Source of the DNA: Novosphingobium barchaimii LL02
Lineage (GTDB): Bacteria > Pseudomonadota > Alphaproteobacteria > Sphingomonadales > Sphingomonadaceae
Assembly (NCBI RefSeq): GCF_001046635.1
Contig: NZ_KQ130453.1
Span: 129,001 to 193,000 of the forward strand
Direction of reading: 5' to 3'
DNA length: 64,000 bases
Program-made: the position numbers and the translations under genes
In this document: piece after piece, positions 1 to 64,000 of the stretch
Layout of the letters: the number at the start of each line of letters is the position of its first letter
How positions within the stretch are numbered: the stretch's first letter is position 1
Notes under the pieces: model-generated
What the model saw: only the letters and a program-made list of their open reading frames with translations
What the model was told of the DNA's origin: nothing
The model's database searches: none

Positions 1-124
1 CATTCGCTCTGTCCGATATGACACCGCTTGACAGAAATGCCGGACCCGATCAAGAGGGCAACCAACCAACAGGACGACCTGAGGTGAAAACTTCGGACCG
101 ATCCGGATTGAGGAGGGGAGAGTC

Positions 125-2431
125 ATGATTTCGGTACATTCCAGCGGTATAGCCAAGCGCGCAGTATTTGCGTTTTCTGCATCTGCATTTGCACTGGCGG
201 CGGCTTCGCCCGCCTATGCTCAGGTCGAAGAAATTATCGTTACCGCGCAAAAGGTTAAGCAGAACATCCAGGATGTTCCGATTGCCATCAGCGCGGTTAC
301 CGGCGATGCCATGGCCCGCGCCGGCGCCAAGAGCCTTGAGGACATCACCTCGATCGTTCCCTCGGTCACCTTCCGCAAGGGCACGACCAACGCCAACAGC
401 GCCATCGTGATGCGCGGCGTCGGCACCATCAGTTTCTCGGTCGCGGCAGAGCCCAGTGTGTCCACCGTTGTCGACGGCATTGTGCTGAGCCGCTCGGGCC
501 AGTCCTTCCTCGACCTCGTCGATTTCGATCGTCTCGAAGTTCTTCGCGGCCCGCAGGGCACGCTGTTCGGCAAAAATGCGTCGGCTGGCCTCGTCAACAT
601 CGTCTCCAAGGGCGGCACCAAGGATTTTGAGGCCGAAGCCAACGTCTCGGGTACCACCGATGACGAATATCGCGCCAAGATGACCCTGTCCGGCCCCATC
701 GCGCAGGACCTGACCGCGCGCGTCACCGGTTTCTACGGCACGTTCGACGGCAATGTGAAGAACGTCGCGGTCGACAAGACCGTCAACGGGTATGAGCACT
801 ACGGTGCGCGCGGCCTGATCGATTATGACGGCAACGGGGGCCGCCTGCGCCTGATCGCGGACTACTTCAAGGCCAACGACGATTGCTGCGCCGAAGTCAC
901 AGGCGTATCGCGCGGCGCTGTGCTGGACGCAGAACTGGGCATCACGCCGCAGGGCGAGAATACTCGCGACGTCAACCAGAACCTCGTCACCCGCTCGCTC
1001 GACCGCCAGTACAGCTTCACCGCGAGCGCTGATATCGACACCTTTGCTGACCACACGCTCAGCATCGTCACCGGCTATCGCAACTGGAAGAACACCGAAA
1101 TCCGCGACGGCGACTTCCTGCCCCGCGCGATTGTCGGCACCCCGCAACTCCACGATCGCGGTACGGTTGAAACCGATCAGGTTTCCGCTGAAGTCCGCCT
1201 GGCTTCGCCGCAGAATCAAGCGCTTACCTATCAGGTCGGCGGCTTTATGTGGTACTCGAAGAACAGCCAGGACTTCACCCGCAGCGACGTGACTTGCGCC
1301 ACGTCGACCTCGCCCATCGATTCGGTCACGGGCGCGCGTCCGTGCAACCTCAGCGACACGGTAAATACCCTGTTCCCCACCGCCTCTTCGCGCAGCGACG
1401 TGTCGTTCCGCAACTGGGCGATCTTCGGGCAGAGCACGTATGAGTTCACCCCGCAGCTGCGCCTGACGCTGGGCGGCCGTTTCACGCATGACAGCGTGAG
1501 TTATGTCCACACCCGCGCGCCCGCGGTGAATGCGACCACGGGCCTTCCCGCAATCGGCGCCGGACTTTCGGGCGTGGGCGCCGGCGGCACTATCGCTACG
1601 GGCGGCAACGGCACCAACACCTCGCGCGGCAGCACCAGCGCCGACAACTTCTCGGGCAAGGCCGTGCTGCAGTACAACGTCGCCGACGACGTGATGCTCT
1701 ACGGCAGCTACACGCGCGGCTACAAGGGACCGGCGTTCAACGTCTTCTTCAACCACACCGCGCCAACCAACTCGCAGCCTATCGATCCTGAAAAGTCGAA
1801 CAGCTTCGAAGCCGGCGTGAAAAGCCAGTTCTTCGATCGCATGCTGCAGGTCAACGCGACTGCATTCCTGGTCGATTACAAGGGCTTCCAGGCGAACAAC
1901 TTCGTCCTGCTCAACGGCGCGGTGGTCACCAACCTGACCAACGCAGGCACCGTGCGCTCGAAGGGCTTCGAGGTCGATGCGACTTTCGCGCCCACCTCGG
2001 GCCTGACCTTCCGCGCCAACGCCGCCTATGCCGATGCCAAGGTTCGCCGGTTCAACCCGAACCCGCTCACCAACGCACCGGACGCCCGCGACGGCACCCG
2101 CCTGCCGCTGGCGCCCAAGTTCAGCTACACCATTGGCGCCGATTATGACGTCGATGCCGGCCCGGTTAAGCTCTACCTGTCGAGCGACTGGCACCACGTC
2201 TCGAAGCAGTTCTCCGACCTTGGCGAGAGCGGCCCGATCGATCCCTACGGCATCTGGAACGCCAGCGTCGGCGTGTCCGATTCGGAAGACAAGTACCGCC
2301 TGACCTTCATGGTCAGGAACCTGCTGGATGACAGCTACGTGCTGCTCAACACCACTGCCGGACAACGCCTGATGATCCCGCGCGATGCGGACCGTTACGC
2401 CGGCCTCAACTTGCGGGCGCGCTTCAACTGA
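125..2431 (+). CDS. TonB-dependent outer-membrane receptor
   Basis: Predicted outer-membrane beta-barrel that imports a ligand using TonB energy; the ligand is not evident. The 768-residue length is normal for the family. It opens with a signal peptide ending near Ala-Tyr-Ala-Gln (about residue 33), then a TonB-box-like EEIIVTA and a plug domain (IQDVPIAISAVTG, then VLRGPQGTLFGKNASAG near residue 145), followed by the barrel and a C-terminal strand ending LNLRARFN. The ATG follows a purine-rich GGAGGGGAG. A strong intrinsic terminator follows the stop, so the gene is probably a single transcription unit. In sphingomonads such receptors often sit beside catabolic genes, but here the nearest island starts about 6 kb away, so the link is only inference. 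Confidence 0.95.
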   Translation: MISVHSSGIAKRAVFAFSASAFALAAASPAYAQVEEIIVTAQKVKQNIQDVPIAISAVTGDAMARAGAKSLEDITSIVPSVTFRKGTTNANSAIVMRGVGTISFSVAAEPSVSTVVDGIVLSRSGQSFLDLVDFDRLEVLRGPQGTLFGKNASAGLVNIVSKGGTKDFEAEANVSGTTDDEYRAKMTLSGPIAQDLTARVTGFYGTFDGNVKNVAVDKTVNGYEHYGARGLIDYDGNGGRLRLIADYFKANDDCCAEVTGVSRGAVLDAELGITPQGENTRDVNQNLVTRSLDRQYSFTASADIDTFADHTLSIVTGYRNWKNTEIRDGDFLPRAIVGTPQLHDRGTVETDQVSAEVRLASPQNQALTYQVGGFMWYSKNSQDFTRSDVTCATSTSPIDSVTGARPCNLSDTVNTLFPTASSRSDVSFRNWAIFGQSTYEFTPQLRLTLGGRFTHDSVSYVHTRAPAVNATTGLPAIGAGLSGVGAGGTIATGGNGTNTSRGSTSADNFSGKAVLQYNVADDVMLYGSYTRGYKGPAFNVFFNHTAPTNSQPIDPEKSNSFEAGVKSQFFDRMLQVNATAFLVDYKGFQANNFVLLNGAVVTNLTNAGTVRSKGFEVDATFAPTSGLTFRANAAYADAKVRRFNPNPLTNAPDARDGTRLPLAPKFSYTIGADYDVDAGPVKLYLSSDWHHVSKQFSDLGESGPIDPYGIWNASVGVSDSEDKYRLTFMVRNLLDDSYVLLNTTAGQRLMIPRDADRYAGLNLRARFN

Positions 2432-2472
2432 GGGTGGGCGCAAACACCCTCATCTGAAGGCTCGTAGAGAAG

Positions 2473-2508
2473 CCCCGGCGGACCTCCTCCCCGCCGGGGT
2501 TTCTTTTT
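2473..2508 (+). terminator. intrinsic terminator after the TonB receptor
   Basis: Perfect 9-bp stem CCCCGGCGG (2473-2481) pairing with CCGCCGGGG (2491-2499), 9-nt loop, then a T-rich tract to 2508. It lies about 40 nt after the receptor stop codon. Confidence 0.92.
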
Positions 2509-2523
2509 GCGCCATTGACTTTA

Positions 2524-2540
2524 ATAACCAAATGGGTTAT
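2524..2540. promoter_or_regulatory. palindrome of operator type, no adjacent gene
   Basis: Perfect inverted repeat ATAACC-(AAATG)-GGTTAT in a locally AT-rich stretch just after the terminator. The size and shape fit a TetR/MarR-type operator. No convincing gene starts on either side, so it may be left over from a lost promoter. Function is inferred only. Confidence 0.35.
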
Positions 2541-2954
2541 ACCCCTCGTCGTCGATTTCGGTCGACATAGCGGCGGGGCGGGGAGTGTGTAGCTGACACT
2601 TCATGCTTTTCCGCACATGGTCGGCGCCCGGTGGTGGACCGGACAAGCCGCAATCGGATGCGTGGATGAAAACGGGGGTATGCCCCCGGGACCGGCGGCA
2701 GGGGAGCGAGCCCGACCCGCCATCCCCGCGCACCACAGGGCCGAGTCGGTGAGTACCTTGAGGTTTGCCCCTCTCCGGCCGTTCGCGATTCACAGGCAAG
2801 CTCGACAAGCATGTCGCCTGATGCTGGCGGCCCCAGCGTCGGCCATACCCGTCCGCTGAATTTCCCTGGCGTTATCCCGCGTTCGCCGGCGGGTGCGAGA
2901 GCGTGCCTGCCGGATTTATGGGGCAGGGCGGTATAATCCGCCCCCGAACACGCT
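2541..2954. other. gene-free intergenic region
   Basis: About 410 bp of GC-rich DNA between the orphan palindrome and the palindromic repeat. Short open frames exist on both strands but none has a ribosome binding site or a recognisable protein. I see no RNA gene or riboswitch I can support. Confidence 0.5.
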
Positions 2955-3030
2955 CGTCATTGCGGACATAGCGAAGCAACCCAGAGCGATTTACGTCGCC
3001 CTGGGTTGCTTTTCTGTACTCGCAATGACG
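2955..3030. repeat. palindromic intergenic repeat (REP-like)
   Basis: Nested inverted repeat: outer arms CGTCATTGCG (2955-2964) and CGCAATGACG (3021-3030), with an inner stem built on AGCAACCCAG and CTGGGTTGCT. The unit resembles the CGTCATTGCG-type intergenic repeats common in sphingomonads (family recalled, not searched). It ends 8 bp from the stop of the MFS gene on the minus strand and could act as its terminator. A diverged relative occurs at 12056-12120. Confidence 0.7.
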
Positions 3031-3037
3031 GACTGGA

Positions 3038-4318
3038 TCAGTCGACCGCCGTTGCCAGCTTGGGCTGCATCAGGTGGATGAATGCCAGCGCCACCAGATA
3101 GGCCGACCCGCACACCACGAACAGCGGCACATACCCCAGCCCCGAATCCAGCGACCAGCCGGCGAATTCGATGATCCCGGTCCCCGTCAGGTTGCCGCCG
3201 ATGGCGCCCAGCGCGATAACCGTGGCGATCCTGCGCGACGGGATGATCTCGGTCGCCATGCCGAAGATATTGGTCGAGAAACCCTGGTGCGCGAACAGGC
3301 CCATGCCGATGCAGATCGCGGCGATCCACGGGTTCGAGGCGATGAGCGCCAGCGGCATGACCAGCACGATCAGCGCGAAGGCCAGCATCGCGCTTTTGCG
3401 CGCGGCATTCACCGAAAGGCCGCGCAGCAGGAGGGCGGGGTAAAGCGCGCCGCTGCTGACCGCGCCCAGAGCGGCGAGGGTGAAGATGATCGCGATGGGC
3501 CATCCCAGCGCGCCCTGGCTGAGGTTGAACTGGCGCGAGAAGAAGTCAGGAGTCCAGAACAGCACGAACCACCAAACCAGATCGGTGAATGCCTTGGCGC
3601 CGATCACGGTCCAGGTGCGGCGGTCGGAAAGGATCACCCCCCACTCCACCTTGCCGCGCGTGGTGGCGGTCTGCCCGGCGATGGGTTTCAGCTTCGCGGT
3701 GTTGAAATGCCATGCGGCCAGCCACAGCAGGCCCAGCGCGCCGGTCACCAGGAACGCCGCTTTCCAGCCGAAGGCGATGGCGAACGGCGGGATCAGCAGG
3801 GGGGTGATGATGGCGCCGATATTGGGCGCGGTGTTGATGATGCCGATGCCGATGGAGCGGCGCTGGATCGGCAGGTAGATCGCGGCGGTCTTCATCGCGG
3901 CGGGGGTATTGACCGATTCCGCCGTGGCCAGGACCGCGCGGGCGATCACGAATTGCTGCACGCTGGCGGCCAGCGCATGGGCCATGCCGGCCAGGCTCCA
4001 CACCGCCACAGCAAAGCCATAGGCGAAGCGCACGCCGAACCGGTCGACGAACCAGCCCACGCCGAGCAGCGAAGCGGCGGCGGCAAGCTGGAAGATCGAG
4101 CCGAGGTGGGCGAACTGCTGGTCGGTCCAGTTGAATTCGGCCTCCAGCATGGGTTTTAGCAGCGCCAGAACCTGCCGGTCGACGTAGTTCAGGGCGGTTG
4201 CCAGGAAGATCAGCCCGATCAACACGTTCTGCGCGCGAATGGCGGCGGGATCGGCCGAGCCTTCTGCAAGCGATGGGGCGGGCGGGGGCGCGGCGCCCTG
4301 CGGTTCGTGCAACGTCAT
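3038..4318 (-). CDS. MFS transporter (hexuronate/anion symporter type)
   Basis: Inner-membrane permease of the major facilitator superfamily, 426 residues with about 12 hydrophobic segments. After a Pro/Ala-rich N-terminal tail, the first helix carries NYVDRQVLALL, typical of the anion:cation symporter/hexuronate branch. The substrate cannot be read from sequence. The ATG is preceded by GGGAGAG at good spacing. The gene is alone, divergent from the YeiH-type gene across about 160 bp, and its 3' end abuts the palindromic repeat. Confidence 0.88.
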   Translation of the reverse strand: MTLHEPQGAAPPPAPSLAEGSADPAAIRAQNVLIGLIFLATALNYVDRQVLALLKPMLEAEFNWTDQQFAHLGSIFQLAAAASLLGVGWFVDRFGVRFAYGFAVAVWSLAGMAHALAASVQQFVIARAVLATAESVNTPAAMKTAAIYLPIQRRSIGIGIINTAPNIGAIITPLLIPPFAIAFGWKAAFLVTGALGLLWLAAWHFNTAKLKPIAGQTATTRGKVEWGVILSDRRTWTVIGAKAFTDLVWWFVLFWTPDFFSRQFNLSQGALGWPIAIIFTLAALGAVSSGALYPALLLRGLSVNAARKSAMLAFALIVLVMPLALIASNPWIAAICIGMGLFAHQGFSTNIFGMATEIIPSRRIATVIALGAIGGNLTGTGIIEFAGWSLDSGLGYVPLFVVCGSAYLVALAFIHLMQPKLATAVD

Positions 4319-4480
4319 TCAGCTCTCCCATAGCCTGCCGCTTCGTCGGCGACAATTCATTGCCATCCGCGCGCAAAGCTCTTGCTCCGCCGTGCGCATG
4401 GCCATACAGGTCGATATGACACCGCAGGACAGACAGCAAGCATCTTCATCGCGAAGGATGCAGTCGGGAGACGAGCACAG

Positions 4481-5548
4481 GTGAGCACAGATCACGCCGG
4501 CGACCTTTATGGCGAGATGTTCCTGGTAGAGCAGGGCGCCGTTTCCGCGCCGCGAAGGCGGCTGGAGGAATGGAAGCTGCTGTGGCCCGGCCTCGCCATC
4601 TGCGGGATCGCGAGCATTGCCGCCGCCTGGCTTTCGGAACATTACGGCGCGCCTATCATCCTGATGGGCCTGCTGATCGGCCTGTCGCTTAACTTCGTCA
4701 CCAGCGAAGTACGCACCCATCCCGGCCTCGATTTCGTATCCAAGGCGTGCCTGCGCTGGGGCATCGTGGTGCTGGGCACGCAGGTTACCATCGCCCAGAT
4801 CGGCGATCTTGGCCCCGTGCCATTCCTGGCACTGCTGACGGTGATGGCCGCCGCGATGGGTACGGCGCTGCTGGTGGCGCGGCTGAACGGTGCCTCCACC
4901 GCGATCGGCCTGCTGGCCGGCGGAGCGACCGCGATCTGCGGTGCTTCTGCGGCGCTGGCGCTGTTCGGCGTGCTGGGGCCAAAGCGGGTCAGCCAGGCGC
5001 AGTTCGCGCTGACGCTGGTGGTGATCTCGCTCGCCTCGGCGCTGGCTATGTCGTTCTATCCGCCGCTGGCGGGGCTGCTCCACCTTGACGACCGGCAGGC
5101 AGGCTTCCTGATCGGCGCCTCGATCCATGATGTGGCCCAGGCGATCGGCGGCGGATATGCCTATTCCGACGTCGCCGGCAGCTATGCCACCATCGTCAAG
5201 CTATCGCGCGTGGCGCTGCTGGCGCCGGTGGTGGCGATCGTCTCGGTCATGGTGGCTGACGAGGACGCGGCCGGGCGGCACTGGATCAGGAAGCTGGCGA
5301 TGCCCTGGTTCATCACCCTGTTCCTGGCGGTGGTGGTGGTCAATTCGCTGGTCACGGTGCCGCAGGTGGTGGTCCATGGCACGCTGACCCTGTCCAAGGC
5401 GCTCTTGCTGCTGGCGGTCACGGCAACGGCGATGCGATCGCGCCTCGACCTCGTAATGCAGATGGGCTGGCGCGCGGCGATGCCGGTGGTTGCCGCGACG
5501 CTGGCATCCCTGGTGGTGGCCTGCGCGTTCAGCATGCTGATCCTTTGA
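4481..5548 (+). CDS. YeiH/UPF0324-family membrane permease
   Basis: Polytopic inner-membrane protein of the YeiH/YadS family (conserved hypothetical 698), sometimes called putative sulfate exporters. Visible family features are PIILMGLLIGLSLN, the GGATAICGASAALALFG segment, and GASIHDVAQAIGGGYAYS near the middle. I chose the GTG at 4481, preceded by CGGGAG with 10-nt spacing, giving 355 residues; an in-frame upstream ATG at 4382 has no ribosome site and adds a non-conserved tail, and ATG 4517 is a further alternative. glpD starts 7 bp downstream, so the three genes may be cotranscribed, although YeiH has no known link to glycerol. Confidence 0.85.
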   Translation: MSTDHAGDLYGEMFLVEQGAVSAPRRRLEEWKLLWPGLAICGIASIAAAWLSEHYGAPIILMGLLIGLSLNFVTSEVRTHPGLDFVSKACLRWGIVVLGTQVTIAQIGDLGPVPFLALLTVMAAAMGTALLVARLNGASTAIGLLAGGATAICGASAALALFGVLGPKRVSQAQFALTLVVISLASALAMSFYPPLAGLLHLDDRQAGFLIGASIHDVAQAIGGGYAYSDVAGSYATIVKLSRVALLAPVVAIVSVMVADEDAAGRHWIRKLAMPWFITLFLAVVVVNSLVTVPQVVVHGTLTLSKALLLLAVTATAMRSRLDLVMQMGWRAAMPVVAATLASLVVACAFSMLIL

Positions 5549-5555
5549 GAGAATT

Positions 5556-7040
5556 ATGACCGAAACCCTCTACGATATCGCGATCATCGGCGGCGGCGTG
5601 AACGGCTGCGGCATTGCCCGCGACGCTGCCGGGCGCGGCGCCAAAGTGCTGCTGCTGGAGCAGGGCGACCTGGCCGGCGGCACCTCCTCCGCCTCTACCA
5701 AGCTGATCCACGGCGGCCTGCGCTACCTTGAACATTACGAGTTCGCGCTGGTTCGCGAGGCGTTGTCGGAGCGGGAGCGGCTATGGTCCATTGCCCCGCA
5801 CATCATCCGGCCGATGCGCTTCGTGCTGCCGCATGTGAAGGGGTTGCGCCCGCGCTGGCTGCTGCGCCTTGGCCTGTTCCTTTACGACCATATCGGCGGC
5901 CGCCGCGCGCTGCCGGCGACCGAGTCCATCAATCTGCACCGGCACCCGGCCGGCAAGCCGCTGAAGGCCGGATTCGGCCCGGCCTTCGTCTATTCCGACG
6001 GCTGGGTCGACGATGCCCGCCTTGTCGTGCTTAACGCCCGCGATGCGGCGGACCGGGGCGCGACCATCCTTACCCGCACTCCCGTCGACGGGCTGGAGCG
6101 CCGGGGCGCGGAGTGGCAGATCCGCAGCGGGGCCAGCCGGTTTCGCGCCAAGGCGGTGGTCAATGCCGCGGGCCCTTCGGTCCTCGACATGCTGGGCCGC
6201 GCCGGTGAGAAGACCGAGCGGCGGATGCGTCTGGTGCGCGGCTCGCACATCGTGGTGCCGCGCCTGTTCGATCACGCCTATGCCTATTTCTTCCAGATAC
6301 CCGATGGGCGCATCTTCTTCGCGATCCCCTATCAGGATGACTTCACCCTGATCGGCACGACCGACCGCGACCACGAAGGCCCCCTTAGCGAAGTGAAGGC
6401 CAGCGCGGAGGAGATCGCCTATTTGTGCGAGGCGGCCAATGCCTACTTCGCCAAGGCCATCGCCCCCGCCGATGTCGTGTGGAGCTATTCCGGCGTGCGG
6501 CCCCTGATCGACGACGGTTCGGGCAAGCCCGAAGCGGCGACGCGCGGTTACAGCTTCGACCTGGACCTGGACCTGCAGGGCGCGGCGCCGCTGCTCTCGG
6601 TGTTCGGCGGCAAGATCACGACCTACCGCCACCTTGCCAAGGATGCGGTGGAGAAGCTGGCCGGCCTGGTGCCCTCGCTGACCGGCAGGGACTGGACGGC
6701 GACTGCGCCGCTGCCCGGCGGCGATTTTCCCATGCAGGGGATCGAGGACCTGAAGGCCGGTCTGGCCCGCAGCCATTCCTTCCTTGACGCCGCGACGGTG
6801 GACCGCATCGCCCGCGCCTATGGCACCCTTGCCCGCACCTGGCTGGGCGGGGCCAGCGACATGGCCATGCTGGGCACGCATTTCGGCCACGGCCTGACCG
6901 CTGCAGAAGTGGACTATCTGATGACGCGCGAATGGGCCACTTGCGCGCAGGACGTGCTGTGGCGGCGGACCAAGCTGGGATTGAGGCTCGATAGCGGGCA
7001 AGTCGAAAAACTAGAACAGTACATGGGTGAGAAGCGGTGA
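5556..7040 (+). CDS. glpD: aerobic glycerol-3-phosphate dehydrogenase
   Basis: FAD-dependent, membrane-associated oxidation of sn-glycerol 3-phosphate to dihydroxyacetone phosphate, passing electrons to quinone. The 494-residue protein has the N-terminal FAD fold (IIGGGVNGCGIARDAAGRG) and the GlpD signature SSASTKLIHGGLRYLEHYEF near residues 48-67. A second conserved block reads FGGKITTYRHLAKDAVEKL around residue 350. The last codons overlap the glpK start by 4 bp, indicating translational coupling. No glpF or glpR is visible nearby. Confidence 0.96.
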   Translation: MTETLYDIAIIGGGVNGCGIARDAAGRGAKVLLLEQGDLAGGTSSASTKLIHGGLRYLEHYEFALVREALSERERLWSIAPHIIRPMRFVLPHVKGLRPRWLLRLGLFLYDHIGGRRALPATESINLHRHPAGKPLKAGFGPAFVYSDGWVDDARLVVLNARDAADRGATILTRTPVDGLERRGAEWQIRSGASRFRAKAVVNAAGPSVLDMLGRAGEKTERRMRLVRGSHIVVPRLFDHAYAYFFQIPDGRIFFAIPYQDDFTLIGTTDRDHEGPLSEVKASAEEIAYLCEAANAYFAKAIAPADVVWSYSGVRPLIDDGSGKPEAATRGYSFDLDLDLQGAAPLLSVFGGKITTYRHLAKDAVEKLAGLVPSLTGRDWTATAPLPGGDFPMQGIEDLKAGLARSHSFLDAATVDRIARAYGTLARTWLGGASDMAMLGTHFGHGLTAAEVDYLMTREWATCAQDVLWRRTKLGLRLDSGQVEKLEQYMGEKR

Positions 7041-8515
7041 AGGGCGAACATATCCTGGTCCTCGACGAAGGGACCACCTCCACGCGCGCCATCGTCTATG
7101 CGCCGGACGGAAAGATCCTGCATGTCGCGCAGGCGGAACTGACGCAGTATTATCCAGAGCCGGGCCACGTCGAGCATGACGCTTCGGAAATCTGGGACAA
7201 AACGCTGGCCTGCGCGCAGGAGGTAATCGCCAAGCTGGGCGGCGCGGATCGCATCGCCGCGCTGGGCATCACCAACCAGCGCGAAACCGTGGTCGCCTGG
7301 GACCGCAGTACGGGCGAGCCGATCACCCGCGCCATAGTGTGGCAGGACCGGCGCACCGCCGCGCAATGCGCCCGGCTTCGTGAGGCCGGGCATGAGGACA
7401 TGCTGCAGGCCCGCACCGGGCTGGTCATCGACCCTTACTTTTCCGGCACCAAGATGCGCTGGATTCTGGACAACGTACCGGAAGCACGCGCGCTGGGGGA
7501 CCGGCTGGCGCTGGGCACGGTCGAAAGCTGGCTGGTATGGAAGCTGACCGGCGGGCTGCATGTCTCCGACGCCAGCAATGCCAGCCGCACACAGCTTCTG
7601 GCGCTGGACGGGCCGGACTGGGACGACGATCTGCTCGCCCTTTTCGGCGTGCCCCGTGCAGCGCTGCCCAAGGTGGTCGATACCGCCGGGACCGTCGGCA
7701 CCTGCGATGCCGCGCTGCTGGGCGCGGCAATTCCGATCAGCGGGCTGGCGGGGGATCAGCAGTCGGCGACGATCGGCCAGCACTGCCTCGCCATCGGCGA
7801 AACCAAGGCGACCTTCGGCACCGGCGCCTTCATCCTGACCAACATGGGACCTGTGCTCCCGCGCTCCTCGCACCGCCTGCTTGGGACGGTGCTGTGCCAG
7901 CAGGACGGCAAGCGCACTTATGCATTGGAAGGCTCGATCTTCGTGGCGGGCAGCCTCATCAAGTGGCTGCGCGATGAACTTGGCGTCATCCGCACGGCGG
8001 CCGAAAGCGAGGAACTGGCCCGCGCCGTGCCGGACAATGGCGGCGTCCTGTTCCTGCCCGCGTTGGCGGGTCTGGGCGCGCCGCACTGGAAGCCCGATGC
8101 CACCGGCGTGGTCACCGGCCTGACGCAGGGCACCAGCCGCGCCCATATCGTGCGCGCGGCCATGGAATCGCTGGCCCACCAGTGCCACGATCTGCAGGCC
8201 GCCTTCGCGGCGGACGGGGCCGACTGGAAGATGCTGCGCATTGACGGCGGGATGAGCGCCAACAACTGGATGGCGCAGGACCTTGCCGATATCCTGGCCC
8301 TGCCGGTGGAACGCCCCGCCGATACGGAGACGACCGCGCTGGGCGCAGCGATGCTGGCAGGGGTCGGCGTGGGCCTTCATGCCTCGCTGGAAGATGCGAT
8401 GACAATGGGCGGCGCGCTCACCCGGTTCATCCCGACGATGGGCGAGGCGACCCGCAGCGCCCGCATTGCGCCGTGGCAATCAGGCCTGCGCCGGCATATC
8501 GACGGGCTGGACTGA
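7037..8515 (+). CDS. glpK: glycerol kinase
   Basis: ATP-dependent phosphorylation of glycerol to sn-glycerol 3-phosphate, the substrate of the upstream glpD product. It is a full-length FGGY-family kinase (492 residues) with the N-terminal phosphate loop LDEGTTSTRAIVY, the substrate block ITNQRETVVAWDR, the catalytic-region GLAGDQQSATIGQ and the C-terminal DGGMSANNWMAQDLADIL. The start is GTG, overlapping the glpD stop in a GTGA arrangement. About 90 bp later the convergent VOC gene ends; a weak hairpin without a T-tract lies in the gap. Confidence 0.97.
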   Translation: MKGEHILVLDEGTTSTRAIVYAPDGKILHVAQAELTQYYPEPGHVEHDASEIWDKTLACAQEVIAKLGGADRIAALGITNQRETVVAWDRSTGEPITRAIVWQDRRTAAQCARLREAGHEDMLQARTGLVIDPYFSGTKMRWILDNVPEARALGDRLALGTVESWLVWKLTGGLHVSDASNASRTQLLALDGPDWDDDLLALFGVPRAALPKVVDTAGTVGTCDAALLGAAIPISGLAGDQQSATIGQHCLAIGETKATFGTGAFILTNMGPVLPRSSHRLLGTVLCQQDGKRTYALEGSIFVAGSLIKWLRDELGVIRTAAESEELARAVPDNGGVLFLPALAGLGAPHWKPDATGVVTGLTQGTSRAHIVRAAMESLAHQCHDLQAAFAADGADWKMLRIDGGMSANNWMAQDLADILALPVERPADTETTALGAAMLAGVGVGLHASLEDAMTMGGALTRFIPTMGEATRSARIAPWQSGLRRHIDGLD

Positions 8516-8606
8516 CACGCTTTGCCTGTACTGCGTGAGGCGGCGCTAAAAGGCCGCTGCCCGGCAAGGTGCGGCAGCGCAATGTGGAGCAGGCTGGCGC
8601 CCGCCG

Positions 8607-9140
8607 TCAGATAGTTCGGCGCGGATCGCTTCCGTCCCACTGCGCTGCGGCGCTGCGGATCATGTCGAACAGTTCCACCATCGGCGGCAGCGGCTTGATC
8701 ACCTCGACCAGCGGGCTGAGGCCATCGCGTGCCGTGTCGAGATAGGCGAATCGCGATAGCGGTAGGCGCCCCTCCAGCAGCACCGGCACGCCGTCCGCCC
8801 GCGCGCGCGCCAGCGTGGCGTCGTAGTCCTCAATCCAGGTGCCGTAGTGATGCACGCCGTTTTTCCCGCTTTCCAGAAAGTCGCGGTAGGTGGAAGGCGC
8901 GGTCCCGGGCTGGATCAGTTCGATCATGGTATCGCCGCTGTAGCTGATCGACACGCCGCCGAAGATCGGCTCGTCCAGCGGCGCGGGCCGTTCGTCCACC
9001 GCCAGTTCCTCGAACGGCAGGGGCAGTGGGAAATCGTAGAACGGCCCCACCCCCATCGCCTGTGTCCAGTGCGACACCGCCTCGTCCAGATCGGGCACGA
9101 CATAGGCGACCTGAAATATCTTTCCGTAGATCCGGCTCAT
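8607..9140 (-). CDS. VOC (glyoxalase-fold) family protein
   Basis: Vicinal-oxygen-chelate fold protein of about 177 residues, beginning RIYGKIFQVAYVVPDLDEAV, with later metal-site-like strands (NGVHHYGTWIEDYDATL and FAYLDTARDGLSPLVEVI). Such proteins are dioxygenases, epimerases, lyases or binding proteins; the reaction here is unknown. I prefer the second ATG (9140) because GGGAG is about 10 nt upstream; the first ATG at 9149 is too close to it. It is divergent from the first Rieske gene, and the shared promoter region carries the 20-bp operator, which places it in the same regulon. Confidence 0.82.
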   Translation of the reverse strand: MSRIYGKIFQVAYVVPDLDEAVSHWTQAMGVGPFYDFPLPLPFEELAVDERPAPLDEPIFGGVSISYSGDTMIELIQPGTAPSTYRDFLESGKNGVHHYGTWIEDYDATLARARADGVPVLLEGRLPLSRFAYLDTARDGLSPLVEVIKPLPPMVELFDMIRSAAAQWDGSDPRRTI

Positions 9141-9204
9141 CGTCGGCATTCTCCCGTTGCGCCGCGTTCCCGTGTCTTATCGTCGCACGAGGTCGCGATC
9201 ATGC

Positions 9205-9233
9205 TTGAAAAACAATCATGACTGTTTTCTAAT
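9205..9233 (+). promoter_or_regulatory. candidate sigma70 promoter of the Rieske tandem
   Basis: TTGAAA (9205-9210), 17-bp spacer, TCTAAT (9228-9233). The operator at 9209-9228 fills the whole spacer, which would make repressor binding and RNA polymerase mutually exclusive. Predicted by eye. Confidence 0.5.
9209..9228. promoter_or_regulatory. 20-bp regulon operator, copy 1
   Basis: AAAACAATCATGACTGTTTT, a near-perfect palindrome (AAAACA / TGTTTT arms around CATG). It is the best copy of a motif found at five promoter regions of the island and lies between the divergent VOC and Rieske genes. The cognate protein is probably the TetR regulator at 17867-18547. Confidence 0.7.
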
Positions 9234-9326
9234 GAATGTCCACCCCGGTGCGATTCGGCCGAAGAGAGCTGACCGCCAGGAGGATCGCCTTCGCCCCCCG
9301 GCGAGGCGGTGTCCCAGAGGAGAGGG

Positions 9327-10691
9327 ATGACCATGATGAAGCTCGATTTCGACGACTGGAACATCCACGTCGGCACGCCCCACCCCTTCAACGAGCGCGT
9401 GCGCCCGGCGATAGACAACGGCACCGGCCGCTCCGATCCGCGCCGCTATCATGACCGCGCCTTCATGCGCGAGGAGTGGGAGAAGGTCTTCGCGAGGAGC
9501 TGGCTGCTGGCTGGCCCGGCCTCCGACATTCCAGAGGAAGGCGACTTCTTCACGTTCGACATCGGCCCGGAAAGCTTCATCATCGTGCGCGGCGCGGACG
9601 ACGCGATCCATGCGCACTACAACGTCTGTCCGCACCGCGGCAGCCGGCTGGTGACGACGGACTTCGGATCGCTCGACCGTTTCACCTGCCCGTTCCATTC
9701 GTGGAAGTTCGACCTGGAAGGTCACAACGTCGCCGTTACCGACCCGGAGACGTTCCGCCCCGAAGTGCTGTGCCATGACCGCAATCTCACCTCGGTACGC
9801 TGCGAGGTGGCGGTGGGGCTGGTGTTCATTTCGATGGACGCCGAAATCGAGCCGGTGAAGCAGTGGCTGGCGCCGATCCTGCCGCAATTGGAGCTTTACG
9901 AGATCGACAAGATGTACGTCGTCCAGCACCGCCGGTCGGACTGGGGCGCGAACTGGAAGGGCGGGGTGGATGCCTTTGCCGAGATCTACCACCTCCACGC
10001 CGTCCACCCGCAGACCCAGTGTCTGATGGACGACCGCACCCAGATCGACCTGTGGCCCGGCGGCCTCTCGCGCCAGTTCGTGCCCTTCGCCCAGCCCGCC
10101 GCGCGCTTCCCGGATCAGGAGACGGTCAATCCCGGCATCCAGTCGATGCTGCGCGATGCCGGGATCGACCCGGCCAGTTACGAAGGCTCCGCCGCGCAGA
10201 CCCGTTCCGACGTGCAGAAGGCCAAGCGCCGCCGCTCCGACGAACTGGGGCTGGGGTACGAGAAGTTCAGCGACAGCCAGCTGAGCGACTCGGTGGTCTA
10301 TTCGCTGTTTCCCAACGGCCAGATCGGCTGCCATCCGGAGGCGATCTTCCTCCACCGGTTCATGCCGCACGCCAGCGACCCGAACCAGTTCACCTATGAT
10401 ACCTGCATCCTCTATCGCCACGTCGACGCGCCCGGTTACAGCGCGCCTGCCTGGATGGGGCTGGGCGATGAGACCGACATGAGCGGGGGCACCCGGCCCG
10501 AGATCGTCCACACCGGCCTTGGCGAACCGCCGGGCCTTGGCGAAGTGCTGGATCAGGATTCCGATCTGCTGCCGATCGTGCAGGCCGGCGCGCGGTCACG
10601 CGGCTTCCGGGGACCGCTGTGGAGCGAACAGGAAGGCCGCCTGCGCCATTTCCACGCCGAACTCGACCGCCGGATGGAGAGGAGCGCATGA
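9327..10691 (+). CDS. Rieske non-heme iron oxygenase, alpha subunit (tandem copy 1)
   Basis: Terminal oxygenase component that hydroxylates or demethylates an unknown substrate with O2. The 454-residue protein has the Rieske [2Fe-2S] ligands Cys101-x-His103 and Cys121-x2-His124 (CPHRG...CPFHSW, 17-residue gap). The catalytic iron region is NWKGGVDAFAEIYHLHAVH, with a likely third ligand in EVLDQDSDLLPIVQAG. I chose ATG 9327 next to AGAGGAG; a GTG at 9309 lacks a ribosome site. Its stop overlaps the next gene by 4 bp. The product is closely similar along its whole length to that next gene, so the pair arose by tandem duplication. No beta subunit, ferredoxin or reductase is encoded nearby. Confidence 0.93.
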   Translation: MTMMKLDFDDWNIHVGTPHPFNERVRPAIDNGTGRSDPRRYHDRAFMREEWEKVFARSWLLAGPASDIPEEGDFFTFDIGPESFIIVRGADDAIHAHYNVCPHRGSRLVTTDFGSLDRFTCPFHSWKFDLEGHNVAVTDPETFRPEVLCHDRNLTSVRCEVAVGLVFISMDAEIEPVKQWLAPILPQLELYEIDKMYVVQHRRSDWGANWKGGVDAFAEIYHLHAVHPQTQCLMDDRTQIDLWPGGLSRQFVPFAQPAARFPDQETVNPGIQSMLRDAGIDPASYEGSAAQTRSDVQKAKRRRSDELGLGYEKFSDSQLSDSVVYSLFPNGQIGCHPEAIFLHRFMPHASDPNQFTYDTCILYRHVDAPGYSAPAWMGLGDETDMSGGTRPEIVHTGLGEPPGLGEVLDQDSDLLPIVQAGARSRGFRGPLWSEQEGRLRHFHAELDRRMERSA

Positions 10692-12049
10692 ACTACGATC
10701 CGCGTAGCTGGGCCGTTCACAAAGGCTCCGAACATCCCTTCGACAAGCCCGCCGCTGCTATCGACAACGGGGCGGAGCGGCTCGATCCCAGCCGCTACAC
10801 CTCGCCCGAATTCTTCGCGCGCGAATGGGAAGAGGTGTTCGCCCGCACATGGCTGCTGGCGGCCCCTTCCAGCGACTTGGTCGAGGCGGGGGACTGGGTG
10901 AAGTTCGATATCGGCCCCGAAAGCTTCATCGTCGTGCGGCTGGAGAATGGCTCGGTCGCGGCGCATTACAATGTGTGCCCGCATCGCGGCAGCCGCCTAG
11001 TCACTGGCGAGATGGGCAGCCAGGACAGCTTCACCTGCCCGTTTCACTCGTGGCGCTTCGGCCTTGACGGGCACAACCAGAAGGTGACCGACCCCGAGAC
11101 TTTCCGCCCCGAAGTGTTGTGCCACGACATCAACCTCACCTCGGTCCGCGCCGAGGAGGCGGTGGGCCTCGTGTTCATCAACATGGACAGGGACGCACCG
11201 CCGCTGGCCGAGTTCCTTGGACCGATCCTGCCGATGCTGGAGACGTACCGCATGGACCGGATGCACGTGGTTCAGCACCGCCGCTCGGACTGGGCGGCGA
11301 ACTGGAAGGGCGGGATCGACGCTTTTTATGAAAGCTACCACCTGCACGCCATCCACCCGCAGACGATGGGCGTCATCGACGATCGCACTCATATCGACCT
11401 GTTCCCCGGCGGGCTCTCGCGCCAGTTCGTGCCGATGGCCCAGCCCAATTCGCACTTCCCGGATCAGGAGGCGATCAACCCGGGTATCGCCATGCTGCTG
11501 GCCGACGCGGGCATCGACCCGGACAGCTTCGCTGGCACCGCAATGGACAGCCGCGCCGCTGTAGCCCACGCCAAGCGCGAACGCGCCGCGCACATGGGGA
11601 TCGATTATTCGCACTTCTCCGATGCGCAGCTGACCGACAGTACGATCTTCGGCATCTTTCCGAACATGCAGTTGGGTTGCCACCCGGAAGCGGTGTTCCT
11701 GCACCGCTTCAAGCCCCACGCCAGCGATCCCGAGCAGTTCACCTACGAGACGACGATCCTCTACCGCCACGTCGATGTGCCCGGCTACGGCGCGCCTGGA
11801 TGGATGGGGCTGGGCGCCGACGTCGACGTGACCGGCGCGACCCGGCCCGAGGCAGTCCACACCGGCCTTGGCGAACCGCCCGGCATGGGCGAAGTGCTGG
11901 ACCAGGATTCAGACCTGTTGCCGATCGTGCAGGCAGGCGCAAGGTCGCGCGGTTTTCGCGGGCCTTTGTGGGGCGAACAGGAAGCGCGGCTGCGGCATTT
12001 CCACAAGGAACTTGACCGCTGGCTGGATGAGATCCCGCCCAGCGCCTGA
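10688..12049 (+). CDS. Rieske non-heme iron oxygenase, alpha subunit (tandem copy 2)
   Basis: Second member of the duplicated pair, 453 residues. Rieske ligands are Cys97/His99 and Cys117/His120, and the iron-site segment NWKGGIDAFYESYHLHAIH is intact. The proteins stay alike to the C-terminus (both end in GARSRGFRGPLW followed by EQE-type residues), but this copy differs around the active-site helix (FYES against FAEI), so the two may act on different intermediates or form mixed trimers. The ATG overlaps the upstream TGA (ATGA), implying translational coupling. A hairpin lies about 30 bp after the stop. Confidence 0.93.
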   Translation: MNYDPRSWAVHKGSEHPFDKPAAAIDNGAERLDPSRYTSPEFFAREWEEVFARTWLLAAPSSDLVEAGDWVKFDIGPESFIVVRLENGSVAAHYNVCPHRGSRLVTGEMGSQDSFTCPFHSWRFGLDGHNQKVTDPETFRPEVLCHDINLTSVRAEEAVGLVFINMDRDAPPLAEFLGPILPMLETYRMDRMHVVQHRRSDWAANWKGGIDAFYESYHLHAIHPQTMGVIDDRTHIDLFPGGLSRQFVPMAQPNSHFPDQEAINPGIAMLLADAGIDPDSFAGTAMDSRAAVAHAKRERAAHMGIDYSHFSDAQLTDSTIFGIFPNMQLGCHPEAVFLHRFKPHASDPEQFTYETTILYRHVDVPGYGAPGWMGLGADVDVTGATRPEAVHTGLGEPPGMGEVLDQDSDLLPIVQAGARSRGFRGPLWGEQEARLRHFHKELDRWLDEIPPSA

Positions 12050-12055
12050 TCCAGT

Positions 12056-12120
12056 AGTCATATTGAGCATAGTGAAGTAAACCCGGAGCAGTTGGCGCTG
12101 CTCCGGGTTGCTCCGTTATT
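12056..12120. repeat. palindromic repeat with strong hairpin after the Rieske pair
   Basis: Perfect 12-bp stem AACCCGGAGCAG (12080-12091) and CTGCTCCGGGTT (12098-12109) with a 6-nt loop. The left flank (GTCAT...CATAGTGAAGTAA) matches the layout of the 2955-3030 repeat, so it is probably the same repeat family. It can serve as a terminator although the T-tract is weak. Confidence 0.6.
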
Positions 12121-12333
12121 TCCGCTATGGCGAGGCGACCTTGCCGCCGCGATGTCAGCAATCGCGTGTGCGATCACCTGGCCATGTTTTCACCGCGCCG
12201 AAGCGATCGGCGCATCGTGCCCGCGATTGCCATGGGCGGCAGATTGAACGCCCCTCCAAGCTGTGTTCATGACCATGACGAAGCGCGCCGGAGCGTGCCG
12301 CGCCGACAGCGTTAAGCCTTGGGAAAGTCTGCC

Positions 12334-14517
12334 ATGAACTTCGACCTTACCGACGAGCAGGAAATGCTGCGCGACACTTTCGCGCGCTTTCTGGACGAGC
12401 ATTCCAGCACGGTGCGCGTGCGCAAGGCGCAGGAAACGGCGGGCTTCGATGCAGGCGTGTGGAGCGGCCTTGCCGACCTTGGCGCCTTTGCGATGCGGGT
12501 GCCGGAGGATGCGGGCGGCATGGATCTGGGCCTGTTCGATGCGGCGCTGCTGATGGAGGAGGCCGGGCGCACGCTTGTTTCCGGCCCGCTTGCCGAGGCG
12601 CTCGTTGCGGCGCGCCTGCTGGGCCAGCTCGGCGGGCAGGACGCATTGCTGGACCAGGCGATGGGCGGCCAGGCGGTGGTTACCATCGCCATGCACGATA
12701 TCGCCGCAAAACCGGTGCAGTGGATCGCGGGCGGCGCGGTCGCGCAGGCCGTGGTCGCCCGGCGCGGCGCCGAGGTTGTGCTGGTAACGGTATCGGGCAG
12801 CGCCGAGGCCAACCTTGCCACCACCCCCATCGCCGAAATCGACCTTGCTTCGGGCGAGACGGCGGTGCTCGGCTCGGGAGAGGAAGCGCTGGCGACTTTC
12901 GCCGCCGCCGTCGAGGAGTGGAAGCTCTACATCGCCGTCAGCCTTTCGGGCATCGGGCGGCAGGCGCTGAAGATGGCGGCCGAATATGCCGGTGAACGCA
13001 AGGCGTTCGGCCAGCTCATCGGTACGTTCCAGGGTATCTCCCACCCGCTTGCGGACCTGTTGTGCGATGTGGACGGCGCCAAGTTCCTCGCCTGGAAAGC
13101 CATCCGCGACATCTATGACGGTTCCGCCGAGGCGGGCCCGGCGATCTCGCTCGCCTACTGGTACGCCTGCGACGCGGCCGCGCGTGCGGTGGCGCAGGGA
13201 CTGCACACGTTCGGCGGCTTCGGCCTGTCGAGCGAGTATGACATCCACCTTTACAACCTGCGCGCCAAGGGCTTGCCGCTGGTCGCGGGCGATCCCGCGC
13301 TCATGCTGGAGGAAGCGGGGCGCCGGCTCTACGCGGGCGAAGTACCGGCGCTGCCGGCATCGGGCGAAGTCCCGCTCGACTTCGATCTGGGCGACGAGGC
13401 ACGGCAGGTCTGCGCGGAACTGGCCGAACTTTTCGCCACCAAGGTCACGCCGGAGATGAAGGCGAAGTTCCACTATTCCTGGGAGGGCTACGTTCCCGAA
13501 GTCCACAAGATGCTGGCCGATCACAAGCTGCTGTTCCCGGGACTGCCGGAGCATCTCGCCGGGCGCAGGATCAGCCCTTATGCGCGGATCGCGGCCATGG
13601 GCGAGCTGGAGCGGCAGGGCTACAACACGCCCGGCGCCAATGTCGCCGCGATGGTGGCGATGATGATCGACAAGTACGGCTCGGACGAACTCAAGGCCGA
13701 CGTTCTGCCCCGGATCACCGGCGGCGACGTGCTGTGTTCGCTGGGCTATTCCGAGCCTTCGTGCGGCTCCGACGTCTTTGCCGCGCAGTGCAAGGCGACG
13801 CAGTTGGAGGACGGCTCCTGGCGCATCGACGGCACCAAGATGTGGACCAGCGGCGCCAACCTTTCCAGCTATGTCCTGATGCTGACGCGCACCAATCCCG
13901 ACGTGCCCAAGCACAAGGGCCTGACGATGTTCATCGTGCCGCTCAAGACCGAAGGCGTCACCGTCCAGGCCGTCCACACCTTCCAGGACGAGCGTACCAA
14001 CATCACCTTCTATGACGGTGTGGTGATCCCCGACAGCTGGCGCCTGGGCGAGATCGACGGCGGCGTGAAGACCATGAGCGCGGCGCTGGAACTGGAGCAC
14101 GGCGGCGGCTTTTCCAAGGTCATGAAGGCGATGATCGAGGCGGCTGTGGAACTGACGGGCGAACTGGGCATCGCGGGCGAGGTCCGCACCCAGTGCCGCC
14201 TTGCGCGCAGCGTGGCGCACCTGTGGATCTCCGACATGCTGACTTACCGCGCGCAGTGGTCCAGCGTGGAAAAGAAGCCGAACCATGCCTTCGGGCCGAT
14301 GGCGAAGATGTATTCCTCCGAGAAATTCCTCAGCGACAGCCGCGATCTGCTGGACCTGACCGCGCCGGTCTCGCTGTCCAGGCGCGCGGGGCCTGCGGGT
14401 TTCCTCAACCAGTGCTATCGCCATGCGGCCGGCACGACGATTTACGGCGGCACCAGCGAAGTGCACCGCTCGATGGTCGCCGAACGTGGCCTTGGCCTGC
14501 CGCGCACCCGTGGTTGA
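12334..14517 (+). CDS. double-length (fused) acyl-CoA dehydrogenase
   Basis: FAD-dependent alpha,beta-dehydrogenation of an acyl-CoA. At about 727 residues it is twice the usual size and contains two dehydrogenase modules. The N-terminal one (from MNFDLTDEQEMLRDTFARFL to about residue 345) is degenerate in the substrate domain. The C-terminal one keeps LGYSEPSCGSDVFAAQCKAT, WRIDGTKMWTSGA and IYGGTSEVHRSMVAERGLGLPR. The usual catalytic Glu of the YEGT motif is Gly here (YGGT); a Glu in LELEHGG could take the isovaleryl-type position. Fused or heteromeric enzymes of this type act on steroid side-chain CoA esters in actinobacteria (family knowledge). ATG 12334 is preferred over an upstream TTG at 12319. 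An enoyl-CoA hydratase follows after 10 bp. Confidence 0.9.
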   Translation: MNFDLTDEQEMLRDTFARFLDEHSSTVRVRKAQETAGFDAGVWSGLADLGAFAMRVPEDAGGMDLGLFDAALLMEEAGRTLVSGPLAEALVAARLLGQLGGQDALLDQAMGGQAVVTIAMHDIAAKPVQWIAGGAVAQAVVARRGAEVVLVTVSGSAEANLATTPIAEIDLASGETAVLGSGEEALATFAAAVEEWKLYIAVSLSGIGRQALKMAAEYAGERKAFGQLIGTFQGISHPLADLLCDVDGAKFLAWKAIRDIYDGSAEAGPAISLAYWYACDAAARAVAQGLHTFGGFGLSSEYDIHLYNLRAKGLPLVAGDPALMLEEAGRRLYAGEVPALPASGEVPLDFDLGDEARQVCAELAELFATKVTPEMKAKFHYSWEGYVPEVHKMLADHKLLFPGLPEHLAGRRISPYARIAAMGELERQGYNTPGANVAAMVAMMIDKYGSDELKADVLPRITGGDVLCSLGYSEPSCGSDVFAAQCKATQLEDGSWRIDGTKMWTSGANLSSYVLMLTRTNPDVPKHKGLTMFIVPLKTEGVTVQAVHTFQDERTNITFYDGVVIPDSWRLGEIDGGVKTMSAALELEHGGGFSKVMKAMIEAAVELTGELGIAGEVRTQCRLARSVAHLWISDMLTYRAQWSSVEKKPNHAFGPMAKMYSSEKFLSDSRDLLDLTAPVSLSRRAGPAGFLNQCYRHAAGTTIYGGTSEVHRSMVAERGLGLPRTRG

Positions 14518-14527
14518 GGAGACGGCG

Positions 14528-15349
14528 ATGACCGAAGAAGCCCCGCACCTGCTGACAGAGGAAACCGGCGGAATCCTCATCGTCACGCTCAACCGTCCCG
14601 AAAAGCTCAACGCGATCAGCCGCGAGATGATGGACCTGTTGACGCAGGCGGTTCTGCGCCTGCGCGAAACGCCCGAACTCAAGGTCATGCTGATCCGTTC
14701 GGCGGGGCGCTATTTCAGTTCCGGCGCGGACCTGCGCGGCGGCAACCGGAATATCGCCTCAGAGGCGAACGTCGCGGCCAACTCCGCCAGCAAGGTGCGC
14801 GAGAACCACCGGCTGAACCTCAACAACATGCAGCAGTTGTGGGACGAGATGGAGCATGTCGAAAAGCCCATTGTCGCCGCACATCATGCGATGTGCGTTG
14901 GCGGCGGACTGGAGATGAGCCTCTCATGTGATTTCCGCCTTGCCGCGAAAAGCGCGGGCTATGCCTTCCCGGAGGGTCTGTTCGGCGTGCTGCCCGCCTC
15001 GGGCGGAGTTTCGCGCCTGACGCGCATCTGCGGGCCGCACTGGGCCCGCTGGCTCATCATGGCGAACAAGCCCGCGAACGCCGACATGGCCCTGACCATG
15101 GGCCTCGTCCATCAGGTCTTCGAGGACGAGACGTTCGAGGCGGAGGTCATGGATTTCTGCCGTCATCTGGCAAAGCAGAACGGCGAGCAGATGGGCGCGG
15201 CCAAGGTCGCCATCGAACTATGCGCGGACGTCGGCCGCGACTCCGCGCGTCATGTCGAGCGGATGGCCAACAGCGCCCTCATGCTGAACCCCGATTACAT
15301 CATGGGCATGGAGTCCTACCTCAAAGGCGTCGGCGGCAAGGCGAATTAG
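14528..15349 (+). CDS. enoyl-CoA hydratase/isomerase family protein
   Basis: Crotonase-fold protein of 273 residues, probably hydrating the enoyl-CoA made by the dehydrogenase just upstream (10-bp gap, same operon). The CoA-binding segment reads FSSGADLRGG. The two family glutamates are both present, in CVGGGLEMSLSCDF and AFPEGLFGVLPASGGVSRL, so it should be a competent hydratase. The ATG at 14528 follows GAGGAGACGGCG; reading further upstream overlaps the dehydrogenase in another frame and is not supported. Confidence 0.92.
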   Translation: MTEEAPHLLTEETGGILIVTLNRPEKLNAISREMMDLLTQAVLRLRETPELKVMLIRSAGRYFSSGADLRGGNRNIASEANVAANSASKVRENHRLNLNNMQQLWDEMEHVEKPIVAAHHAMCVGGGLEMSLSCDFRLAAKSAGYAFPEGLFGVLPASGGVSRLTRICGPHWARWLIMANKPANADMALTMGLVHQVFEDETFEAEVMDFCRHLAKQNGEQMGAAKVAIELCADVGRDSARHVERMANSALMLNPDYIMGMESYLKGVGGKAN

Positions 15350-15435
15350 CGCAGGCGAGCCGCCGCCATTGACATGCGCGGGCAAAGCGGACGAGGGGCG
15401 GTGTCACGCCAATCGCTTCTTCGGGTTTCGTTCGC

Positions 15436-15945
15436 ATGCACGTTTCGACACTGCCGCTGGTTCACAAACCAATGGCCTCGCCGGTGGGCGAACTGACGCT
15501 GGTGGGCAGCGATGCGGGCCTTGTGGCGGTGCTTTGGGAGGATGACCGGCCCGGGCGCGTGCCGCTGGGGCTCCTGGAAGACGGCAGCGACCACCCGGTC
15601 CTCGCCGATACCGAAGCCCAGCTGCGCGAATATTTCGCAGGCACCCGCAAGGTGTTCGACCTGCCGCTTGATTTTCGCGGAACCGATTTTCAGAAAACCG
15701 TCTGGCATGCGCTGCGGGAGATTCCCTTCGGCGAAACCCGCAGCTACGCCCAGATCGCCCTGGCCATCGGCCGCCCGACCGCAAGCCGTGCGGTCGGCGC
15801 GGCAAACGGCCGCAACCCGATCTCGATCATCACACCCTGCCACCGGGTGATCGGCACCAGCGGAAGCCTGACCGGCTTTGCCGGCGGGCTGGAAGCCAAG
15901 GCCTGGCTGCTGTGGCTGGAGGCGGGTCAGCCCCTGCTTTTGTGA
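15436..15945 (+). CDS. ogt: methylated-DNA--protein-cysteine methyltransferase
   Basis: Suicide DNA-repair protein that transfers the methyl group of O6-methylguanine to its own cysteine. The 169-residue protein has the C-terminal DNA-binding domain with SYAQIALAIGRPTASRAVG (helix-turn-helix) and the active-site ISIITPCHRVIG containing the acceptor Cys. It lies between catabolic genes, 87 bp after the enoyl-CoA hydratase and convergent with an SDR. It has no evident role in the pathway. Confidence 0.95.
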   Translation: MHVSTLPLVHKPMASPVGELTLVGSDAGLVAVLWEDDRPGRVPLGLLEDGSDHPVLADTEAQLREYFAGTRKVFDLPLDFRGTDFQKTVWHALREIPFGETRSYAQIALAIGRPTASRAVGAANGRNPISIITPCHRVIGTSGSLTGFAGGLEAKAWLLWLEAGQPLLL

Positions 15946-15954
15946 AGGCGCGCG

Positions 15955-16713
15955 TCAGAACGGCCGGATCGTCACACCGTTGTCGATCACCATCTCGGCG
16001 CCGGTGACGAAGCGGGATTCGTCGGAAGCGAGGTAGAGCACCAGTGCCGCCACGTCCTTGGGATGGCCGGCCGTTCCCGGCGGCAATACGCCTTCGGGAA
16101 TATCCCGCGTCTGTCCCGGTCGTCCTTCGGCGGTTTGTACCATCGGCGTCTCGATCGAGCCGGGATGCACCGAATTGCAGCGGATCTTGTAGCCCTTTTC
16201 CTGGCACATCACCGCGACCGACTTGGTCATCGCCCGCACCGCGCCCTTGGCAGCGGAATAGGCGAAGAAGATCGGATAGCCCAGCAGCGCGCCGGTCGAA
16301 CTCATGTTGACGATGGAGCCGCCGCTACCCTTGTTCATCAGCGGGATCGCGTGCTTGCAGCCCAGGAAAACGCCGTCGGTCATGATCGCGCTGACCCAGC
16401 GGAACTGTTCCAGACTGGTCTCCTCGACATCGGCGTTGAGGACGACGCCGGCATTGTTGACCAGCACGTCGAGCCGTCCGAAACGTGCGTCGATCTCCTG
16501 CATGACGGCGATCCATTGCGCCTCGTCGGCAACGTCGAGCGCCATCGCGACGGCGCCGTTGCCGATCCGGTCGGCCACGGCCAGCGCCGGTTCCAGCTTC
16601 ACGTCGGTGACAATGACGACCGCGCCTTCGCGGGCCAACGCCTCACAATCGGCCGCGCCCAGTCCCGAGCCGCCGCCGGTGACCAGCGCGACTTTGCCTT
16701 CAACCCGGCCCAT
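15955..16713 (-). CDS. short-chain dehydrogenase/reductase (SDR)
   Basis: Classical NAD(P)-dependent SDR of about 252 residues. It has the nucleotide-binding VALVTGGGSGLGAADCEAL at the N-terminus, LVNNAGVVLNADV in the middle and a canonical catalytic set (NMSSTG, then YSAAKGAVRAMTKSVAV). The C-terminal FVTGAEMVIDNGVTIRPF is typical. It resembles hydroxysteroid and alicyclic alcohol dehydrogenases, but the substrate is not determined. I chose the second of two adjacent ATGs (16713) because AGGAG is 6 nt upstream. It follows the atypical SDR at 16761-17681 on the same strand after a 47-bp gap and is probably cotranscribed with it. Confidence 0.9.
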   Translation of the reverse strand: MGRVEGKVALVTGGGSGLGAADCEALAREGAVVIVTDVKLEPALAVADRIGNGAVAMALDVADEAQWIAVMQEIDARFGRLDVLVNNAGVVLNADVEETSLEQFRWVSAIMTDGVFLGCKHAIPLMNKGSGGSIVNMSSTGALLGYPIFFAYSAAKGAVRAMTKSVAVMCQEKGYKIRCNSVHPGSIETPMVQTAEGRPGQTRDIPEGVLPPGTAGHPKDVAALVLYLASDESRFVTGAEMVIDNGVTIRPF

Positions 16714-16760
16714 CATTCTCTCCTGTTATTGTCGTTCTGATTGCTAGGGGGCGGCGGGCC

Positions 16761-17681
16761 TCAGGCGGCCCCGTCCTCACTGAAATAGTCCGGCATTCCG
16801 GCGGGCCAGATCACGCCCCACTGCGCCTGTCCGCCGTCGATCACGATAAGGTCGCCGTTGATGAAGCGCGCTGCGGGCGAGGCGAGATAGGCGATGGATT
16901 CCGCCACGTCCCAGGCATTGCCGCGCATCCGCATCGGGTTGGCCTTGTGGAAGCGGGCGAGCGCTTCTTCGGGGTACATGCGAAAGCCCTCGGTCTCGAT
17001 CACGCCGGGACCGATGCAGTTGACGCGGATGTTCCACTGCGACCACTCGGTGGCCAGCGTCTTGGACAGGTAGATCACCCCCGCACGCGCGGCGCAGGTG
17101 TGCGCGGCCTGCGGCATTCCCCGTTCCACATTAGCGACAATGTTGATGATGTTGCCCGGCTTGCCATCGGCGCGCCAGCGCTTGGCGGCTTCCTGCATCA
17201 TCCACCAGGTGCCGTTGAGGTTGGTGTCGATCACCGCCATCCAGCCCTTGCGGCTGAAGTCTATGGCGTCCTGCGGGAACTGGCCGCCGGCATTGTTGAC
17301 CACGGTGTCTAGGCCGCCGAAGTGATCGTGCACGGCGCCGATCAGCGCTTCCACGCCATCGGGGTCGCGGATATTTGTCGGCACGGCCAGCACGTCTCTG
17401 CCGAAGGCATCCTTGACCAGATCGACGGTGGTTTGCAGCTTCTCGGCATCGCGCCCGCAGATGGCGACCTGTGCGCCCAGCTTCGCGGCGAGGAACGCTG
17501 CCGCCTTGCCCATGCCGCTGCCAGCGCCGGTAATCAGTACGGTCTGCCCGGCCAGCATGTCGTCGCGGTAGATCGAGGTCTGCGCGCGCAGTGCCTCCTC
17601 ATCAAGCCCGCGCGCCGGACGGTCCGGGCCGTCATCCTCGGGGCGGAAGGTCTTGGCGGTGAAATTTCTGGGCGCGTTCAA
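16761..17681 (-). CDS. atypical SDR (dienoyl-CoA reductase or citronellol dehydrogenase-like)
   Basis: SDR of 306 residues with a roughly 40-residue N-terminal extension before VLITGAGSGMGKAAA. The Asn region VVNNAGGQFPQDAI is normal, but the catalytic Tyr-x3-Lys is absent: the segment reads HTCAARAGVIYLSKTLATEW, so Thr and Arg stand where Tyr and Lys are expected. Loss of the Tyr is known in 2,4-dienoyl-CoA reductase-like SDRs, which would fit reductive steps of beta-oxidation. The start is TTG at 17681 with AAGGAC upstream; no ATG precedes the nucleotide fold except at 17558. An operator copy lies about 125 bp upstream. Confidence 0.85.
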   Translation of the reverse strand: MNAPRNFTAKTFRPEDDGPDRPARGLDEEALRAQTSIYRDDMLAGQTVLITGAGSGMGKAAAFLAAKLGAQVAICGRDAEKLQTTVDLVKDAFGRDVLAVPTNIRDPDGVEALIGAVHDHFGGLDTVVNNAGGQFPQDAIDFSRKGWMAVIDTNLNGTWWMMQEAAKRWRADGKPGNIINIVANVERGMPQAAHTCAARAGVIYLSKTLATEWSQWNIRVNCIGPGVIETEGFRMYPEEALARFHKANPMRMRGNAWDVAESIAYLASPAARFINGDLIVIDGGQAQWGVIWPAGMPDYFSEDGAA

Positions 17682-17805
17682 ATGGCTTGTCCTTGAAATC
17701 GACGGCTAGATCGATCGCATGATCGGGGCGAATCGACGGCAAAGGGTTCGGCTGCGGCCGGATTTTTCCTCTATCGCGAAGCCACGCTAGCGCCGGCGAT
17801 TCAAA

Positions 17806-17825
17806 AAGACAAACAAGATTGTTTT
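17806..17825. promoter_or_regulatory. 20-bp regulon operator, copy 2
   Basis: AAGACAAACAAGATTGTTTT, matching copy 1 at 16 of 20 positions. It lies between the end of the tetR gene and the start of the atypical SDR, so it should control the SDR pair on the minus strand. Confidence 0.6.
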
Positions 17826-17866
17826 TAGATGTTGGATGGCCACCCGGCTAAAGGCTTGGTTTGCCG

Positions 17867-18547
17867 TCAGTCGTCGAGGTGTATCATCAGACCGCGAATC
17901 TGGTTCTCCAGATGCTTAAGCATCGCCGGAACTTTTACCGGGTCCATTGCCCCGGTCTGCACGGCGATCGCCATGCCTTCCAGGATCGTCACCGACAAAT
18001 TCATCGCAAGGTCGAAGCCCACCGGGTCGATGCGCCACTCGGGGAAGAGCACTTCCGCCTGCGCATTGAAGCGCTCGCGAAACTCTTCCTGCAACGGCAG
18101 CATGATCCCCGCGAGGTCCTTGTCGGTCCGCGCCGCCATGGCCAGTTCGTGAAAGGCGATGAAGGCCGGTTTCTGCACCTGCGCCCAGTAGGTTTCAACC
18201 AGCGTATCGACATCATGCTCAGGCTTTTCGGCGGCGCGGCGGAACGCCCGCAGGCGCTTTTCGTGCAGTTCGACGATGGTCGCCTTGATCAGCGCCGCGC
18301 CGTTCTCGAAGTGGTGCATCATCGCCCCGCGCGACAGGCCCGCTTCCTGCGCCACACGGGGGGTCGTGGTGTTGGCATAGCCGTGTTTCACAAGGCAGCG
18401 CACGGTCGCGTCGATCAGCCGGCTGCGCGTTTGGGCGGCCTTGGTCGCCTGCAGGGTGCTGCCGGCGGCCTTCGCGCCTTCAGACTTTGCCGGCGCCTTG
18501 GCGGCGGCGCGGGGCTTGGCGGTGCTGGTAGTGCGCGAGAGGGCCAT
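17867..18547 (-). CDS. TetR-family transcriptional regulator
   Basis: Ligand-responsive DNA-binding protein of 226 residues. An Ala/Lys-rich N-terminal tail of about 35 residues precedes the TetR helix-turn-helix (RSRLIDATVRCLVKHGYANT, then TTPRVAQEAGLSRGAMMHHF). The C-terminal ligand domain is unassigned. ATG 18547 is preferred; an upstream TTG at 18586 is open but unsupported. It is divergent from the acyl-CoA ligase, and their shared promoter region holds an operator copy, as expected for an autoregulated local repressor that probably senses a CoA ester or pathway intermediate (inference). Confidence 0.9.
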   Translation of the reverse strand: MALSRTTSTAKPRAAAKAPAKSEGAKAAGSTLQATKAAQTRSRLIDATVRCLVKHGYANTTTPRVAQEAGLSRGAMMHHFENGAALIKATIVELHEKRLRAFRRAAEKPEHDVDTLVETYWAQVQKPAFIAFHELAMAARTDKDLAGIMLPLQEEFRERFNAQAEVLFPEWRIDPVGFDLAMNLSVTILEGMAIAVQTGAMDPVKVPAMLKHLENQIRGLMIHLDD

Positions 18548-18708
18548 GTGATTCGCCTGAGAAATTGCTGTCGCCGGTGACTGCAATCCACCGGGCCATC
18601 CCGCCCGCTTACTCCCAAGCTGCTCCCGCGTGCAAGCGCACCGCCCGCGTAAAGCCCGGCCTTTCCTGCGGATAGCACCGCGTCGGCGTCCTCTCCGGCG
18701 CAGAAATT

Positions 18709-18728
18709 AAAACATGCATGACTGATTG
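18709..18728. promoter_or_regulatory. 20-bp regulon operator, copy 3
   Basis: AAAACATGCATGACTGATTG, matching copy 1 at 16 of 20 positions. It lies between the divergent tetR and acyl-CoA ligase genes. AT-rich promoter-like sequence (TGTAAT at 18727-18732) overlaps its right end. Confidence 0.6.
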
Positions 18729-18829
18729 TAATTTTCAATCGGCTTGGTAATCTCCTTTCAAACAGACTTCGCACGGCAACCGCAGCAGCGGCTGACCGCA
18801 AAGAGCACAGGACATTGGGAGAGCAGGCG

Positions 18830-20467
18830 ATGGGCGACAGGCAGCCAATCCTGACTATGGGTGAAATGATTCGGTCCTCCGGCCAGAGGTTCGCGGACCG
18901 CGATGCTATCGTGTTCCCCGACCGTCGGCTCGGCTACGCCGACCTCAACCGCAAGGCACGCGACTGGGCGAGGGCGCTGGCGGCGATGGGGGTGAAGCCG
19001 GGCGACAATGTCGGCCTGCTGCTGCCCACTTGCCTGGACTTCATCACAGCCTTCTACGGCATAACCATGACCGGCGCCGTCGCGGTCCCGGTAAACGCCC
19101 GTTATCAGGCGAGCGAGCTGGGTTTTGTCGTCGCCGATGCCGATCTGGTGGCGATCATCACCACCGGCAAGGTTGCCGATGGCCTCGATTTCAGTGCGCG
19201 CCTTGAAGCGGCGATGCCCTCTCTAACGCAGTCGGGCGATCCCTGGGCACTCTCCTTGCCCGAGGCTCCCCGCCTGCGCAGCATCGTTTGCCTGGATGAG
19301 CGCTGCGCGCCTTACCTCGTTCCCGCGAACGCCGCGCTGGCAAAGGGCGCGAAGATCGCCGAGGACGAGATCGACGCCCGGATCGACGCGGTTGCACCGC
19401 AGGATACGGCGATGATCCTCTATACTTCGGGCACCACGGCCAACCCCAAGGGCGCGATGATCAGCCACCGCGCGCAAGTCGCCAACAGCCGCGGGCTGGG
19501 CGTTCGGTACGAGTGCACCGAGGAGGACAAGGTCTGGTCGCCGCTGCCGATCTTCCACATCGCCGGCATCCTGCCGATGACGATGATCCTCGACATTGGC
19601 GGCGTCTACATGACGATCCCCAGGTTCGATGCGGGCGTGGGGCTGGAAATGCTGGGCCGGGAAGGGGCAACGATCGCCTATCCCAGTTTCGTCACGATCA
19701 TGCAGGACCTCATCACCCACCCGACCTTCAAGGACACCGATCTCTCGCGCCTGCGGATCATGAACTCCAACTTCGCCGTCCAGCCTGAATGGATCAAGCT
19801 GGCGGTGGCCGAGGCCATGCCGCACACCATCCAGGTCGGAACTTATGGACTGACCGAAGGCGCGGGCACGGTTTCCACCAGCCGTCTTTCCGACAGCTAC
19901 GAAGTGCGCACCGGCCGCTGCGGTGTCCCGCTGGAGGAATGGCAGGTCCGCATCGTCGATCCCGAAACCGGCGCGGACTGCGGGCCGGGTGAGCATGGCG
20001 AGATCGTGCTTGGCGGTCCCAACGTCCTCAAGGGCTATTACAACGCGCCTGAGAAGACGGCAGAGGCGATCCGCGACGGCTGGTTCTTCTCCGGCGACAT
20101 CGGATCGATCGACGCAAACGGCAATGTGATGTTCCACGGCCGCACCAAGGACATGCTAAAGGTGGGCGGGGAGAACGTGGCGGCGGCAGAGATCGAGGCC
20201 ATGCTGCAGACCCATCCGGCGGTGAAGCTGGCGCAGGTCGTTGGTCTGCCGGACGACCGCTACGCAGAAGTCCCCGCTGCCTTCGTCGAGTTGGCGGAGG
20301 GCGCCGCCGCCAGCGAGCAGGAACTGATCGACCACTGCAAGGGCCGCATCGCCGGCTTCAAGGTACCGCGCCATATCCGGTTCGTGGAAGAGTGGCCGAT
20401 GTCGACTTCGAAAATCCAAAAATTCCGTCTGCGCGAAGGCCTGATCGCCGAGCTGCAAGCGGCATGA
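18830..20467 (+). CDS. acyl-CoA synthetase (AMP-forming ligase)
   Basis: Activates a carboxylic acid to its CoA thioester through an acyl-adenylate; the natural entry step for the pathway. The 545-residue protein has the P-loop-like ILYTSGTTANPKGAMISH, the adenine motif TYGLTEGAG, and the hinge region FHGRTKDMLKVGGENVAAAEIE. The catalytic Lys lies near the C-terminus in MSTSKIQKFRLRE. The ATG at 18830 follows GGGAGAG. It is divergent from tetR and preceded by an operator; the substrate acid is unknown. A decayed relative of this gene is found at 33556-33936. Confidence 0.94.
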   Translation: MGDRQPILTMGEMIRSSGQRFADRDAIVFPDRRLGYADLNRKARDWARALAAMGVKPGDNVGLLLPTCLDFITAFYGITMTGAVAVPVNARYQASELGFVVADADLVAIITTGKVADGLDFSARLEAAMPSLTQSGDPWALSLPEAPRLRSIVCLDERCAPYLVPANAALAKGAKIAEDEIDARIDAVAPQDTAMILYTSGTTANPKGAMISHRAQVANSRGLGVRYECTEEDKVWSPLPIFHIAGILPMTMILDIGGVYMTIPRFDAGVGLEMLGREGATIAYPSFVTIMQDLITHPTFKDTDLSRLRIMNSNFAVQPEWIKLAVAEAMPHTIQVGTYGLTEGAGTVSTSRLSDSYEVRTGRCGVPLEEWQVRIVDPETGADCGPGEHGEIVLGGPNVLKGYYNAPEKTAEAIRDGWFFSGDIGSIDANGNVMFHGRTKDMLKVGGENVAAAEIEAMLQTHPAVKLAQVVGLPDDRYAEVPAAFVELAEGAAASEQELIDHCKGRIAGFKVPRHIRFVEEWPMSTSKIQKFRLREGLIAELQAA

Positions 20468-20489
20468 CCCGATTGCCTTGAATCAAAAA

Positions 20490-20509
20490 AAGGCAGTCGT
20501 GATTGTCTT
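20490..20509. promoter_or_regulatory. 20-bp regulon operator, copy 4
   Basis: AAGGCAGTCGTGATTGTCTT. It matches the reverse complement of copy 1 at 16 of 20 positions and is itself palindromic, set inside flanking A and T runs. It lies about 105 bp upstream of the SDR-Rieske operon. Confidence 0.6.
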
Positions 20510-20614
20510 TTTTATTGCATCGTGAGCGGCGACCGGCCTACATTGCAAGGCAAGACACAAGCGGCCGCCCGAGCGAATCCGGGAGATGGCCGGCTAGGAC
20601 AAGGAAGAAGCAAT

Positions 20615-21376
20615 ATGGATCTGGGACTGGCTGGCAAGAAGGCGATCCTCGTCGGCGCGGCGCGCGGCATCGGCTATTCCGTGGCCGAAGTCCTGGCACG
20701 TGAAGGCTGCGATATCGCGCTCACTGCGCGCAGCGAGGACAGCGTCAAGGACGCCGTGGCGTCGCTGTCCAAGTACGGCACCAAGGTTGTCGGAAAGCCG
20801 GTCAACGCCAAGCAGCCCGAGGCCTACAAGGAGTGGATCGACTGGGCGATCGAGGAACTCGACGGTGTCGATATCCTCGTGCCCTTCACTTCGGCCGGCG
20901 GCGGCATGGGCAGTGAAAAGTACTGGTACAACGCCTTCGAAACCGACGTGATGGCCGTGGTCCGCGCCGTCGAAGGCGTGATCGAGAAGATGACCGAGCA
21001 GCAGCGAGGCTCGATCGTTCTGCTCGGCACCACGTCCACCGGAGAGGCAATGGGCGGCCCGCAGCCCTACAACGCCATGAAGGCCAGCCTCATCACCTGG
21101 GGCAAGCAACTGGCGCTGTGGCACGGCAAGAACGGCATCCGCGTCAACGTCGTCTCCCCCGGCCCGATCGAGTTCGAGGGCGGCAACTGGGACATGATCA
21201 AGGGTACGATGGAAAAGTTCTACGCCTCGCAGCTGCGCCAGCAGCCGTCGGGCCGCCTTGGCCGGCCCGAGGAAGTGGCAAAGGCCATCGCCTTCCTCGC
21301 CAGCGACGCCGCGAGCTGGTGCAACGGCTCGCATCTCGTCGTGGACGGGGGCTTCACCAACCGGACGCACTTCTGA
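20615..21376 (+). CDS. short-chain dehydrogenase/reductase (SDR)
   Basis: NAD(P)-dependent SDR of 253 residues with AILVGAARGIGYSVAEVLA at the N-terminus, a serine-region VLLGTTSTGEAMGG, and PYNAMKASLITWGKQLALW in place of the YxxxK block, so the catalytic Tyr and Lys are present. The C-terminal WCNGSHLVVDGGFTNRTHF is usual. The ATG at 20615 follows AAGGAAGAAG. Its stop overlaps the Rieske start by 1 bp (TGATG), so the two are coupled and may act on successive intermediates. Confidence 0.9.
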   Translation: MDLGLAGKKAILVGAARGIGYSVAEVLAREGCDIALTARSEDSVKDAVASLSKYGTKVVGKPVNAKQPEAYKEWIDWAIEELDGVDILVPFTSAGGGMGSEKYWYNAFETDVMAVVRAVEGVIEKMTEQQRGSIVLLGTTSTGEAMGGPQPYNAMKASLITWGKQLALWHGKNGIRVNVVSPGPIEFEGGNWDMIKGTMEKFYASQLRQQPSGRLGRPEEVAKAIAFLASDAASWCNGSHLVVDGGFTNRTHF

Positions 21377-22743
21377 TGAACGATCATGTCATGGGATGGG
21401 ACGCAGGCGCGATGGACGTGCGCCGCGTCGTCCATCCGTACCGCGTCGATCCCGAAAGCGTCGGCAACGGTACCCCCACCGAAAAGGCGCCCGACCCGCA
21501 GCTTGGCACCGAGATGATTCCGGCGGCGCGCTACTACTCGCCCGATTACATGAAGCTGGAATGGGAGCGCGTTTGGACCAAGGTGTGGCTGCTGGGCGGC
21601 CGCAGCGATGACATGCCCGAGCCGGGCGACTACATCTGCACGGATATCGGCAAGGAGTCCGTGCTGATCGTGCGCCAGGCCGATGGCTCGATCCGCGCCT
21701 TCCCGAATGTCTGCCTGCACCGCGGCAACCGCCTGCGCCCCGAAGGGCGCGGCAATGCCGAGAAGTTTCAGTGCATGTACCACCACTGGACCTACGGCCT
21801 CGACGGCAAGCTGGACCACATCCCGGACCTTTGCACGTTCCTTCAGGGCGGGCCGAAGGACATGGCGTTGACCGCGCTGCCCTGCACCGAGTGGAACAGC
21901 TTCGTATGGTTCTCGCTCGACCAGGATGTCGAACCGTTCGAGGAGTTCATCGATCCCCTCAAGCGCCATCTCGAACCCTACCACCCCGAGCGAATGGCCT
22001 GGATGCGCGACATCACGGTGGAGTGGGACTGCAACTGGAAGACCTCGGTGGACGCTTTCAACGAGACCTATCACGTCCAGGGCATCCACCCGCAGCTCAA
22101 GTGGTATCTCGATGACGTCAACGTCCAGATCGACTGCTACGGCAAGCACAGCCGTTACCTGATCCCGTTCGCGGCAATCAGCCCTCGCGTTGCCATGCCC
22201 AGCCAGATACCGCCCGCGATCCACGAAATCATGGTCCACGCCGGCATGGATCCGGCTGAATACGAAGGCCGCGTCTCCGACATCCGCCGGGATGTGCAGC
22301 TGTTCAAGCGCGAACACGGCGCCTCGCAGGGCAAGGACTATTCCGAACTGAACGATGAGCAGCTTACCGACGATTACCACTACACTATCTTCCCGAACGT
22401 GTCGGTCAACGTTCACGCCGATGACGTGATGCTGTTCCGGCAGCGTCCTCATGCCAGCGATCCGAACAAGATGCTCTACGACATCTGGATGTTCGGCCTT
22501 GTCCCCGAAGGCGAGGAATGGCCCGAACGGGTGCGCCATCAGCACTTCAGGCACGGTGACAAGACTATCGGCCAGGTCCTCGACCAGGATGCCTTCAACC
22601 TGCCCACGGTGCAGACGGGCATGAAGTCCGATTACTTCCCCGGCCTGTGGATCGGCGATCAGGAACTGCGCATCCGCCACTTCCACAAGGTGATGGACGA
22701 CTACATCTACGGCCCCGGCGAAAAGGGGCCTGACGATCTATAA
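21376..22743 (+). CDS. Rieske non-heme iron oxygenase, alpha subunit (third)
   Basis: Terminal oxygenase of 455 residues. Rieske ligands are Cys113/His115 and Cys133/His136 (CLHRGNRL...CMYHHW). The catalytic iron region is NWKTSVDAFNETYHVQGIH, with the third-ligand segment QVLDQDAFNLPTVQTG. It has a longer N-terminal arm than the tandem pair and differs in the Rieske domain, so it is a separate lineage. It is coupled to the upstream SDR; the gap to the E1 alpha gene is 87 bp. No redox partner gene is present. Confidence 0.93.
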   Translation: MNDHVMGWDAGAMDVRRVVHPYRVDPESVGNGTPTEKAPDPQLGTEMIPAARYYSPDYMKLEWERVWTKVWLLGGRSDDMPEPGDYICTDIGKESVLIVRQADGSIRAFPNVCLHRGNRLRPEGRGNAEKFQCMYHHWTYGLDGKLDHIPDLCTFLQGGPKDMALTALPCTEWNSFVWFSLDQDVEPFEEFIDPLKRHLEPYHPERMAWMRDITVEWDCNWKTSVDAFNETYHVQGIHPQLKWYLDDVNVQIDCYGKHSRYLIPFAAISPRVAMPSQIPPAIHEIMVHAGMDPAEYEGRVSDIRRDVQLFKREHGASQGKDYSELNDEQLTDDYHYTIFPNVSVNVHADDVMLFRQRPHASDPNKMLYDIWMFGLVPEGEEWPERVRHQHFRHGDKTIGQVLDQDAFNLPTVQTGMKSDYFPGLWIGDQELRIRHFHKVMDDYIYGPGEKGPDDL

Positions 22744-22830
22744 CAGGACAGCCCCTCTCCCCGCTCAGTCTCAGGATGAGCAGAGTGTTTTGGGAAGACG
22801 GGCAAAAGAACACGGACGGGAGAGCTAACC

Positions 22831-23805
22831 GTGCAATTTAACCGCGACGAACTGCTGGGCGCCTATCGCCGGATGAAAGTCATCCGTGAGTTCGAGGAGC
22901 GACTGCACGAAGAGATCAAGACCGGCGAGATTGCCGGCTTCACCCACCTTTACGCGGGGCAGGAAGCGGTTGCCGTGGGCATCTGCGACCAGCTTACGGT
23001 GGAGGACATGATCGTCTCCACGCACCGCGGTCACGGGCACTGCATCGCCAAGGGCTGCGACGTGAAGGGCATGATGAAGGAGATCTTCGGCCGCGCCGGA
23101 GGGCTGTGCAAGGGCCGGGGCGGCTCGATGCACATTGCCGATCTCGACGTGGGCATGCTGGGGGCCAACGGCATCGTCGGCGGCGGCGCACCGCAGGCGG
23201 TGGGAGCGGCCATCGCCGCGCGCATCGACGGCAAGGGCCGCGTCGGCATCGCCTTCTCGGGCGACGGCGCCTGCAATCAGGGCACCACGTTCGAGGCGAT
23301 GAACCTCGCCGTGGTCACAAAAGTCCCGGCTATCTTCGTCTTCGAGAACAACCACTATTCCGAACACACCGGCGATGCCTATGCCGTGGGCACCAACAAG
23401 GACATCGCCAGCCGCGCCGAAGGTTTCGGCATGAAGGCCTGGCGCGCCAATGGCTGCGACTTCTTCGAAACCTACACCGCCTTTGCGGAACTGCTCGAAT
23501 ATGTGCGCGCGGGCAATGGTCCGGCGGCGATCGAGCTCGATACCGAACGCTATTACGGCCACTTCGAAGGCGATCCCCAGCGCTATCGCGGCAAGGGCGA
23601 GATCGACCGTATTCGCGCCGAACGCGATTGCCTCAAGGCGTTCCGTGCCAAGGTGGTCGGTGCAGCGCTGCTGACCGACGATGATCTCGACAAGGTCGAC
23701 GCCGAAGTCATCGCGCAGATCGAGGAAGCCGTGGCGGAAGCCCGCGCCGACGAACTGCCCGATCCCGCCACCGTCGCCGACGACGTCTACGTCGAATATT
23801 ACTGA
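22831..23805 (+). CDS. 2-oxo-acid/acetoin dehydrogenase E1 component, alpha subunit
   Basis: Thiamine-diphosphate-dependent decarboxylase subunit of a pyruvate/acetoin-type dehydrogenase complex, 324 residues. It shows HRGHGHCIAKG, the GRGGSMHIAD segment and the TPP motif GDGACNQG (144-151) completed by VFENNHYSEHT. The length and GGSMH pattern fit AcoA-like proteins better than housekeeping PdhA. The start is GTG at 22831 behind GGGAGAG. It heads a tight operon with E1 beta, E2 and an acyl-CoA dehydrogenase, so the complex probably cleaves a pathway-derived keto acid or acyloin (inference). Confidence 0.92.
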   Translation: MQFNRDELLGAYRRMKVIREFEERLHEEIKTGEIAGFTHLYAGQEAVAVGICDQLTVEDMIVSTHRGHGHCIAKGCDVKGMMKEIFGRAGGLCKGRGGSMHIADLDVGMLGANGIVGGGAPQAVGAAIAARIDGKGRVGIAFSGDGACNQGTTFEAMNLAVVTKVPAIFVFENNHYSEHTGDAYAVGTNKDIASRAEGFGMKAWRANGCDFFETYTAFAELLEYVRAGNGPAAIELDTERYYGHFEGDPQRYRGKGEIDRIRAERDCLKAFRAKVVGAALLTDDDLDKVDAEVIAQIEEAVAEARADELPDPATVADDVYVEYY

Positions 23806-23815
23806 GGGACCGCAA

Positions 23816-24826
23816 ATGGCCATCATGAACATCCGCGAGGCGATCGTCTCGACATTGCACGCGGAAATGGAACGCGATTCCGACATCATCCTGCTTGGCG
23901 AAGATGTGGTCGGCGGCAACGGCACCGCCGGCGGCCCCGAGGCGATCGGCGGTATCTGGGGAACCAGCCCCGGCCTGTGGGAGAAATTCGGGCCGGAGCG
24001 CGTGATCGACACGCCGATCTCTGAAAGCGCCATCATCGGCGCAGCAGCCGGCGCGGCGCTGGCGGGCAAGCGGCCGGTGGCGGAATTGATGTTCGCGGAC
24101 TTCGTGGGCGTCAGCCTCGACCAGATCTGGAACCAGATGGCCAAGTTCCGCTACATGTTCGGCGGCAAGACCAAGTGCCCTGCCGTGGTGCGACTGGTCT
24201 ACGGCGCGGGCATGTCGACGGCGGCGCAGCACAGCCAGTCGGTTTATGCCATGCTTACCGCGATGCCCGGCCTCAAGGTGGTGCTACCCACCACCCCGGC
24301 CGACGCCAAGGGCCTGCTCACCGAAGCCCTGCGCGGCGATGACCCGGTCATGTATTTCGAACACAAGACGCTTTACGGCGTGAAGGGCGAAGTGCCCGAG
24401 GGCGATTACCGCCAGCGTTTCGGCGAAGCGCGTGTGGTGCGGGAGGGCGGCGACGTCACCGTTATCGCTTGCGGCCGGATGGTCAGCTTCTCGGAAAAAG
24501 CGGCGGACAAGCTGGCGGCGGATGGCATCGGCATGGATCTGCTGGACCTGCGCACCACCAGCCCGCTGGACGAGGATGCGATCCTGGAATCCGTCGAACA
24601 GACCGGGCGTTTGGTAGTGGTGGACGAAACTCCGCCGCGTTGCAGCCTCGCCGCCGATATCTGCGCGATGGTGGCCCAGCGGGCTTTCTCCAGCCTGAAG
24701 GCGCCGCCGCAGATGGTCACCGCGCCGCATAGCCCGATCCCCTTCGCCCGCAATCTTGAGCGCGCCTGGGTGCCCTCGCCGCAGAAGGTCGAGGAAGCGG
24801 TCCGCCGCGTCCTCGCCTTTCGTTGA
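23816..24826 (+). CDS. 2-oxo-acid/acetoin dehydrogenase E1 component, beta subunit
   Basis: Partner of the E1 alpha product, 336 residues. Family features include IILLGEDVVGGNGTAGG near the N-terminus, RVIDTPISESAIIGAAAGAA, and AELMFADFVGVSLDQIWNQM. The C-terminal transketolase domain carries VTVIACGRMVSFSEKAADKL and VVVDETPPRCSLAADI. The gap to E1 alpha is 10 bp and to E2 is 14 bp, so all are cotranscribed. The ATG at 23816 fits the family start. Confidence 0.93.
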   Translation: MAIMNIREAIVSTLHAEMERDSDIILLGEDVVGGNGTAGGPEAIGGIWGTSPGLWEKFGPERVIDTPISESAIIGAAAGAALAGKRPVAELMFADFVGVSLDQIWNQMAKFRYMFGGKTKCPAVVRLVYGAGMSTAAQHSQSVYAMLTAMPGLKVVLPTTPADAKGLLTEALRGDDPVMYFEHKTLYGVKGEVPEGDYRQRFGEARVVREGGDVTVIACGRMVSFSEKAADKLAADGIGMDLLDLRTTSPLDEDAILESVEQTGRLVVVDETPPRCSLAADICAMVAQRAFSSLKAPPQMVTAPHSPIPFARNLERAWVPSPQKVEEAVRRVLAFR

Positions 24827-24840
24827 GGGAGGAACGGACG

Positions 24841-26271
24841 ATGGCGAAACTCACGCCTTTCACGATGCCCAAGTGGGGTATCGAAATGGCCGAAGGCACG
24901 ATCGCCGACTGGATGGTGGCCGAAAACGCTCCGTTCGAACGCGGCGCCGTGCTCACGCTTATCGAGACGGACAAGATCACCAACGAGGTCGAGGCCGAAA
25001 AGGACGGCCGCCTCGTGCGCATCATGGCCGAGGCCGGGCAGACCTATCCGGTGGGCGCGCTACTGGGTGTGCTGAGCGATGGCGGCGAGGCCAGCGCGGC
25101 TGAGATCGACGCGGTGATCGCGGCCTTTCGTCCCTCAGACGCCGGTTTCGGGCCTGAGGGTGAGGATGACGCGCCAGTGACTGCTCCTGCGGCTGCACCT
25201 GTCGCTACCGCCCCGCCACCGGTTCCCGAAGGTATCGCCATCAGTCCGGTCGCGCTGGCCGAGGCACAGCGTCTCGGCGTTGACCTTGCGACGGTCACCG
25301 GCACGGGCAGGGGAGGGCGCATTTTCGCGCAGGATGTGCATCAGGCCGGGCGCCCAGAAAGTCAGCCTGAGCTTGCGGGCGTCTTTGCGATGACGGCGCA
25401 TAGCGGGGTGCTTTCCACCCCGGTTGCGCGTCGCATTGCCGCGCTCAACGGGCTGGACCTCGCGAAGGTCAAGGGCAGCGGTCACCGGGGCAAGGTGCGC
25501 CGCGATGACGTGCTGGCGGTGGTCAGCCAAGCCGCGCCGCAACCAGCTCCAGTCGCCGCAGCGCCGGCCCCGACGCCTGCGCCAGCCCCCGCCCCGCCTG
25601 TCGCCGGCAGCGTCGATATCGCGCCGATGAGCTCAATGCGCCGCACGATCGCGCGCCGTCTGACCGAATCCAAGCAGCAGATCCCGCATTTCTATGTCCG
25701 CCGCCGGGTGCGAGCGGATCGGCTGCTGGCGCTGCGGGCGTCGCTCGGCCCTGACAAGCCCAGCGTCAACGACTTCATCGTCAAGGCCTGCGCCCTGGCG
25801 TTGATGGAAGTGCCGGCGGTCAATATCCAGGTTCACGGCAACGACATCCACCGCTTCGCCTCGGCCGACGTGGCCGTGGCCGTGGCGACCGAGAAGGGCC
25901 TCGTCACCCCTATCGTGTTCGGTGCCGACGACCTGTCGGTGGCGCAGATCGGCTCGGCTATGAAAGCGCTGGCCCAGCGCGCCCGCAGCGGCAAGCTGAA
26001 GCCGGAGGAATTTTCGGGCGGCAGTTTCTCCCTCTCCAACCTCGGCGGGTTCGGGGTGGAGCAGTTCGACGCCATCATCAACCCGCCGCAGGGCGCGATC
26101 CTGGCGGTCGGCACGGCGCGGCCCGAACCCATCGACGACGACGGCGCGATCCGCATCGTGCCGGTACTCCACCTCTCCCTCTCGTGCGACCACCGCGCGA
26201 TCGACGGGGCCGACGGCGGCCGTTTCATGGCCGCGCTCGCCAGCCTCATCGAACAACCCCATCTGCTCTGA
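24841..26271 (+). CDS. dihydrolipoamide acyltransferase (E2) with two E3-binding-like domains
   Basis: Core acyltransferase of the complex, 476 residues. An N-terminal lipoyl domain carries the modified Lys45 in ETDKITNEVEA. Two peripheral-subunit-binding-like domains follow in tandem: ISPVALAEAQRLGVDL with GTGRGGRIFAQDV, then STPVARRIAALNGLDL with GSGHRGKVRRDDV, separated and followed by Ala/Pro linkers. The C-terminal catalytic domain ends with DHRAIDG (His451, Asp455). Most E2 proteins have one such binding domain. No E3 (lipoamide dehydrogenase) gene is nearby, so the complex must borrow one. The next gene starts 12 bp later. Confidence 0.93.
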   Translation: MAKLTPFTMPKWGIEMAEGTIADWMVAENAPFERGAVLTLIETDKITNEVEAEKDGRLVRIMAEAGQTYPVGALLGVLSDGGEASAAEIDAVIAAFRPSDAGFGPEGEDDAPVTAPAAAPVATAPPPVPEGIAISPVALAEAQRLGVDLATVTGTGRGGRIFAQDVHQAGRPESQPELAGVFAMTAHSGVLSTPVARRIAALNGLDLAKVKGSGHRGKVRRDDVLAVVSQAAPQPAPVAAAPAPTPAPAPAPPVAGSVDIAPMSSMRRTIARRLTESKQQIPHFYVRRRVRADRLLALRASLGPDKPSVNDFIVKACALALMEVPAVNIQVHGNDIHRFASADVAVAVATEKGLVTPIVFGADDLSVAQIGSAMKALAQRARSGKLKPEEFSGGSFSLSNLGGFGVEQFDAIINPPQGAILAVGTARPEPIDDDGAIRIVPVLHLSLSCDHRAIDGADGGRFMAALASLIEQPHLL

Positions 26272-26283
26272 AAGACCCAAGCG

Positions 26284-27447
26284 ATGAACTTCAAGCTGAC
26301 CGAAGACCAGCTCCAGCTCCAGGAAGCCGCCCGCACGTTCGCCCGTGCCGAACTGCCCGCCGTCGCCGCCGAACTGGAGCGTGACAACAAGCCGCCTAGC
26401 CGCGCGCTGCTGAAGCGTTATGCAGAGATGGGCTTCCTGGGCATCAACGTGTCGAGCGAGCTGGGCGGCCTTGGCATGGGCAATATCGAGGCGCTGATCG
26501 TGCTGGAGGAATTCGGCAAGATTTCGTCGGCGGTCGGCTTCCCGATCTTCGAAAGCTCGGTCGGCCCGGTGCGCGCGATCGAGTATTTCGCCTCGGATAC
26601 GCTCAAGAAGCGCGTCGTTCCTGCGGTCTGCGCCGGTGAGATGGTGATTGCCGTGTCGATGTCCGAACCGGATGCGGGCAGCGCGCTGACAGACCTCAAG
26701 ACCAAAGGCGTGGTCAAGGGCGACAAGCTGGTCATCAACGGCACCAAAAGGTGGTGCTCGGGCGGCGGGCATTCCGACGCTTACGTGGTCTATTGCCGCC
26801 TTTCGGACGAACCGGGCGCCAAGGGCATCGGTGCGGTGCTGGTGGAAAAGGACGCGCCGGGCATCTCGTTCGGGCCGAACGAACAGCTCATGGGCTTTCG
26901 CGGCATACCTTCGTCAGACATCAATTTCGATGACTGCGAAGTGCCGCTGGACAACGTGATCGTCCATGCCGGCGGCGGCTTCAAGAAGTTGATGGAGGCC
27001 TTCGACCTCGAACGCTGCGGCAATGCCACGATGTCGCTCGCACAGGCTTCTGGCGCGCTGGAGGATGTCAGCGCCTATGTTCAGGAGCGCAAGCAGTTCG
27101 GCAAGCCCATCGCCGAATTTCAGGCGGTGCAGATCAAGTTGGCGGAAATGCAGATGAAGGTGGAAGCCGCCCGCCTGCTGATCTGGCGCGCGGCTTCTCT
27201 GGCCGAAGATGGCCTGCCTTCGGTGCTGCACAGCTCCACTGGCAAGTGCTTTGCCAACACCATCGCCCGCGAAGTGACCGGAGATGCGATGCAGCTGATG
27301 GGCGCCTACGGCTATTCCAAGGAATTCCCGATGGAACGCCGTCTGCGCGACAGTTGGGGCTGGGGCATCGCGGGGGGCGCGATCGACATCCAGAAGGTCA
27401 ACATTGCCGGCGCCATGCTGGGGCGGCGGTTCGACCAGCGGCGTTGA
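26284..27447 (+). CDS. acyl-CoA dehydrogenase
   Basis: FAD-dependent acyl-CoA dehydrogenase of normal single length (387 residues). It starts MNFKLTEDQLQLQEAARTFA and carries SMSEPDAGSALTDLKT, INGTKRWCSGGG and QERKQFGKPIAEFQAVQ. The usual C-terminal catalytic Glu is missing (GGAIDIQ in place of YEGTxxIQ). A Glu in FDLERCGNAT matches the isovaleryl-CoA dehydrogenase catalytic position, so activity toward a branched or bulky acyl-CoA is plausible. It is the last gene of the E1-E2 operon, 12 bp after E2. Confidence 0.92.
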   Translation: MNFKLTEDQLQLQEAARTFARAELPAVAAELERDNKPPSRALLKRYAEMGFLGINVSSELGGLGMGNIEALIVLEEFGKISSAVGFPIFESSVGPVRAIEYFASDTLKKRVVPAVCAGEMVIAVSMSEPDAGSALTDLKTKGVVKGDKLVINGTKRWCSGGGHSDAYVVYCRLSDEPGAKGIGAVLVEKDAPGISFGPNEQLMGFRGIPSSDINFDDCEVPLDNVIVHAGGGFKKLMEAFDLERCGNATMSLAQASGALEDVSAYVQERKQFGKPIAEFQAVQIKLAEMQMKVEAARLLIWRAASLAEDGLPSVLHSSTGKCFANTIAREVTGDAMQLMGAYGYSKEFPMERRLRDSWGWGIAGGAIDIQKVNIAGAMLGRRFDQRR

Positions 27448-27464
27448 TTATCGCATGAACTTTC

Positions 27465-27498
27465 CGTCGTCCCTGCCTTCGCGAGAATGACGAGGGAT
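27465..27498. repeat. possible degenerate intergenic repeat
   Basis: CGTCGTCCC ... GCGAGAATGACG resembles a decayed copy of the CGTCATTCCC-type palindromic repeats frequent in alphaproteobacterial intergenic DNA. It lies between the convergent acyl-CoA dehydrogenase and MaoC genes. Weak evidence. Confidence 0.3.
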
Positions 27499-27562
27499 AG
27501 AATCAAGGGGCTGATATTCGCGGCTCATGCAGCCATGAGGGGGTGGTTCGGCACCAGCGCTT

Positions 27563-28060
27563 TTAGCGCGCGGTGCCGGCCATCCGCTCCCTCGCGCCGC
27601 GCGTATAGACCAAATTGATACTGGTGAACGTCACGGCCTCGGTGCCGTCTTCCAGGACAACGGCATAGCGCGTCATAGCCGTGCCGCGATCGGTGCGGCT
27701 TTTCGAGGGCTCCAGGCTAACGATCTCGCTCGTCACGTGGATAGTATCGCCGGCACGGATAGCCCGCTTGAGGCGTAGTTCGTCCCAGCCCACGCCGCAG
27801 ACCCAGTCGATGTCCCAGTTGATCTCGTGGTCCATCTGGCGCCACAGGGCGAGCACGTGAATCCCGCTCGCCACCACCTCGCCGAAGACTGACTGTGCGG
27901 CGCTTTCGGGATCGGTGTGGAACCACTGCGGATCGTACTTGCGCGCAAACTCCAGCATCTCTTCCTGCGACACCGTTCGCGGAGAAGAGCGGCGGAACTC
28001 GCCCAGTTCCAGGTCTTCGAAAGTGCGATGCGGCGCGCGCGGCACGAAGGCTTCGCTCAC
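27563..28060 (-). CDS. MaoC-family hydratase
   Basis: Hot-dog-fold (R)-specific enoyl-CoA hydratase-type protein of 165 residues. The hydratase signature is visible as KYDPQWFHTDPESAAQSVFGEVVASGIH, with catalytic Asp and His in place. The reaction is likely hydration of an enoyl-CoA, or dehydration in reverse. The start codon overlaps the tesB-like stop by 4 bp. It is the last gene of the operon Rieske-SDR-VOC-TesB-MaoC read from 31525 down to 27563. Confidence 0.9.
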   Translation of the reverse strand: MSEAFVPRAPHRTFEDLELGEFRRSSPRTVSQEEMLEFARKYDPQWFHTDPESAAQSVFGEVVASGIHVLALWRQMDHEINWDIDWVCGVGWDELRLKRAIRAGDTIHVTSEIVSLEPSKSRTDRGTAMTRYAVVLEDGTEAVTFTSINLVYTRGARERMAGTAR

Positions 28061-28977
28061 AGTTTGCCTTTCCGTTCTTCGTCAAGCATCCGCGCCAGAC
28101 CCTGCTGGCTGACGGTGGCGACCAGCGTGCCGTCGCGGCGGAACACGTTGCCGCGGCCCAGCGCCATGGCGTCGCTCGCCGCCGGGCTGTCCATCGCGTA
28201 AAGCAGCCATTCGTCCACGCGAAATTCGTCATGGAACCAGACCGCGTGGTCCAGACTGCTCGATTGCAGGAAGTCGTTCGCCCAGCCGATCCCCAATGGA
28301 CCCAGCGCCGTATGGAAGATGTGCAGGTCCGAAGCGTAGGTGAGCAGGCGCTGGTGCACGTCCAGCGGCCCGTCGACCATGCCGACGGCGCGGAACCAGA
28401 AGCTGCGGCTCGCGGGGCGGACCTCGTGCTCATCGAAGGGGAAGAATTCCAGTGGGCGCCAGTCGATCTGCTGGCGGCGGCGCCAGAACGGGCGGTGCCG
28501 CTCCGGCAGACGGTCGCCATAGGCGGCGACCAGGTCAGCAAGACTGGTCAGGCTCTCGGGCGGGGGTACGTCCGGCATCGCCACGCAGTGCCTGGCGGAC
28601 GGTTCAGGCTTCTTGAAAGAGGCCATCATGTTGAGGATCGGCGCGCCATTCTGCGTCATGCGCACCATGCGATTGGCGAACGTGCGACCGTCGCTTTCGC
28701 GGGTGACTGCGAAATCCACGGGCCGGTCGGTAAGGCCCGGTTGGAGGAAATAGGCGTGGAGGCTGTGCGCGACCTTGTCCGCCGGCACCGTCAGGCGCGC
28801 AGCGGCCAGGCACTGCGAGGCCACCATGCCGCCGTAAAGGCGCAGCAGCCCGCTTGGCACCGGCTGAACCCGGTAATGATCGGGTGCGATGTCCTCGAAT
28901 TCATAGCCGAGACGGCGCTCGACTTCAGGGTCGTCGGGATAAGGGTTCGATTCAGGCAAGGCGTGCATCCATCGCAT
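28057..28977 (-). CDS. tesB: acyl-CoA thioesterase II
   Basis: Double hot-dog thioesterase that hydrolyses acyl-CoA to free acid and CoA, 306 residues, a usual TesB length. The C-terminal half keeps the family block SLDHAVWFHDEFRVDEWLLY followed by AMDSPAAS, RGNVFRRDG and VATVSQQGLAR, which contains the Asp/Thr-Ser/Gln active-site residues. The N-terminal half has YRVQPVPSGLLRLYGGMVASQ. I chose ATG 28977, 4 bp after the VOC stop; the longer open frame overlaps the VOC gene and adds non-family residues. It may release CoA from dead-end intermediates. Confidence 0.93.
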   Translation of the reverse strand: MRWMHALPESNPYPDDPEVERRLGYEFEDIAPDHYRVQPVPSGLLRLYGGMVASQCLAAARLTVPADKVAHSLHAYFLQPGLTDRPVDFAVTRESDGRTFANRMVRMTQNGAPILNMMASFKKPEPSARHCVAMPDVPPPESLTSLADLVAAYGDRLPERHRPFWRRRQQIDWRPLEFFPFDEHEVRPASRSFWFRAVGMVDGPLDVHQRLLTYASDLHIFHTALGPLGIGWANDFLQSSSLDHAVWFHDEFRVDEWLLYAMDSPAASDAMALGRGNVFRRDGTLVATVSQQGLARMLDEERKGKL

Positions 28978-28981
28978 CGGC

Positions 28982-29455
28982 CTAGCAGGCCACGCACTGC
29001 TTCTCGAACGCAAAAGCGCTGTCGGGATCGACGATCTGCAACAATTCCACCATGTTGCCGTCGCAGTCGCGGCCATACGTCGCGCGCGTCGCCGCCGATC
29101 CGCCGGGCGCGCAGTTGAATTCCATGCCCAGCGCGCTCAACCGCTCATATTCGGCGAAAACGTCGTCGCAGTAGAGGCATAGATGCGTGATGCCCCGGTC
29201 GCACATGCGCGGGTGGACGGTCTGGGGGTCGTTGCTGGCATATTCAAACACCTCGATATGCAGGTTGCCCAGCCGGATCATGGCATAGCGCGCGGCGCTG
29301 CCGTTCAGGCCAACCATGGTATCAATTCGTTCGTTTCCGGCCTGCCAGCCGCCTTCCTTACCGGCGCTTTCGAAGCCAAACCAGCGCTGGTAGTGGTCGA
29401 CGAAACGGTCGAGGTCAGGCGTCGAGATCGCCACGTGATGGACGCCCCGGATCAT
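28982..29455 (-). CDS. VOC (glyoxalase-fold) family protein
   Basis: Glyoxalase/dioxygenase-fold protein of 157 residues. It starts IRGVHHVAISTPDLDRFVDHYQ, with His of the first metal strand, followed by LHIEVFEYAS, GITHLCLYCDDVFAEYERL and RDCDGNMVELLQIV, giving the His/Glu/His/Glu arrangement of a metal site. The reaction is unknown. It overlaps the SDR gene by 4 bp and ends 5 bp before the thioesterase start, so it is embedded in the Rieske-SDR-VOC-TesB-MaoC operon. Confidence 0.87.
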   Translation of the reverse strand: MIRGVHHVAISTPDLDRFVDHYQRWFGFESAGKEGGWQAGNERIDTMVGLNGSAARYAMIRLGNLHIEVFEYASNDPQTVHPRMCDRGITHLCLYCDDVFAEYERLSALGMEFNCAPGGSAATRATYGRDCDGNMVELLQIVDPDSAFAFEKQCVAC

Positions 29456-30267
29456 GCCGGGGAGGCCGCTGCAGGTGTCGCCTGCCGCGCGGCCTTCACC
29501 GCACCAACGATCTCGGCATTGGTGGGGTTACGGCGCAGGGTCAGCCCGCCGTTGACCTGCAGCACCTGCCCGCTCATGAAGCAGGCATCGCTGGCCACCC
29601 AGGACACGGCTTCGGCAATGTCCTCGCTGGTGCCCACCCGGCCTAGCGGATATTCCTTGGCGAAAGTGTCCATGATCGCGGTGTTCTTTGATGCCTTCTC
29701 GGTCATCGGGGTGACGGTGAAGCCCGGCGCGACCGAATTGGCGCGGATGCCCCGATGCCCGAATTCATTGGCGACGCAGCGGATCACATGGTCGGCGCCG
29801 GCCTTGGTGCCCATGTAGGCGGCGTGGTCCTCCAGCATGATCGAGGCGGTGGCGGATGAGATCTGGATCAATGATCCGCCATCGCGCATCACCCGCAGCA
29901 TCGCCTGATAAAACAGGATCGCGCCGGTGAACTGCAGCGCCGTCATCTGCTCGATCTCGGCCTTGGTGGTTTCGAGGAAGGGTTTCAGCAGCCCCCAGCC
30001 GGTGGCGTTGACCGCGATATCCACGCCGCCGTAAGCACCGCGCACCGTCTCACCCAGCCGTGCCAGATCCGCCTCGCTGGTGAGGTCGCAGCCGGTGACG
30101 GCCAGCCCGCCCAGTTCGGCTGCGAGCCGCTCCAGCTCATCAGCCTTGCGCCCGGCGACGATCACCGTCGCACCGTCTGCTGCCAGCCTGCGCGCGATCA
30201 CTTGCGCCATGTTGCCCCGGTTGGCCGCGCCGACGACGACGGCGACCTTTCCTGCGAGGTCCGCCAT
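29452..30267 (-). CDS. short-chain dehydrogenase/reductase (SDR)
   Basis: SDR of 271 residues. The nucleotide motif VAVVVGAANRGNMAQVIARRL is somewhat unusual (GAANRGN in place of TGxxxGxG). VNATGWGLLKPF replaces the common NNAG segment, while the catalytic block ISSATASIML with YMGTKAGADHVIRC is intact. The C-terminal MSGQVLQVNGGLTLRR is typical. The ATG follows GGGAGAGAGCAGAT. It is second in the operon after the fourth Rieske gene (31-bp gap) and overlaps the VOC gene, so it probably acts on a hydroxylated or CoA-bound intermediate. Confidence 0.88.
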   Translation of the reverse strand: MADLAGKVAVVVGAANRGNMAQVIARRLAADGATVIVAGRKADELERLAAELGGLAVTGCDLTSEADLARLGETVRGAYGGVDIAVNATGWGLLKPFLETTKAEIEQMTALQFTGAILFYQAMLRVMRDGGSLIQISSATASIMLEDHAAYMGTKAGADHVIRCVANEFGHRGIRANSVAPGFTVTPMTEKASKNTAIMDTFAKEYPLGRVGTSEDIAEAVSWVASDACFMSGQVLQVNGGLTLRRNPTNAEIVGAVKAARQATPAAASPA

Positions 30268-30298
30268 ATCTGCTCTCTCCCGTGTCTAGTTTCGTCGG

Positions 30299-31525
30299 TC
30301 AGTCCCGCTGGACCCAGTCACCCAGCACCTGCTCGACGCGGGCCTTTTCCGGCACGATATTGAGGCCGATGCGGCGGTCCAGTTCCTCGTGCCAGTGGTA
30401 GATGCGCCGTTCCTGATAGTTCAGCGGCATTCCCTTGAAGCCGGGGCTTTCCAGCGATTCCTGGATTTGCGGGGCGTATTGCAGGTCTTCGTAAAGGATA
30501 CGCTCCCAGTTGTTGAGGCGCGTTTCCCATAGCGGATGCGGGTTTTCGGCATCGTGATCGGGGGCGATCCAGGTCGATACCACGCGGGTGCGCTTTGGCC
30601 CCAGCGGCCAGAACTGCAGCAGTGGCACGCCGCTGGGGGCAGGCGGCATCACGAAGTTCGGATAAATCTGGTAGCTGACGTTGTTCTTGGCCGGAAATTC
30701 GGTGATCGAGGGGATTACCGGCATTCCCACCGTGCCCGGATCGACCCAGTCGGGACGGCGGTTGGGCGTCGCCATGCGGCTATGGCCGTTGGGCCAGAGC
30801 GTGACGATCATGGAACGGTGGTCGAGGAAGCGGTCCACCGTGTTCACGTGGATCGACTTGATGTGGTAGACCTCAAGGAACGCGTCGAGCAGAATCTTGA
30901 CGTTGCAGTCCACCTCATAACTACGGCTGTCGACTAGGCGCAGGTTTTCCAGATCGTACTGTTCCAGCTGCGCTGCCATCGGGCCGATGTGCTCCATCAA
31001 CGGCTGCGCTTCCGGGTCCTGGTTGACGAAAATCAGCGAGCCGAGCAGTTCGCAGCGCACTTCCTTCAGCGAGCGGCACGACAAGTCGAGGTCCACGAAA
31101 TCGCGCTTGTCGCGCACGGCGGTGAGCTTGCCTTCCAGCGTGTAGCTCCAGCCGTGATAGCCGCACACGAAGCCGCGCCCTTCGCCAGAATCCTCGGCCA
31201 CCAAGGGCGCGCCGCGGTGCTGGCAGGTGTTGAAGAAGGCCTTGACCTCGCCCTTCAGCGTGCGCGTGACGATGATCGGCGCGCCGGGATTACGGGTGAG
31301 GAACCAGGTGCCAGGCCGTGGAATCTGGTCGACATGGCCGGCATAGAGCCAGGCCTTGTCCCACATCATCTCCTTTTCCAGCGCCAGGAATTCCTTGTCG
31401 GTATAGCGGCTGCCGGGGATATCGGGGAACTTTGGAAAGCCTTCCGGCGGACCCTTGCGATCGCGCTCATAATCCATGCGCGCGAAATCGTTTTCGGGTT
31501 TTTGATCCGCAACCAGATCGAGCAT
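30299..31525 (-). CDS. Rieske non-heme iron oxygenase, alpha subunit (fourth)
   Basis: Terminal oxygenase of 408 residues, shorter than the other three and of a different subfamily. Rieske ligands are Cys101/His103 and Cys121/His124 (CQHRGAPLV...CGYHGWSY). The catalytic region is NVKILLDAFLEVYHIKSIH, with LYEDLQYAPQIQESL as the third-ligand segment. The ATG follows GGGAGAG. It heads the five-gene operon down to MaoC and has one or two operator copies upstream. Members of this branch include ring hydroxylases and C-N or O-demethylases, so the reaction cannot be assigned. Confidence 0.92.
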   Translation of the reverse strand: MLDLVADQKPENDFARMDYERDRKGPPEGFPKFPDIPGSRYTDKEFLALEKEMMWDKAWLYAGHVDQIPRPGTWFLTRNPGAPIIVTRTLKGEVKAFFNTCQHRGAPLVAEDSGEGRGFVCGYHGWSYTLEGKLTAVRDKRDFVDLDLSCRSLKEVRCELLGSLIFVNQDPEAQPLMEHIGPMAAQLEQYDLENLRLVDSRSYEVDCNVKILLDAFLEVYHIKSIHVNTVDRFLDHRSMIVTLWPNGHSRMATPNRRPDWVDPGTVGMPVIPSITEFPAKNNVSYQIYPNFVMPPAPSGVPLLQFWPLGPKRTRVVSTWIAPDHDAENPHPLWETRLNNWERILYEDLQYAPQIQESLESPGFKGMPLNYQERRIYHWHEELDRRIGLNIVPEKARVEQVLGDWVQRD

Positions 31526-31586
31526 CGGCCTTCTCTCCCATGAGGCCCGCGCTGTAAGGCACTGGACCAGTCCGCGGCAAAATCAA

Positions 31587-31606
31587 AAAACATACAAGAA
31601 TGTTTG
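31587..31606. promoter_or_regulatory. 20-bp regulon operator, copy 5
   Basis: AAAACATACAAGAATGTTTG, matching copy 1 at 15 of 20 positions, with AAAACA and TGTTTG arms. It lies about 60 bp upstream of the fourth Rieske gene (minus strand). Confidence 0.6.
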
Positions 31607-31648
31607 ATTCTGTCGAAGTGATGCTTGCGATCCTAAGCCTCACGAGAT

Positions 31649-31676
31649 AAAACAGTCAACAGTGATTGTAATTTTT
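31649..31676. promoter_or_regulatory. operator-like half-sites, related to the regulon motif
   Basis: AAAACAGTCA (31649-31658) and TGATTGTAATTTTT (31663-31676, counted from the T at 31663) are the two halves of the motif with extra bases between them. TTGACT on the minus strand (31654-31659) with TAGGAT 18 bp on (31630-31635) could be a promoter for the fourth Rieske operon. Weaker than the five 20-bp copies. Confidence 0.4.
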
Positions 31677-31697
31677 CACATCTCGCCTGAGGGCGCC

Positions 31698-32468
31698 TCA
31701 GCGTTGCCCGAACCGGGCATCACGCTTTTGGGCGAAGGCGGCTACCCCTTCGCGGCTGTCGGCGCTGTCCAGCGTGGCTTTGCCCCAGGCGTTGCCTACC
31801 GCCAGCGCCTGGCCGATCTCCATACCGCTGGAGATTTCGTAAAGCTCGCGCCCGTTGCGGATCGCCTGCCAGCTATGCCCCAGCATCGCCTGCGTCACCG
31901 CCATTGCGCGTTCCAGCAGCTGATCGCCGGGCAGCACTTCGGTCACCACGCCCAGTTCGTAAAGCCTGCGGGCGGGAAGCAGTTCGCCGGTCATGATCAT
32001 CGCCAGCGCAGTGGCGCGGGGGACCTGCGCCGCCAGTCGCTGGATGCCACCGGCAAAGGCGAACAGGCCGCGTTTGACCTCGCTCAGCCCCATCAATGCA
32101 TGGTCGGCGGCGAAGACCATGTCGCAAGCCAGCATAATCTCGAACCCGCCTGCCACCGCCGTGCCGTTGATCGCGGCGATAAGGGGTTTGGTGCGCCTGC
32201 GCTCGGTGATTCCGCCGAAGCCGCGTCCCGGGATCAGCCCGTGGCCGGCGCCGATACGCTCCGCCTCCTTGAGGTCCATGCCGGAACAGAACGCCCTGTC
32301 GCCTGCGCCGGTCAGGATCATCGCACCAACCTCTTGATTAGCCTCTGCCGCCGTGATCGCCGCATCGAGCGCATGCGATGTCACGGCATCAAGTGCGTTG
32401 CGTGCGTCTACGCGGTCGATAGTCAGCAGGCAGACGGGGCCGCGGTGCTCCACGATAAGGCCGGTCAT
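31698..32468 (-). CDS. enoyl-CoA hydratase/isomerase family protein
   Basis: Crotonase-fold protein of 256 residues. It shows CSGMDLKEAERIGAG (CoA oxyanion region), GTAVAGGFEIMLACDMVFAA and MGLSEVKRGLFAFAGGIQRL, with both candidate catalytic glutamates present. ATG 32468 follows GGGAGATC; a longer upstream reading is not supported. It lies upstream of the fourth Rieske operon on the same strand with a 172-bp gap holding two operator sites, so it is probably a separate transcription unit in the same pathway. Confidence 0.9.
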   Translation of the reverse strand: MTGLIVEHRGPVCLLTIDRVDARNALDAVTSHALDAAITAAEANQEVGAMILTGAGDRAFCSGMDLKEAERIGAGHGLIPGRGFGGITERRRTKPLIAAINGTAVAGGFEIMLACDMVFAADHALMGLSEVKRGLFAFAGGIQRLAAQVPRATALAMIMTGELLPARRLYELGVVTEVLPGDQLLERAMAVTQAMLGHSWQAIRNGRELYEISSGMEIGQALAVGNAWGKATLDSADSREGVAAFAQKRDARFGQR

Positions 32469-32572
32469 TGCGATGATCTCCCAAGTTGCCGGAATTATCC
32501 CGCGCCTGCCCGGAGCAGAGAGCGAATCGCAGGCATGTTCTGAACAAACAGATAAAACGACAAGAGGGTGAA

Positions 32573-33037
32573 TTGAAAGAGTTTGCAAATCTCCACCACC
32601 ATGGGTTGATCGTCCCGAATATCCGTCAGTCGATGGATGCTATTGGTCGAGAGCTGAACATCGACTGGGCGCCGGTTCGTCAGTTCGATCCACTTCGAAT
32701 TTGGCTGCCCGATACCGGATGGTCGGAGGCCCACCTGACGGTAACGTATTCTCGTCAGGGACCAATTCATTTCGAACTCATCGAAATGGTGCCGGGCGGC
32801 GCTTACGAGGCGCTGCTGGCGATTTCGCGCGCGCATGTCGGTGCGTGGGTTCAGGACGTTGGGACTGAGGTGGAGGTCTTGCTGGAGCAAGGCTGGCGCG
32901 TGATCGCGGCCGGAGCTTCGCCAAAGCATCGCTATGGGCAGATGGCTTACATGGCGCGCGGCGATGGACCGGTGCTGGAACTGGTAGGTGAGCCGATCCG
33001 GCCGATGATCGAGGAGTGGATTGGTTCGGTCACATGA
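32573..33037 (+). CDS. VOC/glyoxalase-like protein
   Basis: Glyoxalase-fold protein of about 154 residues: FANLHHHGLIVPNIRQSMDAI at the N-terminus, FELIEMVPGGAYEALL in the middle, and GQMAYMARGDGPVLELVGE near the end, giving a plausible His/Glu metal site. I chose TTG at 32573 with GAGGG 5-6 nt upstream because no ATG lies before the first conserved His; a longer frame from 32486 has no ribosome site. It is divergent from the enoyl-CoA hydratase. Its codon use is less GC-biased than that of the neighbours, and it borders the decayed zone, so it may be a recent arrival. Confidence 0.72.
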   Translation: MKEFANLHHHGLIVPNIRQSMDAIGRELNIDWAPVRQFDPLRIWLPDTGWSEAHLTVTYSRQGPIHFELIEMVPGGAYEALLAISRAHVGAWVQDVGTEVEVLLEQGWRVIAAGASPKHRYGQMAYMARGDGPVLELVGEPIRPMIEEWIGSVT

Positions 33038-33221
33038 TGATCTCATAGGTTGATGAGTAGTGCTTATTTATATAACCTTAAGTTCACCAAGGATTCGGAG
33101 GGCCTGCAAAGGGTCGTCAAGCGATGCAGCTTTTGCCGAACACATCCACAAGTAAGATGTACTGATATAATGGCGCCGACCCCTGCAAGCGGGCCGCGCT
33201 ACGGATAAACGGGAGAGCGGC
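33038..33221. other. gene-free, locally AT-rich stretch
   Basis: Contains an AT-rich run near 33061-33075 and no supportable gene. A minus-strand frame ends in SLDDPLQALRILGELKVI, which could be a remnant, but I cannot assign it. Confidence 0.35.
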
Positions 33222-33440
33222 TTGCCCCGCAAACTGGAAGTCTTCGTGGCCACCAAAGGCCCTGCGTTTCGCTGCAATGCCTTTGAGAGCATGTCGCGGG
33301 CGATCGGCGTCGAACCTGCAATGGTCACCAACCTGCTGCCGCCATGCTGCTGAAGCTGCAAGAGATGGCGCGCTTCGACGCCGTGTTGCTCTACGATATG
33401 CCAAGCATGGATTTTGGCGAAGCTGTTGACGATCGGCCCG
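33222..33440 (+). pseudogene. remnant of a ThuA-like protein gene, frameshifted
   Basis: A TTG at 33222 behind GGGAGAG opens a frame reading RKLEVFVATKGPAFRCNAF and onward to a stop near 33353. The next frame continues from about 33344 with LKLQEMARFDAVLLYDMPSM and DFGEA. Read together this matches the start of ThuA-like (trehalose-utilisation fold) proteins, which begin with a VxKGHPF-type motif and later have YDxxLxYDMPGxDF. The rest of the gene is missing. The family match is from memory of the pattern and needs a search. Confidence 0.5.
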
Positions 33441-33555
33441 GTTTGTCGAGCGCCGAAGCGCCTGCTGCTGGGCAATGCATTGCAACGGCTCTCCTCGTCC
33501 GAAACACGGGCGTGGGCAGCGGAGCAGCGGCCGGCCAAGCAGGGCACATACGCGG

Positions 33556-33936
33556 ATGAAGGATGCACGACTGATGGAACATGATGCCATCTTGCGCGCG
33601 GACAAGGCCCTTGATCCGCAGACAGTCGGCGGCTCGTTTGCCGCCGCCGTGTGCGCTCACGGGCCCGGCGAAGCGCTGATCTACCACAGCCGCGCGAAGG
33701 ACAAGCGCAAGACCAGCGGCGAGAACGCTGCGGCGGTCGAAATGGAGAGATCTCTGATGACCAACCCAGCGGTGAAGATGGCGCAAGTCATTGGCATGCC
33801 CGACGAGCGGCTGATGGAAGGCGCCGCCGCGTGTATCGAGATCAGACCCCGAAGCACGGTGGAGGATGTCGAACTCGTTTGTCGATGCATCAGCCGTATC
33901 GCCAGCGACATGATCCTGCGGGCCAGAAGAGCATGA
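33556..33936 (+). pseudogene. acyl-CoA ligase remnant with internal deletion
   Basis: An open frame (possible start 33556) joins an N-terminal ligase segment (TVGGSFAAAVCAHGPGEALIY) directly to a C-terminal one (RAKDKRKTSGENAAAVEMER, then NPAVKMAQVIGMPDERLMEG). The latter matches the KVGGENVAAAEIE and HPAVKLAQVVGLPDDR region of the intact ligase at 18830-20467. The whole adenylate-forming core is gone, so it cannot be active. The frame is still open and its stop overlaps the MFS start as ATGA, so it may still be translated as a leader for the MFS gene. Confidence 0.7.
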
Positions 33937-35300
33937 GCGGTGTGGCAGTGGCCGAACTACCGCCCCCCTCGCAGACGGCGCCCATCTCCGAACAGGACGA
34001 TGCACCGAGCGCTGGAGCCTGGTATCTGATCTTCGTCCTGACGCTGGCCTATACTTTCAGCTTCGTCGACCGGCAGGTACTGAACCTGCTGATCGGGCCG
34101 TTGAAGGCGGACTTCGGGCTATCGGACACGCGGCTCAGCCTGTTGCAGGGTCTGGCGTTCACTTTCGCCTATATTGTTTTCAGCCCGATCTTCGGACGGA
34201 TGGCGGACACCGGCAATCGCAAGGTAATCCTGCTCGGCGGCATTGGCTTATGGAGCCTCGGCACTAGCCTGTGCGGCCTTGCACGCAGTTATTGGCAGTT
34301 GTTTATCGCGCGCATGGGCGTGGGCGGGGCGGAGGCGTGCCTGACCCCGGCTGCATGGTCGATCATCGTCGACAGTTTCCCTACGCGGCTTATCCCGCGC
34401 GCCTTCAGCATCTTTCTGATGGGTCCCTACATCGGCGGCGGTCTGGCGTTGATCTTCGGCGGCTTGCTGCTGGAAGCGGCGCAGGGCTGGGATCTGAGCG
34501 CGGTGCCCTACCTTGGGGAACTGAAGCCATGGCAGGTGGTGTTCCTGGTGGCGGGCCTGCCGGGTTTCGCGATCGCTCTGATGATGCTGCGGATTCGCGA
34601 GCCTTCGCGCAAGCTGGCGCTGACGGAAACTAAGCCGGAACGCATGGCCATAGCCCAGGTATGGCAGGTCTTCGTCGATCGGCGTGATTTTTACGGCAAC
34701 TTCTACGCCGGCATGGCTTCGCTGGTGATCGTGCTCTACGCTTTCCCGGCGTGGATGCCGGCGATGCTGATGCGCCGTTTCGGAGCGAGCGCAGCAACTG
34801 TGGGCGTACAGTACGGCGTGGCGGTGCTGGTAACCGGCTCGCTGGGTGTGCTGTGCGGCCCGGTGATTGCGAGCTGGCTGGAACGGCGCGGAAGGGCGGA
34901 TGCCCTGATGCGGGTGCCGATGGCGGCGGCGCTGCTGCTGATCCCCGTTTCGATCGCGCTGGCCTTCGCAAAGTCCTATGGTTTCGCGATGATCGTCGCG
35001 ACTTTGGCGAGCTTTGCCTACAGCCTGCCGATGGCGCTGGCGTCCTCTGCGCTGCAACTCGCCACGCCCAACCGGATGCGCGGGATTTCGGCTTCGATCT
35101 ATGTTTTCGTCGCCAGTGTCATGGGCCTCGGCGCCGCGCCGACGATCGTGGCGCTGCTGACCGACCATGTCTTTGCAGACGAGCGCAGCGTGGGGCTGTC
35201 GCTTTCGCTGACATGTGCAGTGGCGGCGGCGATCTCGGCTTTTTTCCTATCTCGTGCGCTGCGGGGGTATAGACGCATTCTGGATGATGCGGCGCGCTGA
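33933..35300 (+). CDS. MFS transporter
   Basis: Inner-membrane permease of 455 residues with about 12 hydrophobic helices. After a Pro-rich tail, TM1 reads LAYTFSFVDRQVLNLLIGPL and the loop 2-3 motif is GRMADTGNRKVILLGG. It belongs to the spinster/hexuronate-like branch that often carries aromatic acids or terpenoid/steroid acids in sphingomonads, so it is a candidate uptake system for the island substrate (inference). ATG 33933 overlaps the stop of the ligase remnant, suggesting coupling to what was once an intact ligase gene. Confidence 0.88.
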   Translation: MSGVAVAELPPPSQTAPISEQDDAPSAGAWYLIFVLTLAYTFSFVDRQVLNLLIGPLKADFGLSDTRLSLLQGLAFTFAYIVFSPIFGRMADTGNRKVILLGGIGLWSLGTSLCGLARSYWQLFIARMGVGGAEACLTPAAWSIIVDSFPTRLIPRAFSIFLMGPYIGGGLALIFGGLLLEAAQGWDLSAVPYLGELKPWQVVFLVAGLPGFAIALMMLRIREPSRKLALTETKPERMAIAQVWQVFVDRRDFYGNFYAGMASLVIVLYAFPAWMPAMLMRRFGASAATVGVQYGVAVLVTGSLGVLCGPVIASWLERRGRADALMRVPMAAALLLIPVSIALAFAKSYGFAMIVATLASFAYSLPMALASSALQLATPNRMRGISASIYVFVASVMGLGAAPTIVALLTDHVFADERSVGLSLSLTCAVAAAISAFFLSRALRGYRRILDDAAR

Positions 35301-35532
35301 TGTCCCGCTCGGCCCAGGGCAATCGAGTCTGGTTACGGGATCAGCCGGCGAACTGGAACGTCAGGATCTCGCCCTGCCTGCTCCGCAGGTTAGTTCTAGG
35401 GGTGTCAATCGGCTGTGTGGCGATACTCTAAACGCTGCTTAGGGGCGACTGCGGCGCAGGCCGCGCCTGTAACCGTTCGGCATTCCCCCTGAATCGACGA
35501 TTGCGCGGTGGAACAGGTCCCCCGCCTCGCTG
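35301..35532. other. gene-free decayed region
   Basis: No supportable gene on either strand. It separates the MFS gene from the tetR remnant. Short frames lack ribosome sites and family resemblance. Confidence 0.4.
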
Positions 35533-35688
35533 TCACAGCGCAGTCGCGCGCTCCATTAGTATGCAGCAGGCGCAGAGCAGCAATTCGTGCTTGCTGCGCA
35601 AATAGCCCGAGACGATCGAGGAGCTGTTGTTGGTCAGCCGCGCGATCTCGCGGACCGTGGTGCATTCGATGCCGTCGCACGCGATCAT
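35533..35688 (-). pseudogene. tetR remnant (DNA-binding domain only)
   Basis: A 51-codon frame reads MIACDGIECTTVREIARLTN, then NSSSIVSGYLRSKHELLLC. This is the core of a TetR helix-turn-helix (TTVREIA..., S..IVS.Y..SK.ELL). It stops right after the DNA-binding domain, and the residues expected before it are in another frame. It is therefore a truncated, frameshifted regulator gene, perhaps the former regulator of the MFS end of the island. Confidence 0.6.
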
Positions 35689-35940
35689 TGCAGCGGCGCA
35701 GATCGAACGAGGAAAGCGCGCAGGTCAACCGGGGTTCGAGGGCAGAGGATTTCCAATCCGGGGTGGCCGCGAAGCGTCTCTGCCCGGCTCTGCAACAGGT
35801 CGGCGACGTCTATGCCGGACAGCACCGTCACGTCCCTGCCTTAGATTCGCCGATGGGACGAACGATAGACACGGGCAATGAAAAGCACCCTGAGCAAGCC
35901 CGGGGAGCGCCTGTTGCCTGTTCATTTCAGATCGATGACG
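35689..35940. other. gene-free decayed region
   Basis: About 250 bp between the tetR remnant and the ABC-F gene. A minus-strand frame reads LLQSRAETLRGHPGLEIL and could be a remnant of another enzyme, but I cannot name it. Confidence 0.35.
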
Positions 35941-37536
35941 TCACCGAGGCGGCCAGGGTGCAAGATTGAGGCGCCGCGATATCGCGATGGCTTCCAGAAA
36001 CGCCTCGTCATGGCTGACGACCAGCATGGCGCCGTCGAATGCCGAGAGCCCCGCTTCGATTGCGGCGATGGAATCGAGATCGAGATGATTGGTCGGCTCG
36101 TCGAGGATAAGCAATTGCGGCGGCGCTGGGCTACCCAGGATGCAGGCAAGACCGGCCCGCAGGATTTGCCCACCGCTGAGGGTGCCGACGCGTTGCAGCG
36201 CAGCGTCCGCCCTGAACTGGAACTTCGCCAGGGCCGACCGGCAGGTGAAATCGTCGGTGCCCGGATTGAGGGCGTGATAATTTTCCGCGATGGACCGTTC
36301 GGGGTCGAGAATGCCTGCGGTCTGATCGAGCATCGCAAAGCGTGCAGTCCGGCTGATCGTGCCGGACCACGGCTCCGATACCCCTGCGATTAGCCTCAGC
36401 AGTGTCGTTTTGCCCGATCCGTTCGGCCCGGCAATAGCCACGCGCTCCGGCCCCGTTATCGTCAGCGAGAGATCGCGCAGCACGGGCGCTGCCGGATCGT
36501 AGCCCGCCGTGACATCCTGCAGGCTGAGGACGACCTTACCGGGAGGCAGCCCGGTCGGCGCGAGCGAGACGGCCATCGTCTCCAGCATCTCGATCTGCTC
36601 TCTCGCCAGAATGGCCGCTGCAGAAGCCTCGGCGCGCTGGCGCTGGGCAAGGCGGGCATTCTCGCCGCTGCTGTTTTCGGCATTGTTCTTGCGCGCACCG
36701 GCCAGGATGCGCGGCATACCGCCCCGCGCAGCCTTGCGACTGCCTGCCCCGTCACGCCGCTGCTTGCGCTCCGTGGCGACCTGCGCCTTGCGTTCTATCT
36801 CGCCCAGTTGCCGCTGCGCTACGTCCAGATCGCGGTGCGCTGCCTCCAACTCGACCGCTTTTTGCGCGCGGTAATCGCTCCAGTTGCCGCCGTAGCGCGT
36901 AGCACCGAGCGAGGTCATTTCGACGATCGCATCCATCGTCTCCAGCAGTTCGCGGTCATGGCTGACGATGATCGCGCCGGCACGCCAGGAACCAAGCAGT
37001 TCGAGCAGCGCGGTGCGCCCCTCACGGTCGAGATTGTTGGAGGGTTCATCGAGCAACAGGAAGTCCGGCTCGGCCAGCACGACCGCCGCCATGGCCGCGC
37101 GCGTTCGCTGGCCGCCAGAAAGCGAAACCAGCAAGGTGTCAGCGGGCGCGTCCAGACCGACCCGCGCCAGCGCAGAGGCCACGCGCGCCTCCAGCGTCCA
37201 GTCTACATCGGCCAGCTCGTCCAGCCCCGCCTCGCCGGTTTCCGCCCTGCACAAAACCGCAAGATCGTGCGTGATGCCGAAAAGGTCGGCAATGGTTTCG
37301 CCGGGGCCGACTTGCACGATCTGGCGCAGCACGGCGACTGTGCCGCGAACGACGATCTTGCCAACGCCCGGTTCGCGCGTGCCGGCCAGCATTTCAAGCA
37401 AGCTGGTCTTGCCGACACCGTTGCGGCCGACAATGCCGACGCGCTCCGCATTGAAGGCAAGATCAAGAGAGGAGAAGACCGGCCGGCCTTCGGGGGTCGA
37501 CCAGCCAAGGCCGACCGTCGTAATGGAAGCGGACAT
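35941..37536 (-). CDS. ABC-F family ATP-binding protein
   Basis: Soluble ATPase of 531 residues with two ABC domains and no membrane segments, the layout of ribosome-associated ABC-F proteins. Domain 1 has GRNGVGKTSLLEML, LSGGQRTRAAMA and LLLDEPSNNLD. A basic, coiled linker (ERKAQVATERKQRRDGAG) follows. Domain 2 has [26 protein letters not shown] and LLILDEPTNHLD. Members act in translation regulation or antibiotic protection; no neighbour tells which. The start at 37536 is the first ATG that includes the first strand. Confidence 0.9.
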   Translation of the reverse strand: MSASITTVGLGWSTPEGRPVFSSLDLAFNAERVGIVGRNGVGKTSLLEMLAGTREPGVGKIVVRGTVAVLRQIVQVGPGETIADLFGITHDLAVLCRAETGEAGLDELADVDWTLEARVASALARVGLDAPADTLLVSLSGGQRTRAAMAAVVLAEPDFLLLDEPSNNLDREGRTALLELLGSWRAGAIIVSHDRELLETMDAIVEMTSLGATRYGGNWSDYRAQKAVELEAAHRDLDVAQRQLGEIERKAQVATERKQRRDGAGSRKAARGGMPRILAGARKNNAENSSGENARLAQRQRAEASAAAILAREQIEMLETMAVSLAPTGLPPGKVVLSLQDVTAGYDPAAPVLRDLSLTITGPERVAIAGPNGSGKTTLLRLIAGVSEPWSGTISRTARFAMLDQTAGILDPERSIAENYHALNPGTDDFTCRSALAKFQFRADAALQRVGTLSGGQILRAGLACILGSPAPPQLLILDEPTNHLDLDSIAAIEAGLSAFDGAMLVVSHDEAFLEAIAISRRLNLAPWPPR

Positions 37537-37813
37537 GATATGATTTTCCTGGCGGCAAAACGGATCGCATTGCTGTCAGCTCGAAATCACATCGTTACGC
37601 AAATCCTCTTGCCGGTCGGCTCGCTATATTACGGGCCTCGGTCTTCCCTCGCAAGCCCCATTGCGCCGGAGCCTTCAAAACGTCGATCTGGCTCGCCTGG
37701 TGCCCGGGAATCAAAGAGTTGGGGGCAGCGGCCGCTTTTTAATCGGCGGACGGGACGAACCATCGTCTGGCGCGTTACTTGCCGAGTCCACTGTCCAGGA
37801 TCAGGAAACGCGT

Positions 37814-39523
37814 ATGACGACCGTTGCCGAGGTTATCGTGAAAACACTCGAAGCGGCGGGCGTGCGCCGTTGCTATGGTATTCCGGGCGACACGCTCAAC
37901 CATGTCACCGATGCGATCCGCACCAGTTCCATTCGCTGGGTGCACGTTCGCCACGAAGAGGCCGCCGGCTTTGCGGCCGGCGCCGAAGCCATGCTGACAG
38001 GCGAATTGGCCGCTTGTGCGGGATCTTGCGGGCCGGGCGGCCTGCATTTCATCAACGGCCTGTTCGAATCGCATCGCAATCGCGCGCCGGTCGTCCTGAT
38101 CGCCAGCCAGATCGTCCGTGACGAACTGGGGTTCGATTTCCCCCAGGAAGTTGATTTCAAATCGGTATATGCCTCCTGCACCGTTTTCTGCGAAGAAATC
38201 CGCACGCCTGCGCAGGCACGGCGGATGACGGCGATGGCTGCACAGGCCGCATTGGCGAAGCGCGGTGTCGCCGTGCTGATCGTCCCGGCGGACGTGTCGA
38301 GCGCCGATGCTCCATCCGAGCCCGATTTCGCCGTCCACCGCGCCCGGCCGCTCGTGCGCCCATCGGATGCGGAACTCGACAGTCTGGCAAGCGCGCTCAA
38401 CAGCGGCAAGAAGGTGGCGATCTATGGCGGCTCGGGCTGCGAGCGGGCGCATGACGCGGTCGTGGCTCTGGCGGCCCGGTTGCGCGCGCCGGTCGCCCGC
38501 ACCTCGCGCGCCAAGGATTTTCTGGAGCATGACAACCCTTACGATGTGGGCATGACCGGCATATTCGGCAGCGAGTCCGGCTATCATGCGCTGATGGCCT
38601 GCGACGTGCTGTTGCTGCTCGGCTGCGACTTTGCCTGGCGGCAGTTCTACCCTGAAAAGGCGACCATCCTGCAGGTCGATCTGGACGGTTCGCATCTGGG
38701 GCGCCGCCACCCTGTCGACATCGGCGTAATCGGCGATATCGCGCCGACCCTGGAAGCGCTGCTGCCAAGGATCGCCCAGCGGGAAGACGGTGCTTTCCTC
38801 GACGAATGTCTCAAGCACCATCGCAAGGCCGAGGCGGCACAGGCAAAACACGCTACAATCGGCAAGGGCGGCGCGATCCATCCGCAATACCTGACGGAGA
38901 CGATCTCGCGCCATGCCGCGCCGGACGCGATCTTCACGGCGGACGGCGGCTCGCCAATGGTCTGGTGCCTGCGGCACATTGCCTCGACCGGGCGCAACCG
39001 CACCGTCGTCAGCCTCAGCCACGGGACGATGGCCAATGCCATGCCGCAGGCGCTGGGGGCAAAGGCCGCGTTTCCCGATCGGCAGGCGATTTCGCTCTCA
39101 GGCGACGGTGGGATCGCGATGCTGCTGGGCGACCTGTTAACGGCGGTACAGGAAAAGCTGCCGATCAAGGTCGTCGTGTATAACAATGGCGCCCTGGACT
39201 TCGTGGAGATCGAGCAGAAAGTGGAAGGTCTGCTGGATACCTACACCAACCTCATCAATCCCGATTTCGCGCGGGTGGCCGAGGCGATCGGCTTTCGCGC
39301 ACAGCGTGTCGAAAACGCCGAGGATCTCGATGGCGCAGTGCAGGCGTGGCTGGCCGAACCGGGGCCGGCACTGCTCGATGTCGTGACCGACAGGTTCGAA
39401 CTGGTGATGCCGCCCAGCGTAAAACCCGGTCAGGTTGCCGGCATGGCGCTTTATTCGGCCAAGGCGGTGCTGGGCGGACGCGGGGGCGATGTGCTGGGCA
39501 TGATGCGGAACCTGCTGTCATGA
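37814..39523 (+). CDS. poxB: pyruvate dehydrogenase (quinone) / pyruvate oxidase-like ThDP enzyme
   Basis: Thiamine-diphosphate and FAD enzyme likely to decarboxylate pyruvate to acetate with electrons to quinone. The 569-residue length is close to E. coli PoxB. The ThDP-activating Glu lies in VRHEEAAGFAAGAEAM, the FAD-region follows, and the ThDP motif is SLSGDGGIAMLLGDLL ending VVVYNNGAL. Other acetolactate-synthase-like decarboxylases are possible. ATG 37814 follows CAGGAAAC. The stop overlaps the next gene by 4 bp. Confidence 0.88.
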   Translation: MTTVAEVIVKTLEAAGVRRCYGIPGDTLNHVTDAIRTSSIRWVHVRHEEAAGFAAGAEAMLTGELAACAGSCGPGGLHFINGLFESHRNRAPVVLIASQIVRDELGFDFPQEVDFKSVYASCTVFCEEIRTPAQARRMTAMAAQAALAKRGVAVLIVPADVSSADAPSEPDFAVHRARPLVRPSDAELDSLASALNSGKKVAIYGGSGCERAHDAVVALAARLRAPVARTSRAKDFLEHDNPYDVGMTGIFGSESGYHALMACDVLLLLGCDFAWRQFYPEKATILQVDLDGSHLGRRHPVDIGVIGDIAPTLEALLPRIAQREDGAFLDECLKHHRKAEAAQAKHATIGKGGAIHPQYLTETISRHAAPDAIFTADGGSPMVWCLRHIASTGRNRTVVSLSHGTMANAMPQALGAKAAFPDRQAISLSGDGGIAMLLGDLLTAVQEKLPIKVVVYNNGALDFVEIEQKVEGLLDTYTNLINPDFARVAEAIGFRAQRVENAEDLDGAVQAWLAEPGPALLDVVTDRFELVMPPSVKPGQVAGMALYSAKAVLGGRGGDVLGMMRNLLS

Positions 39524-41157
39524 AGGCGCGCGCTACCATCGCGGACGCCCTGCTGCGGGATCAGGCGCTTGCGCGCAACTGCCTTTTGCTGACGGGTCTT
39601 GCCGGAACGATCGCCGCCACATGGGCAGGGTTCAGTCATCCCCGGGCATGGTGGCTTCTTGTCCTTTTCGTGCCGTTGATGGTCGTGTCTCTCGTCGATC
39701 TTTTCCAGACGCACCATTCTCTACGCCGCAACTATCCGGGATCGGCTCGTTTTCGCTGGTTCTTCGAATGGTTGCGGCCGTTCCTGCGGTCCTACATCGT
39801 GGAGAGCGATCTGGATGGACGGCCCTTCAACCATGACGAACGCGCGCTGGTCTATGCGCGCGCCAAGGGCGATGTCTCCACCCACCCGTTCGGTACCGAA
39901 CTCGACGTTTATTCGGAGGAATACGAATGGCTTGCGCATTCCATCGCCCCTTCGCGCAATGCTGAAAAGTATACCCGCGTGACGGTGGGCACGGATCAAT
40001 GCAGCAAGCCCTATCAGGCTGCACGCCTGAACATCTCGGCGATGAGCTTCGGGGCCCTTGGCGCCAATGCGATCGAGGCGCTCAACCTGGGCGCGAAAAT
40101 CGGCGGGTTTTATCATGACACGGGCGAGGGCGGCTTGTCGCCCTATCACCTGAAGCACGGCGGCGATGTCGTCTGGGAAATCGGATCTGGCTATTTCGGG
40201 TGCCGCGACAGCCAGGGCAACTTCGACCCCGCCCATTTTCGGGAGCGCGCCGCCAACGATGCCGTGGTAATGACCGAAATCAAGCTGAGCCAAGGCGCCA
40301 AGCCCGGACACGGCGGCCTGCTTCCCGGCTCCAAGGTAACGGCCGAAATCGCGAAGATCCGGGATATCCCGCAAGGCGAGGATTGCCTCTCGCCGCCTTA
40401 TCACACCGCCTTTTCCACGCCGCGCGAATTGCTTGAATTCGCCGCGAACATGCGCGGGCTGTCCGGCGGCAAGCCGGTGGGCATCAAGCTGTGTGTAGGC
40501 TATCCTCATGAACTGTTCGCGGTCGTCAAGGCCATGCTGGCAACCGGTATTCTCGTCGACTTCATCGTTATCGACGGCGCGGAAGGCGGCACCGGCGCCG
40601 CGCCTACCGAACTGTCCGACCGGGTCGGCATGCCGCTGCGCGAAGGGCTGATCCTGGCGCGCAATGCCCTCGTCGGCGCAAACCTCAAGGGCAAGGTCAA
40701 GTTGGCCGCATCGGGCAAAGTCAATTCCGGAGCGGCCATCGCGATGAACGCCGCGCTTGGCGCCGACTGGTGCAATGCGGCGCGGCCATTCATGTTTTCG
40801 CTGGGGTGCGTACAGTCCATGCGCTGCCATACCGATACCTGTCCCACCGGCGTCGCCACCCAGTCCCCGGCACGCCAACGAGGGCTCGTCGTGCCGGAAA
40901 AGGCGGAGCGGGTGGCCCGGTTCCAGAAGGCCACTCTCGATGCGCTGCATGACATCGTCGTCGCCTGCGGCCTCACGTCGCCCGATGGGTTTACGCCGGA
41001 CGGCCTGCGGCAGCGGGTCAACGCCGCCGAAATGCGCTCCATCGACGAAGTCTATTCCTTCGTCGAACCCGGTGAGTTGATCGACGGCGCCCGAGACCCA
41101 CGCCTCGCTGCCTGGTGGCGCGCGGCCGATCCTGAAAGTTTCGCGAGGCGTTCGTGA
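39520..41157 (+). CDS. membrane-anchored FMN-binding glutamate synthase-like protein
   Basis: Protein of 545 residues with two N-terminal membrane segments (from NCLLLTGLAGTIAATWAG to about residue 55), then a glutamate-synthase central-domain barrel. Visible barrel features are ISAMSFGALGANAIEALN, TGEGGLSPYHLKHGGDVVWE, IDGAEGGTGAAPTELSD, and the cysteine cluster GCVQSMRCHTDTCPTG expected to hold an iron-sulfur centre. There is no glutaminase domain, so it is not a complete glutamate synthase; the substrate is unknown. The ATG overlaps the poxB stop (ATGA), and its own stop overlaps the hydrolase gene. Confidence 0.88.
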   Translation: MKARATIADALLRDQALARNCLLLTGLAGTIAATWAGFSHPRAWWLLVLFVPLMVVSLVDLFQTHHSLRRNYPGSARFRWFFEWLRPFLRSYIVESDLDGRPFNHDERALVYARAKGDVSTHPFGTELDVYSEEYEWLAHSIAPSRNAEKYTRVTVGTDQCSKPYQAARLNISAMSFGALGANAIEALNLGAKIGGFYHDTGEGGLSPYHLKHGGDVVWEIGSGYFGCRDSQGNFDPAHFRERAANDAVVMTEIKLSQGAKPGHGGLLPGSKVTAEIAKIRDIPQGEDCLSPPYHTAFSTPRELLEFAANMRGLSGGKPVGIKLCVGYPHELFAVVKAMLATGILVDFIVIDGAEGGTGAAPTELSDRVGMPLREGLILARNALVGANLKGKVKLAASGKVNSGAAIAMNAALGADWCNAARPFMFSLGCVQSMRCHTDTCPTGVATQSPARQRGLVVPEKAERVARFQKATLDALHDIVVACGLTSPDGFTPDGLRQRVNAAEMRSIDEVYSFVEPGELIDGARDPRLAAWWRAADPESFARRS

Positions 41158-42089
41158 TGCCGGCCCCGATCGCGCGGGGACGAATACGCAGACTTTCTTT
41201 TGGCGCGGCGATCGCCGTGACCATTGGGCTCGGTGTAAGCGTGAGCCTCACATCGCCTCCCGGACTGCTGAGCTTTCTCGACGGGATCATGGGCGGCGGC
41301 ATCGGCGCCGAGAAATCCGGCAGCGGCATCCCGTTTGGAACGCATGGCCAGAAGCTGGACGTATGGAGGCCTGCCCGCACGGACGGGCGCCCCCTGCCGG
41401 TTCTGATCTTCTGGTACGGCGGCGGCTGGGTGAAGGGGTCGCGCGGTGCTTATGCTTTCGCTGCCAGAGCCTTTGCGCGGCAGGGTTACCTCGTTGTCGT
41501 GCCTGACTACCGCAAGGTGCCGGACGTCAGATTTCCCGCCTTTCTGATCGACGGAGCGCAAGCAGTGCGGTGGACGCGCGATCACGCGCGCGATTTCGGC
41601 GGCGACCCCGGCCGCATCGCCATCGCAGGGCATTCCGCCGGTGCCTATACCGCCGCTATGCTGGCGCTTGACCCGGAATGGCTGCGCGGCGAAGGCGTAG
41701 CCGCCGGCACCATCAAGGCAGCGGTCGGCCTATGCGGACCCTACGATTTCTATCCCTTTACCGCCAAACGCGCGATTGACGCCATGAAGGGCGCCCGCGA
41801 TCCGCAGGCGACGCAGCCTATCCACTTCGCACGCGCCGACGCGCCGCCGATGCTGCTCGTCTCTGCGGGGAACGATGCTGATGTCGGAGCCCACAATGCC
41901 AATAATCTGACGACGCGATTGCGCGCGCTGGGAGGGCGGGTGGCGCACATCGACTATCCCGGACTGAGCCATGAGAATGTCGTCATGGCCGTCTCCGTTC
42001 CGTTCAGGAGCAAGGCACCTGTTCTTGCCGACAGCGTGAGGTTTCTGCGCGAAAATATGGCGCGTCCCGCGTCGAAGGAGCCGAGATAG
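41154..42089 (+). CDS. alpha/beta hydrolase (esterase-like)
   Basis: Hydrolase of about 310 residues with an N-terminal hydrophobic segment (FGAAIAVTIGLGVSVSLTS) that is probably a signal anchor. The oxyanion segment reads FWYGGGWVKGS, in place of HGGGW. The nucleophile elbow is IAGHSAGAYTAAML, and the likely acid and His lie in SAGNDADVG and PGLSHENVV. It resembles carboxylesterases of the acetyl-hydrolase type. It starts at GTG 41154 or ATG 41157, both overlapping the previous stop, making a three-gene coupled operon with poxB and the glutamate synthase-like gene. Confidence 0.85.
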   Translation: MMPAPIARGRIRRLSFGAAIAVTIGLGVSVSLTSPPGLLSFLDGIMGGGIGAEKSGSGIPFGTHGQKLDVWRPARTDGRPLPVLIFWYGGGWVKGSRGAYAFAARAFARQGYLVVVPDYRKVPDVRFPAFLIDGAQAVRWTRDHARDFGGDPGRIAIAGHSAGAYTAAMLALDPEWLRGEGVAAGTIKAAVGLCGPYDFYPFTAKRAIDAMKGARDPQATQPIHFARADAPPMLLVSAGNDADVGAHNANNLTTRLRALGGRVAHIDYPGLSHENVVMAVSVPFRSKAPVLADSVRFLRENMARPASKEPR

Positions 42090-42143
42090 ACCCCCGGCAT
42101 CGATCGACGAGGAATTTGCGGGCACGAGCATTGGTTAGCGTGT

Positions 42144-43796
42144 TCAGCGATTGGGTATGTGGGCCCCCAAGTGACGCCCGGCGATGTAGCCGAAGGTCAT
42201 GCCTGGGCCCAGTGTTCCACCAGCGCCGCCGTATACGTCGCCCAGCACCGCAGCCATGGCGTTGCCCGCCGCGTAAAGGCCCGGGATCGGGTTTCCGCTC
42301 CAGTCCACGACTTGCGCATCGGCGTTTGTCTTTGGGCCCCCTGCGGTGCCCAATGCGCCGGCTTCCATCTTGACCGCGAAGTAGGGCCCCTGATCGATTG
42401 CGCCCAGCGTCCGGTACGGGGCTTCGAAGGCGGTATCACCCCACATATAAAAATTGTCGTATGTATTGTCGCCGCGGTTGAAATCGTCGTCATGGCCATT
42501 GGCGACCATTTCATTGAAGCGCGTGACCGTGCCCTTCAGGCCAGCAGGGTCGATCCCGGCCATTTCAGCCAGTTCTTCCAGCGTGTCCGCCTGCATCATG
42601 AAGGACGGGACAGGGCCGCCCGGCGGCGTGTTGAAGGTGTGATACTTGTCCCTGTAGCGCTGATCGATGATCAGCCAATAGGGCAGGTTGGCGTAAGCGT
42701 GATTCCCGGCATCAAAGGCGTGCAGGGATTTGCCCAGGGCATTGTAGTTGGCCGCCTCGTTCACGAACCGCTTGCCGGTGCGGTTGACCAGGATCGCACC
42801 GGGACGCGCGCGCTCGTCCGAGCCCAGCAGGTAGTTGGGTTTGGCATCGCGGTGCTGCGGCTTGTATTCGAGCACGCTTTGCATCCAGAATGCGTTCTGC
42901 ATATTGCCGAGCTGAGCACCGGCCTCGATCGCCATCAGCAGGCCGTCACCCTCGTTTTCGGGCACGCTGACCGGACCGGTGAGCGGCCCGCGAAGGAAGG
43001 TCTTGACCAGCGTTTCGTTCCATTCGAAACCCCCGGTAGCGATCACCACGCCGCGCCGGGCGCGCACATGGACGTCTCGGCCGTTAGCATCTTCGGCAAC
43101 GACGCCAATCACACGGTCGCCGTCCTTGATCAGCTTGCGCGCCCGCTTTTCAAATTCCACCGGAATGTCGCGGTCCAGCACGGCCTTGTAGAGCGAGCCG
43201 GCCAGCGCCTGCCCGAGACCCCGGTAATCGCCCGCTTCGCGCTCTGCCAGCGTGGCGTCGTCCAGCGATCCGGTGATCGCCTCCATCAGGCTGCCGCGCA
43301 GGGGATACGCCATCTTGCTGGGGTTTACCCGCGTCGACCATTTTCCGAGCCGTTCGAACGAAAATGCTTCGTTGTCCAGCGATCGCCCGCCGTCAGCCTT
43401 GGCTCCCGGCACATAGGGCTGGTAGTCGGGGAAATCGATGAACGCCTGGAATCGCACCGGGGTCTTGTCCGCAAGATAGCGGATCATTTCTGGGCCGCTC
43501 TCCATGAAGGCCATGAGAGTATCGGGGTCAAGGCCGCCGGGAGCCAGAGAATCGAGGTAGGTGACGATGTCCTCGTCGTCGTCCTCGATGCCGGCTTCGA
43601 TCTGATGGTGGTTACCCGGTATCCAGAGCATGCCGCCGGACATGGCGGTAGTCCCGCCGATCATCCCGGTCTTTTCCAGGATCACCACATCCTTTGCACC
43701 GAAATCATGAGCCGAAATCGCTGCCGTCATGGCGGCCCCGCCGGACCCGAGAACGACGACGTCGGCCTCGAGGTCCCACTTGTGCTCTTCAGTCAT
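42144..43796 (-). CDS. FAD-dependent dehydrogenase, 3-ketosteroid delta1-dehydrogenase-like
   Basis: Flavoprotein of 550 residues in the fumarate reductase/KstD superfamily. The FAD site is VVVLGSGGAAMTAAISA, followed by GGTTAMSGGMLWIPGN, the KstD-like block. The C-terminal GLYAAGNAMAAVLGDVYGG continues GAGGTLGPGMTFG; its Tyr matches the active-site Tyr of KstD enzymes. Likely reactions are introduction of a ring double bond next to a ketone, or a related enoyl reduction. I chose ATG 43796 with GGAG 7 nt upstream; ATG 43814 is in frame. It stands alone, convergent with the hydrolase operon, but could serve the 9-35 kb island. Confidence 0.87.
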   Translation of the reverse strand: MTEEHKWDLEADVVVLGSGGAAMTAAISAHDFGAKDVVILEKTGMIGGTTAMSGGMLWIPGNHHQIEAGIEDDDEDIVTYLDSLAPGGLDPDTLMAFMESGPEMIRYLADKTPVRFQAFIDFPDYQPYVPGAKADGGRSLDNEAFSFERLGKWSTRVNPSKMAYPLRGSLMEAITGSLDDATLAEREAGDYRGLGQALAGSLYKAVLDRDIPVEFEKRARKLIKDGDRVIGVVAEDANGRDVHVRARRGVVIATGGFEWNETLVKTFLRGPLTGPVSVPENEGDGLLMAIEAGAQLGNMQNAFWMQSVLEYKPQHRDAKPNYLLGSDERARPGAILVNRTGKRFVNEAANYNALGKSLHAFDAGNHAYANLPYWLIIDQRYRDKYHTFNTPPGGPVPSFMMQADTLEELAEMAGIDPAGLKGTVTRFNEMVANGHDDDFNRGDNTYDNFYMWGDTAFEAPYRTLGAIDQGPYFAVKMEAGALGTAGGPKTNADAQVVDWSGNPIPGLYAAGNAMAAVLGDVYGGAGGTLGPGMTFGYIAGRHLGAHIPNR

Positions 43797-43851
43797 CCAC
43801 CATCTCCGGTTCATTCCTGTGTGACAGGCTTTGGTGTCCGAATGCGCCTTC

Positions 43852-44066
43852 TCACCGCAGGTTGAAAACTATCCTTTTGACTGCACCGGAGAAGGTGTTG
43901 TCGCTTACAATGTAGTGGCTATTGATGGGGGCAATGGGGTTTATGCCCAAGTCGAAACCTTCGGTTGGACCCGGCCCCGGATCCTGCGCTCGATACGGCT
44001 ACTGCGTTGAAATAAAACATGGACCTTCCATCCTTGAGATAGAAGGCATAGCCGCGCGAAGCGTCG
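43852..44066 (-). pseudogene. arylsulfatase C-terminal remnant, frameshifted
   Basis: In one minus-strand frame around 44060-44010 the sequence reads SRGYAFYLKDGRSMFYFN, the glycine-tyrosine/KDG segment near the end of many arylsulfatases. In another frame (43998-43852) it reads FDLGINPIAPINSHYIVSDN, then TFSGAVKRIVFNLR and a stop, matching the C-terminal F.G.I..V...L strand. The two are out of frame with each other and the catalytic part is missing. The family is recognised by pattern only. Confidence 0.55.
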
Positions 44067-44100
44067 GCCCAGCGTCGGCCCAGCGTCGGCCCAGCGTCGC
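44061..44100. repeat. short tandem repeat, 11-bp unit
   Basis: GCGTCGGCCCA repeated three times in full (44061-44093) plus a partial fourth copy. It lies at the upstream edge of the arylsulfatase remnant. Confidence 0.85.
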
Positions 44101-44239
44101 CGGGACGCCTATGCCCGCCGCGTCCACATCGGTATCGATCGTCTATCGGCAAAGACATGCAGAATTTGTGCGGCGCTGCATCCTCGTCGCGCCTTTGCTG
44201 TAGTCAATCGGCAGGATTTATGCGGCGCCGACCATCTGG

Positions 44240-44437
44240 CTATTGCTCCTCGCTCTTCATCTGAGCGTAGGCCGAGTCACGCGCCTCCGGCGCGAGCGAC
44301 TGGAGGTACTGGCTTGCGTCCTTGTACTTCAGGAATGGCCTGCCGTCCGCCATGATGGGAACGGTGCGACCGTTGAATATTCGACGAAGCAGGCGCCTTT
44401 GCGGCCTGCTGATGGATGGGCTGTCTTCTTCCGGCAT
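44240..44437 (-). CDS. small hypothetical protein
   Basis: Possible 65-residue protein starting MPEEDSPSISRPQRRLLRRI and ending in LKYKDASQYLQSLAPEARD followed by a short charged tail. The region FNGRTVPIMADGRPFLKYKD looks like a folded small domain rather than random sequence. No clear ribosome site precedes ATG 44437, and a longer TTG start at 44530 is possible. The function is unknown. Upstream (44438-44644) is the divergent promoter region shared with the TPR gene. Confidence 0.4.
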   Translation of the reverse strand: MPEEDSPSISRPQRRLLRRIFNGRTVPIMADGRPFLKYKDASQYLQSLAPEARDSAYAQMKSEEQ

Positions 44438-44644
44438 GGCCGGTTTTGGTACCGGGCGGGCCAATAAGCAAGCCGGATGATGGTGAGTCCAGGGGCCCGC
44501 TTTTGCATCTTTCCCGCATCGGATCCGCAATCAAATGATCGCTGTTGAATTTTATTTGAACATTGATTATTTTTGGCTAGATTTGGTTTTCGACAATCCG
44601 GCGCGCGCACTGCTTCATCGCCGCCGTGCTCAAAAGGGATAGCC

Positions 44645-45919
44645 ATGGCCGTCGCCAAGCCTGCCGCCTGCATCGTGTTTTTTGCCGCTGCCGTATCGAT
44701 TCTTGCCAGTATTCCTTCGAATGCCCATGCGCAGGAAGGGTATCCCACAAATTCGGCGGAAGTGGATGCTGCCGTTGCCCGGCTCGGTGATACGACGCGC
44801 CAAGCCGATGACTTCGAAAAGCAGGGCCGCTTCGCCGAGGCGGAGCCGTTCTGGCGCGATGCATTGGCACAGCGCAAGTGGCTGTTGGGCGAACGCAGTC
44901 CGCTGGTTGCTGCGGGTATGGACCGTCTGGCGCGTAACCTTGAGGCGCAGGGTTCCTTCAAGCAGGCCGAGCCGCTGCGCCGAACTGCTCTGGACCTCTA
45001 CGAAATGGATACGGATTCGGCGAAGGACCGGCCCCGCGCGCATTCTTCGCTTGGATATAACCTGACGATGCAGGGCAATGTCAGCGAAGGTGCGGCTGAA
45101 AGCTACAAGGCGCTCGAGATGCTGCGTGCGGCCGGCAAGGCTGAGGAGGTTGACGCGGCCAAGGCGCTTTCAGTGGTGGGGCTGACGCTCGACAAGCAGG
45201 GCCTTTACGCTCAGGCGGAGCCCTTCTATCGCCGTGCACTGGCAATCCGGCGCAAAGCCTTGGGCGAGGATGATCTCGACACCGCGACCAGCTACAATAA
45301 CCTCGCTGCGGCGCTGAGCGGACAGCGGCGCTATGACGAGGCGCACATGATGTTCATCAAGTCGATGGACATCCGCAGGGCTAACGGCACCGTACCCGGC
45401 CTTGTAGCGGAAAGTGCGCTGAACATGGCGCTCAACCTCGACAATCAGAAACAGTATGTGCGGGCAGAGCGGCTCTACCGGCTCGCGATCGACACCTGGA
45501 CCACGCTCTACGGCGCGGAACACGTGGTCACGGCGAGCGGCTACAACGGCCTTGGCATGAACTTCTTCCGGCAAGGCAAGCTGACGCAGGCCGCCGAGCA
45601 ATACCAACATGCGCTGCTGCTGCGCGAGGCCGCGCTGGGACGTTTTCATCCCGACACGGCGGAAAGTTACGGCAACCTCGGTATTACCGAAATCGGGCTA
45701 GGCCATAAGGAGAAGGGACGCGCATTGCTGACCATAGCGCTGGAGATCAACGAACGCCTGCTTGGCCCGTCGCATCCCGATACGCAGCAGGTGCGCTCGA
45801 TGCTTGGCGTGCAGGAAGCCGGTGCAGTGCCTTCACCGACGATACCAGCGAAGCAGGAGCTGTCGCCAATGGATATTTCGGGGCTTCCAGTAAGGGATGT
45901 AGCGCGACATCGCCGGTGA
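44645..45919 (+). CDS. exported TPR-repeat protein, 3' end altered by IS insertion
   Basis: Protein of 424 residues with a signal peptide ending near Asn-Ala-His-Ala-Gln. Tandem tetratricopeptide repeats of the kinesin-light-chain type follow, such as YAQAEPFYRRALAIRRKALG and LTQAAEQYQHALLLREAALG. Likely a periplasmic scaffold or protein-interaction module. ATG 44645 follows AAAAGGGA. The IS21 element starts at 45898, so the last residues (DVARHRR) and the stop come from the IS end. Without the insertion the gene would end PVRDEKR with its TGA overlapping the start of the gene at 48548. Confidence 0.87.
   Translation: MAVAKPAACIVFFAAAVSILASIPSNAHAQEGYPTNSAEVDAAVARLGDTTRQADDFEKQGRFAEAEPFWRDALAQRKWLLGERSPLVAAGMDRLARNLEAQGSFKQAEPLRRTALDLYEMDTDSAKDRPRAHSSLGYNLTMQGNVSEGAAESYKALEMLRAAGKAEEVDAAKALSVVGLTLDKQGLYAQAEPFYRRALAIRRKALGEDDLDTATSYNNLAAALSGQRRYDEAHMMFIKSMDIRRANGTVPGLVAESALNMALNLDNQKQYVRAERLYRLAIDTWTTLYGAEHVVTASGYNGLGMNFFRQGKLTQAAEQYQHALLLREAALGRFHPDTAESYGNLGITEIGLGHKEKGRALLTIALEINERLLGPSHPDTQQVRSMLGVQEAGAVPSPTIPAKQELSPMDISGLPVRDVARHRR
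45892..45897. repeat. target-site duplication, left copy
   Basis: AAGGGA directly before the IS left end; the identical copy lies at 48533-48538. Confidence 0.88.
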
Positions 45920-45990
45920 TTGGTCAGCGACACTGATGGTGATGTGTCAGCGGTGACGTTGAGGATAATGTCACACGAGGTTGGCCTGGA

Positions 45991-46836
45991 TCAAGAGGCG
46001 TTGTCGCGCAGCGATGTCGCTGGAACGGTTTCGATGTCGCGGGGCGATGTCGCTGGATCAGGAGGACTGTCGCGGAGCGATGTCGCTGCGGCCAGTGCGG
46101 ATCGCCTGCGATAGCTCTCGACGTTCATTTCCAGGATAGTGGCGTGGTGAACGAGCCTGTCGATGGCGGCGACAGTCATTGCCTTATCCAAAAAAATGGC
46201 ATCCCAACCGCTGAATGGTTGGTTGGCGGTGATCATGATGGAGCGCCTTTCGTATCTGGCAGAGATGAGTTCGAACAGGACGCTGGTCTCGGCCTGGTCC
46301 TTGCGGACGTAGGACAGGTCATCGAGGATGAGCAGGTCGAAGCGGTCGAGCCTGGCGATCTCCTGGGTCAAGGTCAGGGCCTGACGTGCGGCCTGCAAAC
46401 GCTGGACGAGATCGGTGGTCCGGGTGAAGAAGACCCGGTATCCGCGCGCCACAAGCTCGTTGCCGATGGCGGCCGCGGCGTGGCTCTTGCCGGCACCAGG
46501 CGGACCAAATGCCAGAAGATTGTGGCCAGCCTTGAGCCAGGTATCTCCTTGGGCCAGAGCCAAGACCTGGGCCTTGCTCAAGGTGGGAACGAGGCTGAAG
46601 TCGAAGGCATCCAGGGTCTTGCCGGGCGGCAGCCGTGCTTCTGTAAGATGGCGCTGGATCCGGCGTTGCTCGCGTTCGGCGAGTTCCAGTTCGGCCAGGG
46701 CTGCCAGCAGGCGCGAAGCCGGCCATCCCTCCTTGTCCGCTCGTGAACAAAAGTCTGGCCAGAGACGGGCAATGGTGGGCAGACGCAGCGTGCCCAGCAA
46801 CATGGGCAGCTTGGCGGTGTCGACAGTGATGCTCAT
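45991..46836 (-). CDS. istB: IS21-family helper ATPase IstB
   Basis: DnaA/DnaC-like AAA+ ATPase that assists the IstA transposase, 281 residues. The Walker A is AFGPPGAGKSHAAAAIGNEL, and Walker B is FDLLILDDLSYV. The C-terminal about 35 residues are three 11-residue repeats encoded by the IS end repeats, not part of the ATPase fold. The start overlaps the istA stop by 4 bp. Confidence 0.95.
   Translation of the reverse strand: MSITVDTAKLPMLLGTLRLPTIARLWPDFCSRADKEGWPASRLLAALAELELAEREQRRIQRHLTEARLPPGKTLDAFDFSLVPTLSKAQVLALAQGDTWLKAGHNLLAFGPPGAGKSHAAAAIGNELVARGYRVFFTRTTDLVQRLQAARQALTLTQEIARLDRFDLLILDDLSYVRKDQAETSVLFELISARYERRSIMITANQPFSGWDAIFLDKAMTVAAIDRLVHHATILEMNVESYRRRSALAAATSLRDSPPDPATSPRDIETVPATSLRDNAS
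46002..46088. repeat. three direct repeats, 33-bp period, inside istB end
   Basis: Three 21-bp units start at 46002, 46035 and 46068. Each begins TGTCGCG and ends GCGATGTCGCTG, so they carry the IS end motif. The period of exactly 33 bp gives 11-residue repeats (ATSLRD, ATSPRD, ATSLRD) at the IstB C-terminus. Confidence 0.88.
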
Positions 46837-48356
46837 GCGGCCATCTCCCTGGCGGTGAGCAAATCGTCGTAAGTGTCAGGCTGGGGAATATCGACGACCA
46901 CATCGACCGGTTCATTGCCGGGCCGTTGGAAGCGCTCCTGCAGATCCTTCAGATCAGGTAAGCCCTGGCCATCGAGTATGCCGGTCAGGGTCGCGGCGAG
47001 CTCAGCCTCGCAGGCCTGGTCATGCGCAAGCCACAGCAGCCCCACCATGATGCGGCATGCGGCGGCTTTGGGAAGCGCACCCTCCAGAGCATCCCAGCAG
47101 CGGCGATATTCGCTGCGAGGGAAGAGCTTGTTGCGATAGACAAGGTTTGCCAGCGCGTGGGGCTTGGTACGCAGGCTGTGGATCACGTGCCGATAATTGA
47201 CGACGTGGTCATGACCGCCCCGCCCGCGATCGGGCGCCCGCCCGCGTGGCAGGGTCTCGATGGGCTGCCCGGCCAGATAGAGGTCGATCCGGTCATCGAA
47301 GATCCTGGCTCGCAGGCTATGGCCGATGAGCCGGGAAGGCACGGTGTAGAAGACCTTGCGCAGCACGAAGCCGCCCGATGAGGTGACGAGCACCGTAGCT
47401 TCATCATAATCGCAGCTACGGCGTGAAGGTAACGGCCGCAGGTGCTCAGCTTCGATGCGCAAGGCATCGCGCCGCCGCGCGTTGTGCCGGCCCACGACCT
47501 GGGCGAGGAACGTGCGCCAGTCCTCGATGGCGGCGAAGTCACGTGTCCCGCGCAACTGGAGTGCCTGATCGAGCCGATCCTTGAGGTGGCCATGACGGCT
47601 CTCGATGGACCCATTCTCATGGGCGATCCCGCGATTGTTGCGGGTGGGCTCCATCTGGTAATCGGCGCACAGGGCGGCATAGCGGGTCCGCAGATCTTCC
47701 TGGGCATCTTGCTCCAGGTTGGCGAACGCCGCGGAGAGGCTATCGGTGCGATGCTCGTGCGGCACGCCGCCAAGCTGCCACAGCGCATTCTGAAGGCCGC
47801 AGGCCAGCGCCGTGAAGCTTTCTCCTCCCAGCACGACCTCGGCATGCTCCCACCCGGAATAGACCAGCGCGAAGTGATAGATCAGGTGCGGGGTCGGATT
47901 GCCGGAGATGGTGACCTTCAGATCGCGGGCGTCAAAGAAATCCGACATGCCCTGTCGGCCAGGCGGATGGTTCTGCCGGAAGATGACCTCACGCTCTGGT
48001 CCATGCTCGGCCTTCCATAGCCGTATCCGGCGTTCCAGGGTTCTGCGGGCTGGCGTCAGATCGAGCCCGGGGTGGCGCTGCTCCAGCTCCCCAAGAATAG
48101 AGATGGGCTTCAGGCCCGGCGTGCTCTCGAGCAAAGGCACGATTTCTTTATCCCACAGTTCGGCGAGCGGATCTGGCCTACCGCCGCCATGACGTCGCTC
48201 CCGGCGACGCTCCGATGGCGACCGGGGATCTTTCTCTATCCGGTAGCCCGTGCTGGTGGAGAAGCCAGCCATGGCGGCGGCGGCTTTTTGCGGGTGTTTT
48301 TGACGAAGGGACATGTAGTACCTCTGCTGTTGGTCGGTGATGGGACGGCCAGGCAT
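46833..48356 (-). CDS. istA: IS21-family transposase IstA
   Basis: DDE-type transposase of 507 residues. An N-terminal helix-turn-helix region (QKAAAAMAGFSTSTGYRIEK) precedes the rve catalytic core. Candidate catalytic residues are Asp in SDFFDARDLKV, Asp in HRTDSLSAAFANL and Glu in ENGSIESRHGHLKDRL. No frameshift or internal stop is seen, so it should be functional. It is first in the istA-istB operon; a long hairpin lies between the IS right end and its start. Confidence 0.95.
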   Translation of the reverse strand: MPGRPITDQQQRYYMSLRQKHPQKAAAAMAGFSTSTGYRIEKDPRSPSERRRERRHGGGRPDPLAELWDKEIVPLLESTPGLKPISILGELEQRHPGLDLTPARRTLERRIRLWKAEHGPEREVIFRQNHPPGRQGMSDFFDARDLKVTISGNPTPHLIYHFALVYSGWEHAEVVLGGESFTALACGLQNALWQLGGVPHEHRTDSLSAAFANLEQDAQEDLRTRYAALCADYQMEPTRNNRGIAHENGSIESRHGHLKDRLDQALQLRGTRDFAAIEDWRTFLAQVVGRHNARRRDALRIEAEHLRPLPSRRSCDYDEATVLVTSSGGFVLRKVFYTVPSRLIGHSLRARIFDDRIDLYLAGQPIETLPRGRAPDRGRGGHDHVVNYRHVIHSLRTKPHALANLVYRNKLFPRSEYRRCWDALEGALPKAAACRIMVGLLWLAHDQACEAELAATLTGILDGQGLPDLKDLQERFQRPGNEPVDVVVDIPQPDTYDDLLTAREMAA

Positions 48357-48433
48357 CCGATCCTCTTCTTGGCGTTGAAGATTGGACCATCCTGACCGCT
48401 GTCGCCGCCAACGGCACGGGGAAACCCGCGCCC

Positions 48434-48486
48434 GTGTGGGGGGAAGCTACGTCCGGGCTACGCCCGGCCTCCGCTTCCCCCCACAC
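48434..48486. promoter_or_regulatory. long hairpin upstream of istA
   Basis: Perfect 14-bp arms GTGTGGGGGGAAGC (48434-48447) and GCTTCCCCCCACAC (48473-48486), with a second 6-bp stem CCGGGC/GCCCGG in the loop. It sits inside the IS between the right end and istA and could block read-through transcription or translation from outside promoters. Confidence 0.7.
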
Positions 48487-48532
48487 GTCATCTACGATGT
48501 CGCTGACCCTTCAACTGCGATGTCGCTGTGCA

Positions 48533-48538
48533 AAGGGA
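48533..48538. repeat. target-site duplication, right copy
   Basis: AAGGGA directly after the IS right end, identical to 45892-45897. Confidence 0.88.
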
Positions 48539-48547
48539 CGAAAAACG

Positions 48548-49039
48548 ATGATGAAAATGCTTCCCGCAGCATTGTTTGCGCTCGCTTCGCTTGCCTGGGC
48601 GCCGATGGCCTTGGCCGCGCCGGAGCATCGCTGGCAGACTTATGGCAATGGCCGTTTCGAATATACCATCTGCTACCCCGCCGACCTGATGACCCCCGCG
48701 CCCGAGGCCGACAATGGCGACGGGCGCACGTTCTCGGCAGCCGACGGGGCCAAGATGCTGGTGTGGGGCACTTTCAATACAGAGGAACTGACGCCGCCGC
48801 AGGTGATGGCACACGAGACAGCGCGGATTACGCGCGAAGGCGGGCGCGTTACATACAAGACGTACAAGCCCGGTTGGTACGCGCTTTCGGGTACGCAGGA
48901 CGGCAAGGTCTTTTACCAGCGCGGGCTTTCCAATTCGGTTCGGTTCGTGACCTTCCGGCTGATTTACGACAAAGCTTCGGCGGCGAAATGGAACCCGGTT
49001 GCCGCGCGCATATCGTCCTGCATGAAAGGGGAGGAGTAG
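48548..49039 (+). CDS. small exported protein of unknown function
   Basis: Protein of 163 residues with a signal peptide (MMKMLPAALFALASLAWAPM, cleavage near ALA-AP). The mature part begins HRWQTYGNGRFEYTICYPAD, with the pattern of small periplasmic proteins sharing a YGNxRFxxxICYP motif; I do not recognise a function. Before the IS insertion its ATG overlapped the TPR stop (ATGA), so it belonged to the TPR operon. Now its start lies 16 bp from the IS end and it needs a new promoter. It ends 2 bp before the lipoprotein gene. Confidence 0.83.
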   Translation: MMKMLPAALFALASLAWAPMALAAPEHRWQTYGNGRFEYTICYPADLMTPAPEADNGDGRTFSAADGAKMLVWGTFNTEELTPPQVMAHETARITREGGRVTYKTYKPGWYALSGTQDGKVFYQRGLSNSVRFVTFRLIYDKASAAKWNPVAARISSCMKGEE

Positions 49040-49041
49040 AA

Positions 49042-49656
49042 ATGATACGGCGCCTGCGCGACGGAAATATCACAAAGAGATGCCTTGCCCCGATCATGGC
49101 TGCGCTGGTGCTAACCGCCTGCGTGCCATCCGACAAGCAAGCTGATAAACAGGGCGGTGATGATGCCAGCGAAGTGGCGACCGGAAAGCCGGACAAGTCT
49201 GCCCCTGCTGCGTCGAAGCCTAAACCGGCAGGCCCGCCCGCGCTTTCGCGCTATCTCGGAAAGTATCCCGACGACAAGATCGACGGCGTCGACTTCCTGC
49301 ATCACCCGCAAGTCGTGAAGGCTGTGAACGATGCGGTTTCCGATCTCAAGATCCGTGCGCTGATCCTTTCAGGAAAGGACAGGACGGGCCCTATCATCGG
49401 CTCGAGGGGGCGGCTCTACATGCGATATGACGATCCGAGGTCTGCGGGCAGCTACAACTGGGCGCTGCTGATGGCGCAGGATGGGACCAGCTCCGCCGTC
49501 TGCGTTGCCGAAGGCGATCCTGTGCCCGATGTTTCCGGCGCACAGTGGTACAGCGAGGGGGTGGAAGCATTCCAGCTCTACGCGCCTTGCCCTTATGAGG
49601 CTGCCGATCTGGAGCAGATGACTTCGGACTGGCCCATCCATCCTATGCCCAGCTGA
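49042..49656 (+). CDS. putative lipoprotein of unknown function
   Basis: Protein of 204 residues with a lipoprotein signal (MAALVLTAC, lipobox LTAC near residue 26), then a Lys/Asp/Ala/Pro-rich linker and a folded domain (DFLHHPQVVKAVNDAVSDLK to the end) containing two cysteines. ATG 49042 follows GGGGAGGAG at the end of the upstream gene, 2 bp after its stop. It is probably anchored in the outer or inner membrane. The family is not recognised. Confidence 0.82.
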   Translation: MIRRLRDGNITKRCLAPIMAALVLTACVPSDKQADKQGGDDASEVATGKPDKSAPAASKPKPAGPPALSRYLGKYPDDKIDGVDFLHHPQVVKAVNDAVSDLKIRALILSGKDRTGPIIGSRGRLYMRYDDPRSAGSYNWALLMAQDGTSSAVCVAEGDPVPDVSGAQWYSEGVEAFQLYAPCPYEAADLEQMTSDWPIHPMPS

Positions 49657-49672
49657 CCAGGAAGGTTTCGCG

Positions 49673-50131
49673 ATGAAAACTCGTATTCTCTCGTTTCTGG
49701 CGGCTCTTTGTATTCTACCGGCCGTGCCTTCTTTCGCTGAAGAGCTGGGCAAGGACGATCCAGGCTGGACTGCGCAATGCGTTAAGCAGGCCGAACAGGA
49801 GGGCGAAGGCACCGGCACACTGGTGTACGCGCGCTGCATGGTCGAACACCGCGAAAGGTTGCAAGCTGCACAAACCGCATTGGTTGGGCGGATCGGCAGG
49901 GTCCTTGCGGGCAAGGGGCCAGAGGGAACCGATTATAAGGCTGCAAAAAGCGGATTCGCCGAAGCACAGCGGCACTGGACGGCCTTCATCGGCGAGGACT
50001 GCGCGGTCGTGGGTGACGTGTTCGGCTACGGTACGGCGCAAGGGCTGGCTGGCGAGGAATGCCTGATCGCGCATTACACCGCTCGCAACCAGCAACTGCG
50101 CGATCTGGAGGCAAACTATTTGAACCCCTGA
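49673..50131 (+). CDS. exported LprI-like (DUF1311) protein
   Basis: Protein of 152 residues with a signal peptide ending at SFAEE. The mature part has paired cysteines and the pattern HWTAFIGEDCAVVGDVFGYG followed by AGEECLIAHYTARNQQLRDL. This matches the C...G...C...T..R...L layout of LprI/DUF1311 proteins, some of which inhibit lysozyme. It is the third gene of the plus-strand run after the IS. The function is inferred from pattern only. Confidence 0.75.
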   Translation: MKTRILSFLAALCILPAVPSFAEELGKDDPGWTAQCVKQAEQEGEGTGTLVYARCMVEHRERLQAAQTALVGRIGRVLAGKGPEGTDYKAAKSGFAEAQRHWTAFIGEDCAVVGDVFGYGTAQGLAGEECLIAHYTARNQQLRDLEANYLNP

Positions 50132-50138
50132 GCCTATC

Positions 50139-50906
50139 TCACTGCCCGGCGGGCTTGTCCTTCGGAGGGATGGAGATGCGCACGGAGGTGACGCAACTCG
50201 TTTCCATGTCATGTTTACTTGGGACCTGGCCTTCTTGCCGGTTTAACAGGAATGTAAGCAGGCGTCCGGCCGGGCCGGCGTAGCGCGGATAGCCGGGGCC
50301 GGCATCGGTGACGAACATGGCCGACATTGCGGTCTGGTCTTTCCACCCCGCCGCTGTGGCAAAGGCGCCGAGCCATGCAGCGGTGATGCATCCGTCCGGT
50401 CCTGCCGCACCTTCCTTGGGAAAAATCGCGATGCTTGCATCGACATCGAACGCCTCCAGCGGGGCGAGGCGGGTAGGATTTTCTCCTGGGACGAAGGCGG
50501 CCGGCAGTGTATCGTCGAGCGGATAGGCCGCTTCGTTCACTGTCAGGTGGATCTTCCAACCGTCTCCGCCGGTCGCCGTCATCGCATAGGCGGCGATGCG
50601 GGGGCTGTCATAGGAGGTCGTCATCGCGGGAAGCCCGAAGGCTGAATAGACCGATACCACGTTGAACCCTTCGCCTAAGCCGCGCTGCAGCAGGTTGGCG
50701 ATGCGCTGGGCGAGGTCATTGGCAGCATAGGGGCACTGGGCGGTGCGGCCGGGGCGAAGGTCGGGAAACTGGCTCGGCACCGAAGGGCCGGGACGGCACA
50801 GTGTCAGACGCGCGTGGACCGGCGTGGCGGAAGGCTGAGGCGGGGCTGCCTGCGCGCTCAGCGGAACAGCCATGACGGCGGCGAGAGGTAGCAGGAATTT
50901 TCGCAT
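50139..50906 (-). CDS. exported protein of unknown function
   Basis: Protein of 255 residues with a signal peptide (MRKFLLPLAAVMAVPLSAQA). The mature region has Cys residues in TLCRPGPS and AQCPYAANDLAQRIANLL and a later DGCITAAWLGAFATAAGW segment. I recognise no family. ATG 50906 is chosen as the start of the signal peptide; the open frame upstream lacks support. It converges with the DUF1311-like gene (7-bp gap) and is the last of three minus-strand genes. Confidence 0.78.
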   Translation of the reverse strand: MRKFLLPLAAVMAVPLSAQAAPPQPSATPVHARLTLCRPGPSVPSQFPDLRPGRTAQCPYAANDLAQRIANLLQRGLGEGFNVVSVYSAFGLPAMTTSYDSPRIAAYAMTATGGDGWKIHLTVNEAAYPLDDTLPAAFVPGENPTRLAPLEAFDVDASIAIFPKEGAAGPDGCITAAWLGAFATAAGWKDQTAMSAMFVTDAGPGYPRYAGPAGRLLTFLLNRQEGQVPSKHDMETSCVTSVRISIPPKDKPAGQ

Positions 50907-50949
50907 GATCCGTATCTCCAACGCATCCTGAACCGAAAGTCGTGAACCG

Positions 50950-51675
50950 TCAGGGAACGGTGTATTCGCTGCAAGCGGGCAACGGTGCGCTGGGCTTGTA
51001 AGCCCCCGCTGCGGCATCGAAGGCAAGCGTCCGGCGGTAAGTGCAGGCCGCGTCCGTTTCATCGATGAGGTCATCCTGCGTCAGCGCCGGCATCGCCAGG
51101 GAATCCGCATTACGGCTGACGCCGCGCGGGAACCGGTTCGACAGCACGCTCAGCGACAGGTTGGGCAGGCCGGATTGCTCGCCTGGCTCCACCTTCAGAT
51201 CGCTTTGCAGCGTGTACTCGTCGCTGCAGGCATCGAGGCGTTGCTTGGCGTCTTTTTCATCGAAGCAGGCGCGGATCGAAATTTCGCTGCTGTAGGGCGC
51301 CTCGAACACGGTAACCGCCGGCTTGCCGGGCCGCACCAGCATGATACGTTGGAAGATCACTTCGGCGTTGCCCCCCGAATACATCTGGGTACGCTGCACG
51401 CCGACGCCGACCAGCAGGCCCCCGCCCTTGAGCCGCAGCAGCGTGGGGAGGGGCCGGAAACGGTCGTCGTCTTCACTCTTTGCGGCGGTCCACTGCGCCA
51501 CGGTCTTGTCCTTGCGCGCGACGGTAAAAGCACCGTCACGCGTGCCGCTGACGCAAAGGTCGCCATCGGCGGTGCATAGCGGGGCGTCCTTGCCCGCCTG
51601 GGTCAGGGCTTCGAAAGTGGAAGGATTGGCGGAAGCGGCGGCCGCAGCGGCGGCGATCATCAGGAAAGGGCTCAT
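50950..51675 (-). CDS. exported protein of unknown function
   Basis: Protein of 241 residues starting MSPFLMIAAAAAAASANPST, a short signal peptide. Cysteines in PLCTADGDLCVSG and in ACFDEKDAKQRLDACSDEY suggest disulfides in the periplasm. No family is recognised. The ATG follows AGGTGAT. It starts 3 bp after the stop of the DUF4892-like gene, so the two are one operon with the gene at 50139-50906. Confidence 0.78.
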   Translation of the reverse strand: MSPFLMIAAAAAAASANPSTFEALTQAGKDAPLCTADGDLCVSGTRDGAFTVARKDKTVAQWTAAKSEDDDRFRPLPTLLRLKGGGLLVGVGVQRTQMYSGGNAEVIFQRIMLVRPGKPAVTVFEAPYSSEISIRACFDEKDAKQRLDACSDEYTLQSDLKVEPGEQSGLPNLSLSVLSNRFPRGVSRNADSLAMPALTQDDLIDETDAACTYRRTLAFDAAAGAYKPSAPLPACSEYTVP

Positions 51676-51678
51676 AAA

Positions 51679-52245
51679 TCACCTCGGTGCGTCGGGGGCG
51701 GATGCCTCGGTGGCTCCGGTAATGCTGGCGACGTAAATGTGGGCAGCGTCGGATCCGGTGTTCGTATGCATGAGCACCCAGTGGTCCCTCCTGCGCGCCA
51801 CGATCACGCGCATTTTGTCACTGAAGATGCCATCAGCGAGGCCGGTGGGCGCAACCTTGCCGCTATTGAGGATCAGGCTGCCCCTATCGGGGCCGCAGGC
51901 GCCCTCACCGGTGCAGGTCAAGACGGTGGTGCAGCCGGCGCCTTCCAGCATCGCGCGGTAGTAGCGGTCCACCGCGATCGGGGCGACGGCAGGCCGAACC
52001 ACATAGTCCACATGTTCTGCCTCGCCTCCCGGATGCAGTGCGGCCTTCAGGTGGTTCTCGTCGGCGATCGCGCCGGTCGGGATCACGATCTCGTTCAGAG
52101 AAGGCTGGCGATAGCCGCGAATTTTCGCGCCTTCAAAGCGCGGAAGGCCCGCCGCGTCGCTCGGCCCCGACCTGTCCTGTGCCAGAAATGGTCCTGCCAG
52201 CGCAGCGGCGGCACGTGTTGGGATGATGAATAGAGGCGGTTTCAT
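51679..52245 (-). CDS. exported protein, DUF4892-like C-terminus
   Basis: Protein of 188 residues with an N-terminal export signal (MKPPLFIIPTRAAAALAGPF). The segment YRAMLEGAGCTTVLTCTGEG followed by CGPDRGSLIL resembles DUF4892-type proteins, which have a cysteine pair in a L..C...CG pattern and a terminal segment like YVASIT. That resemblance is moderate. ATG 52245 follows AGGAG at 7 nt. It is the first gene of a three-gene minus-strand operon. Confidence 0.72.
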   Translation of the reverse strand: MKPPLFIIPTRAAAALAGPFLAQDRSGPSDAAGLPRFEGAKIRGYRQPSLNEIVIPTGAIADENHLKAALHPGGEAEHVDYVVRPAVAPIAVDRYYRAMLEGAGCTTVLTCTGEGACGPDRGSLILNSGKVAPTGLADGIFSDKMRVIVARRRDHWVLMHTNTGSDAAHIYVASITGATEASAPDAPR

Positions 52246-52586
52246 ACAGGTACTCCTGTTGTCAGACCTATTCGGGTTACTTGACGATCGCCTCAGCGAC
52301 ATTCCATGTTCGTCCGCTCCGGCATCACGGCCAAACGGAGCACGATTCGGCGTCCTTCCGGAGCAATTGGGCAGCGTGTGTCGGTATGCCGCAAAATTAG
52401 ACGGCGATCAATTAGAATTCTACGTTGTATATTTTTGCGATATTGTCGGGATTTTTCCATCTGCGCAAGGCTTCTCGGTCTCCCGAACAAAGAAATTGAT
52501 CGCCGTAGAGAATTATATTGAACACTGCTCATGACTTTGCCATCGTTAAACCCCGGCGATGAACAATGGCCACTTAAGGAGCGGTG
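52246..52586. other. divergent promoter region, AT-rich core
   Basis: About 340 bp between two divergent exported-protein genes. The stretch 52390-52530 is markedly AT-rich for this window and should hold promoters for both sides. I cannot pick specific boxes with confidence, and I see no gene. Confidence 0.45.
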
Positions 52587-53594
52587 ATGCGCGTGATATC
52601 TGGAGTGCTGGCGCTCACGCTGGCGGGCGGCTGGGCTGCCGCGGCGCAGGCGACGGAAAGCTGGATCATAGCTGGCGGTGGCGACAAACCGGAGCGCGAC
52701 CTGTTCGTGGTCGATGCGCAGTCCATCAGCGACAAGGACGATTTCCTTGGCTTCATGCAGTCTGCCACGCCGCAGGAGCAGTCTGCTTATCTCAAGCAGA
52801 GCAAACGCAAGGGCAAGCTGAAGAAAGGCGAAGTTCGGGTGGGCCCCGACGAGCAGTTCGACATCCACGTCGACCAGGTCTTTGAAAGCGCTGCCAAGCC
52901 CAACCGGATTTCCTCCACCTATCTCGTCAATTGTACGCGCATGGCGGTAAGCACCACGTTCAGCCAGGTCCAATGGCGCCACAAGAAGATCGAGATCGCC
53001 GCCAATAGAGCAGCCCATGCGCCTGCAAGCTTCGGCGAGATGCAGGTTATGAAATTCGTCTGCAACCGGGGCAAGGACGGACGCGAGCGCGACCCCGCCA
53101 AGGCGCCGAAGAATCTCGGTTTCCTGTTCATCGGCGATACCGGCCTGTCGCCTGCGGACTTCATCTGGGAGCGCTTGTGGACCGACAGCAAGCGTCCCCC
53201 CTTCACTTATCGCCCCAGCGCGGCGGAAATCGCCGAAAGCCAGCGACGGCTTCAGGAAAGCATGACCAGCGCCCTGAATACGGCGACCGGCGTGATAGAT
53301 GCCCATCAACGCGACACCAACCGCGTCGGCCGTAACAACACGCTGGAAATGTGGATCGGCAAGACCGAGCAGGACTTCGCAAAGGTATGGGGCGCCCCCG
53401 ATCGCTATGTCGACGGCTATGGCGGCGTGCGCACGCTTTATTTCCGGAAGGGTTACGTGAACCGTGGCAGCAATGTCTACGGGCAAGTTATCAGCGAGGA
53501 TCATCACTGGTGCGACGTCACGGTCGAGACCCGCAGCGGCATTATCAAGGACTACTCAACCAGCGGCAACAGTTGCAGTTCCCTCATCCGCTGA
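52587..53594 (+). CDS. exported protein of unknown function, adhesin-E-like N-terminus
   Basis: Protein of 335 residues with a signal peptide (MRVISGVLALTLAGGWAAAA, then QATESW). The first half (WIIAGGGDKPERDLFVVDAQ, later STYLVNCTRMAVSTTFSQV) looks like the small surface-adhesin-E/CNP1-type domain, and the last part (WIGKTEQDFAKVWGAPDRYV, ending YSTSGNSC) is a separate module. ATG 52587 with AAGGAG 5 nt upstream is preferred over GTG 52584. It pairs with the following lipoprotein gene after 61 bp. Confidence 0.8.
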   Translation: MRVISGVLALTLAGGWAAAAQATESWIIAGGGDKPERDLFVVDAQSISDKDDFLGFMQSATPQEQSAYLKQSKRKGKLKKGEVRVGPDEQFDIHVDQVFESAAKPNRISSTYLVNCTRMAVSTTFSQVQWRHKKIEIAANRAAHAPASFGEMQVMKFVCNRGKDGRERDPAKAPKNLGFLFIGDTGLSPADFIWERLWTDSKRPPFTYRPSAAEIAESQRRLQESMTSALNTATGVIDAHQRDTNRVGRNNTLEMWIGKTEQDFAKVWGAPDRYVDGYGGVRTLYFRKGYVNRGSNVYGQVISEDHHWCDVTVETRSGIIKDYSTSGNSCSSLIR

Positions 53595-53655
53595 AACTCA
53601 AGGACAATGTGCCGGGCCTGCCATGGGTTGGCCCGCCGAAGAAGGAGACACGACA

Positions 53656-54579
53656 ATGAAATTCCTGTCGCCCCGCTATGCATCTCATGCCATCGTCGCT
53701 GCGGCGCTGCTGGCTGCCGGCTGTTCCGCCGAGCCTGACGCCGACCCGGCGCAGGCTCCGTCATCCGGGGCCAGCGAGGCCGCGGATGCGTCGGAGGCGC
53801 CGACGACTGAGGCCGGGCCAGTGCTGCGTTCCGAAGTGAAGGGCCTGCGCATCGTTGCCGCATCCACCGTGCCCAGCCATCCCGACAGCGGCGCCGATCA
53901 ATGCGGGCCGCAGGTCGATGGCCTGCGCTCCGCAGCGGCAAAAGCGGTCCAGGCCAAGGGATGGAACGTGACCGGTGAGGCGGCGGTCGGCGGCTATGAC
54001 GTGGTCAGTTTCGTCGGCACGACGGAGCAGGGCACCAGCGGCTCGTGCCTGCTGACCGAGGGCAACGTCGGCCTGTTCAAGGGCGGAGTGTTAAAGGCGA
54101 TCGCTTACATGGGCAAAGGCCCGGGCACGACCACGTCGATCGGGAGTCTCAAGCGGATCGAAGGCAATGCGATCCGTATCCTCGACGGCGATTTCGTTCC
54201 TCAGCCGCTTGCCGACATTCGCTTCGCTGACAACGGGGCAGTGACCGTGGCTGCTCTACCAAAGTCGGACAAGGTCTGCGGCGGCGAGGGTACTCTTCCC
54301 AATATTCAGAGCATGCCGATCAACAAGGCCCATGCTGTTCTGGTAAAGGCAGGCTGGGTTCCGTCTCCGAGCCTTCCTGGCGACGAACAGCGGGACGACC
54401 GCGCCGCAGAGTTGTTCGAGAAGGGCATCAAGGAGGCAGAAAGCTGCTCCGGCACGGGGTTCGGATATTGCAGCTTCGGCTATCTTGGCCGGGCGGGCAG
54501 GCTCTCCGTCACCACAGTGGGCGACGCAGAATGGCCCACCGTTGCGAGCTACGGCGTGACGTGCCAGGCGAGCGACTAG
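53656..54579 (+). CDS. putative lipoprotein of unknown function
   Basis: Protein of 307 residues with a lipobox (LLAAGCSAE, Cys about residue 23) and a Ser/Ala/Glu/Pro-rich linker, then a domain with several cysteines (ADQCGPQVD, GSCLLTEGN, KVCGGEG). The segment INKAHAVLVKAGWVPSPSLP looks like a small repeat-type fold. ATG 53656 follows GAAGGAG. No family is recognised. It is the last of the exported-protein cluster. Confidence 0.8.
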   Translation: MKFLSPRYASHAIVAAALLAAGCSAEPDADPAQAPSSGASEAADASEAPTTEAGPVLRSEVKGLRIVAASTVPSHPDSGADQCGPQVDGLRSAAAKAVQAKGWNVTGEAAVGGYDVVSFVGTTEQGTSGSCLLTEGNVGLFKGGVLKAIAYMGKGPGTTTSIGSLKRIEGNAIRILDGDFVPQPLADIRFADNGAVTVAALPKSDKVCGGEGTLPNIQSMPINKAHAVLVKAGWVPSPSLPGDEQRDDRAAELFEKGIKEAESCSGTGFGYCSFGYLGRAGRLSVTTVGDAEWPTVASYGVTCQASD

Positions 54580-54944
54580 GATAGCTCGAAGGGCGTGTGG
54601 TCCAACCCGACGACCGCGCGCCCTCCGTCGGTCGGCTATTGAGCGGACTAACGGACGCGATCATTACGCCTGACATGGCGGTGCGGTGGTATCTCGATAT
54701 ATCCATTGTTCAATCCGCGCAGGCCGGGCATGTCTTGCGCCAGAATATTGACTTGCTGGCGGCAGCTTGCGGTCGCGGTTGGTCAGTTTGGTGAGCCGGG
54801 TCTGGATGCCAGCATGTTGGCCATCAGCCCGGCGACGCCGTTGGTCCGTTCAAGACCGATTTTTTGCTATCTGGCGGCGGGCCTCTGCAGAGGTGCCCTC
54901 GCCCACCCGCCGTAATGCGGCATGGGCGAGGGCTACCAACGCAT
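54580..54944. other. gene-free region with a hairpin
   Basis: No supportable gene. Perfect 11-bp arms GCCCTCGCCCA (54895-54905) and TGGGCGAGGGC (54923-54933) form a hairpin just after the sulfatase stop on the minus strand. It probably ends sulfatase transcription although the T-tract is poor. Confidence 0.5.
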
Positions 54945-56711
54945 TTACTTCGGAGTCGCACCCGCCGGCGCAGCGGGCAGGATCACGCCCTTGGCGTTGG
55001 CGTAGCTATCCCAGTCGGCGACGAGTTCGGCCAGTTTGTCGGCATGGCTTGCTGCCAGGTCCTTACTCTCTGCCGGGTCGGTGGCGAGGTTGAACAGCTG
55101 CCACTTGCCTTCTCCCGCGCCATCGCGGGGGTAGGCAGAGCCGGTCTTGGGGATGTAGACCGCCTTCCAGTCGCCCTTGCGCAGCGCGCGGCGGTAGAAC
55201 AGTTCCGTGCCGACGGGCTCTGCGGGGCCGCGCACTTCGGCGGTCTCGTTTTCCAGCACCGGGATAAGGCTCTTGCCTTCGAACGGTAGGATCGGCCGGC
55301 CGTTGAAGCTGGCGGGTTGCGACAGGCCTGCAAGGGCGAGCAGCGTCGGCGCGACATCGGTCACGCTGAGGTAACCGCGCGCGATTCGGTTGCCGACCAC
55401 GCCCTTGCCGGAAGCGAAGGCTGTGACCCTGGTTCCGCCTTCGGTCGGGTAGCCCTTTACCAGCCACGATGGCGAGCTGTTCGCCTGCGCCCAGCCAGCG
55501 CCGTAGCCGACATAAGAAGTGGCGTTGCCGATGTTTTCCAGCCGGTTGTCTATGCCCAGCTTCTTCGCACCGCCGGCGACGCCGCGCACCTGGAACGGCG
55601 CGTCTATTTCGCTGCCTTCGGGGCCATTGTCGGCGAGAAAGACGATCACGGTGTCCTCGTACTTGCCGGTACGCTTGAGTTCCGCGATCACCCTGCCGAC
55701 GTTCTGGTCCATCCGGTCGACCATCGCCGCGTAGACTTCCATCTTGCGCGCTTCGAGGGCCTTCTCTTCAGGGCTCAGGCTGTCCCATGGCTTGACGCCG
55801 TCAGGCGCATGGGGCTGCTGGTCGAGGGCTACGAGGCCCAGTTCCTTCTGCCGGGCGAGGCGCTTTTGGCGCAGGGCTTCATAGCCGGCGTCGTAACGAC
55901 CCTTGTATTTGGCGATCGTCTCGGCGGGGGCCTGCATCGGCCAGTGTGGGGTGGTGAAGGGCAGGTAGGCGAAGAACGGGCGCGCGTCCGAGGCACCTTC
56001 ATCGAGGAAGCCGATCAGGCGGTCGGCGAAATAGTCCGCAGAATAACGCCCTATGGGAAAGCGGGTGACCTTCCCGTCGTCGCGGTAGACGCTATTTGCC
56101 TTAGCCTTCTTCCACGCCCCGTCCTGGTCACCACCGAAGTGATTTCCCAGGCCCTGTAGCAGCGCGAACGAGCGTTCGAACCCGCGTGCCGCAGGACCGC
56201 GTTCCGGGGTAAGGCCCAAGTGCCACTTGCCGGACATCACCGTCCGATATCCGCCCTGCTGCAGCAGTTCCGCGATCGAGGCGACACGGTCGTTGAGATA
56301 GCCTTCGTAACCCGGCCGGCCGATCTGCGCTGGGCCCAGCGATTCCGCCATGGTGCCGATGCCCGCCTCGTGATTGTCGACGCCGCTCAGGAGCATCGAG
56401 CGCGTGGGGGAACAGGTGGGCGCGGTGTGGAAACCGGTGAAGCGCACGCCGCTGGTGGCCAGTGCATCGAGGTTGGGGGTAGCAATCTCGCCGCCGAATG
56501 CGCCCAGATCCGACCAGCCAAGGTCGTCGGCGACAATCACCAGGAAGTTGGGGCGCTTTGCCTCCTGCGGTGCAGTGGCGGGAGCAGCCGGAACAGCGGA
56601 CGTCTGCGCGGCGAGCGGCGAGGTGAGGAGGGTGCTCATCAGCGCTGCGGCGATCAGGGCGGTCCTGCGATTGATGGGGCGAACAAGGCGGGGTTTGGCA
56701 GGGCGGGTCAC
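54945..56711 (-). CDS. arylsulfatase, exported
   Basis: Hydrolyses sulfate esters to release sulfate. The protein is about 588 residues from GTG 56711. It has an Arg-Arg signal peptide (RRTALIAAALMSTLLTSPLA), the metal-site VIVADDLGWSDLGAFGG, and the sulfatase signature CSPTR, whose Cys (about residue 100) becomes formylglycine. KWHLG and ADNGPEGSE are further active-site blocks. An upstream ATG at 56765 is possible but lies against the palindrome at 56771-56811. Divergent from a TonB receptor and close to sulfate uptake genes, it probably scavenges sulfur in the periplasm. A formylglycine-generating enzyme is not seen here. Confidence 0.92.
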   Translation of the reverse strand: MTRPAKPRLVRPINRRTALIAAALMSTLLTSPLAAQTSAVPAAPATAPQEAKRPNFLVIVADDLGWSDLGAFGGEIATPNLDALATSGVRFTGFHTAPTCSPTRSMLLSGVDNHEAGIGTMAESLGPAQIGRPGYEGYLNDRVASIAELLQQGGYRTVMSGKWHLGLTPERGPAARGFERSFALLQGLGNHFGGDQDGAWKKAKANSVYRDDGKVTRFPIGRYSADYFADRLIGFLDEGASDARPFFAYLPFTTPHWPMQAPAETIAKYKGRYDAGYEALRQKRLARQKELGLVALDQQPHAPDGVKPWDSLSPEEKALEARKMEVYAAMVDRMDQNVGRVIAELKRTGKYEDTVIVFLADNGPEGSEIDAPFQVRGVAGGAKKLGIDNRLENIGNATSYVGYGAGWAQANSSPSWLVKGYPTEGGTRVTAFASGKGVVGNRIARGYLSVTDVAPTLLALAGLSQPASFNGRPILPFEGKSLIPVLENETAEVRGPAEPVGTELFYRRALRKGDWKAVYIPKTGSAYPRDGAGEGKWQLFNLATDPAESKDLAASHADKLAELVADWDSYANAKGVILPAAPAGATPK

Positions 56712-56770
56712 GGGCGTTCCGTTATGACTGGAAGGGAAGTGGCCAGCTTGGCGGCAAAGAAGCATGCGCC

Positions 56771-56811
56771 CAACAAAGATTCTCTATTCCAATGGTAGAG
56801 AATCTTTGTTG
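56771..56811. promoter_or_regulatory. perfect 16-bp inverted repeat in the sulfatase/receptor intergenic region
   Basis: Arms CAACAAAGATTCTCTA (56771-56786) and TAGAGAATCTTTGTTG (56796-56811) with a 9-bp centre. AT-rich, between divergent genes, and placed where the sulfatase promoter or leader should be. It could be an operator for a sulfur-responsive regulator or an RNA hairpin. A second, imperfect inverted repeat (GAGTATCTC / GAGATTACTC, 56822-56853) follows. Function inferred. Confidence 0.6.
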
Positions 56812-56896
56812 CCGGTCACGTGAGTATCTCTACCAAAAAGATTGAGATTACTCATAACCACCAGGCCGATGGTCGCATTCGTAAAAAGGTTTGAAG

Positions 56897-59287
56897 ATGA
56901 AGAGAATTCTGCGTGCCACGACGCTTGCCCTTATCGGGACGACCGCGCTGGCCGCCATGCCTGCGCTGGCCGAAGACGGCGCCGCAGCAGCCGATGAGGC
57001 AGTGGGGACCGAGGCGAACGGAACGCGGGGGGGCGGCACCGACATCATCGTCACCGCCCGCCGCCGCAACGAGCGCATTCAGGACGTCCCCGTCGCGGCC
57101 AATGCTTTCGGCGGCGAACAGCTTGCAGCGACGCGCACATACAACCTGCGCGATCTTCAGCAGCTGACACCCAGCCTTGTCGTCACGCAGACCAACCCGC
57201 GCAACACCAGCATCAACATTCGCGGTCTGGGCAACAATGTATCGGTCTACAATGACGGGCTGGAGCCGGCGGTCGGTGTCTATGTCGATCAGGTCTACCT
57301 CGCGCGGCCCGGACAGGCGGTGTTCGATCTTTCCGACGTTGAGCGGATCGAGGTTCTGAGAGGGCCACAGGGTACGCTTTTCGGCAAGAACACTTCAGCT
57401 GGCGCCGTGGTTGTCACCACAAAGTCGCCCACCTTCGAGCCCGAGGCTGGGGGCGACATCACGATCGGAAACTACAACTTCCGGCAGCTCCACGCCTATG
57501 CCAGCGGCGCCTTGGTGGACGACCTGCTGGCCGCGCGCATCTACGTCTCCAAGACCGACCGCGACGGCTACATGACCAACCGCTATGACGGCGATGATAC
57601 GCAGGATTACCACGACTTCGGGTTGCGCGGGCAGCTGCTGTTTACGCCCGCCAGCAACTTCAAGCTGCGCCTCATCGGCGATTACGGGCGCCAGCACTCC
57701 AAGACTTCCGCCGCGGTATTGACCGGGGTGATGACTCAGTATGACAACGGCACCGTCTTCGCGAACAATTACTACGACCGTGCGGCTCGCACCGGCTACA
57801 CGCCGGTCGCCGTCGATCCGGGCGCGCGCATTGTCGATACCAATGCCAATCCGCGCTACAAGATGAACCAATGGGGCCTGAACTCGATCGCGGAGCTGTC
57901 GATCCCGGGCAATACGATCACTTCCGTCACCGCCTACCGCGCGTGGAACTGGTATCCGCACAACGACGGCGATTCCACCAGCCTCGATGCCGGGACCGAT
58001 TTCCACCAGAGCAATGAGCAGCGCCAGTTCAGCCAGGAACTGCGCATCGCCTCGGAAGGCACGCGCAAGGTCGACTATGTGGCGGGCCTCTATTACCTGT
58101 GGCAGTCGATCGATGCGGAATCGGTGAATGCCTATGGACAGGACGCAGCGGCGTGGTTCGTCGCCCCCAGCGTCAATCCCGCCGCAGCGGCAGCGGCGCT
58201 GAATGGCTACACTATCATCGGCCGCTCCAGGCCGGTGACGAACAGCTACGCGGCTTTCGGGCAGGCGATCTGGCACGTCACCCACACGATCGATTTCACC
58301 GGCGGGCTTCGCTACACTTACGAAACCAAGACCGGCTATTTCGACCAGACCGCGACAGGCGCCAGTCTCGATGGCCTAACCGCGGCGCAGATTACGGCCG
58401 CCAACACCATTAGGGGGCGCTACGGGGTGGCGAACTATTACAGCGCAAGCACCAGTGAGGGGCGCCTCTCGGGCAGCGCGACGCTATCGTGGAAGGTAAC
58501 GCCGGATTCGCTGATCTATGCGACATATGCACATGGCCATAAGTTTGGCGGCCTGAACTTGGCCAACATCACCACCACCGGCGCTTATGCGGCCGACCCG
58601 GTTATCAAGCCGGAAACGATCGACAGCTACGAACTGGGTCTGAAAACCGCCTGGTTCGCCAACAGGCTGACCGCCAACCTCGCCGCATTCTGGACGGACG
58701 ACGCCGATTACCAGACCACGGTGGTCGACGTGGACCGCAACAACCTTTCCTACTTCACCAATGTCGGCAAAGTGCGCACGCGCGGCTTTGAGGGCGACCT
58801 TCGCGCCAATCCGGCACCGTGGCTCTCGCTTTACGCCTCGGGGGCTTATACCGATGCCAAATACGTCAGCTATGCCGGTGCGCCCTGCCCGATCGAAATC
58901 ACCGGCCAGACCACTTGCGACATGAGCGGGCGGCGCCTGCCGGGCGTGTCCAAGTGGGCGGTTTCCGCAGGCGGCGAGGCGCATGCTGGGGTGGGATCAG
59001 TGCTCGGGCGTGACAGCGAGGTCTATGCGGGAGGCGACTACTCGTACCGTTCGAATTTCTACACTACCGCTAGCCTCTCGCGCTATTCGCAGATCCCGGC
59101 TTTTTCGCTGGTCAACGCGCGGCTCGGTGTACGGGCGCTCGACGGTCTCGTCGACATCCAGGTTTGGGGGCGTAACCTGACGAACAAGCTTTACTATCTC
59201 AGCCTGGCGGCGGGCACGACCGGCGCGGTCACCGGCACCCTTGGCGATCCGCGCACTTATGGCGTGACGTTGAAGACCAGTTTTTGA
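56897..59287 (+). CDS. TonB-dependent outer-membrane receptor, sulfur locus
   Basis: Outer-membrane receptor of 796 residues. A signal peptide ends near AMPALAED, then TonB-box-like TDIIVTARRR, plug motifs (IQDVPVAANAFGG, INIRGLGNNVSV, VLRGPQGTLFGKNTSAGAVV) and a barrel ending VTLKTSF with the usual terminal Phe. ATG 56897 is preferred over TTG 56891. Divergent from the arylsulfatase and close to sbp-cysTWA, so it probably imports a sulfate ester, sulfonate or other sulfur source (inference). Confidence 0.94.
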   Translation: MKRILRATTLALIGTTALAAMPALAEDGAAAADEAVGTEANGTRGGGTDIIVTARRRNERIQDVPVAANAFGGEQLAATRTYNLRDLQQLTPSLVVTQTNPRNTSINIRGLGNNVSVYNDGLEPAVGVYVDQVYLARPGQAVFDLSDVERIEVLRGPQGTLFGKNTSAGAVVVTTKSPTFEPEAGGDITIGNYNFRQLHAYASGALVDDLLAARIYVSKTDRDGYMTNRYDGDDTQDYHDFGLRGQLLFTPASNFKLRLIGDYGRQHSKTSAAVLTGVMTQYDNGTVFANNYYDRAARTGYTPVAVDPGARIVDTNANPRYKMNQWGLNSIAELSIPGNTITSVTAYRAWNWYPHNDGDSTSLDAGTDFHQSNEQRQFSQELRIASEGTRKVDYVAGLYYLWQSIDAESVNAYGQDAAAWFVAPSVNPAAAAAALNGYTIIGRSRPVTNSYAAFGQAIWHVTHTIDFTGGLRYTYETKTGYFDQTATGASLDGLTAAQITAANTIRGRYGVANYYSASTSEGRLSGSATLSWKVTPDSLIYATYAHGHKFGGLNLANITTTGAYAADPVIKPETIDSYELGLKTAWFANRLTANLAAFWTDDADYQTTVVDVDRNNLSYFTNVGKVRTRGFEGDLRANPAPWLSLYASGAYTDAKYVSYAGAPCPIEITGQTTCDMSGRRLPGVSKWAVSAGGEAHAGVGSVLGRDSEVYAGGDYSYRSNFYTTASLSRYSQIPAFSLVNARLGVRALDGLVDIQVWGRNLTNKLYYLSLAAGTTGAVTGTLGDPRTYGVTLKTSF

Positions 59288-59294
59288 AGGCGTG

Positions 59295-59366
59295 AGTGGG
59301 CACTGAGTGGACGGGCGGGTTTGTCGAAAGCATACCCACCCGTTCCAGAGACCCACTATTTTTTCT
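59295..59366 (+). terminator. intrinsic terminator after the TonB receptor
   Basis: Nested stem: AGTGGG (59295-59300) with CCCACT (59352-59357), and GGACGGGCGGGT (59309-59320) with ACCCACCCGTTCC (59334-59346, one mismatch and one bulge), then a T-tract to 59366. It overlaps the yezD stop on the other strand. Confidence 0.7.
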
Positions 59367-59541
59367 GACCGAAACGATGCTTTTGCGTTATGTCGATCTG
59401 CATGACGCGTCCTTCGTGCACGGTCAGCACGATCTGGCCGAATCTCATCCCGCCTAGTGCATCTCGAACATTGGCGAGGCTCTCCTCAAGAGTAGGATCG
59501 GTCTCGGCGTCTGTTCGAGGTTCGTTGGGGCGCAGGATCAT
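59356..59541 (-). CDS. YezD-family small protein (DUF2292)
   Basis: A 61-residue protein: LEESLANVRDALGGMRFGQI followed by VLTVHEGRVMQIDITQKHRF. This fits the YezD/DUF2292 pattern (short, R.G.I...V..G.V.QI). Such proteins are often encoded with sulfate-assimilation genes, as here, 23 bp after cysA. Its role is unknown; a small regulatory or chaperone-like function is a guess. Confidence 0.8.
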   Translation of the reverse strand: MILRPNEPRTDAETDPTLEESLANVRDALGGMRFGQIVLTVHEGRVMQIDITQKHRFGQKK

Positions 59542-59564
59542 TTTTCAATTTCCTCGCTTACGTA

Positions 59565-60524
59565 TTACAATCGGCGCTTGTGAAATTGCCGTTCGCGCAG
59601 GGGTTGGATCCGAACAGTATCCCCCAGCGTCGGCGCGGGGCTGGCGGCATTGACATCGAATTCCACGACCCTGTCGTGCCCTTCGATCCGGCCCTCGACC
59701 CGCCAGCTGCCACCTCGCCGGAAAACATTGTCGACCACTACCGGAATCCCGCCCGAGGCGACAAGGTCGATGTCATGCGGGCGCACATGGATGCCGCCGG
59801 GAAGCTGGTTTGTTTCACCCACGAAGTTCGAGACGAAGGGGCTGGCAGGCTCCATGTAGACCTGCTCGGGCGTGCCGACCTGTTCGATCCGGCCATGATC
59901 CATGACAACTATGCGGTCGGCCAGTTCAAGCGCTTCTTCCTGGTCGTGGGTGACGAAAATCGAGGTCAGGCCCATGGTTTCGTGGAGGCCGCGCAGCCAG
60001 CGGCGCAGGTCTTTGCGGACTTTGGCGTCCAGCGCGCCGAAAGGCTCGTCGAGGAGAAGCAGGCGCGGCTCGATAGCCAGCGCGCGCGCCAGTGCAACGC
60101 GCTGGCGCTGGCCGCCGGACAACTGCCCGGGATAACGCTTTCCCAGCCCGTCGAGCTGGACGAGGCGCAGCAGCTCCTCGGCGCGGGCGCGGATGTCGGC
60201 CTTGGGCGGGCGGCCCTTGCGGCGGACGGAAAGGCCAAAGGCGACGTTTTCGGCGACGGTCATGTGCTTGAACAGGGCGTATTGCTGGAACACGAAGCCT
60301 ACCTGGCGCTCCCCTACCGAGCGGCTGGAGACGTCTTCGCCGTCAAACAGGACTTCGCCGCCGTCCTGGAATTCGAGACCGGCAATGATGCGCAGCAGCG
60401 TCGTCTTGCCCGAGCCGGATGGGCCGAGCAGGGCGACGAATTCACCAGGCTTGATCTCCAGGTCGATGCCATGAAGCGCGGCGAAGTCGCCGAAGGTTTT
60501 GGTTACATTTTGGACCCGGATCAA
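59565..60524 (-). CDS. cysA: sulfate/thiosulfate ABC transporter ATP-binding protein
   Basis: ATPase of the sulfate importer, 319 residues. Walker A is [18 protein letters not shown], the ABC signature [17 protein letters not shown], Walker [17 protein letters not shown] and the switch His in [18 protein letters not shown]-terminal regulatory domain follows ([15 protein letters not shown]). It overlaps cysW by 4 bp and is the fourth gene of sbp-cysT-cysW-cysA-yezD. Confidence 0.96.
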
Positions 60525-61360
60525 TGCCGCGCACTCCCGTGAAGGTTAAAGCGCCACTCCAGCACGGTCTTGGCGACGAGCGTCACCAGCGCCAGACCGG
60601 CGAGCAGCGAGGCGACCGCGAAGGCGCCGACGAAGTCGTATTCGTTGTAGAGGATCTCTACGTGCAGCGGCATCGTGTTGGTTTCTCCCCGTATGTGGCC
60701 GGAGACGACCGAAACGGCGCCGAACTCACCCATGGCGCGGGCGTTGCACAGCAGCACGCCGTAAAGCAGGCCCCAGCGGATGTTGGGCAGCGTCACATGG
60801 CGAAAGGTCTGCCATCCGGTTGCCCCCAGAGAGATCGCGGCTTCCTCCTCATCCTTGCCCTGTTCCATCATGAGCGGGATCAGTTCGCGCGCGACGAAGG
60901 GGAAGGTGATGAACACGGTGGCAAGAACGATGCCCGGCACCGCGAAGATGATCTTCAGGTCATGCTCTGCAAGCCACGTACCGAACCAGCCGTTGGCCCC
61001 GAACAGCAATACGAAGATGAGGCCCGAAACGACCGGTGAGACCGAGAAAGGCAGGTCAATCAAGGAGATTAGCAGGCTTTTTCCCGGGAACTTGAATTTG
61101 GTGATCGCCCAACTGGCCGCAACCCCGAACACCACATTGAGGGGGACGCTGATCGCCGCGATCAGTAGCGTCAGCTTGATGGCCGACAGTGCGTCGGGCG
61201 CGGTCACGGCATCGAGGAATGGGCCGAAGCCCGCCTTGAGCGCCTCGCCGAATACCGCGACCAGCGGCAGGGCGAGGAAGAAGGCGAGGAACAGCAGCGC
61301 TACGGCGATCAGAATGATCTGCAGCGCGCGGCTTTCCGTAGTCGAGCGCCGCATGGTCAT
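60521..61360 (-). CDS. cysW: sulfate ABC transporter permease CysW
   Basis: Inner-membrane permease of 279 residues with about six membrane helices. The ABC-coupling EAA loop reads [20 protein letters not shown]. CysW-type features include [20 protein letters not shown] and [20 protein letters not shown]. It overlaps both cysT and cysA by 4 bp, a tightly coupled operon. It forms the membrane channel together with CysT. Confidence 0.95.
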
Positions 61361-62214
61361 GCTCCGTACCTGTGGCGACCGGCAGCCTGCACCACGTTGA
61401 GCGCAAGCAGGATCGCGAAGGAGACGAGCATCATGACGGTCGCGATGGCGGTGGCGCCGTCGTAATTGTACTGTTCGAGCTGGGTGACGATCAGCAGCGG
61501 GGCGATTTCGGTGCGGCCGGGCATGTTGCCGGAAATGAAGATCACCGAACCGTATTCTCCCACCCCGCGCGCGAAGGCGAGCGCGAAGCCGGTGAGTAGG
61601 GCCGGGGCAATAGCGGGGAAGATGACGCGGGAAAAAGTTTGCAGGCGGGTGGCGCCCAGCGTGGCGGCGGCTTCTTCAACGTCGTTGCCAAGGTCGGCCA
61701 GCACCGGCTCGACCGACCGCACAACAAAAGGCAGGCCGATGAAGACGAGGGCCACGGTTATGCCGATAGGGGTGAAGGCGACCTTGATCCCCAGCGGATC
61801 GAGGAACCGACCGACCCAGCCGTTTGGTGAATAGAGCGCCGTGAGAGCGATACCGGCGACGGCGGTAGGCAGCGCGAAGGGCAAGTCGACGATTGCGCCG
61901 ATGATCTTCTGGCCGGGGAAGGTGTAGCGAACCAACACCCAGGCGACTAATAGCCCGAAAAGGGCATTGACCAGACCCGCCGCAGCGGCCGTGCCGAAGC
62001 TCAGGCGGTAGGCGGCCAGGGCGCGGTCCGAAAGGCCGACGGCGACGAACTGGTCCCATCCCATGCCGGCGGATTTGAGAAAGATCGTCGCCAGCGGGAT
62101 GAGCACGATAAGCGTCAGCCAGCCCAGGCTGAGCCCGAATGTCAGCCCGAAGCCGGGTAACACGGAAGGCTGGCGCCATCGGCGCCGCGCGCCGGCGGCG
62201 GAAGAAGCGGTCAT
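61357..62214 (-). CDS. cysT: sulfate ABC transporter permease CysT
   Basis: Second channel subunit, 285 residues from ATG 62214, with about six membrane helices. The EAA loop is [20 protein letters not shown], and the family blocks [20 protein letters not shown] and [20 protein letters not shown] are present. A GTG at 62259 overlapping the sbp stop as GTGA is an alternative start that would add 15 residues. It overlaps cysW by 4 bp. Confidence 0.94.
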
Positions 62215-62255
62215 CTGCAGGGGCCTGCTCGATTCTTGAAAGGACTGGTTAAGGC

Positions 62256-63284
62256 TCACTTCTTCGCGGAAATGCGGTCGAATACGCCCCCGTCGTCGAA
62301 GAAGGTCTTCTGCGCGGCGCGCCAACCGCCGAAGTCCTTGTCAATGGTCACCATCGGGATCTGGGGGAATGTCGCCTTGAACTGTTCGGCGATCGTGGGG
62401 TCACTCGGGCGATAGAAGTTGCGGGCAATGGCGACCTGAGCCTCGGGGGAGTAGAGATATTCGAGGTAAGCCTTCGAAACGTCTTCGGTGCGGTGCTTCT
62501 GCGCGTTTTTCGCGACAACGGCGACCGGCGGCTCGGCGAGGATCGAGATGGAAGGGGCCACGACCTCGAACTTGCCCGCGCCCAGCTTCTTTTCGGCCAG
62601 CAGCGCCTCGTTCTCCCAGGCGATCAGCACGTCGCCGATGCCGCGTTCAACAAACGTGGTCGTCGCGCCTCGGGCACCGCTGTCAAGAACCGGGACGTGA
62701 GTGAACAGGCTGCGCACATAGTCTTCGGCCGCCTTGTCCGATCCGCCCGCCTTGCGGCCATAAGCCCAAGCGGCGAGAAAGTTCCAGCGCGCGCCGCCGC
62801 TGGTCTTGGGATTGGGAGTGATGACTTCGACGCCTGGCTTCACCAGATCGGCCCAATCCCGGATACCTTTGGGATTGCCCTTGCGGACCAGAAAAACAAT
62901 CGTCGACGTATAGGGCGAGGAATTGTCCGGCAGGGCCTTCTGCCAGTCGGTCGGAAGGAGCTTGGCCCTGTCCGCGATCGCGTCGATATCGTAGGCCAGG
63001 GCCAGGGTGGCGACATCGGCATCAAGGCCGTCGATAATGGCGCGGCTCTGCTTGCCCGAGCCGCCGTGGCTCATGCGGAAGGTCACATCCTTGCCGGTTT
63101 TTTTCTTCCAGTAGGCGGCGAAGGCGGGGTTGATCGCCTCGTACAGTTCGCGTGTCGGATCGTAGCTGACGTTGGTTATCTGCACTTTGTCGGATTGCCC
63201 ACCGCCCCCGCCCGAGCACCCTGGGAGGGCGATTGCGAAGCACAGGCCGAGAGGAACCAGAGCGCGGGATTTCAGCATCATCAT
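62256..63284 (-). CDS. sbp: sulfate-binding protein of the ABC transporter
   Basis: Periplasmic sulfate-binding subunit of 342 residues. Its N-terminus ([20 protein letters not shown]) is of lipoprotein type, so it may be membrane-tethered. Family features are [34 protein letters not shown] and [20 protein letters not shown], all part of the sulfate-binding site. It is the first gene of the operon; an inverted repeat lies about 110 bp upstream. It could also bind thiosulfate. Confidence 0.95.
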
Positions 63285-63390
63285 ATCCTGTCCGTAATCT
63301 TCAAGCCGATGACGGCCATCGACCGATCAGCCCGCGCATCGCTGCGTCAGCCGACTGGAGGCGCCACAAACTTAAGGCTGGAAACAGGAA

Positions 63391-63413
63391 TACTCAACCA
63401 ATTCGGTTGGGTA
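63391..63413. promoter_or_regulatory. palindrome upstream of the sulfate transporter operon
   Basis: TACTCAACC (63391-63399) and GGTTGGGTA (63405-63413), one mismatch, 5-bp spacer, about 107 bp upstream of sbp. Candidate operator for sulfur-responsive control. Predicted by eye. Confidence 0.5.
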
Positions 63414-63487
63414 AATGGTAGTAGAGCAAAGTTTGCCTATCAAGCCTGCAATCAGGAGTTGATGTAGGCCCGCTGCCCTCGGCGCAA

Positions 63488-64000
63488 TCAGGCGATGACG
63501 CCAGACCCTTCATCGGAAAGCTCCCATTCGGGCAGCCGCGTCATACCTGCCATGAAGGTGAGAAGTGGCGGGCAAAGCTGTGCCAGCCGCAGTCCACCCA
63601 GCCGCATCCACGGGCGCTGCAGCGCGTTCTGTAGCAGCATCGCGCGCCCGACCTGCCGCCGTGCCTCATCGGCGATGAGAGCGGGATAACTGCCCGCATC
63701 GCCTGCCAGCACGCAGCGCGCTGCGAGAAAGGCACTTCTTAGTGCTATCGCCATGCCGTCTCCGGTTAGGGAGGCGGTCATTCCCCACTGATCGCCAAGC
63801 CGCAGGACCGCACCGTCCTCCCCATGATGCGCAGGCACGCCGTACGCTAGGTTGGCGATTGTCACCGGGCGCTCGAACAGGGGTTCGGCATCGGCCAGAA
63901 GGTTGCGCAAAGCGGGATTTTCGCCGAGCCAGCGACGTACCCCGTTCCAGTCGCCGCCGATGAAGGGCAGTCGGCTACGGCGCAAGACGAGGCACAGGTT
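63488..64000 (-). CDS. FAD-dependent oxidoreductase, C-terminal part (runs off the window)
   Basis: The reading frame is open to the right edge, so the N-terminal FAD fold is missing from the window. The visible 170 residues begin NLCLVLRRSRLPFIGGDWNG and include the second FAD motif region GDQWGMTASLTGDGMAIALR. This arrangement is typical of UbiH/geranylgeranyl-reductase-like flavoproteins, including those encoded beside type III polyketide synthases in sphingomonads (family memory). The visible end is at 63488. Its 5' neighbours are outside the window, so the role is open. Confidence 0.75.
   Translation of the reverse strand, partial: NLCLVLRRSRLPFIGGDWNGVRRWLGENPALRNLLADAEPLFERPVTIANLAYGVPAHHGEDGAVLRLGDQWGMTASLTGDGMAIALRSAFLAARCVLAGDAGSYPALIADEARRQVGRAMLLQNALQRPWMRLGGLRLAQLCPPLLTFMAGMTRLPEWELSDEGSGVIA

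Follow-up and report, generated by a model that had tools for sequence, protein, structure and literature searches.

What controls a 22-kb catabolic island in Novosphingobium barchaimii LL02 whose genes are divided over several units on both strands, and why does one 20-bp palindrome recur in front of these units? Within the window analyzed here (the whole 64-kb stretch of DNA), six such palindromes were found, all intergenic and each located 5′ of a cluster gene. We propose, with a probability of roughly 0.85, that they are operators of the TetR-family protein encoded at 17867–18547 (minus strand), which would coordinately repress the cluster units, a reading drawn from sequence comparison.

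Operator 1 (AAAACAATCATGACTGTTTT, 9209–9228; 36.7 bits, 94% core identity in nine relatives) lies in the divergent region between a VOC/glyoxalase-type gene (8607–9149, minus strand) and plus-strand genes (9333–15349) encoding Rieske-A, Rieske-B, a 732-aa frame containing two acyl-CoA dehydrogenase regions and an enoyl-CoA hydratase, which probably constitute one operon. Operator 2 (17806–17825; 32.0 bits, 97% in eight relatives) precedes the minus-strand SDR-2 and SDR-1 genes (15955–17681), and operator 3 (18709–18728; 28.2 bits, 83% in nine relatives) occupies the intergenic region between tetR on the minus strand and an AMP-binding acyl-CoA ligase gene on the plus strand (18830–20467). Operator 4 (20490–20509; 24.2 bits, 86% in seven relatives) is found 5′ of a putative plus-strand operon for SDR-3, Rieske-C, E1 alpha, E1 beta, E2 and an acyl-CoA dehydrogenase (20615–27447). 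Operator 5 (31587–31606; 30.6 bits, 90% in five relatives) is found 5′ of a putative minus-strand operon for Rieske-D, SDR-5, VOC-B, a thioesterase and MaoC (27563–31525). These five sites had been reported in the initial annotation as lying upstream of island genes and matching AAAACAATCATGACTGTTTT or its complement at 15–20 of 20 positions; all five were recovered in 5′ regions at the same coordinates, with 20/18, 16/16, 16/15, 14/16 and 15/15 matches of 20 to AAAACAATCATGACTGTTTT/its complement for operators 1–5, respectively. The earlier count of five overlooked a weaker copy, operator 6 (31649–31668; 14.4 bits), which matched at 14/15 of 20 positions in a 20-mer scan of the whole window. 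It likewise precedes the Rieske-D genes, 62 bp from operator 5, and overlaps their predicted −35 element. In the locus comparison, the 62-bp spacing recurs in four relatives (L001, L002, L087 and L088) and is absent from two (L004 and L093).

Scores are given in bits over the 20-bp core on a matrix that was seeded with the five window sites, then weighted from relatives alone (118 distinct sites) and later rebuilt likewise in three rounds. With this matrix, whose seed thus includes the window's own five sites, operators 1–6 are the six highest-scoring places of the window, from 36.7 down to 14.4 bits, and the next-best place reaches 2.9 bits. The top score in 100 Markov-1 simulated 64-kb sequences was 16.5 bits, with a median of 7.3. 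Because no simulation reached 24 bits (0/100), operators 1–5 are far above chance. Operator 6 is by itself borderline, since 14.4 bits was reached in two of the 100 simulations; support for it comes from where it lies and from the fact that it recurs among close relatives.

The proposed repressor contains the N-terminal TetR_N helix-turn-helix (PF00440; E = 2.3e-12, 46.9 bits, cut-off 24) with the recognition helix GLSRGAMMHHF. It is the sole TetR homologue detected in the window by tblastn at E up to 1, and palindromes lie at its own and neighbouring promoters, as is typical of the TetR family. In four promoters, the palindrome fills or overlaps the predicted −35/−10 region. The predicted Rieske-A promoter (9205–9233, plus strand) comprises −35 TTGAAA (9205–9210), a 17-bp spacer within operator 1 and −10 TCTAAT (9228–9233); TTG is present at that offset in 9/10 orthologues and a TNTAAT −10, assigned by eye, in 6/10, with no fixed-offset TAnnnT among the ten. 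In the predicted SDR-2 promoter (17784–17812, minus strand), −35 TTGTCT falls in an operator arm, followed after 17 bp by −10 TAGCGT, and TTG and TAnnnT are fixed in 9/9. The predicted ligase promoter (18726–18753, plus strand) has −35 TTGTAA overlapping operator 3, a 16-bp spacer and −10 TAATCT (9/9), while that of Rieske-D (31630–31659, minus strand) has −35 TTGACT inside operator 6, an 18-bp spacer and −10 TAGGAT (TTG in 5/6, TAnnnT in 4/6). No −35/−10 pair at a fixed offset was found for operators 4 and 5 or for the tetR strand of operator 3.

Conservation in relatives is concentrated on the palindromes. Over 38 relative rows from the five promoters, aligned without gaps, identity to the window is 90% in the 20-bp core and 39% in the flanks. 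A pattern search allowing at most one mismatch matched 29 of 298 family genomes, and the reversed-pattern control gave 0 in every row. The TetR itself, at a threshold of at least 56% identity chosen after a gap in the hits was visible (best E 9e-65, next 2e-27), is present in 22 of the 298 genomes, with the best nine or fewer candidates scored per genome. At least two sites occur in 21 of these 22 genomes compared to 0/276 of the others (Fisher p = 2.5e-31); in the remaining TetR genome (G183), the gene is near a contig end with a two-mismatch site just before it. Eight of the 276 TetR-less genomes have one site and none has two. No TetR homologue was found within about 6–8 kb of the single site in four of them (G022, G110, G179 and G275), which we take as chance occurrences, and a TetR relative at 30–34% identity is located 3–5 kb from the site in three (G046, G095 and G105). 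The eighth, G079, also shows a reversed-pattern match at two mismatches.

Of 60 distinct TetR rows at ≥50% identity, 54 have a site of at least 15 bits within 700 bp 5′ of the TetR gene; these rows are not independent species and include loci L001–L027, which also trained the matrix. The same test found a site in 1 of 10 rows below 50% identity. The home site is missing in L007, L027, L038 (clipped at the edge), L090, L091 and L095. The Sphingopyxis locus L027 (TetR 55% identical) has no site of 5 bits across its 20.6 kb, and neither do two homologous E1/E2/thiolase clusters adjoining a LuxR-type regulator. Co-occurrence of the palindrome with the TetR is equally co-occurrence with the pathway. 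The link between palindrome and TetR is strong but indirect.

Very probably, a TetR-type repressor docks at the six palindromes, and in relatives its sister repressor perhaps does so as well. From the sites, their conservation and co-occurrence and the promoter fit in four units, we infer binding, repression, an inducer and sharing of the operator. A TetR dimer would bind AAAACAnnCATGnnTGTTTT in the core promoter and block RNA polymerase, occupying the −35/−10 spacer at Rieske-A and covering the −35 element at SDR-2, the ligase and Rieske-D; via operator 3, it would probably repress its own gene too. Because the ligase gene adjoins tetR, the inducer that releases the repressor might be guessed to be a CoA thioester or an early pathway intermediate. 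Release would switch on together the four Rieske oxygenases, the SDRs, the CoA ligase, the acyl-CoA dehydrogenases, E1/E2 and the thioesterase.

In relatives, the regulon extends past the 22-kb island over which it was initially annotated: the same sites are also found 5′ of TonB receptor/PQQ-dehydrogenase genes, of a CoA-transferase/thiolase operon and of a gene that tsf and pyrH flank. Nine outlying promoters inspected there for scatter of the motif belong to five TonB receptors, one TetR paralogue and, in three cases, the same small tsf–pyrH gene. The same operator would in these genomes extend control to TonB uptake, the PQQ dehydrogenase and the CoA-transferase/thiolase operon.

The chance is about even that the palindrome is an operator shared by paralogous TetRs, one (A) encoded next to the ligase gene and another (B) next to CoA-transferase/thiolase genes and elsewhere, with control joint or divided. 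TetR A occurs together with one or two paralogues (52–63% identity) in 11 of 15 records searched, including the nearest relative (G006), which carries two additional TetRs of this kind, and the palindrome lies within 700 bp 5′ of the paralogue in 11 of 14 co-resident paralogue rows examined. The recognition helices of A and B (GLSRGAMMHHF and GLSRGAMLHHF) are one residue apart in nearly all rows, and in relatives a paralogous TetR may share the operator. In the tree, A forms a clade at 100/98, while the B rows group at 92/92, under the tool's 95/80 mark. Against sharing, the window shows just one such TetR, and 7 of the 22 TetR genomes of the 298-genome sample, no more, carry a further copy at ≥56% identity among the best nine or fewer candidates per genome. 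Three co-resident paralogue rows (L090, L091 and L095) lack a home site. Several sites also occur where a genome has just one TetR, whichever its type, as on the Sphingobium sp. RAC03 plasmid (one TetR, nine sites; plasmid only searched); therefore, one TetR can suffice. A rule by which position 3/18 (A·T or G·C) would split A from B operators, drawn by eye, was dropped because G3/C18 sits in B promoters in several genomes and in A promoters in another group.

Sharing refines the proposed regulation by the TetR at 17867–18547 more than it opposes it, and the paralogues could truly bind some of the sites. Of the initial annotation's proposal that one TetR-type repressor runs the pathway, the TetR-type regulon is borne out by conservation, co-occurrence, the palindrome upstream of tetR and promoter geometry. 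'One repressor' is not established, because most searched records carry paralogous TetRs with a near-identical helix and mostly the same palindrome. At slightly less than even odds, the regulon may be lineage-wide in sphingomonads, with A and B sharing one operator over catabolic operons, TonB/PQQ-dehydrogenase genes and the tsf–pyrH gene as two sensors that possibly detect different intermediates of a multi-Rieske pathway yet to be described.

It is improbable that a regulator of another kind, inherited with the pathway, binds the palindrome. Palindromes of such length serve many regulator families, and co-occurrence alone does not separate regulator from pathway. However, Pfam detected no other regulator family among 30 proteins encoded at 4382–39523 of the window (its coverage elsewhere in the window being two upstream genes), the palindrome precedes the TetR gene itself in the 54 of 60 rows above, and the TtgR operator, as printed in the available part of its source, has the same core. 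Least probable of all, small-repeat or mobile palindromic element remnants or RNA hairpins without a bound regulator could explain why one region has several short palindromes that are nearly identical, but each promoter retains its own copy while the flanks diverge, no TetR-less genome has two copies and the position is fixed relative to −35/−10 in several promoters.

A local TetR regulon with a TtgR-like operator core is a known type, of which this is a new member. The best-scoring solved protein for the TetR is TtgR (8v90, E = 5.7e-12), with similarity limited to query residues 36–142. The AcrR operator has TGTG rather than CATG at its centre and scores 16.6 bits on this matrix, and the PmeR operator as printed scores 1.4 bits. 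The protein scores 37.7 bits on the NCBIfam AcrR equivalog model (cut-off 271), and its gene is surrounded by SDR, ligase and Rieske genes, with no adjacent RND efflux operon. The TtgR operator printed in the available part of PMC4538802 holds CAAACAACCATGAATGTAAG and contains an exact ACAnnCATGnnTGT, the core also of the window operators; it scores 10.8 bits (per-place p = 1.8e-6 for window composition and 1.3e-4 for the operator's own composition, with 38 places tried). According to the parts of PMC6018408 and PMC3128119 available, TtgR/AcrR-type repressors govern efflux pumps, in contrast to the multi-unit catabolic cluster here.

EdcR of Caenibius tardaugens is a sphingomonad TetR-family repressor of estradiol catabolism with palindromes at several cluster promoters and, in weaker form, at its own (PMC8700777, available in part). 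The sphingomonad TetR described here similarly has palindromes across catabolic-cluster promoters, its own included, whereas the EdcR operator TnnCnnTACnAnTnGTAnnGnnA differs by eye from the window sites. The same partial source describes KstR and KstR2 of cholesterol catabolism as TetR repressors that control catabolic genes and have CoA thioesters as effectors; these are actinobacterial, unlike the present system, and the likeness is drawn from descriptions, operators aside. PheR of Sphingobium SHPJ-2, which represses an oxygenase cluster in a sphingomonad and has a link to uptake, was ruled out as a match, as the available part of PMC13273656 places it in the IclR family with the motif GCAACG, compared to a TetR and another palindrome here. 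A bile-salt or estradiol cluster as the identity of the pathway found no support in the literature examined, and the EdcR operator, in the available text, differs. No description of the motif, the regulon or the pathway was found in the literature searched, with exact 14-mers included for the motif and most subscription journals outside coverage.

Taken as operators, the palindromes suggest that one signal could turn on an entire multi-oxygenase pathway. The operator matrix helps to delimit this sphingomonad pathway, including parts outside the cluster, and the TetR at 17867–18547, together with its paralogue, is a route to the inducer and hence to the substrate. The A/B pair lends itself to testing how a duplicated repressor shares or splits one operator set.

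The five palindromes claimed by the initial annotation at 9209, 17806, 18709, 20490 and 31587 (operators 1–5) were located at exactly those positions in the window sequence, matching AAAACAATCATGACTGTTTT or its complement at 20, 16, 16, 16 and 15 of 20 positions (the range claimed was 15–20). As had been claimed, all are intergenic and 5′ of cluster genes: operator 1 lies in the divergent VOC/Rieske-A region, operator 2 is 5′ of the SDR pair, operator 3 separates tetR (17867–18547, minus strand) from the AMP-binding acyl-CoA ligase gene (18830–20467, plus strand), operator 4 precedes SDR-3 and Rieske-C and operator 5 precedes the Rieske-D genes. A sixth palindrome that had been missed, AAAACAGTCAACAGTGATTG at 31649–31668 (operator 6), is also intergenic, 5′ of the Rieske-D genes and 62 bp from the fifth. 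The five original sites served as the seed for a palindromic matrix, which was then refined on loci L001–L027 only (118 distinct sites). Across the whole window, the 20-bp cores of the six sites scored 36.7, 32.0, 30.6, 28.2, 24.2 and 14.4 bits, with the next-best place at 2.9, and the top score in 100 simulated 64-kb sequences was 16.5. The palindrome is thus a real feature. The sixth site is not significant by itself, because its 14.4 bits were attained in 2 of the 100 simulations; it overlaps a conserved TTG, and its 62-bp distance from the fifth is preserved in four relatives' loci (L001, L002, L087 and L088), but no equivalent site is listed for L004 or L093. Many sites scored again at a 4-bp shift (CAnnCAnnCATGnnTG; for example, window 18705–18728 and L006:9786–9809) and so form two overlapping palindromes, for which a side-by-side pair of dimers is conceivable.

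Pfam analysis of the cluster identified four Rieske oxygenase alpha proteins, SDRs, VOC proteins, the AMP-binding ligase, a thioesterase, MaoC and the E1 alpha, E1 beta and E2 components of a 2-oxoacid dehydrogenase. A single 732-aa open frame (12319–14517) encodes one chain with two acyl-CoA dehydrogenase regions, possibly a fused heterodimer. Among plasmids, the closest DNA was that of Novosphingobium resinovorum pSA1 (85%) and Novosphingobium PP1Y Mpl (82%), followed by Croceicoccus marinus (79%) and Sphingobium RAC03 (78%); the closest TetR was that of Novosphingobium sp. 18050 (92%). A TetR-based search yielded 25 loci, two of which, the remote L028 and L029, were set aside. The palindrome was the most strongly conserved block of the promoter alignments: over five orthologous promoters (38 rows, excluding the closest relative, L014/L088/L089), the 20-bp core was 90% identical to the window versus 39% for the flanks, a count in which letting the register move by as much as 4 bp slightly favors the core and ungapped alignment underestimates flank identity.

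The distribution of the palindrome followed that of TetR. Among 298 family genomes, with at most nine candidates scored per genome, the TetR query matched 55 at E 1e-15, and a wide gap separated 22 genomes at ≥56% identity (best E 9e-65 or better) from the rest (2e-27 or worse). At least one site with ≤1 mismatch occurred in 29 of the 298. At least two sites were present in 21 of the 22 TetR genomes versus none of the 276 others (Fisher p 2.5e-31); in the exception, G183, TetR starts at contig base 186 and a 2-mismatch site lies at 124–143. Eight TetR-less genomes carry one site. In three of these (G046, G095 and G105) the site is 3–5 kb from a 30–34% identical TetR with helix SRGAMLHHY, and in four no TetR homologue lay near the site (seven neighborhoods examined, G079 left out). 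A site of ≥15 bits lay within 700 bp upstream in 54 of 60 distinct TetR rows at ≥50% identity, rows that are not independent species and that in part also trained the matrix, and in 1 of 10 rows below 50%. The homologous E1/E2, thiolase and acyl-CoA dehydrogenase clusters of N. aromaticivorans pNL2 (L102) and N. capsulatum (L103) adjoin a LuxR-type regulator in place of TetR, and neither contains the palindrome at even 5 bits; nor, at 5 bits, does the locus of a 55% identical Sphingopyxis TetR. A related cluster on the N. resinovorum HR1a plasmid (L105) has a 30% identical TetR (helix NISRGAMLHHY) and four weak matches (7–12 bits, at 8540, 13824, 23905 and 26988), all between annotated genes and perhaps a diverged operator form.

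Orthologous promoters were compared for TTG and TAnnnT at a fixed offset from the operator, excluding more diverged rows (L003 for Rieske-A, L004 for SDR-2, L016 and L026 for the ligase). Both elements were found in 9/9 predicted SDR-2 promoters (17-bp spacing, −35 inside an operator arm) and 9/9 predicted ligase promoters (16 bp, −35 overlapping the operator). For Rieske-D, TTG occurred in 5/6 and TAnnnT in 4/6 (18 bp, −35 inside operator 6); for Rieske-A, TTG occurred in 9/10 and TNTAAT could be read by eye as the −10 in 6/10, placing the 17-bp spacer inside the operator. Judged from sequence, promoters with a fitting pair have a steric-repression geometry, in which the operator would cover or overlap the predicted −35 or fill the spacer. 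No pair at a fixed offset was seen for SDR-3 or operator 5, nor on the tetR strand of operator 3, so that it is position that points to autorepression. Because the ligase adjoins tetR, our guess is that the inducer would be a CoA ester of the pathway or one of its early intermediates.

Of 14 TetR-holding genomes or records scanned with the pattern AARACADDCATGHHTGTYTT (≤2 mismatches), 13 had 5–11 sites and the Sphingopyxis genome (TetR ~55% identical) had one; the reversed pattern matched nowhere in the 14. Among the sites listed, the majority lay within one ~25–52-kb stretch per genome, with several on other contigs in N. resinovorum (G001) and Novosphingobium sp. 18050 (G006). Nine outlying promoters were examined (L079–L083, two in L084, L085 and L086; this set leaves out G010:C8:1541 and outliers in, for example, G230, G268 and G299). 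Five of these sites precede TonB receptors (L079, L080, both in L084, and L086), and two of the five (L079, L084) are shared with a divergently transcribed gene for a different type of TetR; another lies before a TetR paralogue (L082); and three lie just upstream of a small gene between tsf and pyrH in three Novosphingobium genomes (L081:3321–3860, L083:4488–5024 and L085:4272–4808; 73–83% identity to the L081 copy). This gene may be a regulon member outside the cluster, at a housekeeping locus. In L081 it matches carboxymuconolactone decarboxylase weakly, below the Pfam cut-off; in L083 and L085 it has no such match. Confinement of the regulon to the 22-kb island therefore does not hold in relatives, where the palindrome also precedes TonB receptor/PQQ-dehydrogenase genes, a CoA-transferase/thiolase operon and the small gene next to tsf, making the regulon there larger than the island.

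The proposal of one repressor needs revision. A single TetR of either type can suffice, as several sites occur even in genomes with only one; sole control is not sustained, given paralogues that themselves carry the palindrome. TetR of the window kind, beside the ligase (A-type), was accompanied by one or two paralogues (52–63% identity) in 11 of 15 records searched, and 7 of the 22 TetR genomes hold a second copy at ≥56% identity. The palindrome lay upstream of 11 of 14 co-resident paralogue rows examined, and of none of L090, L091 and L095. The A-type helix is GLSRGAMMHHF (V for the last M in three; one ends HHY) and that of the B-type, found beside CoA-transferase/thiolase genes and elsewhere, GLSRGAMLHHF; in the tree, A-type formed a clade at 100/98 and B rows grouped at 92/92, below the tool's 95/80 mark. 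Next to TonB genes stands a third type of TetR whose helix differs (VAQRTLYRLF or VAQRTIYRLF) and near whose promoter, by eye, lies a second inverted repeat, AAATGA-N10-TCATTT, which would fit helix-specific recognition. At L079:4744, L084:10380 and L092:10909, a TetR gene is divergent from a TonB receptor with both the palindrome and AAATGA-N10-TCATTT nearby (by eye), suggesting that two TetR inputs may meet at one uptake promoter.

The best-scoring solved protein for the window TetR was TtgR. Its operator, as given in PMC4538802, contains CAAACAACCATGAATGTAAG, an exact ACAnnCATGnnTGT, which scored 10.8 bits under the refined matrix, compared with only 1.4 bits for the PmeR operator as printed. 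The accessible parts of PMC8700777, PMC13273656, PMC8399759, PMC12175502, PMC4538802, PMC3128119 and PMC6018408 do not describe the operator, and an exact-sequence search found no paper containing it in the literature collection covered. The central interpretation, a TetR-type regulon with predicted binding to the palindrome, is very likely right in kind, and the regulon adds one more case to a well-known arrangement. It is of value for delimiting a pathway and for the question of the TetR paralogues.
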